Assembly (NCBI GenBank): GCA_016215705.1
Contig: JACRIR010000249.1
Span: 1-19,734, forward strand
DNA: 19,734 bases
Direction: 5' to 3'
From: Candidatus Poribacteria bacterium
GTDB taxonomy: Bacteria > Abyssobacteria > SURF-5
Shown here: positions 1 to 19,734 of the stretch, one piece after another
How the letters are laid out: each line of letters begins with the position of its first letter
Numbering within the stretch: position 1 is the stretch's first letter
Notes under the pieces: model-generated
Database searches by the model: none
What the model was told of the DNA's origin: nothing
What the model saw: the letters and a program-made list of their open reading frames with translations, nothing else
Position numbers and translations under genes: made by a program

Positions 1-1
1 G

Positions 2-454
2 CAACTCCGCGCCGACTGCGGTCTCTGGCCAACGAGAACAATCGCCAGTGCAGCCGAGAGTATCGACAATCTCATAACGGGAACGGCCGCGAATGTGCCG
101 CCGGGCAATGATGCGGTTGCAACCGGCGCGAGCAGATGGGGAAGCTTCGGGGTAGTTGACCTGGTTCCCGATCAATTGATCTCGAATGCGCCGGGGTACT
201 CCACGACGGACAACCCTCGCTATCGCCCCGGCTGGAATGGGCCGTACTTGAATTCCGATGTTTTGGACCCCTGGGGAAACTCCTACATGATCAACATCCG
301 ATTCTTGAGGGCGAACGGACCCGCCAACAGTGCGCAACACAACGTGTACGTCCTGTCGGCCGGCCCGAATGGAACTACGGAGACGCCGTTTGACGATGCG
401 ACCATCGGCGAGACTCTCACGCTTGGCGACGATATCGGCAGCCAGGTGCGGTGA
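2..454 (+). CDS. GspG-like pseudopilin, 3' part (5' end outside window)
   Basis: The frame is open from base 2 to the TGA at 452-454 (150 residues), with no stop before the window edge. The 5' end, with the prepilin leader and hydrophobic helix, is therefore missing. What remains looks like the globular domain of a type II secretion or type IV pilus major pseudopilin. It has an early D-C-G-L-W-P-T stretch like the D-G-x-Y-P-T of GspG, then GWNGPYLNS, DPWGNSY and a late VLSAGPNG motif. In the GspG family this last region forms the calcium-binding loop. The GTG at 95 is only an internal codon. The gene precedes an assembly ATPase and platform protein, so it probably encodes a subunit of the same filament. 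The second pseudopilin at 3940 shares the GWNGPYLN motif. Family assignment is confident; whether it is the major or a minor subunit cannot be told. Confidence 0.75.
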   Translation, partial: QLRADCGLWPTRTIASAAESIDNLITGTAANVPPGNDAVATGASRWGSFGVVDLVPDQLISNAPGYSTTDNPRYRPGWNGPYLNSDVLDPWGNSYMINIRFLRANGPANSAQHNVYVLSAGPNGTTETPFDDATIGETLTLGDDIGSQVR

Positions 455-515
455 TCGAAGAGAGGAGGGTCTTCTCTTTGTTCAGAATGGCATTGAGGGG
501 CTTTCAGGAAGCGTA

Positions 516-560
516 CGTTTATTCGGGGACACGATGCCGCATCGTGTCCCCGAATAAACG
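516..560. repeat. Palindromic repeat, GGGGACACGATGC family, copy 1
   Basis: This is a perfect hairpin: 22-bp arms (516-537 and 539-560) around a single C at 538. The core is GGGGACACGATGC/GCATCGTGTCCCC and the outer arm is CGTTTATTC. It lies in the 210-bp gap between the pseudopilin and the assembly ATPase, and no T-tract follows. Four other copies lie in the window. The remainder of the gap (455-515 and 561-664) holds no convincing gene. Confidence 0.95.
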
Positions 561-664
561 GAATGCGGCATGGCTTTCCCGAAATGCGGGACGGTTTTCG
601 CATAGTTCACAGTGCCGCGGACGCGGTTGGATGCTCAGGATGACGGCGAAGGAATCATAATAGG

Positions 665-2374
665 ATGCGAGTACAGAAACAGATAGGTCAACTCCTGCTG
701 GAAAGGCAGATACTTACCGAGAGCCAGCTTGCCCTCGCCCTTAATGAGCAGAAACGGACAGGCGAGAAACTGGGCAAAGTGCTGCAGAATCTCGGTTTCA
801 TCACTGAAGACTTGCTCTCGTCGGTGCTTGCCTTTCAGTCGGGCGTGGAGCAAGTTGACCTCGCAACCACTGTGCCGGACACTCACGCGCTGGAGGCCAT
901 ACCCAAGCAGGTAGTAAAGCGTGAGCTCGTCATTCCGCTCTCCATTAAGGGAAGAATCCTCACCCTCGCGATGGCAAACCCGTTCGACGTCCTCACGATC
1001 GACCGGCTCGAGAAGACCACCGGCCTCAAGATCAAGAGCGTGTGCGCGACCGAGACCGAGATAATCAAGGCAATCGATGCGTACTATGAGGGCGCCGCGA
1101 ATATCGAACGCATACTGGAGGAGTGCATCCGGGAGGCCGAGGACTTCGCCCACAATCTCCGGAAGAGAGACGATGAGAATTCGGCAATCATCCGGCTGGT
1201 GAACCATGTTTTCATAAAAGCCGTCACCGAAACCGCAACCGACATTCATATCGAGCCTGAAGAAAATGTCGTGAGGACTCGTTTCAGAATCGACGGCGTT
1301 TTGCAGCAAGGACCGGCGCTTCCAAAAGTGCTTCAGATGCCGCTCGTCACCCGAATAAAGATCATGTCGAACCTAAATATTGCGGAAAGCCGCCTCCCAC
1401 AAGATGGGAGATACTTGTTTCAGATAGGCAAGAAGAAGGTGGACTGCAGGATTTCCACCTTGCCGACCACGTATGGAGAGAACGTCGTCATAAGAGTCCT
1501 CGACAAATCCAGGATAACATTGAACCCGAGGGAACTCGGGCTGTCCGCAAATGACATGGGGTTACTGGAATCGGCTTTTGCGAGACCTTACGGAATGATT
1601 CTCGTCACCGGTCCGACGGGCTCCGGAAAGACGACAACTCTTTACGCCGCCCTCTCGAAAATGAATTCTCTCGAGAAAAACATCCTGACGCTCGAGGACC
1701 CCGTCGAGTACGATCTGCCCGTCATTCGTCAGACTCAGATAAACCGGCAGGCCGGCCTGACTTTTGCCGCCTGTCTGCGGTCCGTGCTCAGGCAAGACCC
1801 GGATGTGATCCTCGTCGGTGAAACGAGAGACCATGAAACCGCCGAGCTTTCGGTTAATGCCGCCCTTACAGGGCATCTGGTCTTCTCTACGCTCCACACA
1901 AACGACGCCTGCGGCGCCGTTCCAAGACTGATCGAAATGGGAATAAAACCCTATCTTCTCGCCTCGGCCTTGCACTGCGTAGTGGCCCAGCGCCTCGTTC
2001 GCAGAATATGTCCTTCGTGCAAGACCGTAGATGACAACCATCATGAGCAACTCGCGAAGCTAGGGCTTGATCCCCATCCGGGCGCTCAGTTCTTCAAGGG
2101 AAAGGGCTGTGAGAATTGCTACCACACAGGCTACAGGGGCCGGGCAGGGGTTTATGAGATTCTTGTAATCGATGACGAAGTCAGACGCCTGATTCTTACG
2201 CAGGCGGACAGCGGGACCATTGCTGATACGGCGAGAAAGAGCGGCATGCGGACGCTGTTGGAGGATGGGCTCTTGAAAGCTGAGGCCGGTCTTACGTCCC
2301 TGGCGGAAATCATCCGCGTGTGCCCTTCCAACGGACTCAGTTCTGCGAATGAGCTTGTTGCGGAGGCGGTATAG
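665..2374 (+). CDS. mshE: Pilus assembly ATPase (MshE/PilB/GspE family)
   Basis: This is a cytoplasmic hexameric secretion ATPase that would power pseudopilin assembly; its 569 residues are normal for MshE/PilB/GspE. The N-terminus carries two consecutive 24-residue segments (residues 6-29 and 35-58) separated by five residues. They fit the layout of the MshEN domain, known in the family as a cyclic-di-GMP sensor. The catalytic half shows an Asp box (ATDIHIEP, about residue 190), Walker A GPTGSGKT at 316-323, Walker B DPDVILVGE at 378-386 and a His box (HLVFSTLHTND, about 404). A zinc-binding tetracysteine follows: C449-x2-C452 and C482-x2-C485. The tetracysteine favours an assembly ATPase over a PilT-type retraction ATPase. 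The platform protein follows immediately. The mshE name rests on MshEN and on synteny with msh-like genes; pilB or gspE are alternatives. The ATG at 665 has a purine-rich AAGGA about 13 nt upstream. Confidence 0.92.
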   Translation: MRVQKQIGQLLLERQILTESQLALALNEQKRTGEKLGKVLQNLGFITEDLLSSVLAFQSGVEQVDLATTVPDTHALEAIPKQVVKRELVIPLSIKGRILTLAMANPFDVLTIDRLEKTTGLKIKSVCATETEIIKAIDAYYEGAANIERILEECIREAEDFAHNLRKRDDENSAIIRLVNHVFIKAVTETATDIHIEPEENVVRTRFRIDGVLQQGPALPKVLQMPLVTRIKIMSNLNIAESRLPQDGRYLFQIGKKKVDCRISTLPTTYGENVVIRVLDKSRITLNPRELGLSANDMGLLESAFARPYGMILVTGPTGSGKTTTLYAALSKMNSLEKNILTLEDPVEYDLPVIRQTQINRQAGLTFAACLRSVLRQDPDVILVGETRDHETAELSVNAALTGHLVFSTLHTNDACGAVPRLIEMGIKPYLLASALHCVVAQRLVRRICPSCKTVDDNHHEQLAKLGLDPHPGAQFFKGKGCENCYHTGYRGRAGVYEILVIDDEVRRLILTQADSGTIADTARKSGMRTLLEDGLLKAEAGLTSLAEIIRVCPSNGLSSANELVAEAV

Positions 2375-2376
2375 AC
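2341..2376 (+). repeat. Direct repeat, unit A: 3' end of the mshE-like gene
   Basis: The last bases of the mshE-like gene, including its TAG stop, match 2453-2488 at 32 of 36 positions with no gaps. The two copies bracket a 14-bp tandem array. Three of the four differences are G-to-A in the downstream copy. Confidence 0.9.
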
Positions 2377-2381
2377 GGGGG

Positions 2382-2451
2382 GTTTATGGTTCATAGTTTA
2401 TGGTTCATAGTTCGTGGTTCATAGTTCGTGGTCTATAGTTCATGGTTCGCG
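2382..2451 (+). repeat. Tandem array of five 14-bp units (heptad pairs)
   Basis: There are five consecutive 14-bp units starting at 2382, 2396, 2410, 2424 and 2438. The first two are identical (GTTTATGGTTCATA); the others vary at a few positions (GTTCGTGGTTCATA, GTTCGTGGTCTATA, GTTCATGGTTCGCG). Each unit is two related heptads of the form GTTYRTG/GTTCATA. A related heptad array lies at 17290-17324. Both arrays end in GTTYGCGATT. The array is non-coding and lies directly after the mshE-like stop codon. Confidence 0.9.
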
Positions 2452-2452
2452 A

Positions 2453-2488
2453 TTCTGAGAATAAGCTTGTTACGGAGGCAGTATAGAC
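2453..2488 (+). repeat. Direct repeat, unit B: degenerate copy of the mshE 3' end
   Basis: This is a second copy of the mshE-like 3' terminus, 112 bp downstream of the first and also retaining the in-register GTATAG. It has no open frame of its own leading into it, so it is a duplicated remnant and not a functional gene end. Confidence 0.88.
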
Positions 2489-2528
2489 ACAGACAGCGGT
2501 TCTTAATTGGCGACACCATGTGGCATGT

Positions 2529-2571
2529 GTTTATTCGGGGACACGATGCTGCATCGTGTCCCCGAATAAAC
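2529..2571. repeat. Palindromic repeat, GGGGACACGATGC family, copy 2
   Basis: Perfect hairpin with 21-bp arms (2529-2549, 2551-2571) and a single T loop at 2550. Its sequence is nearly that of copy 1. It ends 13 nt before the ATG of the platform gene, so the hairpin occupies or abuts the normal ribosome-binding position. A further degenerate half-hairpin (GGCGACACCATG ... CATGTGT, 2509-2530) lies directly upstream. Confidence 0.95.
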
Positions 2572-2584
2572 GAAAAAGATTATT

Positions 2585-3787
2585 ATGCCCAGATACACGT
2601 ACAAAGCGGTAAACGTTGACGGAACGAGCGTAGGCGGCACTATGGAGGCCGCAAACGCGGGCGAGCTTGCGCGCGCGCTCGACACACTCGGCGTCTACCT
2701 GATATCCGCTAAAGAGAAGAGGGCAAGCTCTGGTTTCTCGTTCAAGAGGCGAATATCCAGAAAAGAGTTGATCGCCTTCACAATCCATCTCGGCACGCTG
2801 CTCCATGCAGGAGTCCCCTTGTTGGCCGGTCTCGCCGAGCTTGAGAAGGAAGCGAACTCGAAGGCATTCAAGAACACGATAGCTGACGTTTGCAGAAAAA
2901 TCGAGACAGGAAGCTCTCTGGCGGACTCGCTCTCCATGCACCCCGAAGCGTTCTCCAGCCTCTATGTGAACATAGTGCGGGCCGGAGAGTCTACGGGAAA
3001 ACTCGACGAAACACTCAACGACTTGCTTCTGTTCCTGGAGTGGCAGGACCAGTTGGCCGGAGATACCAAGCAGGCCGTGATTTACCCTTCCATGGTTCTG
3101 GTCGCCGTAATCGGACTTATCGTCCTTCTGCTGGGCTTTGTATTCCCCAAGTTTATCACGATTTTTGACAGCTTTAACTACGCGCTGCCGCTGCCCACCA
3201 GAATCCTTATCTTCATGAGCAACGGCTTTGTAAAGAATTGGCCGTGGCTGCTTATGGGCGTCCTTGTCACGGGCGCTCTGTGCAAAGTCTTTAAGGACAC
3301 CGACTCTGTCAGAGAGTTCATCGACAGGGCAAAGCTCGGTTTCCCGATCCTTGGACCCCTGTTCCAGAAGCTCGCATTGTCGCGCTTCGCTCACCATCTG
3401 GGAGTTCTTTTCAAAGCCGGGGTCAGTCTTACGGAGGCTTTGGAGATAGTCGAGCGAGTGGTGAGCAACAGAGTCTTGAGCAGAGAAATAGCGCTGGCGG
3501 CCGAGAGGGTGCAGAACGGAGAGCCGCTCTCGAAGGCCCTTGAATTCAGTAAGAGGTTCCCCGGGCTTGTCATACGGATGATACGGGTGGGCGAGCAGAC
3601 GGGCGACCTGGACGAGACATTGAGCAAGGTGAATAAATACTATGACCGTGAAGTGCCCGCGACGGTGAAGAAGATCTTTACCGTATCCGAAGGGTTGCTC
3701 CTTGTGCTTTTAGGAGCTATCGTGCTTTTTGTCGGATTAGCGATCGTGCTGCCGCTTTACCAATTCCAGGGCTCGATCCTGCATTAG
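2585..3787 (+). CDS. Inner-membrane platform protein (MshG/PilC/GspF family)
   Basis: This protein is the polytopic inner-membrane platform that couples the assembly ATPase to the pseudopilins. Its 400 residues match the family length. The N-terminus MPRYTYKAV and the following A-x-x-x-L-x-x-x-G-x-x-L-I pattern are typical of GspF. Two T2SSF domains are visible: about residues 62-190 (including GVPLLAGL and AGESTGKLDETL) and about 265-395 (including GVSLTEAL and VGEQTGDLDETL). Membrane segments lie near 165-192, 218-236 and 367-394. The ATG at 2585 has no clear Shine-Dalgarno: a palindromic repeat ends 13 nt upstream and only A-rich sequence lies between. By position it would be mshG; pilC and gspF are equivalent names. 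Confidence 0.93.
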   Translation: MPRYTYKAVNVDGTSVGGTMEAANAGELARALDTLGVYLISAKEKRASSGFSFKRRISRKELIAFTIHLGTLLHAGVPLLAGLAELEKEANSKAFKNTIADVCRKIETGSSLADSLSMHPEAFSSLYVNIVRAGESTGKLDETLNDLLLFLEWQDQLAGDTKQAVIYPSMVLVAVIGLIVLLLGFVFPKFITIFDSFNYALPLPTRILIFMSNGFVKNWPWLLMGVLVTGALCKVFKDTDSVREFIDRAKLGFPILGPLFQKLALSRFAHHLGVLFKAGVSLTEALEIVERVVSNRVLSREIALAAERVQNGEPLSKALEFSKRFPGLVIRMIRVGEQTGDLDETLSKVNKYYDREVPATVKKIFTVSEGLLLVLLGAIVLFVGLAIVLPLYQFQGSILH

Positions 3788-3804
3788 AGGACACAATGCG
3801 ACAT
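3786..3804. repeat. Half-copy of the GGGGACAC palindrome
   Basis: The bases overlapping and following the platform gene's stop (AGAGGACACAATGCGACAT) resemble the left arm and loop of the GGGGACACGATGC hairpin family. The right arm is not preserved. I read it as a decayed copy. Confidence 0.5.
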
Positions 3805-3828
3805 AGCCGCAACCAAAACAACGAAGAG

Positions 3829-3907
3829 AATTCACCACAAAGACACAAAGTCACAAAGAAAAAGAAGAAGCATGCAACCACGGATTCACACGGATTAGCA
3901 CGGATTT
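3829..3907 (+). repeat. Short tandem repeat stretch (CACAAAG and CACGGATT units)
   Basis: The stretch has CACAAAG at roughly 8-9 bp intervals (CACAAAGACACAAAGTCACAAAG), then A/G-rich sequence, then CACGGATTCACACGGATTAGCACGGATT. This is non-coding-style repetitive DNA between the platform gene and the next pseudopilin. It happens to be open in the pseudopilin frame and would give a Lys-rich N-terminus if translated. Confidence 0.7.
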
Positions 3908-3939
3908 GGGAAAAGAATAGGAAATTGCGACAGGAATTC

Positions 3940-4752
3940 ATGATTTCGAACGTGAGTGGTATAGATGAAGCAACCGGATGCCGGGCGGACGGATTCTCTC
4001 TCATCGAGATGATCATTGCCATTGCGATCATGGCAATATTGTCGGCCGTCGTCGTTCCCGTGGTGTATAAAAGCATCGATGCCGAGAGGCATCAAGCCAC
4101 TTATAAAGAAATGGACGCAATAGTTGCCGCAATCGTGGGCAATGCCACCGAGGGAAACTATGGCTATCTGGGAGACATGGGCGGACTTCCGGCCAGTCTC
4201 ACCAACTTGAACACGAACCCTGGATCGACAACGCATTCATCGGGCACAAACGGCGTTCCAATGGGCTGGAACGGTCCTTACCTGAACATGGGAACGGACC
4301 CGACGGACTATCTGTCCGACGCATGGAGAATTCCGTATTCGTATAACAATGTCACAGGGAGAATTACCAGCCCGGGACTCAATGGAATCCTGGGCGACAG
4401 CGACGACATCGTGCTCCCGACCAACGCCGTGATCGCTTCCGGCTCGATTGCGGTAACAGTGACGACCAACAGTATTCAAAACCCCGGAAACATCGAGACG
4501 CTCGACGATACCACCGCAGATGTATGGGTCTCTTTCTCGAACAATGGGACTGAGAACGCGGTACAAGCAACCTACAATGCCTTGCTGTCATGTTTCACGG
4601 CGGGGCCTGTGCACAAAGGGTTGCACGCAATAACCGTGACAGGCGCCAACGGCCCGTCGCCGAGCCCCAATGATGATTTTCTTGGAAGGACCGGCGCGGC
4701 AAACCTGGTCGTGAGCCAGGGAGTCGCTTCAGTAACGGTGTACATTAACTAG
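3940..4752 (+). CDS. Type IV pilin-like pseudopilin with C-terminal extension
   Basis: This is a filament subunit processed by prepilin peptidase. From the ATG at 3940 the 270-residue product has an 18-residue leader ending in A-D-G. Cleavage at G18/F19 gives the mature start FSLIE with the conserved Glu at mature position 5 (E23). A hydrophobic helix of about 22 residues follows. The globular part contains GWNGPYLN, a D-A-W-R-x-P-Y motif and SPGLNG, as in the GspG family. About 90 extra residues follow, Thr/Val/Asn-rich and probably beta-structured, unlike standard GspG, which ends near the loop. I chose 3940 because AGGA lies at 3932-3935 and because the longer frame from 3796 would translate repetitive DNA and place the leader in an implausibly long basic segment. 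It probably belongs to the same pilus as the truncated pseudopilin at the left edge. Confidence 0.88.
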   Translation: MISNVSGIDEATGCRADGFSLIEMIIAIAIMAILSAVVVPVVYKSIDAERHQATYKEMDAIVAAIVGNATEGNYGYLGDMGGLPASLTNLNTNPGSTTHSSGTNGVPMGWNGPYLNMGTDPTDYLSDAWRIPYSYNNVTGRITSPGLNGILGDSDDIVLPTNAVIASGSIAVTVTTNSIQNPGNIETLDDTTADVWVSFSNNGTENAVQATYNALLSCFTAGPVHKGLHAITVTGANGPSPSPNDDFLGRTGAANLVVSQGVASVTVYIN

Positions 4753-4769
4753 GAGAGGCATATCTCGAC

Positions 4770-6404
4770 ATGAAGTCTCGAAAGATTCTGGCGCTGGAAA
4801 TGAGAGATTCCGAATTGCTCGCTTTGGAGGCGACTCGAACGCCCACCTCCATCAAAGTGACGAATTTCGGGAGGTTCAATCTTTCCGGGGCCGTCGCCGG
4901 CAATGACCTCGGCAACGCGCTCAAGACCCTGTTGCGCGCACATGGCTTTAGCGGCAAGAGCGTCGCGCTCGTATTGCCGAACGACCTTGTTGAGCATCGG
5001 CTGCTGGACCTGCCTCCTGTGGCGGGCGCAAAGCTCGCCGCTATAGCGCGTGGACAATCCCTTAAAGACACCCAGCTTTTGTCGGTCGGCGACGTTGATT
5101 GCCGGTTCATCGTGCGGGAAGAAGTGAAAGAGAAAGGCGACACGAGGAAGAGGGTATTCTCGACCAACTTTGCGCTCGGGGAGTTGCGGAAACGTTTACT
5201 GGTTGTTTCGGAAGCGGGCTTGGAACCTCTCTTCTCAACGTCTCCTGTAGCTGCCTTGTCAGAACTAGGTGTCGCATGTTCGCAGGGTCTGGCAGATTCC
5301 TGCCGAGCGATACTCTACATCAGGGAACATGAGCTCCATATCATAGTGTTCGATCATAAAGGATGGCTGTTCTCGCGCGAATTGGCTCTGATGCGCGGTT
5401 CCTTCGACGACACGCCGGTCATGTCTCATACCGAAGATGCAGCCGGTTCCGAGAATGATTTTTCGGACATCGACGACAAATCTCCGGCCGGGGCCGACAC
5501 AGACTCAATCGCGGATGTGGCAATAGAAGAGATAAATCGCTCTTTCCTGTTTTTCAAACAAAACAGCAGAAGAATGATTGATGAAATACTTCTCGTTTCT
5601 GAAGATGAGCAAACGAAGCAGATCAAACTCAGGATCGAAAAGGACCTCGGGATTTCCGTTCGCCTGCTGCAAGTGGCAGAGCTTGTCGACTTTTCTGACC
5701 TTTCGCATCGAGTGACTCAAGAGGCGTTCGCCGTAAATCTTTACCTGCCGCTGATTGCACTCGCTTCCGCCACTGATTCGGAGAAGTGTCCGAATCTGAT
5801 ACCGGAAGATTTTCTGGAACGGCGGACTATGGTGGCAACCAAGGGCATCTTTGCCGCTGTCGGCTTTGCGCTGCTTTGCGCCACAGTGGCCGGCTACGCC
5901 GCTCTTGCGTACAACGAGAGAGGACTAGAGCGTCTTCTGAGCAAGAAGCAAGAATCCCTTGCCGGCCGCCAATCGCGTTTCAAGGATATGGAAACTCTCA
6001 TGGCCAAACAGGCGCTCTATGAAAAGAAGGATTTGATACTGAAGCAGTCTCTTGTGGCTCAGCCTCCATGGGACCGAATATTGAAATGGATTGGTCAAAT
6101 CACACCCGCTGACCTCTCCCTTACTCAGCTTTCGATACAGAGGAAGAGCGACGGCTGCCGGCTGAGTGTATCAGGCGAAGCGCTTGCGGCAAACGCATAC
6201 GACGCTCAGGCGAGTTTTCGAGCGTTCTGCGATGCGTGGAACGGCTGCCCATTCTTCTCGGAATCGGTCCTTGAGCCGGTCAAACTCCAGATAGTCGAGG
6301 CTACCCCGGAAGCGGACAATTCCGCCAACGGAACCAGCGCCGCATCCGGAATGAGACATAAGGTTCTCTTCTCTATGACGGCCAAAGTCGGGGGGAATCG
6401 ATGA
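4770..6404 (+). CDS. PilM-PilN fusion / MshI-GspL-like alignment protein
   Basis: This 544-residue protein combines a PilM-like actin-fold cytoplasmic domain (about 1-330) with a PilN-like part. The PilN-like part has one membrane segment near residues 358-381 (GIFAAVGFALLCATVAGYAAL), then a coiled-coil-prone stretch and a periplasmic ferredoxin-like domain. In canonical type IV pili these are separate PilM and PilN; MshI and GspL keep related parts in one chain. The N-terminal nucleotide-binding loop (ILALEMRDSELLALE) lacks the Gly/Ser-rich signature of ATP-binding PilM, so ATP binding is doubtful. An acidic insertion (about 218-250, many Asp/Glu/Ser) interrupts the actin-like domain. AGGAGAGG at 4752-4759 precedes the start. 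The gene overlaps the next by ATGA, implying translational coupling. Confidence 0.82.
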   Translation: MKSRKILALEMRDSELLALEATRTPTSIKVTNFGRFNLSGAVAGNDLGNALKTLLRAHGFSGKSVALVLPNDLVEHRLLDLPPVAGAKLAAIARGQSLKDTQLLSVGDVDCRFIVREEVKEKGDTRKRVFSTNFALGELRKRLLVVSEAGLEPLFSTSPVAALSELGVACSQGLADSCRAILYIREHELHIIVFDHKGWLFSRELALMRGSFDDTPVMSHTEDAAGSENDFSDIDDKSPAGADTDSIADVAIEEINRSFLFFKQNSRRMIDEILLVSEDEQTKQIKLRIEKDLGISVRLLQVAELVDFSDLSHRVTQEAFAVNLYLPLIALASATDSEKCPNLIPEDFLERRTMVATKGIFAAVGFALLCATVAGYAALAYNERGLERLLSKKQESLAGRQSRFKDMETLMAKQALYEKKDLILKQSLVAQPPWDRILKWIGQITPADLSLTQLSIQRKSDGCRLSVSGEALAANAYDAQASFRAFCDAWNGCPFFSESVLEPVKLQIVEATPEADNSANGTSAASGMRHKVLFSMTAKVGGNR

Positions 6405-7072
6405 ACATCTTTGAAGGAATGAGTTTTCGCCTGAAGGCTGTCGTGGCGGTTTCAGCGATTGTTCTCGGCATCGTGCTTTTGTACCTTGCTCTGTTCAGGC
6501 CCAAAATAGCCCATACGATTCAGACAGAGGCGAAGCTCGAAAGCTTGCTTGCCGAGATGGACAAGCAGTTGCATCTGGAAGCGATCTTTGCCACGCCTGA
6601 TGCGTCGCAGCAACACCAATGGCCCGAGGTGGATGCAAAACTGAGCGAGAGGATTCCCGAAACGATGCAATTGCCGGCGGCTCTCGAGGAGATTGCCGCC
6701 CTGGCGAAGAGCCGGGGGATAAAGGACCTCACGATGACCACACTGCCCAAAGGCGGTGAAGGAGCAGCCCCGGAATCGAGAGTCGTTCAAATCGGAAACA
6801 AGAAGATTCCGGTGGCTTCAGAGGAAGAGAGTTCCGTAGAAGCGAACCCGATGGAGAATCTGGATATCGAGGAAGTCGTCATAAAGATGTCCTTTCACTC
6901 CGAATATGAAACGCTCGGGGAGTTCCTGGAAGGATTGTCCGCGCTTTCAAGATTCGTATTGATAGACGGAGTCGAAGTGGGCAGGGAATTGCCGAAGCCT
7001 TGTGTAACGTTGTCAGTGAGAGTCTTCTCGCTTCATGAATCGGAATCTTCCGTTCAGGCGAGCTCGACTTAA
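6401..7072 (+). CDS. PilO/MshJ-like inner-membrane alignment protein
   Basis: This is a bitopic inner-membrane protein of 223 residues: a short cytoplasmic N-terminus, one membrane segment (about 13-31, AVVAVSAIVLGIVLLYLAL), then a coiled-coil-prone region and a periplasmic alpha/beta domain. The size and layout fit PilO/GspM. The region around Q-L-P-A-A-L-E-E-I and F-x-x-L-G-E-F-L-E-G-L-S-A-L resembles the family's conserved helix and strand. It starts at the ATGA overlap with the PilM-N fusion gene and would pair with that protein's PilN domain. Assignment rests on layout and context more than on strong motifs. Confidence 0.75.
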   Translation: MNIFEGMSFRLKAVVAVSAIVLGIVLLYLALFRPKIAHTIQTEAKLESLLAEMDKQLHLEAIFATPDASQQHQWPEVDAKLSERIPETMQLPAALEEIAALAKSRGIKDLTMTTLPKGGEGAAPESRVVQIGNKKIPVASEEESSVEANPMENLDIEEVVIKMSFHSEYETLGEFLEGLSALSRFVLIDGVEVGRELPKPCVTLSVRVFSLHESESSVQASST

Positions 7073-7087
7073 GGAAACGGGCCGTAT

Positions 7088-7130
7088 CCTTTATTGGGGA
7101 CACCATGACGCATGGTGTCCTCAATAAAGG
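7088..7130. repeat. Palindromic repeat, variant GGGGACACCATG copy
   Basis: This hairpin has 20-bp arms (7088-7107, 7111-7130), one mismatch and a 3-nt loop. The core is GGGGACACCATG/CATGGTGTCCTC, so relative to the other copies an inner G-C pair has flipped to C-G on both arms. It sits between the PilO-like and PilP-like genes. An ATG at 7112 lies inside its right arm but is unlikely to be a true start. Confidence 0.92.
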
Positions 7131-7150
7131 GGCACAGGCGAATTCGACGC

Positions 7151-7165
7151 GAGGATGAAAAAGTG
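7151..7165 (+). promoter_or_regulatory. Shine-Dalgarno and GTG start of the PilP-like gene
   Basis: GAGG at 7151-7154 lies 8 nt before an in-frame GTG at 7163, giving V-E-R-W-F and then the membrane segment. This beats the ATG at 7112, which is inside a palindromic repeat and would add 17 residues encoded largely by repeat DNA. Confidence 0.7.
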
Positions 7166-7729
7166 GAACGCTGGTTTGAAACTAAGTACGCAGGTCTTGG
7201 ATTACTCGTTGCAGTTTTCGTCTTCGGGGCGATTGTCTTGTGGATGGGCGCTCCGAAAGCGGAAACCAATGCCTCGAGTCTTCAAGGGCAGTCCTCGAGC
7301 GCCGAAAGCGATGAGGGGACGTCAGCGGAACTGACTGAAGTCAGGGCCTATGTCAGGGAAAAGTTTCTTGTCGATGAGAACGCCTCTCATCAGCAGTGGC
7401 CGGACCTTTCGTGGGGACGCAACCCATTTCTCATGTCGTCGGAAATGAGATGTTGGACAGACAACCCCTTGCAAGTGACCGATGATACTGCCGCCGGAGA
7501 AACGGGCGGCAAGGCGCCGCAAGCGAAACTTGTGCTCATATCGGATAAGAAACGAATCGCCCTTGTCGAGGATGGAGAGTTTCTTACTGTTGGTGATTCT
7601 ATGGGAAACGACGTAGTGACAAAGATAGACGTGGACGGGATCGTCATTTCAGGCCAAAACGGAACGAGTCGGATCGATACTCCCGCGAACAAGGTGAGAC
7701 TGAAAACCGACACGAAATACGGGGATTGA
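7163..7729 (+). CDS. PilP/GspC-like secretin-linking protein (MshK-like position)
   Basis: From the GTG at 7163 this encodes 188 residues with an N-terminal membrane anchor (about 9-29, LGLLVAVFVFGAIVLW). A low-complexity Ser/Glu linker follows, then the sequence W-G-R-N-P-F. That motif matches the W-x-R-D-P-F signature before the beta-domain of PilP/GspC-type proteins. The C-terminal domain (KLVLISDKKRIALVEDG ... VGDSMGNDVVTKI) has the strand pattern of the HR/PilP domain that binds secretin N-domains. Immediately upstream is the PilO-like gene; the secretin follows 29 nt downstream. Unlike PilP it appears to be membrane-anchored and not a lipoprotein, which is closer to GspC. Confidence 0.8.
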   Translation: MERWFETKYAGLGLLVAVFVFGAIVLWMGAPKAETNASSLQGQSSSAESDEGTSAELTEVRAYVREKFLVDENASHQQWPDLSWGRNPFLMSSEMRCWTDNPLQVTDDTAAGETGGKAPQAKLVLISDKKRIALVEDGEFLTVGDSMGNDVVTKIDVDGIVISGQNGTSRIDTPANKVRLKTDTKYGD

Positions 7730-7758
7730 AAACGCTCCAAGCAGAGAGGAATTGAACT

Positions 7759-9540
7759 ATGCACGAGAGAAATTTCCGCCACAATTTCTGTGAGGCCCTC
7801 TTTGACACATGCAAGGGCTCTCTCGGAAAATTCGGCGTCCTGTTGCTCTTTTCTTCGATGGCCTGTTCGAGTCTCGGATCGGAAAAACCCATCAATAAAG
7901 TCGACGTGATGCTTGGACCATTGTCTGAGCCTTCTCCGGTAACGCAGGAGCCGCAACTCGAGGAAAGGCCGCTATTCAAGCTGAGTGAACCGAAAGCAGA
8001 GACAGGGATAGCAGCGGCGGGCGCCGGCCGGAAATTCACTCTCACCGTGAGGGATGCCGACATAAGAGACGTCCTTATGGCCTTCTCCAAGGAGGGCGAT
8101 TACAATCTGATAATTGATCCGTCGATAACGGGCAGTGTCTCAGCCGATTTGAAGGAAGTGGACATTTCTCAGGCGCTCGACGCCATCCTCACTCCCCTCG
8201 GCTACTCATATGTCCGTGAAGGCGCTTTCCTTCGCATCACGCCACAGCCGCTTGAAACGCGCGCCTTTTCGTTCAACTATGTGACCACTTCACGGAAAAG
8301 CAAGAGGTCCCTTTCCTTCACCAGTATGTCGGTGGTCGGTCAATCGTCGGGTGTCAGCGTTTCGGGCGGGTCAGGTGGTTCTTCGTCCGGGGGAGGGGGA
8401 GGCGGAGCGGGTCAGAGCGAGAGCAGCATCAATGATATCGTTTCCGCCAGCATCTGGAGCGACGTGCAACTTTCCCTGGAAACCATCGTATTCGGAAATT
8501 CACAAGGATCAACCTCGACAAGCGATGAATTGAAAGCATTCAGCCGCGGCGATGAGATCGGCAGGCGCCTTATCGTCAACCCGCAAGGCGGAACGATCTA
8601 TGTATCGGCCTACCCGTGGGAAATGAAACAGGTCGAGTCGTTCCTGCGCGGACTGGAGGAATCGGTGAGGCGCCAGGTGCTAATCGAAGCACAAATACTT
8701 GAGATTCTCCTGTCTGACGACTTTGCCTACGGCCTGAATTGGAGCTATTCGCTGGAATTGTCGCACCTGAGCGACCTGAAAGGAAACCTGCTTGACTTCA
8801 CAGGCGCCTTCAATGATTCTGCATTCAATCAATTTCTGGCGCCCGATGAGGCCGATTTCCAGATCGGCCTTGCGAACGACCATTTCTCGGTTCTTCTTAA
8901 TACCTTGGCCAGGCAGGGCCAGGTGAACGTCCTCTCGAGTCCGAGGATTTCGACCATGAACAATCAACCGGCCGTCATCCGCGTCATCCGGGATGAAGTA
9001 TTCTTCCAGGCCGACGTGGCGCCGACGGTGATTGTGAACGGGGTGGTCACGGGCGGCGAGGTAGAGTTCAACCCCGTGATTCTGCCAATCGGGATCGTGC
9101 TCGAGGTCACTCCTCAAGTGGGCGACGACAACACCGTGTCATTGGACATTCACCCCTCGATCTCCTCGATTGTGCGCGTCGAGGCGTCGCCGCGCGGAGA
9201 TACGCAGCCCGTCGTTGACAGAAGAGAGATGGATACGGTGGTCAAGGTGCGCAACAGCGACACGCTCGTGCTCGCGGGACTCATTCAGGAGTCGCACCAG
9301 GAATCCAATAAGGAAGTTCCGCTGGCAGGCCGAATTCCGGTCCTGGGAAACCTGCTGTTTAAGGGGACGGACCACAACAACGCCAAGACGGAACTGGTGA
9401 TAATGCTCAGGCCCACTATCCTGGACGATTTCAAGATCACGCGGATATACAATGAGAGCATGGATAGGATAAGCCGCGCAAAGAAGGAGCCCGCAATGAA
9501 TCTCAATCCCTACGTGTACGGCAAGGGGGGAGAGGAGTAA
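7759..9540 (+). CDS. mshL: Outer-membrane secretin (MshL/PilQ/GspD family)
   Basis: This is the outer-membrane channel of the pilus or secretion apparatus. The 593 residues begin with a basic N-terminus and a hydrophobic stretch near 25-36 (FGVLLLFSSMAC). This may be a signal peptide; the Cys lacks a good lipobox. An STN-like domain (about 92-155, FTLTVRDADIRDVLMAFS) and an N-domain follow. A Ser/Gly-rich low-complexity loop of about 25 residues lies near 197-222. The C-terminal secretin domain includes VLIEAQILEI, QGQVNVLSSPRISTMNNQPA and the terminal VPLAGRIPVLGNLLF ... ELVIMLRPTI block. STN plus short secretin followed by an MshM-like ATPase and MshN-like TPR gene supports MshL over GspD. 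AGAGGA at 7744-7749 precedes the ATG. Confidence 0.92.
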   Translation: MHERNFRHNFCEALFDTCKGSLGKFGVLLLFSSMACSSLGSEKPINKVDVMLGPLSEPSPVTQEPQLEERPLFKLSEPKAETGIAAAGAGRKFTLTVRDADIRDVLMAFSKEGDYNLIIDPSITGSVSADLKEVDISQALDAILTPLGYSYVREGAFLRITPQPLETRAFSFNYVTTSRKSKRSLSFTSMSVVGQSSGVSVSGGSGGSSSGGGGGGAGQSESSINDIVSASIWSDVQLSLETIVFGNSQGSTSTSDELKAFSRGDEIGRRLIVNPQGGTIYVSAYPWEMKQVESFLRGLEESVRRQVLIEAQILEILLSDDFAYGLNWSYSLELSHLSDLKGNLLDFTGAFNDSAFNQFLAPDEADFQIGLANDHFSVLLNTLARQGQVNVLSSPRISTMNNQPAVIRVIRDEVFFQADVAPTVIVNGVVTGGEVEFNPVILPIGIVLEVTPQVGDDNTVSLDIHPSISSIVRVEASPRGDTQPVVDRREMDTVVKVRNSDTLVLAGLIQESHQESNKEVPLAGRIPVLGNLLFKGTDHNNAKTELVIMLRPTILDDFKITRIYNESMDRISRAKKEPAMNLNPYVYGKGGEE

Positions 9541-9545
9541 CTCTC

Positions 9546-10442
9546 ATGTACGAGGATTTCTTTGGATTGAAGGAGAATCCATTTCACGTGACGCCGGACC
9601 CCGAGTTCTTGTTCATGAGCCGGACGCATAAGGACGCCTTGAACCACCTGGTGTATGGACTGCAAATGCGCAAAGGGTTTATTGCGCTCATCGGTGAGGT
9701 CGGAACAGGAAAAACGACCCTGTATCGGTTCCTGCTGAGGGAACTGGGGCCGATGTATCCGACAGCGGTGGTCCTCAATCCTCTCCTTACAGGAAAACAA
9801 TTGCTGACATCCGTTCTCAGGGACTTCGGTGTTCCGGTCAAGACGCCGGCCTCGTCTCTGGAAACTTTGTGTGACAAGCTGAATCAATTTCTCAAGCGCA
9901 AGAATGAGGAGCAGAAAATCCCCGTCCTCGTGGTGGACGAAGCCCATGAGCTTTCTCCCTCCCTCCTCGAGTTGCTTCGTGTGCTCTCGAACTTTGAGAC
10001 GAATGAACAAAAGCTCTTGCAGATTCTGCTTGTCGGACAACCCGAATTGCTGCAAAAACTCGGCTCTCCGGGCCTCCGCCAGTTGAATCAGCGCATCAAC
10101 GTGCGCTATTTCCTCGAAAAACTCGAGAAGCTGGAAATTTCGCGATACATCGAACACCGCCTCGCGGTGGCGGGCGGCAAAGGCAATGTTCTGTTTACAC
10201 GGGGAGCGCTCCGGATGGTCTTCAAGTCTTCGCACGGGACTCCAAGGCTCGTAAATCAGATTTGTGACAGGGCGCTGTTGAGCGCATTCGTGAATGAAGC
10301 ATGGCTGGTGACAAGGAGGCAGGTGAAAGAGGCGACCCGAAGCCTTGTCGGCGGCTGTAAACTATCGCCTTTCTCTGTTCTCGGCTCATTCGATGGAACT
10401 ACGGGCGCAAGCAGCGCGATTCGTCGCATACGGTTCTCTTAG
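9546..10442 (+). CDS. mshM: ExeA/MshM-like AAA ATPase
   Basis: This is a 298-residue ATPase of the ExeA/GspA/MshM group, thought to assist secretin assembly or peptidoglycan remodelling. The start MYEDFFGLKENPFHVTPDP is the family's hallmark. Walker A GEVGTGKT lies at 50-57 and Walker B VLVVDEAHEL at 127-136. Sensor-like LLVGQPEL and GTPRLVNQICDRAL follow. It lacks the C-terminal peptidoglycan-binding domain of ExeA, matching MshM. The start lies 5 nt after the secretin stop, with GGGGAGAGGAG at the end of the secretin gene serving as ribosome-binding site, so the two are likely co-translated. The 117-bp gap that follows (10443-10559) contains nothing I can identify. Confidence 0.92.
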   Translation: MYEDFFGLKENPFHVTPDPEFLFMSRTHKDALNHLVYGLQMRKGFIALIGEVGTGKTTLYRFLLRELGPMYPTAVVLNPLLTGKQLLTSVLRDFGVPVKTPASSLETLCDKLNQFLKRKNEEQKIPVLVVDEAHELSPSLLELLRVLSNFETNEQKLLQILLVGQPELLQKLGSPGLRQLNQRINVRYFLEKLEKLEISRYIEHRLAVAGGKGNVLFTRGALRMVFKSSHGTPRLVNQICDRALLSAFVNEAWLVTRRQVKEATRSLVGGCKLSPFSVLGSFDGTTGASSAIRRIRFS

Positions 10443-10559
10443 TTGTTGCCCGGATTCCGAAACGCCGTGTGGGCGCGAATCTATTGGCGCGGTTTTTGCC
10501 CAAACGTGGCCGGAAGATCACTGCGCGAGGATTGGGAATCTTAAGCGGGAGCGATATAC

Positions 10560-11828
10560 ATGAGCTTGATTACTGACGCGCTGGAAAAACTGGACGACCG
10601 GGCGAAATCCGGAAAATTCGAGCCTGGGTCGGATGGCGGCGTCCAACCTGCCGCTTCCGTTTCTGTGAATCCGCCAAAGAGGAATCTCAAGGTTGTCTAT
10701 CTTGTGTCGGCCATTTTGCTGGCGCTTGTAGCCGCCTTCTGTTTGTGGAGATTGGTTTTCACGGTGGAGCGGCCTGCAAAAGCGATTGCCGGGCGCCGTG
10801 CCGGCGCAATGCAAGAACAGGTCGAAAACTCCGCCGGCGGCAGTGTGCGAACGAATTCGCCCCTGCAACAAGCTAATCCGGCGATGCCGGACAACATAAC
10901 GCCCCAGGGTGACAATGTCGAGACACCACAGTCTCAGGCGCTTTTGTCCGTTCCAGCCTCAGCCAGTGCGGGCGCTAATTCAGTTGCACTCACAGATCAA
11001 AAACAGTCCGCCGGTTCCACTCAAGGCGGAGGCTCTGCCGGCGCCAATTTATTCACACTCGATGGGCAAGAGCAGCACGCTCGGCCCTCGCCCCTCGCGA
11101 TTCGGCTTTCCTCAACCCTGGAAGCGAAACCCTCTGACGCGCCAAAGGAAGACCTTGCAGGGGCGCAGTCCCGCCACGGCGGGACGCCCTCGCATGACCG
11201 CGCAATACCTTCCACCAAGCTATCGGGTGAAGGCGAGAGCGCCGACTTTGAGAAACTCTATCGTCAGGCGCTTGACTGCCAGTACAACAAGGACTATTTC
11301 GGCGCTTTGAAATGGTACAAAGAATGCCTACGAACCAGTCCCGATGCTGCAAATGTGCATGCCAATATGGGGGTAATATTTGCTCGCATGCAGGATTCAG
11401 AGACGGCAATCGAACATCTTAGGAAAGCTTTAAGCATTGACCCCGAGAACGAGACGGCACACAATAATCTCGGCGTGGTTTTCCTTCAGAAGGGGGACTA
11501 TGAAAGCGCAATCAGCGAGTTCGAAACCTCTTTGACTCGAAATCCCGGAAATATTGAAGGCTATGTGAATTTGGGGATAGCCCGCAAGCGGCTAGGCCGC
11601 CAGCAGGCAGCGCTCGATGCTCTCGAGGCGGCGCTGAGGATCGATTCCGCGCATCCGGATGCAAACTTTAATTATGCCCTTCTGCTGGACAAGCAGGGGA
11701 AATATGCCAAGGCCCGGATTCACTACGAGCGGTTCCTTCAGCATGCCGCGCAGACTGATGCGAGAACCGTCGAGCAGGTTCAAGACCGCATTCGATACCT
11801 GGAAAAGAAACCAGAGATGCAGAGATAA
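10560..11828 (+). CDS. MshN-like membrane-anchored TPR protein
   Basis: This 422-residue protein has the MshN/GspB-type N-terminus MSLITDALEKLDDR, a membrane segment (about 44-66, KVVYLVSAILLALVAAFCLW), a long Ala/Ser/Gln/Gly-rich linker (about 70-225), then five TPR-like helix pairs to the end (about 228-415; for example VHANMGVIFARM, AHNNLGVVFLQKGDYESAI). Domain order and its place after secretin and MshM genes match MshN, which is implicated in secretin assembly. GGGAG about 10 nt upstream supports the ATG. The linker contains a duplicated 14-residue segment (136-149 and 159-172, 8 of 14 identical). It also contains an in-frame DNA palindrome at 11168-11185. Last gene of the pilus cluster; convergent with the next. 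Confidence 0.85.
   Translation: MSLITDALEKLDDRAKSGKFEPGSDGGVQPAASVSVNPPKRNLKVVYLVSAILLALVAAFCLWRLVFTVERPAKAIAGRRAGAMQEQVENSAGGSVRTNSPLQQANPAMPDNITPQGDNVETPQSQALLSVPASASAGANSVALTDQKQSAGSTQGGGSAGANLFTLDGQEQHARPSPLAIRLSSTLEAKPSDAPKEDLAGAQSRHGGTPSHDRAIPSTKLSGEGESADFEKLYRQALDCQYNKDYFGALKWYKECLRTSPDAANVHANMGVIFARMQDSETAIEHLRKALSIDPENETAHNNLGVVFLQKGDYESAISEFETSLTRNPGNIEGYVNLGIARKRLGRQQAALDALEAALRIDSAHPDANFNYALLLDKQGKYAKARIHYERFLQHAAQTDARTVEQVQDRIRYLEKKPEMQR
10965..11075 (+). repeat. Degenerate 69-bp-period duplication within the MshN-like linker
   Basis: Bases 10965-11006 and 11034-11075 encode SAGANSVALTDQKQ and SAGANLFTLDGQEQ, offset by 23 codons. The third-position differences and the protein-level similarity suggest an old in-frame duplication of linker sequence. 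Confidence 0.6.
11168..11185. repeat. Palindrome embedded in coding sequence
   Basis: GTCCCGCC-AC-GGCGGGAC is a perfect 8-bp-arm hairpin. Flanking AGGGGCG (left) and GCCCT (right) extend it with a bulge. It is read in frame as part of the linker (about Q-S-R-H-G-G-T). It looks like an inserted repeat tolerated in a disordered region. Confidence 0.7.
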
Positions 11829-11869
11829 GAACGGCGCCTGTTTTGCGACAGTGACAGAAAAGTGGGCTG

Positions 11870-11910
11870 GAAAATTGGGGACACGATGCCGCATCGTGTC
11901 CCCAATTTTC
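11870..11910. repeat. Palindromic repeat, GGGGACACGATGC family, copy between convergent genes
   Basis: Perfect hairpin with 20-bp arms (11870-11889, 11891-11910) and a single C loop. The outer arm here is GAAAATT, different from copies 1 and 2 but still self-complementary. With AATTTTC after the GC-rich stem on each strand, it could act as a bidirectional terminator between the convergent MshN-like gene and the aldehyde oxidoreductase gene. A partial second right arm (CGTGTCCCCCATTTTC, 11913-11928) follows and touches the oxidoreductase stop codon. Confidence 0.95.
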
Positions 11911-11927
11911 TGCGTGTCCCCCATTTT

Positions 11928-13634
11928 CTATATTCCGTCGTACAGCTTGTCCACTTCATCATACGGCACATCAAAGACGAGGTCATGCGGTTTGATCTTT
12001 ATTTCGGTCATGAACTCGGGCAGACGGTCGTGGGCTTTTGTGAATCCTGCGCGCTTGTTGAAGTCATGCTCGGTCCGCAGCACTCGCTTGCCAAGCTCAA
12101 TGAGGTCGGCTTCAGTATATGGCTTCCCGTTGAGGGCGGTCATCAGCCGTGTCATGAAATCGTTATAGCCGGCTGGTCCTCTCGATGAGAACATGCACAT
12201 GCCAAGTGAGTCAACGAATCCCATTTGTATCTGCATATTCCGGGATTTCTCGACTTTGCCTTCCGGATTGTGCACGGTCTGGTCGTACATGATGCCCGCG
12301 GTATGGTCGGCCCCCATCGGGCTTGTGCAGTAGGTGACGCCTACAATCTTGTTGCTCTGCGGATGATGCGCCGGAAGAGATTGTCCTTTCACCGCCGGCA
12401 CACGCTTCACGCCCAGAATCTTCCCCGTCACCGCCGCTCCGCTTCCTATCATTCTTCCCCGGATGGTTCCTTTCGCGACTTCTTTGATCAGTTCGATTGC
12501 GCTCTCGCTGTCGCCGAATTTGATGAGGCCCGATTCCATGACAACGCCGAGCGCGGCGCCGGTCTCGATTGTGTCGAGGCCGCAGTCGTTCAGGAGACGG
12601 TTCATAAGGGCGATTGCGTCCACGTCACTAATGAGCAGGTTCGAGCCGAGCATGGCAACCGTCTCGTATTCGACGCCGCCGACCAGGAATTTGTGGGATG
12701 CGTCATGATAGATTACCGAGCAGCGGATCGGGCAGCTCGGTGAACAACTGTGCATTTTCGCGCCGCGGCTCTTTGCAATCTCGACTATGGCCGCGCCCTG
12801 TATCTTCTCGGCGTGTTCATAGCAGCCGGCGCTGAAGTTCCTGGTTGGGAGCGTGCCGAATGCGTTGAAATTCGGGATGCCGCCGGGAGTGCCGCAGGTC
12901 CTAAGCTGTTCAATGAATCCTTTGCATTCGCGGAGCGCTTTCACGAAGTCACGCGCTGCTTTTGTGAACGCCTCTTTGTCCTTCGGCTGAACCGCATGCG
13001 CGCCGGTGTCATCGATGACGATGGCCTTGAGACCCTTCGAGCCCATGACCGCACCCATCCCGCCACGGCCTGCGTGGCGATTCGGCATGCCTTCCATGTC
13101 GCTCCCGGCCACCGTCGAACCGGCGAGCCGCATCTCTCCTGCCTGCCCGATTGACGTTATCGAAACTCTTTCGCCGTATTTCTTGTGAAGCCGCTCACAG
13201 ACCGTGTAATTGCCCTGGCCGGCGAGGTCCCTCGCCTCTTCGAGAAAGCATTTATCGTTTTCGATCTTGAGCACATGGAAATTGTCGGCATCCGGCCGGT
13301 CTTCGGGCACACCCTCGACAACGACGGCGGCGATGTCGAGGCGCGCCAGTTTCAGCGCGGCAGTCCCTCCCGAGTTGCTCTCCTTGATGCCGCCGGTGAG
13401 CGGGCTCTTCGCCCCGATCGAAAGGCGTTCGGAACATGGCGCGCCGGTACCGGCGAGCAGGCCGGGCGCTATCACAAGCTTGTTGTGGCGGCCGATGGGA
13501 TCGCATGTGGGCGGGACTTCCTTGTTGACGATAGTCGATGTTAAGGCGCGCCCGCCAAGTCCGGCATATTCCGATGGGACATCCTCGATATTCACTTTAA
13601 GATTCGCCATATCGACCCTGAGTAGCTTCTTCAT
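11928..13634 (-). CDS. Aldehyde:ferredoxin oxidoreductase family protein
   Basis: This 568-residue tungsten/molybdenum bis-pterin enzyme family member oxidises aldehydes to acids using ferredoxin, in the characterised members. The family landmarks are present: IAPGLLAGTGAPCSERLSIGAKSPLTGG, the pterin-binding region AGRGGMGAVMGSKGLKAI (188-205), and VEYET near 321. A Cys cluster at C297, C301 and C305 plus C480 in DSLGMC would be the [4Fe-4S] ligands. The spacing here is C-x3-C-x3-C, versus C-x2-C-x3-C in the archaeal prototype. The C-terminal R-x-x-x-x-x-N-x-R-A-G-F and DRLPEF motifs are also normal. AGGAG at 13641-13645 (minus strand) lies 6 nt before the ATG. The substrate is unknown. Upstream is a FAD oxidoreductase gene, separated by a 69-bp palindrome; the two could be functionally linked. 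No tungstate transporter or pterin gene is visible. Confidence 0.93.
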   Translation of the reverse strand: MKKLLRVDMANLKVNIEDVPSEYAGLGGRALTSTIVNKEVPPTCDPIGRHNKLVIAPGLLAGTGAPCSERLSIGAKSPLTGGIKESNSGGTAALKLARLDIAAVVVEGVPEDRPDADNFHVLKIENDKCFLEEARDLAGQGNYTVCERLHKKYGERVSITSIGQAGEMRLAGSTVAGSDMEGMPNRHAGRGGMGAVMGSKGLKAIVIDDTGAHAVQPKDKEAFTKAARDFVKALRECKGFIEQLRTCGTPGGIPNFNAFGTLPTRNFSAGCYEHAEKIQGAAIVEIAKSRGAKMHSCSPSCPIRCSVIYHDASHKFLVGGVEYETVAMLGSNLLISDVDAIALMNRLLNDCGLDTIETGAALGVVMESGLIKFGDSESAIELIKEVAKGTIRGRMIGSGAAVTGKILGVKRVPAVKGQSLPAHHPQSNKIVGVTYCTSPMGADHTAGIMYDQTVHNPEGKVEKSRNMQIQMGFVDSLGMCMFSSRGPAGYNDFMTRLMTALNGKPYTEADLIELGKRVLRTEHDFNKRAGFTKAHDRLPEFMTEIKIKPHDLVFDVPYDEVDKLYDGI

Positions 13635-13652
13635 CGTTTACTCCTGTGTGGC

Positions 13653-13721
13653 AGGGGTCAGGTCTAAACAGTCGACAATAGGGGTTAAACCCCTGTTGTC
13701 GAATGTGTAGACCTGACCCCT
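13653..13721. repeat. 69-bp palindrome, AGGGGTCAGGTCT family, copy 1
   Basis: This is a long inverted repeat centred on 13687. The outer arms AGGGGTCAGGTCT / AGACCTGACCCCT are perfect. The middle (AAACAGTCGACAATA versus TTGTCGAATGTGT) has mismatches. The centre is GGGGTT-A-AACCCC. It fills most of the 91-bp gap between the FAD oxidoreductase and the aldehyde oxidoreductase genes. Copy 2 at 15858-15926 has exactly the same length. Confidence 0.93.
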
Positions 13722-13725
13722 GGCT

Positions 13726-15027
13726 TTACTTAAGGAACTCGTGTATCATCGGCGCAGCCTTGATGGCTGAGTCGAACGCTATGTCGCCGCTGCAGCCGTC
13801 GCCCTTCGCGGTGTCACCAACAAAGAACAGGTTGCTTACATATGGCGACTGGATGCTGTGCCGGTCAATCCTCGATTGGCCGACCTTCAGGTGGACGCCG
13901 TCGAGAATCAGATAGGCGAGTGGACGCTCCCACTCGACGTGCTCGAAGAAAATCGGATACAGTTTCCGGATGAACCCGCGAAGCGACTCGAGAGCCTCCT
14001 TCAGTCCCGACCCCTTTCTTGCCTCGGCGTAAGGGATGACCATCAGCCACGTCGACAATTGCTTGCCCTTCGGCGCGAGCGATTTATCATAGTTTGACGG
14101 AAAGCTTCCGAGCACCACCGGATCGAGACATATAATGTTGCCCTCTAATTCGGTTATGGGCTCGCTCAACCCGAAATCGATGCTCACACCGGACGTAGGC
14201 TCAAGGTTCTCGGAATAGCTCACAAAATCCGGAGGGAAGTTCTCTTTGCCGATAGACCGGAACAGGTGCTGAACAGGCGGAGTGAAGACAACAGCGGATG
14301 CGGAATGCAGCTTGCCGCCGACAATCACCCCGCTTGCGCGCGCGCCGTCTGTCTCGATTCGCTCGACCCGGCAGCCGGTCCTCACCTCGCCGCCAGTCGT
14401 CTCGATAACCTTTCGCAGCTTGTCTATTATCTGCTTTATTCCGCCGGCCGCCTCCGCTATCGGTTCTTCGGCCATCTGTGCGTTCTTGACGAAGCTCATC
14501 ACTTCTCCGGCCGAGGCTGTCTCGATGTCTGCCGCTATTATTGTGAAACCGAGCAGCCGGAAAAAACGCTTCACGTGTTGGTCCTGCGTATGTTGTTCGA
14601 CGAACTCGAGAAGGGTCTTGCCGTACCAATCGGCCGGGTTCTCGCCCACCATCGCAAAGACGGTTTGCAGGAGGGCCTGCCTGCTCTCCGGCGGCACAAG
14701 CTCGGTCTCCATGAAGTCCTCGATCACATTGGGCCTCTTGATGAGCCTGCCGTCCTGGTAGACATAAGAGGTTCTGTCTTTCTTGTGGGCGAACTCAAGC
14801 GACTGGCCGACGGATTTCAGCACGCGCGCCGCCGGGCCGCTGTTCCCGAAACGGATTGCGTGCAAGCCAAGGTCAACGATGTAGCCTTCTTTCTCGATGC
14901 ATTTCGCCCGGCCGCCGAGGTCGGTATCCGACTCGAAGAGCGTCACCGGAATGCCTGCCTTTGCGAGTAACGCTCCTATCGAGAGTCCTCCGAAACCGCC
15001 ACCGATGATAGCGACATTCTTTTGCAT
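13726..15027 (-). CDS. FAD-dependent oxidoreductase (phytoene desaturase / amine oxidase-like)
   Basis: This is a 433-residue flavoprotein. The N-terminal Rossmann motif is AIIGGGFGGLSIGALLAKAG, followed by the acidic FESD end of strand 2 and GGRAKCIEKEGYIVDLGLHAI, typical of the phytoene desaturase / amine oxidase superfamily. The mid-protein segment with AAGGIKQIIDKL and GCRVERIE is the second FAD-contacting region. The C-terminal NLFFVGDTAKGDGCSGDIAFDSA closes the FAD site. There is no membrane segment. AAGGAG lies just upstream of the ATG (15027, minus strand). The substrate cannot be deduced: carotenoid and quinone-like redox roles are possible for this superfamily. Adjacency to an aldehyde oxidoreductase suggests, without proving, a shared pathway. 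Confidence 0.85.
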   Translation of the reverse strand: MQKNVAIIGGGFGGLSIGALLAKAGIPVTLFESDTDLGGRAKCIEKEGYIVDLGLHAIRFGNSGPAARVLKSVGQSLEFAHKKDRTSYVYQDGRLIKRPNVIEDFMETELVPPESRQALLQTVFAMVGENPADWYGKTLLEFVEQHTQDQHVKRFFRLLGFTIIAADIETASAGEVMSFVKNAQMAEEPIAEAAGGIKQIIDKLRKVIETTGGEVRTGCRVERIETDGARASGVIVGGKLHSASAVVFTPPVQHLFRSIGKENFPPDFVSYSENLEPTSGVSIDFGLSEPITELEGNIICLDPVVLGSFPSNYDKSLAPKGKQLSTWLMVIPYAEARKGSGLKEALESLRGFIRKLYPIFFEHVEWERPLAYLILDGVHLKVGQSRIDRHSIQSPYVSNLFFVGDTAKGDGCSGDIAFDSAIKAAPMIHEFLK

Positions 15028-15143
15028 GTTTCTCCTTGCTGTGATTGTAAGCGCCGACCGCGACGCAGAACGACCGACCCTGCTGATAGATTATAGAATG
15101 CCAGAGGCTTTGACTTCAAGCGTATGGGATCCCGTCGCTCGTT

Positions 15144-15190
15144 CCCATAATTCGGTGAAACGATGCGGCATCGTGTCCCCGAATTATGGG
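15144..15190. repeat. Palindromic repeat, GGGGACACGATGC family, copy with decayed left arm
   Basis: Arms are 15144-15166 and 15168-15190 with a single G loop. The outer arm is CCCATAATTC. The right arm keeps the consensus core GCATCGTGTCCCC; the left arm has two mismatches (GGTGAAACGATGC instead of GGGGACACGATGC). It lies between the phosphoesterase and FAD oxidoreductase genes. Confidence 0.92.
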
Positions 15191-15310
15191 CCGCATGATG
15201 CCCCCGAAGAAACGCAAGCTCCCCCCGGATCAGCGAATTATGCGGATTCTCCTCTTCTTGTGTCCCGTTGGGAGAAAATGGCCGTCGGGTTTCGAATGCT
15301 ACTGTCTCAG

Positions 15311-15348
15311 ACGGCTTTGGACTTTCGAGCTTTGACCTTCGGCTTTGG
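15311..15348. repeat. Short repeat with CTTT recurring about every 7 bp
   Basis: CTTT or CTTC recurs at 15315, 15322, 15330, 15337 and 15343 (GGCTTTGG, GACTTTCG, AGCTTTGA, ACCTTCG, GCTTTGG). This resembles the heptad arrays elsewhere in the window. It is too short to call a true array with certainty. Confidence 0.5.
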
Positions 15349-15359
15349 GAAGAGGGCAA

Positions 15360-15842
15360 TCACCGTTCGAGTATTATTATCTCGGCGCAGGGAGTTTGAC
15401 CGGGTTTAAGGGTCAACAAGGCAACCGACACGGGAGAATCGAGCGTCGGCTTGCCGGCGGAGCCGGGGTTCAGGCTCAGCATATCTTCTATCATTCTGTT
15501 TTCGGCCCTGTGCGTGTGGCCGCCAATGAAAACATCGGGGCGCTTGGGGCCGCATCGAGCCTTGAACAAATCCGGCCGCCGCAAGAGCATCGCGGCGTTG
15601 TGAGTCATAAAGACGTCTGCGCCCCCCATCCGGACTCGTTGATCTTCCGGGTAACGCGAGAGAATGTCGGGCGGGTCCATGTTCCCATGAACCGCTGTGA
15701 CGGGCGCGATGGCGTTCAACCGGATTATGACATCCATCGAGCCGATGTCGCCGGCAAGGAAAATATGTTCAACGCCCTTGAAGGTATCGAAAACCTTGGG
15801 GTTCAAGTGGCCATGTGTGTCAGATATTACGCCGACCTGCAT
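15360..15842 (-). CDS. YfcE/MJ0936-like metallophosphoesterase
   Basis: This 160-residue cytoplasmic calcineurin-like phosphodiesterase is the size of YfcE and MJ0936. All expected metal ligands are present: D8-x-H10, G31-D32, G53-N54, T80-H81 and G108-H109-T110-H111. Family members hydrolyse phosphodiesters of unknown physiological identity in vivo. AGGA with a 6-nt spacer precedes the ATG at 15842 (minus strand). It follows glyQS, separated by a 69-bp palindrome, and may be co-transcribed with it. No link to glycine or tRNA metabolism is evident. Confidence 0.9.
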   Translation of the reverse strand: MQVGVISDTHGHLNPKVFDTFKGVEHIFLAGDIGSMDVIIRLNAIAPVTAVHGNMDPPDILSRYPEDQRVRMGGADVFMTHNAAMLLRRPDLFKARCGPKRPDVFIGGHTHRAENRMIEDMLSLNPGSAGKPTLDSPVSVALLTLKPGQTPCAEIIILER

Positions 15843-15857
15843 TGTTATTCCTATGCA

Positions 15858-15926
15858 AGGGGTCAGGTCTACACATTCGACAATGGGGGTGAAATCCCTG
15901 TTGTCGAATGTGTAGACCTGACCCCT
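15858..15926. repeat. 69-bp palindrome, AGGGGTCAGGTCT family, copy 2
   Basis: Inverted repeat centred on 15892. The arms AGGGGTCAGGTCTACACAT and TCGACAA are matched by TTGTCGA and ATGTGTAGACCTGACCCCT, so the arms pair without mismatch over about 26 bp; only the centre is imperfect. It ends one base before the glyQS stop codon (minus strand) and begins next to the ribosome-binding site of the phosphoesterase. Confidence 0.95.
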
Positions 15927-15927
15927 G

Positions 15928-17256
15928 TTAAATTGCGATACGTTTGAGCAACTCTCCCTTAAGCTCCGATATCTTCAGCCTTATCTGCTGCATCGAGTCA
16001 CGCTCGCGCAGCGTGACCGTTTCATCCTGAAGCGTCTGCGAATCGACCGTAATCCCGAACGGAGTTCCCGCTTCATCCTGTCGCCGGTAGCGGCGTCCGA
16101 CTGAGCCGCCGTCATCATAGAAGATTTTGAGATGTGGCCTGAGGTCGTCGGCAATTCTATGGGCGATGTCGGGCATTCCGTCGCGGTTGACCAGAGGCAG
16201 AATCGCCGCCTTGATAGGCGCTATCTTGGGCGACAACCTCAAAACCGCGCGCTCTTCTTTCTGGCCCGGGTTCTCGACTTCGTATGCGTCGACAAGGCAC
16301 GTGAGCAGAGTGCGGTCCACACCGGCAGAGGTCTCGATGATATATGGAACATAGCGTTGGTTGAGTTCCTGGTCGAAGTATGTCAGGTCTTTGCCGGAAT
16401 ACTCCTGGTGACGTGAAAGGTCGAAGTCGGTCCGGTTATGAATCCCCTCGAGCTCTTTCCACCCGAAGGGGTATTCATACTCGATGTCGAATGCGCGCCG
16501 CGCATAGTGGGCGAGTTCCTTCGGGCCATGCTCGTGAAAGCGGAGCTTCTCTTTCCTTATACCAAGCTGGCCATACCATTGCATGCGTTTCTCGCGCCAG
16601 TACTCGAACCATTCGTCATCGGTCCCGGGTTTGACGAAATACTGCATCTCCATCTGCTCGAACTCGCGCATGCGGAACACGAAGTTGCCGGGAGTTATCT
16701 CGTTTCGAAATGCTTTCCCGATCTGAGCGATGCCGAAGGGAACTTTCTGGCGCGACGGGCCGATCACATTCAGGAAATTCACATAAATGCCCTGCGCGGT
16801 CTCGGGACGGAGATAGACCAGCGCCGCTTCCTCTTCCAGCGGCCCGACATGGGTCTTGAACATCAGGTTAAACATCCGCGAGTCGGTCAACTCGCCGCCG
16901 CAGTCGGGGCATTTCTCGCTGTTGATTTCGTCGGCGCGGAACCGGTGTTTGCACTGCTTGCAGTCCACCAGCGGGTCGGTGAAACCTGCGACATGGCCCG
17001 AAGCCTCCCACACGCGCGGGTGCATGATGATGCTGGCGTCGAGTCCCTCGATGTCGTCGCGGTCCTGGGTCATCGTTTTCCACCAGAGACGCTTGATGTT
17101 ATTCTTCAGTTCGACCCCGAGCGGGCCGTAGTCCCAGCAACTGTTTATCCCACCGTATATGAGGCTGCTCGGGAAAATGATCCCTCGGCGTTTACACAGC
17201 GAGACTAGGTCTTCCATCCTCTTTTCGGCCTCGCTCACTTTCTTTTTGTTGGCCAT
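15928..17256 (-). CDS. glyQS: Glycine--tRNA ligase, alpha2 type
   Basis: Charges tRNA-Gly with glycine. The 442-residue class II synthetase is of the homodimeric (eukaryote/archaea/Thermus-like) type and not the alpha2-beta2 bacterial type. Motif 1 region: SCWDYGPLGVELKNNIK. Motif 2: YLRPETAQGIYVNF ... FRNEITPGNFVFRMREFEQME. Motif 3: ETSAGVDRTLL. A zinc-ribbon-like insertion C99-x2-C102 / C116-x2-C119 is common in this type. The C-terminal anticodon-binding domain (KAAILPLVNRDG ... DEAGTPFGITVD) is intact. GAGGAGG lies at 17271-17277, 14 nt from the ATG, a long spacer. A promoter and attenuator-like leader lie about 290-430 nt upstream. Confidence 0.96.
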   Translation of the reverse strand: MANKKKVSEAEKRMEDLVSLCKRRGIIFPSSLIYGGINSCWDYGPLGVELKNNIKRLWWKTMTQDRDDIEGLDASIIMHPRVWEASGHVAGFTDPLVDCKQCKHRFRADEINSEKCPDCGGELTDSRMFNLMFKTHVGPLEEEAALVYLRPETAQGIYVNFLNVIGPSRQKVPFGIAQIGKAFRNEITPGNFVFRMREFEQMEMQYFVKPGTDDEWFEYWREKRMQWYGQLGIRKEKLRFHEHGPKELAHYARRAFDIEYEYPFGWKELEGIHNRTDFDLSRHQEYSGKDLTYFDQELNQRYVPYIIETSAGVDRTLLTCLVDAYEVENPGQKEERAVLRLSPKIAPIKAAILPLVNRDGMPDIAHRIADDLRPHLKIFYDDGGSVGRRYRRQDEAGTPFGITVDSQTLQDETVTLRERDSMQQIRLKISELKGELLKRIAI

Positions 17257-17280
17257 TTTTTCTGAATCCGCCTCCTCATA

Positions 17281-17340
17281 TCAAAATGGGTTCGTGGTTT
17301 ATGGTTCATGGTTTATGGTTTGCGATTGTTGTCATTTTGA
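17281..17340. repeat. Heptad array flanked by an 8-bp inverted repeat
   Basis: Five heptads run 17290-17324 (GTTCGTG, GTTTATG, GTTCATG, GTTTATG, GTTTGCG) and continue as ATT, as the 2382-2451 array does. TCAAAATG (17281-17288) and CATTTTGA (17333-17340) flank it as a perfect inverted repeat. It lies 25-84 bp upstream of glyQS, between the attenuator and the start codon. Confidence 0.8.
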
Positions 17341-17461
17341 GTTCGTAGTCAAAAAGGAATCAAAGCCATTGTCCTTGACTTTCGATTGGCACTCTTGCAT
17401 GCTGTTGCATTCTCAACCATGAACCGGAACATGCGTACCCGTAATCTCGCCCCTTGCTCCT

Positions 17462-17513
17462 TTTCGTCTTTCTGCTATTTCGTCTCTTCTTCAGTTCTCT
17501 TTCGTCTTTCGTC
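17462..17513 (-). repeat. GACGAAA heptad repeats (purine-rich tract on minus strand)
   Basis: TTTCGTC on the plus strand (GACGAAA on the minus strand) occurs at 17462, 17478, 17500 and 17507, the last two directly in tandem. The tract would be part of the glyQS leader transcript if transcription passes the upstream terminator. Confidence 0.65.
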
Positions 17514-17545
17514 TCGTTCTTTTTCCCTTCCCTGGCCTAATAGCA

Positions 17546-17592
17546 AAAAGCCCTTTTCGCCAGATATCCGATAAGTTATGGCGAAAAGGGCG
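17546..17592 (-). terminator. Intrinsic terminator upstream of glyQS
   Basis: On the minus strand GCCCTTTTCGCCA (17592-17580) pairs perfectly with TGGCGAAAAGGGC (17563-17551) across a 16-nt loop, followed by TTTTT (17550-17546). It has a 13-bp stem and a T-tract only on this strand. It ends about 100 nt after the predicted start site of the promoter at 17654-17683, so it would end that transcript unless prevented. Confidence 0.85.
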
Positions 17593-17647
17593 AACCGAGC
17601 GGTTTCACCCTCGATGGGCCTAGCCTAACCCGGACCCTGTAGTCAAT
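17588..17647 (-). promoter_or_regulatory. T-box-like attenuator leader (candidate cis-regulatory RNA)
   Basis: The leader contains AGGGTGAAACCGC at 17612-17600 (minus strand), close to the T-box consensus AGGGTGGNACCGC. Two alternative folds are possible. In one, AGGGTG-a-AACC pairs with GGTT-CGCCCT (17612-17588, loop GCTC); this uses the 5' arm of the terminator and so is an antiterminator. In the other, ATCGAG-GGT pairs with ACC-g-CTCGGT (17616-17595, loop GAA), which leaves the terminator free. Against a classical T-box: only about 30 nt precede the motif, too few for Stem I, and the UGGN that would pair with tRNA NCCA reads UGAA. It could be a degenerate or divergent T-box, another attenuator, or a free-standing small RNA. 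Confidence 0.5.
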
Positions 17648-17653
17648 AACGCA

Positions 17654-17683
17654 TTATATTCCTTTGTGTTCTGATATGTCAAT
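17654..17683 (-). promoter_or_regulatory. Sigma70-type promoter, minus strand
   Basis: On the minus strand TTGACA (17683-17678) and TATAAT (17659-17654) are both perfect consensus hexamers with an 18-bp spacer. The predicted start is near 17647. The transcript would read the attenuator-like leader and then glyQS. Confidence 0.8.
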
Positions 17684-17788
17684 AATTCGCCGCCAAGAAA
17701 AAACCGAATCCCAAACCAATCTCGTCATTCATTATCCATCACCACTGCTATCTACAAAAAAAATTGAACCGCTCTCGATTCATGTCTG

Positions 17789-17812
17789 TAGGGGCGCGAT
17801 TCATCGCGTCCG
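17789..17812. repeat. Small palindrome (TAGGGGCGCGAT ... ATCGCGTCC)
   Basis: GGGCGCGAT and ATCGCGTCC form a 9-bp hairpin with a TC loop and one G-T pair. It looks like a fragment of an interspersed repeat. Confidence 0.5.
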
Positions 17813-17924
17813 ATGCGCGCTGTTTGTTTGCGCCCATGCTGCGCTGTACCACTCACGTTCAGAATCTTGAATTCTTGTCGTGATTTTACAGAATATATTT
17901 GTGTAACTCCTTGTTCATGAATGG

Positions 17925-17944
17925 ATTCCCGCCTCCGAGGGAAT
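17925..17944. repeat. Small palindrome (ATTCCC ... GGGAAT)
   Basis: ATTCCC (17925-17930) pairs with GGGAAT (17939-17944). With flanking ATGG it resembles a widespread interspersed repeat whose minus-strand translation gives F-P-R-R-R-E-S-I-H. Confidence 0.6.
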
Positions 17945-17964
17945 GATAAGAAAAGGAGCTGTTT

Positions 17965-18012
17965 ATTCGTGAAATTCGTCTCGCGCCTTGCGCGATTCGC
18001 GACATTCGTGAT
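17965..18012. repeat. ATTCGTGAA-type 9-bp repeats
   Basis: Units ATTCGTGAA (17965), ATTCGTCTC (17974), ATTCGCGAC (17995) and ATTCGTGAT (18004) occur in register. TCGCGC-CTT-GCGCGA (17981-17995) forms a hairpin in the middle. Non-coding, just downstream of the ABC permease. Confidence 0.6.
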
Positions 18013-18044
18013 CCAAACTTCTTCTTTTTCTTTGGTTGCAGAAG

Positions 18045-18788
18045 TCACATTCTCTTGAAACTCCAAACGCCCGCTCCCATCGCAATGAAGGAGAAGAAGA
18101 TCACTGCAGCGGCGTCGAGGAGAATCGGGAACCTGTTTATGCCGAGGATGATGCCGCGCAGCGCGTCGACGCCGTAGGTGAGCGGGTTAGCATATGTGGC
18201 TGCAAGCAACCACACGGGGAGGTCTTTGACGGGGAAGAGCGCGCCGCTGAAGAAGAACATTGGCCACAACACGAACCCTATGACGAGGTTGAATCCCTCG
18301 GGGCTCTTCATGTTCGCGCCGATAACGAGGCCGATACTTGTCATCGCAACCGAAATCAGGAGCAGCATGAGAAAAGCCGCGATGAGCGTAAGCGGGTTCA
18401 AGGGAACATTTATGAAGAGACCGATTAGCAGGATGAAGGTCGCCTGTATCATCGCGTCGGTCGCGCCGCCGAGCATTTTTCCGGCAAAGACGCTGGCCCT
18501 CGACACGGGCGCGACAAGGACTTCTTTTAGGAAATCGAGTTTTCGGTCCCAGATGATGTATATCCCGTAGAAGACGGAGGTGAACAGCACCGCCATGACT
18601 GTTATGCCGGGATAGATGAACACCTGATAGTTGTATCCTTCGATATCGACTCGCGTGCCGAGGCCGGAGCCGAACGCAAATATCCATAGAAGCGGCGAGA
18701 TTACAGACGAAACGAGGCGTTCTTTCTCCCTCCAATATATCTTTGCTTCGCGCAGCCATATGGCGTAGATGCCCTCAATCTCGCTCAC
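18045..18788 (-). CDS. ABC-2 type exporter permease
   Basis: This inner-membrane subunit of an ABC exporter (DrrB/NodJ-like) has 247 residues and about six hydrophobic segments (for example LVSSVISPLLWIFAFGSGL, YPGITVMAVLFTSVFYGIY, ATFILLIGLFI). The start is a GTG at 18788, giving M-S-E-I-E-G; it overlaps the upstream ATPase gene by 14 bp, so translation is probably coupled. The conserved ABC-2 signature around GANMKSPEGFNLVIGFVLWPMFFFSGALFPVKDLP is present. The substrate is unknown; lipids, polysaccharide or drugs are exported by relatives. Confidence 0.9.
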   Translation of the reverse strand: MSEIEGIYAIWLREAKIYWREKERLVSSVISPLLWIFAFGSGLGTRVDIEGYNYQVFIYPGITVMAVLFTSVFYGIYIIWDRKLDFLKEVLVAPVSRASVFAGKMLGGATDAMIQATFILLIGLFINVPLNPLTLIAAFLMLLLISVAMTSIGLVIGANMKSPEGFNLVIGFVLWPMFFFSGALFPVKDLPVWLLAATYANPLTYGVDALRGIILGINRFPILLDAAAVIFFSFIAMGAGVWSFKRM

Positions 18789-19734
18789 TACTCATCACCC
18801 TTTCCCAGATACCGCCTTCGGGTTCGGCTTCGCGTATTTCCCTCCCCGTGTAATGCAAGAACACGTCGTTGAGCGTGGCGTTTCTCACTTCCACGAAATC
18901 TATCGGCCCCGTGTGGGCCAGAAGGGCCTGAAGATGTTTGCCCGCATCCTTTATCGCAAGATAGAGCATGCCGTCTATTTCCTGTATGTTCTTGACGAAA
19001 TCGAGACCCCTGATCGCCTCGACATTGCGTTCCCTTTGCTTCAACTTCACGACGTCGCCGGCCACCTGGTTCTTCAGAGTCTGCGGAGAGTCGAGGGCCA
19101 CTATTTTGCCGTAATCGATTATTGCAACCCGGTCGCACAATCCTTCGGCCTCTTCCATATAATGCGTGGTCAACATCACGGTCATAGACTCTCTCTTCGC
19201 AAGATCTCGGATGTACTCCCAGATGTGCTGCCGTGTTTGTGGGTCGAGGCCAAGCGTAGGCTCGTCGAGAAACAGAATCTTGGGATGGTGCATTATGCCG
19301 CGAGCCAGTTCGAGACGCCGCCGCATGCCGCCGGAATATGTCTTGACGAGGTCATCGGCCCGCTTCTCCAGATTCACGAGCGCAAGAGCCTCACGAATCC
19401 GCTGTTTTCTCAGTTTTCTGGGAACTCCGAAGAGGAGATTGTGCATGACGAGGTTCTCGCGTCCCGTGAGCAGATCGTCAACGCTCGGCTGCTGGAACAC
19501 TATGCCGATGGACTTTCTTACGCGCGCCGACTCTTTAACGATATCGAAGTCGTTTACCTGCGCTTGTCCGGAAGTGGGTTTCAAAATGGTGCAAAGCATC
19601 GAGATGAGCGTCGTCTTTCCCGCTCCGTTCGGCCCGAGGAGCCCAAAGATTTCGCCCTCATCGACGTGGAGGTTCAGCGTGTCGACGGCTGTTATTTTTC
19701 CGTATCTCTTGGTGAGTTCCTGTGTCTTGATAAC
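18775..19734 (-). CDS. ABC exporter ATP-binding protein (N-terminus cut by window edge)
   Basis: The minus-strand frame is open from the right edge (19734) to the TGA at 18775-18777: 319 residues, missing only the first few. It reads V-I-K-T-Q-E-L-T-K-R-Y-G-K at the edge, so the ATG at 19599 is internal. Walker A GPNGAGKTT lies at about 19635-19609. It is followed by the Q-loop FQQPS, signature YSGGMRRRLELA, Walker B ILFLDEPTLGLD and H-loop LTTHYMEE. A C-terminal domain of about 100 residues follows, as in the DrrA/NodI group. It powers the permease encoded immediately downstream, which overlaps it by 14 bp. Confidence 0.95.
   Translation of the reverse strand, partial: VIKTQELTKRYGKITAVDTLNLHVDEGEIFGLLGPNGAGKTTLISMLCTILKPTSGQAQVNDFDIVKESARVRKSIGIVFQQPSVDDLLTGRENLVMHNLLFGVPRKLRKQRIREALALVNLEKRADDLVKTYSGGMRRRLELARGIMHHPKILFLDEPTLGLDPQTRQHIWEYIRDLAKRESMTVMLTTHYMEEAEGLCDRVAIIDYGKIVALDSPQTLKNQVAGDVVKLKQRERNVEAIRGLDFVKNIQEIDGMLYLAIKDAGKHLQALLAHTGPIDFVEVRNATLNDVFLHYTGREIREAEPEGGIWERVMSSERD

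Follow-up and report, generated by a model that had tools for sequence, protein, structure and literature searches.

How a palindromic repeat of the REP type stays symmetric while its sequence drifts is an open question. It is raised in compact form by a stretch of 19,734 nt (the window) from a MAG of a Candidatus Poribacteria bacterium, in which five hairpins combine a common core with outer arms that differ from copy to copy and still pair. The first-pass annotation of the window attributed this pattern either to selection on the hairpin itself or to copying from a single strand, as proposed for REP elements mobilised by tyrosine transposases.

All five hairpins were found where the first-pass annotation had placed them, and their outer arms were fully paired as described (Table 1). 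As single-stranded DNA they were calculated to fold with -17.5 to -25.1 kcal/mol, with z-scores of -7.2 to -12.4 relative to dinucleotide shuffles. The 13-mer core matched the window 24 times with up to three mismatches, compared with 6.7 expected matches (200 shuffles, maximum 13). As a correction to the first-pass annotation, the core of copy 5 contains two uncompensated mismatches (GGTGAAAC versus GTGTCCCC). The G-C to C-G flip reported for copy 3 is real and recurs genome-wide at the same pair (123 GC and 78 CG among 220 copies), but the accompanying G-T wobble and an altered loop-closing pair had gone unmentioned. Likewise, three decayed or orphan half-units, adjoining copies 2, 4 and 5, had been overlooked. 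Copy 3 overlaps the called start of the ORF at 7112-7729, and copy 4 lies between the convergent genes 10560-11828 (+) and 11928-13634 (-).

Table 1. Hairpins and half-units in the window (positions are those of the whole stretch)
Feature	Position	Strand	Description
Hairpin copy 1	516..560	.	arms CGTTTATTC/GAATAAACG, core GGGGACACGATGC-C-GCATCGTGTCCCC; intergenic, co-directional neighbours
Decayed left half-unit	2502..2527	+	CTTAATT GGCGACACCATG TGGCATG, directly 5' of copy 2
Hairpin copy 2	2529..2571	.	arms GTTTATTC/GAATAAAC; intergenic, co-directional neighbours
Hairpin copy 3	7088..7130	.	arms CCTTTATT/AATAAAGG; paired flip in the core (CCATG/CATGG) and one G-T wobble
Hairpin copy 4	11870..11910	.	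arms GAAAATT/AATTTTC (A4/T4 class, bidirectional-terminator-like)
Orphan right half-unit, TGCGTGTCCCCCATTTTC-like	11911..11926, ends approximate	-	adjoins copy 4
Hairpin copy 5	15144..15190	.	arms CCCATAATTC/GAATTATGGG; two uncompensated core mismatches; co-directional neighbours
Decayed half-unit GCATGATGCCCCC	15193..15205, ends approximate	-	adjoins copy 5

The genome-wide search for the core and the count of copies and covariation, both suggested in the first-pass annotation, were carried out on the MAG (5.47 Mb, fragmented, 92% complete). Glycyl-tRNA synthetase matches for this genome were scattered across Zixibacteria, Calditrichaeota, Gemmatimonadetes and other groups, with identities no higher than 72%. 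About 420 core sites were obtained with up to three mismatches (417 forward, 418 reverse; reversed-pattern control 0), far more than chance would give, and arm pairing lay well above that of shuffled and slid controls. For detailed analysis, 221 copies were taken from 1.99 Mb of sequence, in which the copy density is biased upwards because early stretches were picked at known matches. The unit of about 43 nt consists of an 8-nt arm, a 27-nt core and a second 8-nt arm, and the core reads GGGGACAC[G/C][A/T]TG-NNN-CA[A/T][G/C]GTGTCCCC, with GGGGACAC opening it in nearly every copy. The hairpins are mainly intergenic: of 183 copies, 26 fell at least partly within crude gene calls, compared with 79% of random positions. 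The exact core was absent from 385 other genomes, two family-level relatives included; no meaningful match was found in the phages and plasmids searched, and the Rfam search gave no match.

Arms and core differ in how they vary. Watson-Crick pairing was found at 86% of the outer-arm positions of distinct arm pairs, compared with 50% for shuffled and 30-43% for slid arms. Perfect 7-bp arms were present in 130 of 169 well-preserved copies and comprised 41 sequences, 28 of which were seen only once and were nevertheless perfectly paired. Double changes outnumbered single ones at arm position p1 (39 versus 14) and were frequent at p2-p6 (43 versus 65), while the nine invariant pairs of the core showed 75 single and only 3 double changes; as the copies are related by descent, these counts do not represent independent events. 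The arm covariation is unusually clear for a TIR-type REP. Neither non-complementary variation of the arms nor a single expansion with identical flanks, the two outcomes named as contrary in the first-pass annotation, was seen. There is, however, a subfamily of about 22 copies that has common flanks.

Because the invariant core pairs decay by uncompensated single changes, the hairpins are not re-paired one by one in place, and for the most part arm complementarity would have to arise during mobilisation. For the same reason, selection on the hairpin at each site, as put forward in the first-pass annotation, is unsupported as the main cause, and mobilisation is the likelier stage for the covariation to arise. 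Maintenance of pairing in place, whether through a selected RNA or DNA function or through template-switch repair acting on imperfect palindromes, is accordingly very unlikely, as broken core stems stay broken and many copies are decayed. Two composite copies with paired arm changes inside an otherwise common flank (L126:11474 and L153:8597) would fit such maintenance, as would the lower number of unpaired positions in copies between convergent genes (0.74 versus 1.62), a difference that is not significant (p 0.14).

The approximately 400 hairpins of this genome were most likely spread by a tyrosine transposase. Within the REP/RAYT world they probably belong to the TIRYT (terminal-inverted-repeat tyrosine transposase) branch, as palindromic repeats that do not move autonomously, and their pairing would be tested at mobilisation. 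The hairpin would be recognised in single-stranded form by a Y1 HUH transposase, for which GGGGACAC would matter by its sequence and the arms chiefly as a paired stem rich in AT. A copy with a one-sided break in an arm would then move poorly, while a copy with a two-sided change would move as well as before. With mobility depending on arm pairing in this manner, lineages with different self-complementary arms would accumulate, and after insertion the copies would decay through unpaired single changes. Published work on group 3 TnpAREP enzymes describes comparable behaviour: a stem mismatch abolished most cleavage and stem swaps were tolerated (PMC8266576).

GGGGACAC fits the motifs GGGGWSAS and GGGG[AT][CG]A[CG], which are those of TIRYT ends (PMC3733652, PMC6006769), and a TIRYT-type transposase with TTATTCCGGGGACATAATACC ends is encoded in the MAG. 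Y1 HUH transposase genes with inverted ends of the GGGGWSAS type were found on contigs C28 and C225, with GGGGACAT and GGGGTCAG ends; GGGGACAT deviates from GGGGWSAS in its last base. Contig C28 carries two near-identical Y1 genes with 26-bp ends TTATTCCGGGGACATAATACCTATTT, and a homologue in genome G068 has the ends ATAATTTGGGGACACGTACC. Moreover, in the distant genome G089 a Y1 gene is directly flanked by AT-arm hairpins with GGGGACWGTCCCC (GGGGAC), which are also dispersed in that genome. A Y1 gene flanked by exactly the present core was not found in the fragmented, 92% complete MAG. The C28 transposase was considered as direct master but kept only as a relative, because its ends differ (an extra C and another inner sequence) and only half-sites of the C28 type were found elsewhere. 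The reading of the family as transposase-mobilised REP elements in the first-pass annotation thus finds support in kind, through the TIRYT motif and the related transposases here and in other genomes, but not as a GTAG REP and not with a transposase flanked by the exact hairpin.

The family is probably a TIR-type repeat. With the TIR repeats of TIRtrons and TIRYT transposases (Di Nocera 2013, PMC3733652; subclass 2.1 in PMC6006769) it has in common the GGGGWSAS end motif, its occurrence in one genome with a Y1 HUH transposase bearing such ends, and dispersal as single units, dimers and clusters. Among the published TIR families, that of S. maltophilia ORF 1152 is self-complementary. The present family differs in its full 43-nt hairpin, its copy number and its interchangeable paired arms, and its own transposase was not found in the MAG. 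GTAG REPs and REPINs (RAYT groups 2 and 3) likewise reach high copy numbers as palindromes between genes and are associated with Y1 transposases, and compensatory stem changes have been described in P. fluorescens REPINs (PMC3116915). In contrast to these, no GTAG or GGAG tetranucleotide is present at the 5' foot (flanks beyond p8 were examined), and the hairpin is one 20-bp helix and not a pair of short REPs with a spacer between them. The genome additionally contains a GTAG REPIN family, distinct from the present one.

The same transposase could also rebuild symmetry by copying, with one half-hairpin templating the other by fold-back synthesis so that arm changes double in one step. This is possible but unlikely. 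The perfectly paired singleton arms and the excess of double changes at p1 are consistent with it, as are the half-units and tandem half-units that commonly adjoin hairpins, and for REPINs it has been discussed that symmetry would have to be regained once an asymmetric intermediate has been excised (PMC3116915). However, half-units could also come from deletion or replication slippage, and asymmetric loops such as TCG persist among the copies. Moreover, Y1 transposases are not known to use a fold-back step, which counts against this explanation.

Alternatively, the 27-nt core may insert into an AT-rich target, or invert a copy of it, so that the arms reflect the insertion site. In favour of this, variants of arm and core are found in numerous pairings, one viral contig contains the 27-nt core without arms, and in the REPIN case the empty spacer has AAGAAATC in the place of the left arm AAGAAAATC of the filled copy, the net gain being about 31 nt and not 43. 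However, the arms GAAAATC, CTTATTC and TTAATTC recur at many unrelated sites, and the REPIN composites appear to go back to a single founder (common GAATGAAG variant), which makes target-derived arms quite improbable. The empty-site search gave usable pairs in REPIN contexts only, which resemble the product of a single founder. No recent insertion was caught, a point against the TIRYT reading. Also against it, for the AAAAT, TAATT and TTATT arm classes the longer flanks are partly common to the copies, so the mobile unit of those copies may be a larger composite. The conserved flank CGCCGGTTTCTTAGGAG, considered as a possible element of its own, had 18 matches in the sample (reversed control 4), mostly adjoining hairpins or in one tandem array. 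The probable TIRYT-spread repeats resemble MITEs in being short, non-autonomous, bounded by inverted repeats and derived from a transposon whose ends resemble theirs, but the inferred transposase is Y1 HUH and not DDE, and no target-site duplication was seen, independent empty sites being limited to the REPIN founder event.

Copies with A4/T4 arms are biased towards gaps between convergent genes (21 of 53, compared with 13 of 112 copies with other arms and with 107 of 832 sampled gaps overall), as judged from crude gene calls and with the classes compared after the data had been seen. This bias is a new observation. In its sequence the A4/T4 class looks like a two-way transcription stop, sharing with bidirectional intrinsic terminators a GC-rich stem with an A-tract before and a T-tract after it on both strands; the family differs from these in being a dispersed repeat with a fixed core, in which a single arm class has such tracts, and termination is putative. 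Secondarily, such copies may be retained between convergent genes as two-way intrinsic terminators. The identification of the whole family as intrinsic terminators was rejected, since TTATT and TAATT arms provide no T-tract; nor are these two classes over-represented at convergent sites (9 of 91 versus 108 of 834). That the hairpins are plain intrinsic terminators, evolved or duplicated as such and of no mobile origin, is extremely unlikely. The convergent-gene enrichment would agree with this, and there is precedent for compensatory evolution of terminators (PMC5381666), but a fixed core in hundreds of copies, absent from the other genomes searched, needs a copying mechanism, and the terminator scan of the window left copy 4 off its terminator-like list. 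A combined reading, in which free but paired arms diversified into classes, one class was recruited as bidirectional terminators and symmetry was restored by fold-back copying at each transposition, is distinctly unlikely.

The genome thus offers a natural experiment, in which a single stem contains a constrained core that decays without compensation and arms that vary mostly in matched pairs. This contrast would locate the pairing requirement at mobilisation and not at individual genomic sites. If the convergent-gene bias is real, selfish palindromes would moreover be supplying this bacterium with transcription terminators.

The five hairpins of the window probably belong to a TIR-type REP family, of a kind already known. 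All five hairpins reported in the first-pass annotation were located with their arms paired, and three decayed half-units adjoin them. The window carries pilus or type II secretion-type genes as well as genes for an aldehyde ferredoxin oxidoreductase, an FAD oxidoreductase, a glycyl-tRNA synthetase and an ABC transporter; as had been noted before, no transposase was recognised among them. Tandem 14-nt repeats of type GGTTCATAGTTTAT occur twice, the first set directly beside a hairpin half-unit. The start of the window overlaps, in reverse, the start of contig C33 of the host MAG at 95% identity with the hairpin present in both, which suggests strain mixture or duplication in the MAG.

The host MAG comprises 5.47 Mb in 270 contigs at 92% completeness. 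Searching all of it with the core GGGGACACSATGNNGCATSGTGTCCCC and up to three mismatches yielded 417 forward and 418 reverse matches, while the reversed pattern used as control yielded none. Since GGGGACACSATGNNGCATSGTGTCCCC is nearly palindromic, these matches represent approximately 420 sites. The core was absent, within one mismatch, from 385 other genomes including two of the same family. These two relatives carry a few other GGGGACA palindromes, e.g. GGGGACAGAGCCC...GGGCTCTGTCCCC, so that the end motif is spread more widely and the core is confined to one genome in the sample. The exact 27-nt core was also observed once, without complementary arms, in the viral contig IMGVR_UViG_3300046652_000019.

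The anatomy of the unit, a 27-nt core flanked on each side by an arm of 8 nt, was derived from 221 copies in 1.99 Mb (reversed-sequence control: 0 at up to five mismatches). Arm pairing was strong through position p8, slightly over expectation at p9-p10 and equal to expectation from p11 on. Little variation is seen at core pairs 1-7, 11 and 12; both G-C and C-G occur at pair 9, and both A-T and T-A at pair 10. Arm positions p3, p5 and p6 are almost exclusively A-T or T-A in either orientation, and p7-p8 are unconstrained. The arm covariation seen in the window held across the 1.99 Mb: among 183 copies with up to two core mismatches, 107 distinct 8+8 arm pairs were found, which were 86% Watson-Crick paired, compared with 50% after shuffling of partners (maximum of 1000: 57%) and 30-43% after sliding.

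Selection on the hairpin and copying had both been proposed as the origin of this covariation. In order to locate it, each deviation from the consensus of its arm class, or from that of the core, was scored as paired (double) or one-sided (single). Because copies share descent, the resulting counts are a contrast and not event rates: 43 doubles to 65 singles at p2-p6, 39 to 14 at p1, and 3 to 75 at the nine invariant core pairs (p2-p6 versus core, Fisher p 3e-9). Maintenance of pairing at each site, by selection on the hairpin or template-switch repair, would affect the stem along its entire length, and core changes would be expected to be compensated as well; as these are uncompensated, it is disfavoured, and arm complementarity was mostly set when copies were made. 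Mobilisation could be limited to copies able to form the stem. Precedents are group 3 TnpAREP, where a stem mismatch abolishes most cleavage and stem swaps are tolerated (PMC8266576), and the compensatory changes described in P. fluorescens REPINs (PMC3116915). Restoration of symmetry by copying one half remains as a second model.

Y1 genes with GGGGWSAS inverted ends have been named TIRYT, and their TIR copies are dispersed and in some cases self-complementary (PMC3733652); a second survey gives the motif as GGGG[AT][CG]A[CG] (PMC6006769). The host genome contains three Y1 (IS200-like) genes. Two near-identical ones on contig C28 have 26-bp ends TTATTCCGGGGACATAATACCTATTT, intact on both sides of the second copy, the first being truncated by the contig start; their protein scores 56 bits against the NCBI REP-associated tyrosine transposase model, under the 80-bit cut-off. 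The third, on C225, exceeds this cut-off, has a DnaA-type HTH domain and is flanked by ends GGGGTCAGGTCTTGAA. An exact master Y1 gene of the window family was not found in the host MAG, which is fragmented and in which C28 begins inside a Y1 gene. A homologue in another genome (G068, L271) has ends ATAATTTGGGGACACGTACC. In genome G089, a Y1 gene is bordered by whole AT-arm GGGGACWGTCCCC hairpins, which are also dispersed through that genome, some with arms that differ yet pair, e.g. TAATAAAA/TTTTATTA and CAGGAAAA/TTTTCCTG. The window holds a second hairpin family, AGGGGTCAGGTCTA..., in two copies of 93% identity, and its outer motif equals the inverted ends GGGGTCAGGTCTTGAA of the C225 gene.

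Surroundings of the copies vary with arm class. A GTAG REPIN family (GGGCGCAATGAATTGCGCCCCTAC...GTAGGGGCGCGATTCATCGCGCCC) is present in the same genome at L105, L228, L220 and many other loci; approximately 22 GAAAATC-class hairpins occupy its spacer and other REPINs are empty. Shared variants suggest that the spacer hairpins derive from one founder event. A degenerate flank AAACAGTCGCCGGTTTCTTAGGAG is often common to TTAATTC and GCTTATTC copies. Also present are tandem half-unit arrays (29-34 nt period) ending in a full hairpin, and nested hairpins, in which a TCCCGCC-NNN-GGCGGGA palindrome replaces part of the core and the outer arms are still complementary. The sequence of a separate, 84% complementary inverted repeat in the window (AAATTGCGACAGGAATTCATGATTTCGAACGTGAGTGG...) is found again where L147 ends, adjacent to a GTAG REPIN, so that this repeat could belong to a larger one linked to REPINs.

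Coordinates of hairpins and associated features (L-numbers denote sequence stretches examined)
Feature	Stretch	Position
Family hairpins	window	516-560, 2529-2571, 7088-7130, 11870-11910, 15144-15190
Tandem 14-nt repeats	window	2374-2447, 17289-17334
Inverted repeat	window	3922-3964, 17844-17886
Second hairpin family	window	13653-13722, 15858-15927
Overlap with C33	window	1-573
Overlap with window	L124 (C33)	1-573
Half-unit array	L132	18129-18271
Half-unit array	L138	5040-5182
Half-unit array	L200	6605-6731
Nested hairpin	L117	2291
Nested hairpin	L192	3715
Nested hairpin	L207	4309
Nested hairpin	L218	8658
Nested hairpin	L224	5715
Core in viral contig	L284	4652-4678

In the A4/T4 arm class, an A-tract lies ahead of the GC stem and a T-tract behind it on both strands. 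Based on crude in-house gene calls and a comparison chosen after seeing the data, 21 of 53 A4/T4 copies lie between convergent genes, versus 13/112 other copies (Fisher p 7e-5) and 107/832 of the sample's intergenic gaps of at least 50 bp (Fisher p 3e-6); with REPIN-context copies removed, the figures were 16/41 and 9/91. Unpaired positions were fewer in convergent copies, not significantly (p 0.14). The fourth copy of the window is of the A4/T4 type and lies between convergent genes. The terminator-like A4/T4 class is a hint at function, to be taken as a lead rather than a result.

What the first reader, a model, noticed from the sequence alone, without database searches (positions are those of the whole stretch)
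17546..17683. Attenuator-like leader with a T-box-like motif but no Stem I, upstream of glyQS
Seen: a perfect TTGACA/TATAAT promoter, then within about 100 nt two competing folds and a strong intrinsic terminator. The antiterminator uses the terminator's 5' arm; an alternative hairpin would release it. AGGGTGAAACCGC resembles the T-box consensus and a tRNA synthetase gene lies downstream. But there is no space for Stem I, and the residues that should pair with the tRNA acceptor end read UGAA, not UGGN. It may be a stripped-down or decayed T-box, a new riboswitch class, or a separate small RNA. The 290 nt to glyQS, largely repeats, leaves the link to the gene uncertain.
Basis: partly seen in the sequence, partly recalled or inferred. 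Interest (0 to 1): 0.72.

Follow-up and report, generated by a model that had tools for sequence, protein, structure and literature searches.

The report
Attenuator leader of glycyl-tRNA synthetase gene
Just upstream of the gene for the enzyme that loads glycine onto its tRNA, three genera of an uncultured bacterial family keep the same short RNA switch, in which a hairpin competes with a transcription stop signal; it resembles a piece of a T-box riboswitch but lacks the parts that let a T-box read tRNA, so what it senses is unknown.

Summary
On the minus strand a perfect TTGACA-18-TATAAT promoter is followed within ~105 nt by a hairpin (P2, 17611-17587) that shares the 5' arm of a 13-bp intrinsic terminator (17591-17550, then U5). 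The link to glyS is now firm: both other held genomes of the family (different genera, GlyRS 87-88% identical) carry the same leader, ending only 36 and 43 nt before the glyS start codon. P2's 5' arm has 10 of 12 positions invariant across three genera, although fourfold-degenerate codon sites are only 39-48% identical. The leader occurs once per genome, only at glyS, and was not found outside the family (383 other genomes; 81 other glyS upstream regions).

It is not a T-box: no Rfam match, no T-box anywhere in the three genomes, UGAA/UGAA/UGUA where UGGA is needed for tRNA-Gly, the "bulge" is paired, and helix A2 cannot form. 

Best reading: a lineage-specific glyS transcription attenuator that terminates by default, with P2 as an antiterminator stabilised by an unidentified factor. 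Ligand and direction of control are inferred. No pair changes on both sides, so structure support rests on conservation, not covariation.

The parts
17653..17682 (-). Promoter: TTGACA, 18-nt spacer with conserved CAGAA, TATAAT
   Evidence: 12/12 match; 19/30 columns invariant in three genera; perfect match of hexamers plus CAGAA once per genome, at glyS
17612..17646 (-). Variable 5' part of the leader from the predicted start; can form a weak hairpin 17637-17616, not significant
   Evidence: 6/41 columns invariant; fold not better than shuffles in any genus at 5%; transcription start inferred from the -10 box
17587..17611 (-). P2, antiterminator-like hairpin AGGGUGAAACC/GGUUCGCCCU carrying the T-box-like string
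   Evidence: 5' arm (17611-17600) 10/12 invariant
17594..17615 (-). Alternative hairpin that takes up the 5' arm of P2 when the terminator forms (this genome only; a different one exists in G002, none in G001)
17545..17591 (-). Intrinsic terminator: 13-bp stem and five U; its 5' arm is shared with P2
17257..17544 (-). 288 nt between terminator and glyS, partly low-complexity repeats, extra relative to G001 (36 nt) and G002 (43 nt)
15928..17256 (-). glyS, single-chain glycine--tRNA ligase, 442 aa, the regulated gene
   Evidence: NF003211 651.5 bits against cut-off 312, TIGR00389 518.7 bits against 243.3; orthologues in G001 and G002

Best explanation
A lineage-specific transcription attenuator of glyS. 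RNA polymerase starts at the perfect promoter about 105 nt before the end of the U-tract. As the leader emerges, P2 (AGGGUG..CGCCCU) can form first; it contains the GCCC that makes the base of the terminator stem. Unless P2 is held, the terminator's 3' arm displaces it, the 13-bp terminator forms and transcription stops before glyS. A factor that stabilises P2 would let polymerase through and raise GlyRS synthesis. Shown: the parts, their position at glyS in three genera, conservation of the shared arm, and mutual exclusion of the two folds in silico. Inferred: that termination is the default, that a trans-acting factor stabilises P2, and that it reports a lack of charged tRNA-Gly or of GlyRS. 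A protein (GlyRS itself or another RNA-binding protein) seems somewhat more likely than a small molecule, because the only conserved RNA besides the terminator is the P2 hairpin.
For: Same leader directly upstream of glyS in all three held genera of the family. In G001 and G002 only 36-43 nt separate terminator and start codon, so glyS transcripts must cross the terminator. P2 5' arm 10/12 invariant and shared arm 13/16 invariant, against 6/41 for the 5' region and 39-48% identity at fourfold sites. P2 appears in the minimum-energy fold of intermediate-length transcripts and the terminator at full length in all three; terminator state better by 6.2, 6.4 and 2.6 kcal/mol than the P2-forced state. 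P2 pairs 26/30 cells, slid controls 41-70%.
Against: No covariation: no P2 pair changes on both sides, three sequences only. P2 in G001 is weak (-6.7 kcal/mol, not above shuffles). Alternative hairpins that complete the OFF state are not shared. No ligand, protein or expression data. No similar leader at the other class II synthetase genes examined.
Confidence: 0.72

Rival explanations
1. A reduced T-box: P2 is a T-box antiterminator that still binds the acceptor end of uncharged tRNA-Gly without Stem I.
For: AGGGUGAAACCGC matches AGGGUGGNACCGC at all but one fixed position; N is A in all three, which would pair with U73 of tRNA-Gly; the gene is a tRNA synthetase; P2 overlaps the terminator as in T-boxes.
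Against: UGAA/UGAA/UGUA leaves C74 unpaired in all three; the bulge bases pair within P2 and helix A2 cannot form; no Stem I; no T-box in the three genomes; no Rfam match.
Confidence: 0.06
2. Leader-peptide attenuation: a ribosome stalling at Gly codons of a short peptide decides between P2 and the terminator.
For: In the window a UUG frame at 17646 reads L(M)TTGSGLG-stop with three Gly codons before P2.
Against: It starts at or next to the predicted transcript start with no ribosome-binding site, and neither relative has a corresponding Gly-rich frame.
Confidence: 0.05
3. Small-molecule riboswitch (for example glycine) with P2 and the 5' segment as aptamer.
For: Short conserved leader with expression platform; target gene in glycine use.
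Against: The 5' segment (26-36 nt) is not conserved in sequence (6/41 columns) and its fold is not above shuffles; P2 has no conserved unpaired core; no Rfam match.
Confidence: 0.1
4. Independent small RNA of about 100 nt with its own promoter and terminator that happens to precede glyS.
For: Promoter and terminator delimit a ~100-nt unit; 288 nt lie between it and glyS in the window.
Against: In G001 and G002 the unit ends 36-43 nt before glyS and stays with glyS while sequence upstream of the promoter is not conserved; much of the transcript is not conserved.
Confidence: 0.05

Closest known systems
T-box riboswitch (Rfam RF00230), glyQS type
   Same: Leader of a glycyl-tRNA synthetase gene; antiterminator hairpin that shares the terminator's 5' arm; string AGGGUG.AAC.G close to AGGGUGGNACCG.
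   Different: No Stem I, no UGGN, no open 7-nt bulge, no helix A2; below any Rfam score; the three genomes hold no T-box.
Protein-dependent antiterminator hairpins (RAT sites of BglG/LicT-type proteins; own knowledge)
   Same: A hairpin of about 30 nt overlapping the 5' arm of an intrinsic terminator in a short leader.
   Different: Sequence unrelated as far as recalled; no BglG-type gene at the locus; no protein shown to bind.
Leader-peptide attenuators of amino-acid and pheST operons (own knowledge)
   Same: Competing hairpins and a terminator within a short leader before a synthetase gene.
   Different: No conserved leader peptide in the three leaders.

Membership tests
T-box riboswitch | match to the Rfam covariance model | tested here: not met
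   none at gathering score or at E<=10; none in relatives' loci or in the three genomes
T-box riboswitch | Stem I with specifier loop upstream | tested here: not met
   26-36 nt between predicted start and P2, not conserved, no significant fold
[quoted passage not shown]
   UGAA, UGAA, UGUA against UCCA of tRNA-Gly: third base mismatched in all; UGGN position invariant in all known T-boxes per PMC7583486
T-box riboswitch | antiterminator with helices A1 and A2 around an open 7-nt bulge | tested here: not met
   bulge bases pair in the free fold; holding them open gives no A2 and about -2 kcal/mol
Transcription attenuator (antiterminator/terminator type) | intrinsic terminator between promoter and gene | tested here: met
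Transcription attenuator (antiterminator/terminator type) | mutually exclusive hairpin sharing a terminator arm, conserved in relatives | tested here: met
   conservation, not covariation
Transcription attenuator (antiterminator/terminator type) | read-through changes with a signal | not testable with these tools
   needs transcription assays
Leader-peptide attenuator | short translated frame rich in codons of the amino acid | tested here: not met
   UUG frame with Gly codons only in the window, no counterpart in G001 or G002
Protein-dependent antiterminator (RAT-like) | bound by a cognate antiterminator protein | not testable with these tools
   no binding data

The most novel reading that the evidence does not exclude
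A minimal RNA switch for a tRNA synthetase gene without Stem I, in a small uncultured phylum: P2 itself is the sensor, bound by GlyRS, by tRNA-Gly in an unknown way, or by another signal of glycine charging, with a mechanism unlike T-boxes and leader peptides.
Probability: 0.3. Interest if true: 0.7.

Novelty: new variant of a known kind. Interest (0 to 1): 0.48.

Why it matters
Synthetase genes controlled by transcription attenuation are mostly read by T-boxes or leader peptides. A conserved leader of about 105 nt that keeps the antiterminator/terminator switch but has neither a tRNA-reading stem, nor the CCA-pairing UGGN, nor a conserved leader peptide would be a separate solution to controlling glycyl-tRNA synthetase, small enough to be tested by one in-vitro transcription experiment. 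It also shows how a T-box-like string can arise largely from complementarity to a terminator arm.

Tried and rejected
Rfam at gathering score and at E<=10: only meaningless microRNA matches to the perfect inverted repeat. T-box search of the three genomes: none. Upstream regions of 81 glyS genes from other lineages: no AGGGTG-like or (C/G)CCCTTTT motif (some of these loci hold less than 450 nt upstream). Sequence model R1 over 386 genomes: only the three family members are convincing; three further weak matches (E 0.002-0.004, about the number expected in that many genomes) do not look like leaders, L171 lying inside an ORF. Other class II synthetase genes of the three genomes: no similar leader; thrS is preceded by a tRNA-Val gene and, in two genomes, a terminator-like hairpin. 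Conserved 5' hairpin: not above shuffles. Shared anti-antiterminator: the hairpins in G000 and G002 use different partners. GGC triplets of the 5' regions as a glycine specifier: not in a common loop position, dropped (by eye). Literature searches for glycyl-tRNA synthetase attenuators and new synthetase leaders gave nothing relevant, within open-licence papers only.

Full report
What is there. On the minus strand the window carries TTGACA (17682-17677), an 18-nt spacer and TATAAT (17658-17653), the only 12/12 promoter match among four candidates in 2 kb. About 35 nt after the expected start comes AGGGTGAAACCGCTCGGTTCGCCCTT (17611-17586), and overlapping it a terminator with 13-nt perfect arms (17591-17579 and 17562-17550) and TTTTT (17549-17545). 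The next gene on that strand is a single-chain glycine--tRNA ligase, 15928-17256 (NF003211, 651.5 bits, cut-off 312).

Link to the gene. The window is contig C195 of a 5.5-Mb genome. Only two other held genomes lie in its family, G001 and G002, in different genera; the other genomes returned as relatives share only the domain. Their GlyRS proteins are 87% and 88% identical. Directly upstream both have the same leader: promoter with the same CAGAA in the spacer, AGGGTGAAACCG (G002) or AGGGTGTAACTG (G001), a variable loop, TTTCGCCCTTTTCG or TTCCCCCTTTTCG, and the terminator. From U-tract to ATG there are 43 nt in G002 and 36 in G001, against 288 in the window, where the extra stretch is partly low-complexity repeats. 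In G001 and G002 transcription of glyS from this promoter, or from any upstream one, must cross the terminator. Sequence upstream of the promoter is not conserved, so the unit belongs to glyS.

Selection. Fourfold-degenerate sites of glyS are 39-48% identical between the genera, near saturation. In the leader the columns invariant in all three are: promoter 19/30, 5' region 6/41, P2 5' arm 10/12, P2 loop 0/5, shared arm 13/16, terminator loop 1/15, terminator 3' arm with U-tract 17/24. The 5' arm of P2 is not part of the terminator or the promoter, so its conservation needs its own reason. It is complementary to the terminator's 5' arm: 26 of 30 cells of a 10-pair helix are standard pairs, and sliding the partner by 1-3 columns in either direction lowers this to 41-70%. 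No pair changes on both sides, so this is conservation, not covariation. Inner pairs shift register between genera, with bulges at different places.

Switching. Folding growing prefixes gives P2 as part of the stable structure once its 3' arm is out (about 60 nt; 54 in G001), in all three leaders; when the terminator's 3' arm is complete the terminator displaces it, in G001 only partly. With P2 forced, the full leader is weaker than the terminator state by 6.2, 6.4 and 2.6 kcal/mol (G000, G002, G001). This is a statement about computed equilibrium folds; the default outcome in the cell is inferred. In the terminator state P2's 5' arm is taken up by an extra hairpin in G000 (17615-17594) and by a different one, with upstream sequence, in G002; G001 lacks one. 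That part is not a conserved feature. Statistical support sequence by sequence is modest: P2 alone beats shuffles in G000 and G002 but not G001, and sequestration of the CCCU arm is reached by 7-24% of shuffles.

Not a T-box. There is no Rfam match here even at E<=10. None of the three genomes has a T-box at E<=10, while the same search rings in B. subtilis and other controls. The two tRNA-Gly genes read here have U73, and one encodes CCA. A T-box would need UGGA; the leaders have UGAA, UGAA and UGUA, so C74 stays unpaired in all three. There is no Stem I and no conserved 5' structure. The resemblance of AGGGUG.AACCG to the T-box is best explained by complementarity to the terminator arm for the first six letters and by chance, or very distant ancestry, for the rest (inference).

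Leader peptide. The window has a UUG frame with three Gly codons at the transcript start, but without a ribosome-binding site and without counterpart in the other two leaders.

Distribution. A degenerate pattern and the sequence model each find exactly one convincing copy per genome, at glyS. The model finds nothing credible in 383 further genomes, although with stricter filters. Upstream regions of 81 glyS genes of other lineages lack the motif. The other class II synthetase genes examined in these genomes have no similar leader.

Verdict. A conserved, family-specific transcription attenuator leader of glyS, absent from Rfam, with a T-box-like string but without the features a T-box needs. 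The signal is unknown. The proposed mechanism is default termination with a factor that stabilises P2; the factor is inferred, with GlyRS or another RNA-binding protein reporting poor charging as the preferred guess. Limits: three sequences, no covariation, no transcript data, organism not named by the tools.

Noticed in passing
517-563, 2529-2575, 7088-7134, 11869-11915, 15146-15192: Five REP-like palindromes around GGGGACACGATGCNGCATCGTGTCCCC, dispersed through the window, mostly near gene ends.
   Followed up: no
13653-13722 and 15858-15927: Two 70-nt near-perfect palindromes (93% alike) AGGGGTCAGGTCTACACATTCGACAA..., flanking genes on either side; they look like elements moved by REP-associated transposases (own knowledge).
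   Followed up: no
2381-2447 and 17289-17320: 14-nt tandem units GGTTTATGGTTCAT in two distant intergenic places; the second lies in the extra stretch between the leader and glyS.
   Followed up: partly
3922-3964 and 17844-17886: A 43-nt inverted interspersed repeat, 84% complementary, one copy upstream of the glyS promoter.
   Followed up: no
17653-17682; L146, L147: The promoter spacer keeps CAGAA in three genera, and the full match with both perfect hexamers occurs once per genome, at glyS; it may be a further regulatory site.
   Followed up: partly
L155, L156, L157: thrS is preceded by a tRNA-Val (GAC) gene in all three genomes.
   Followed up: no
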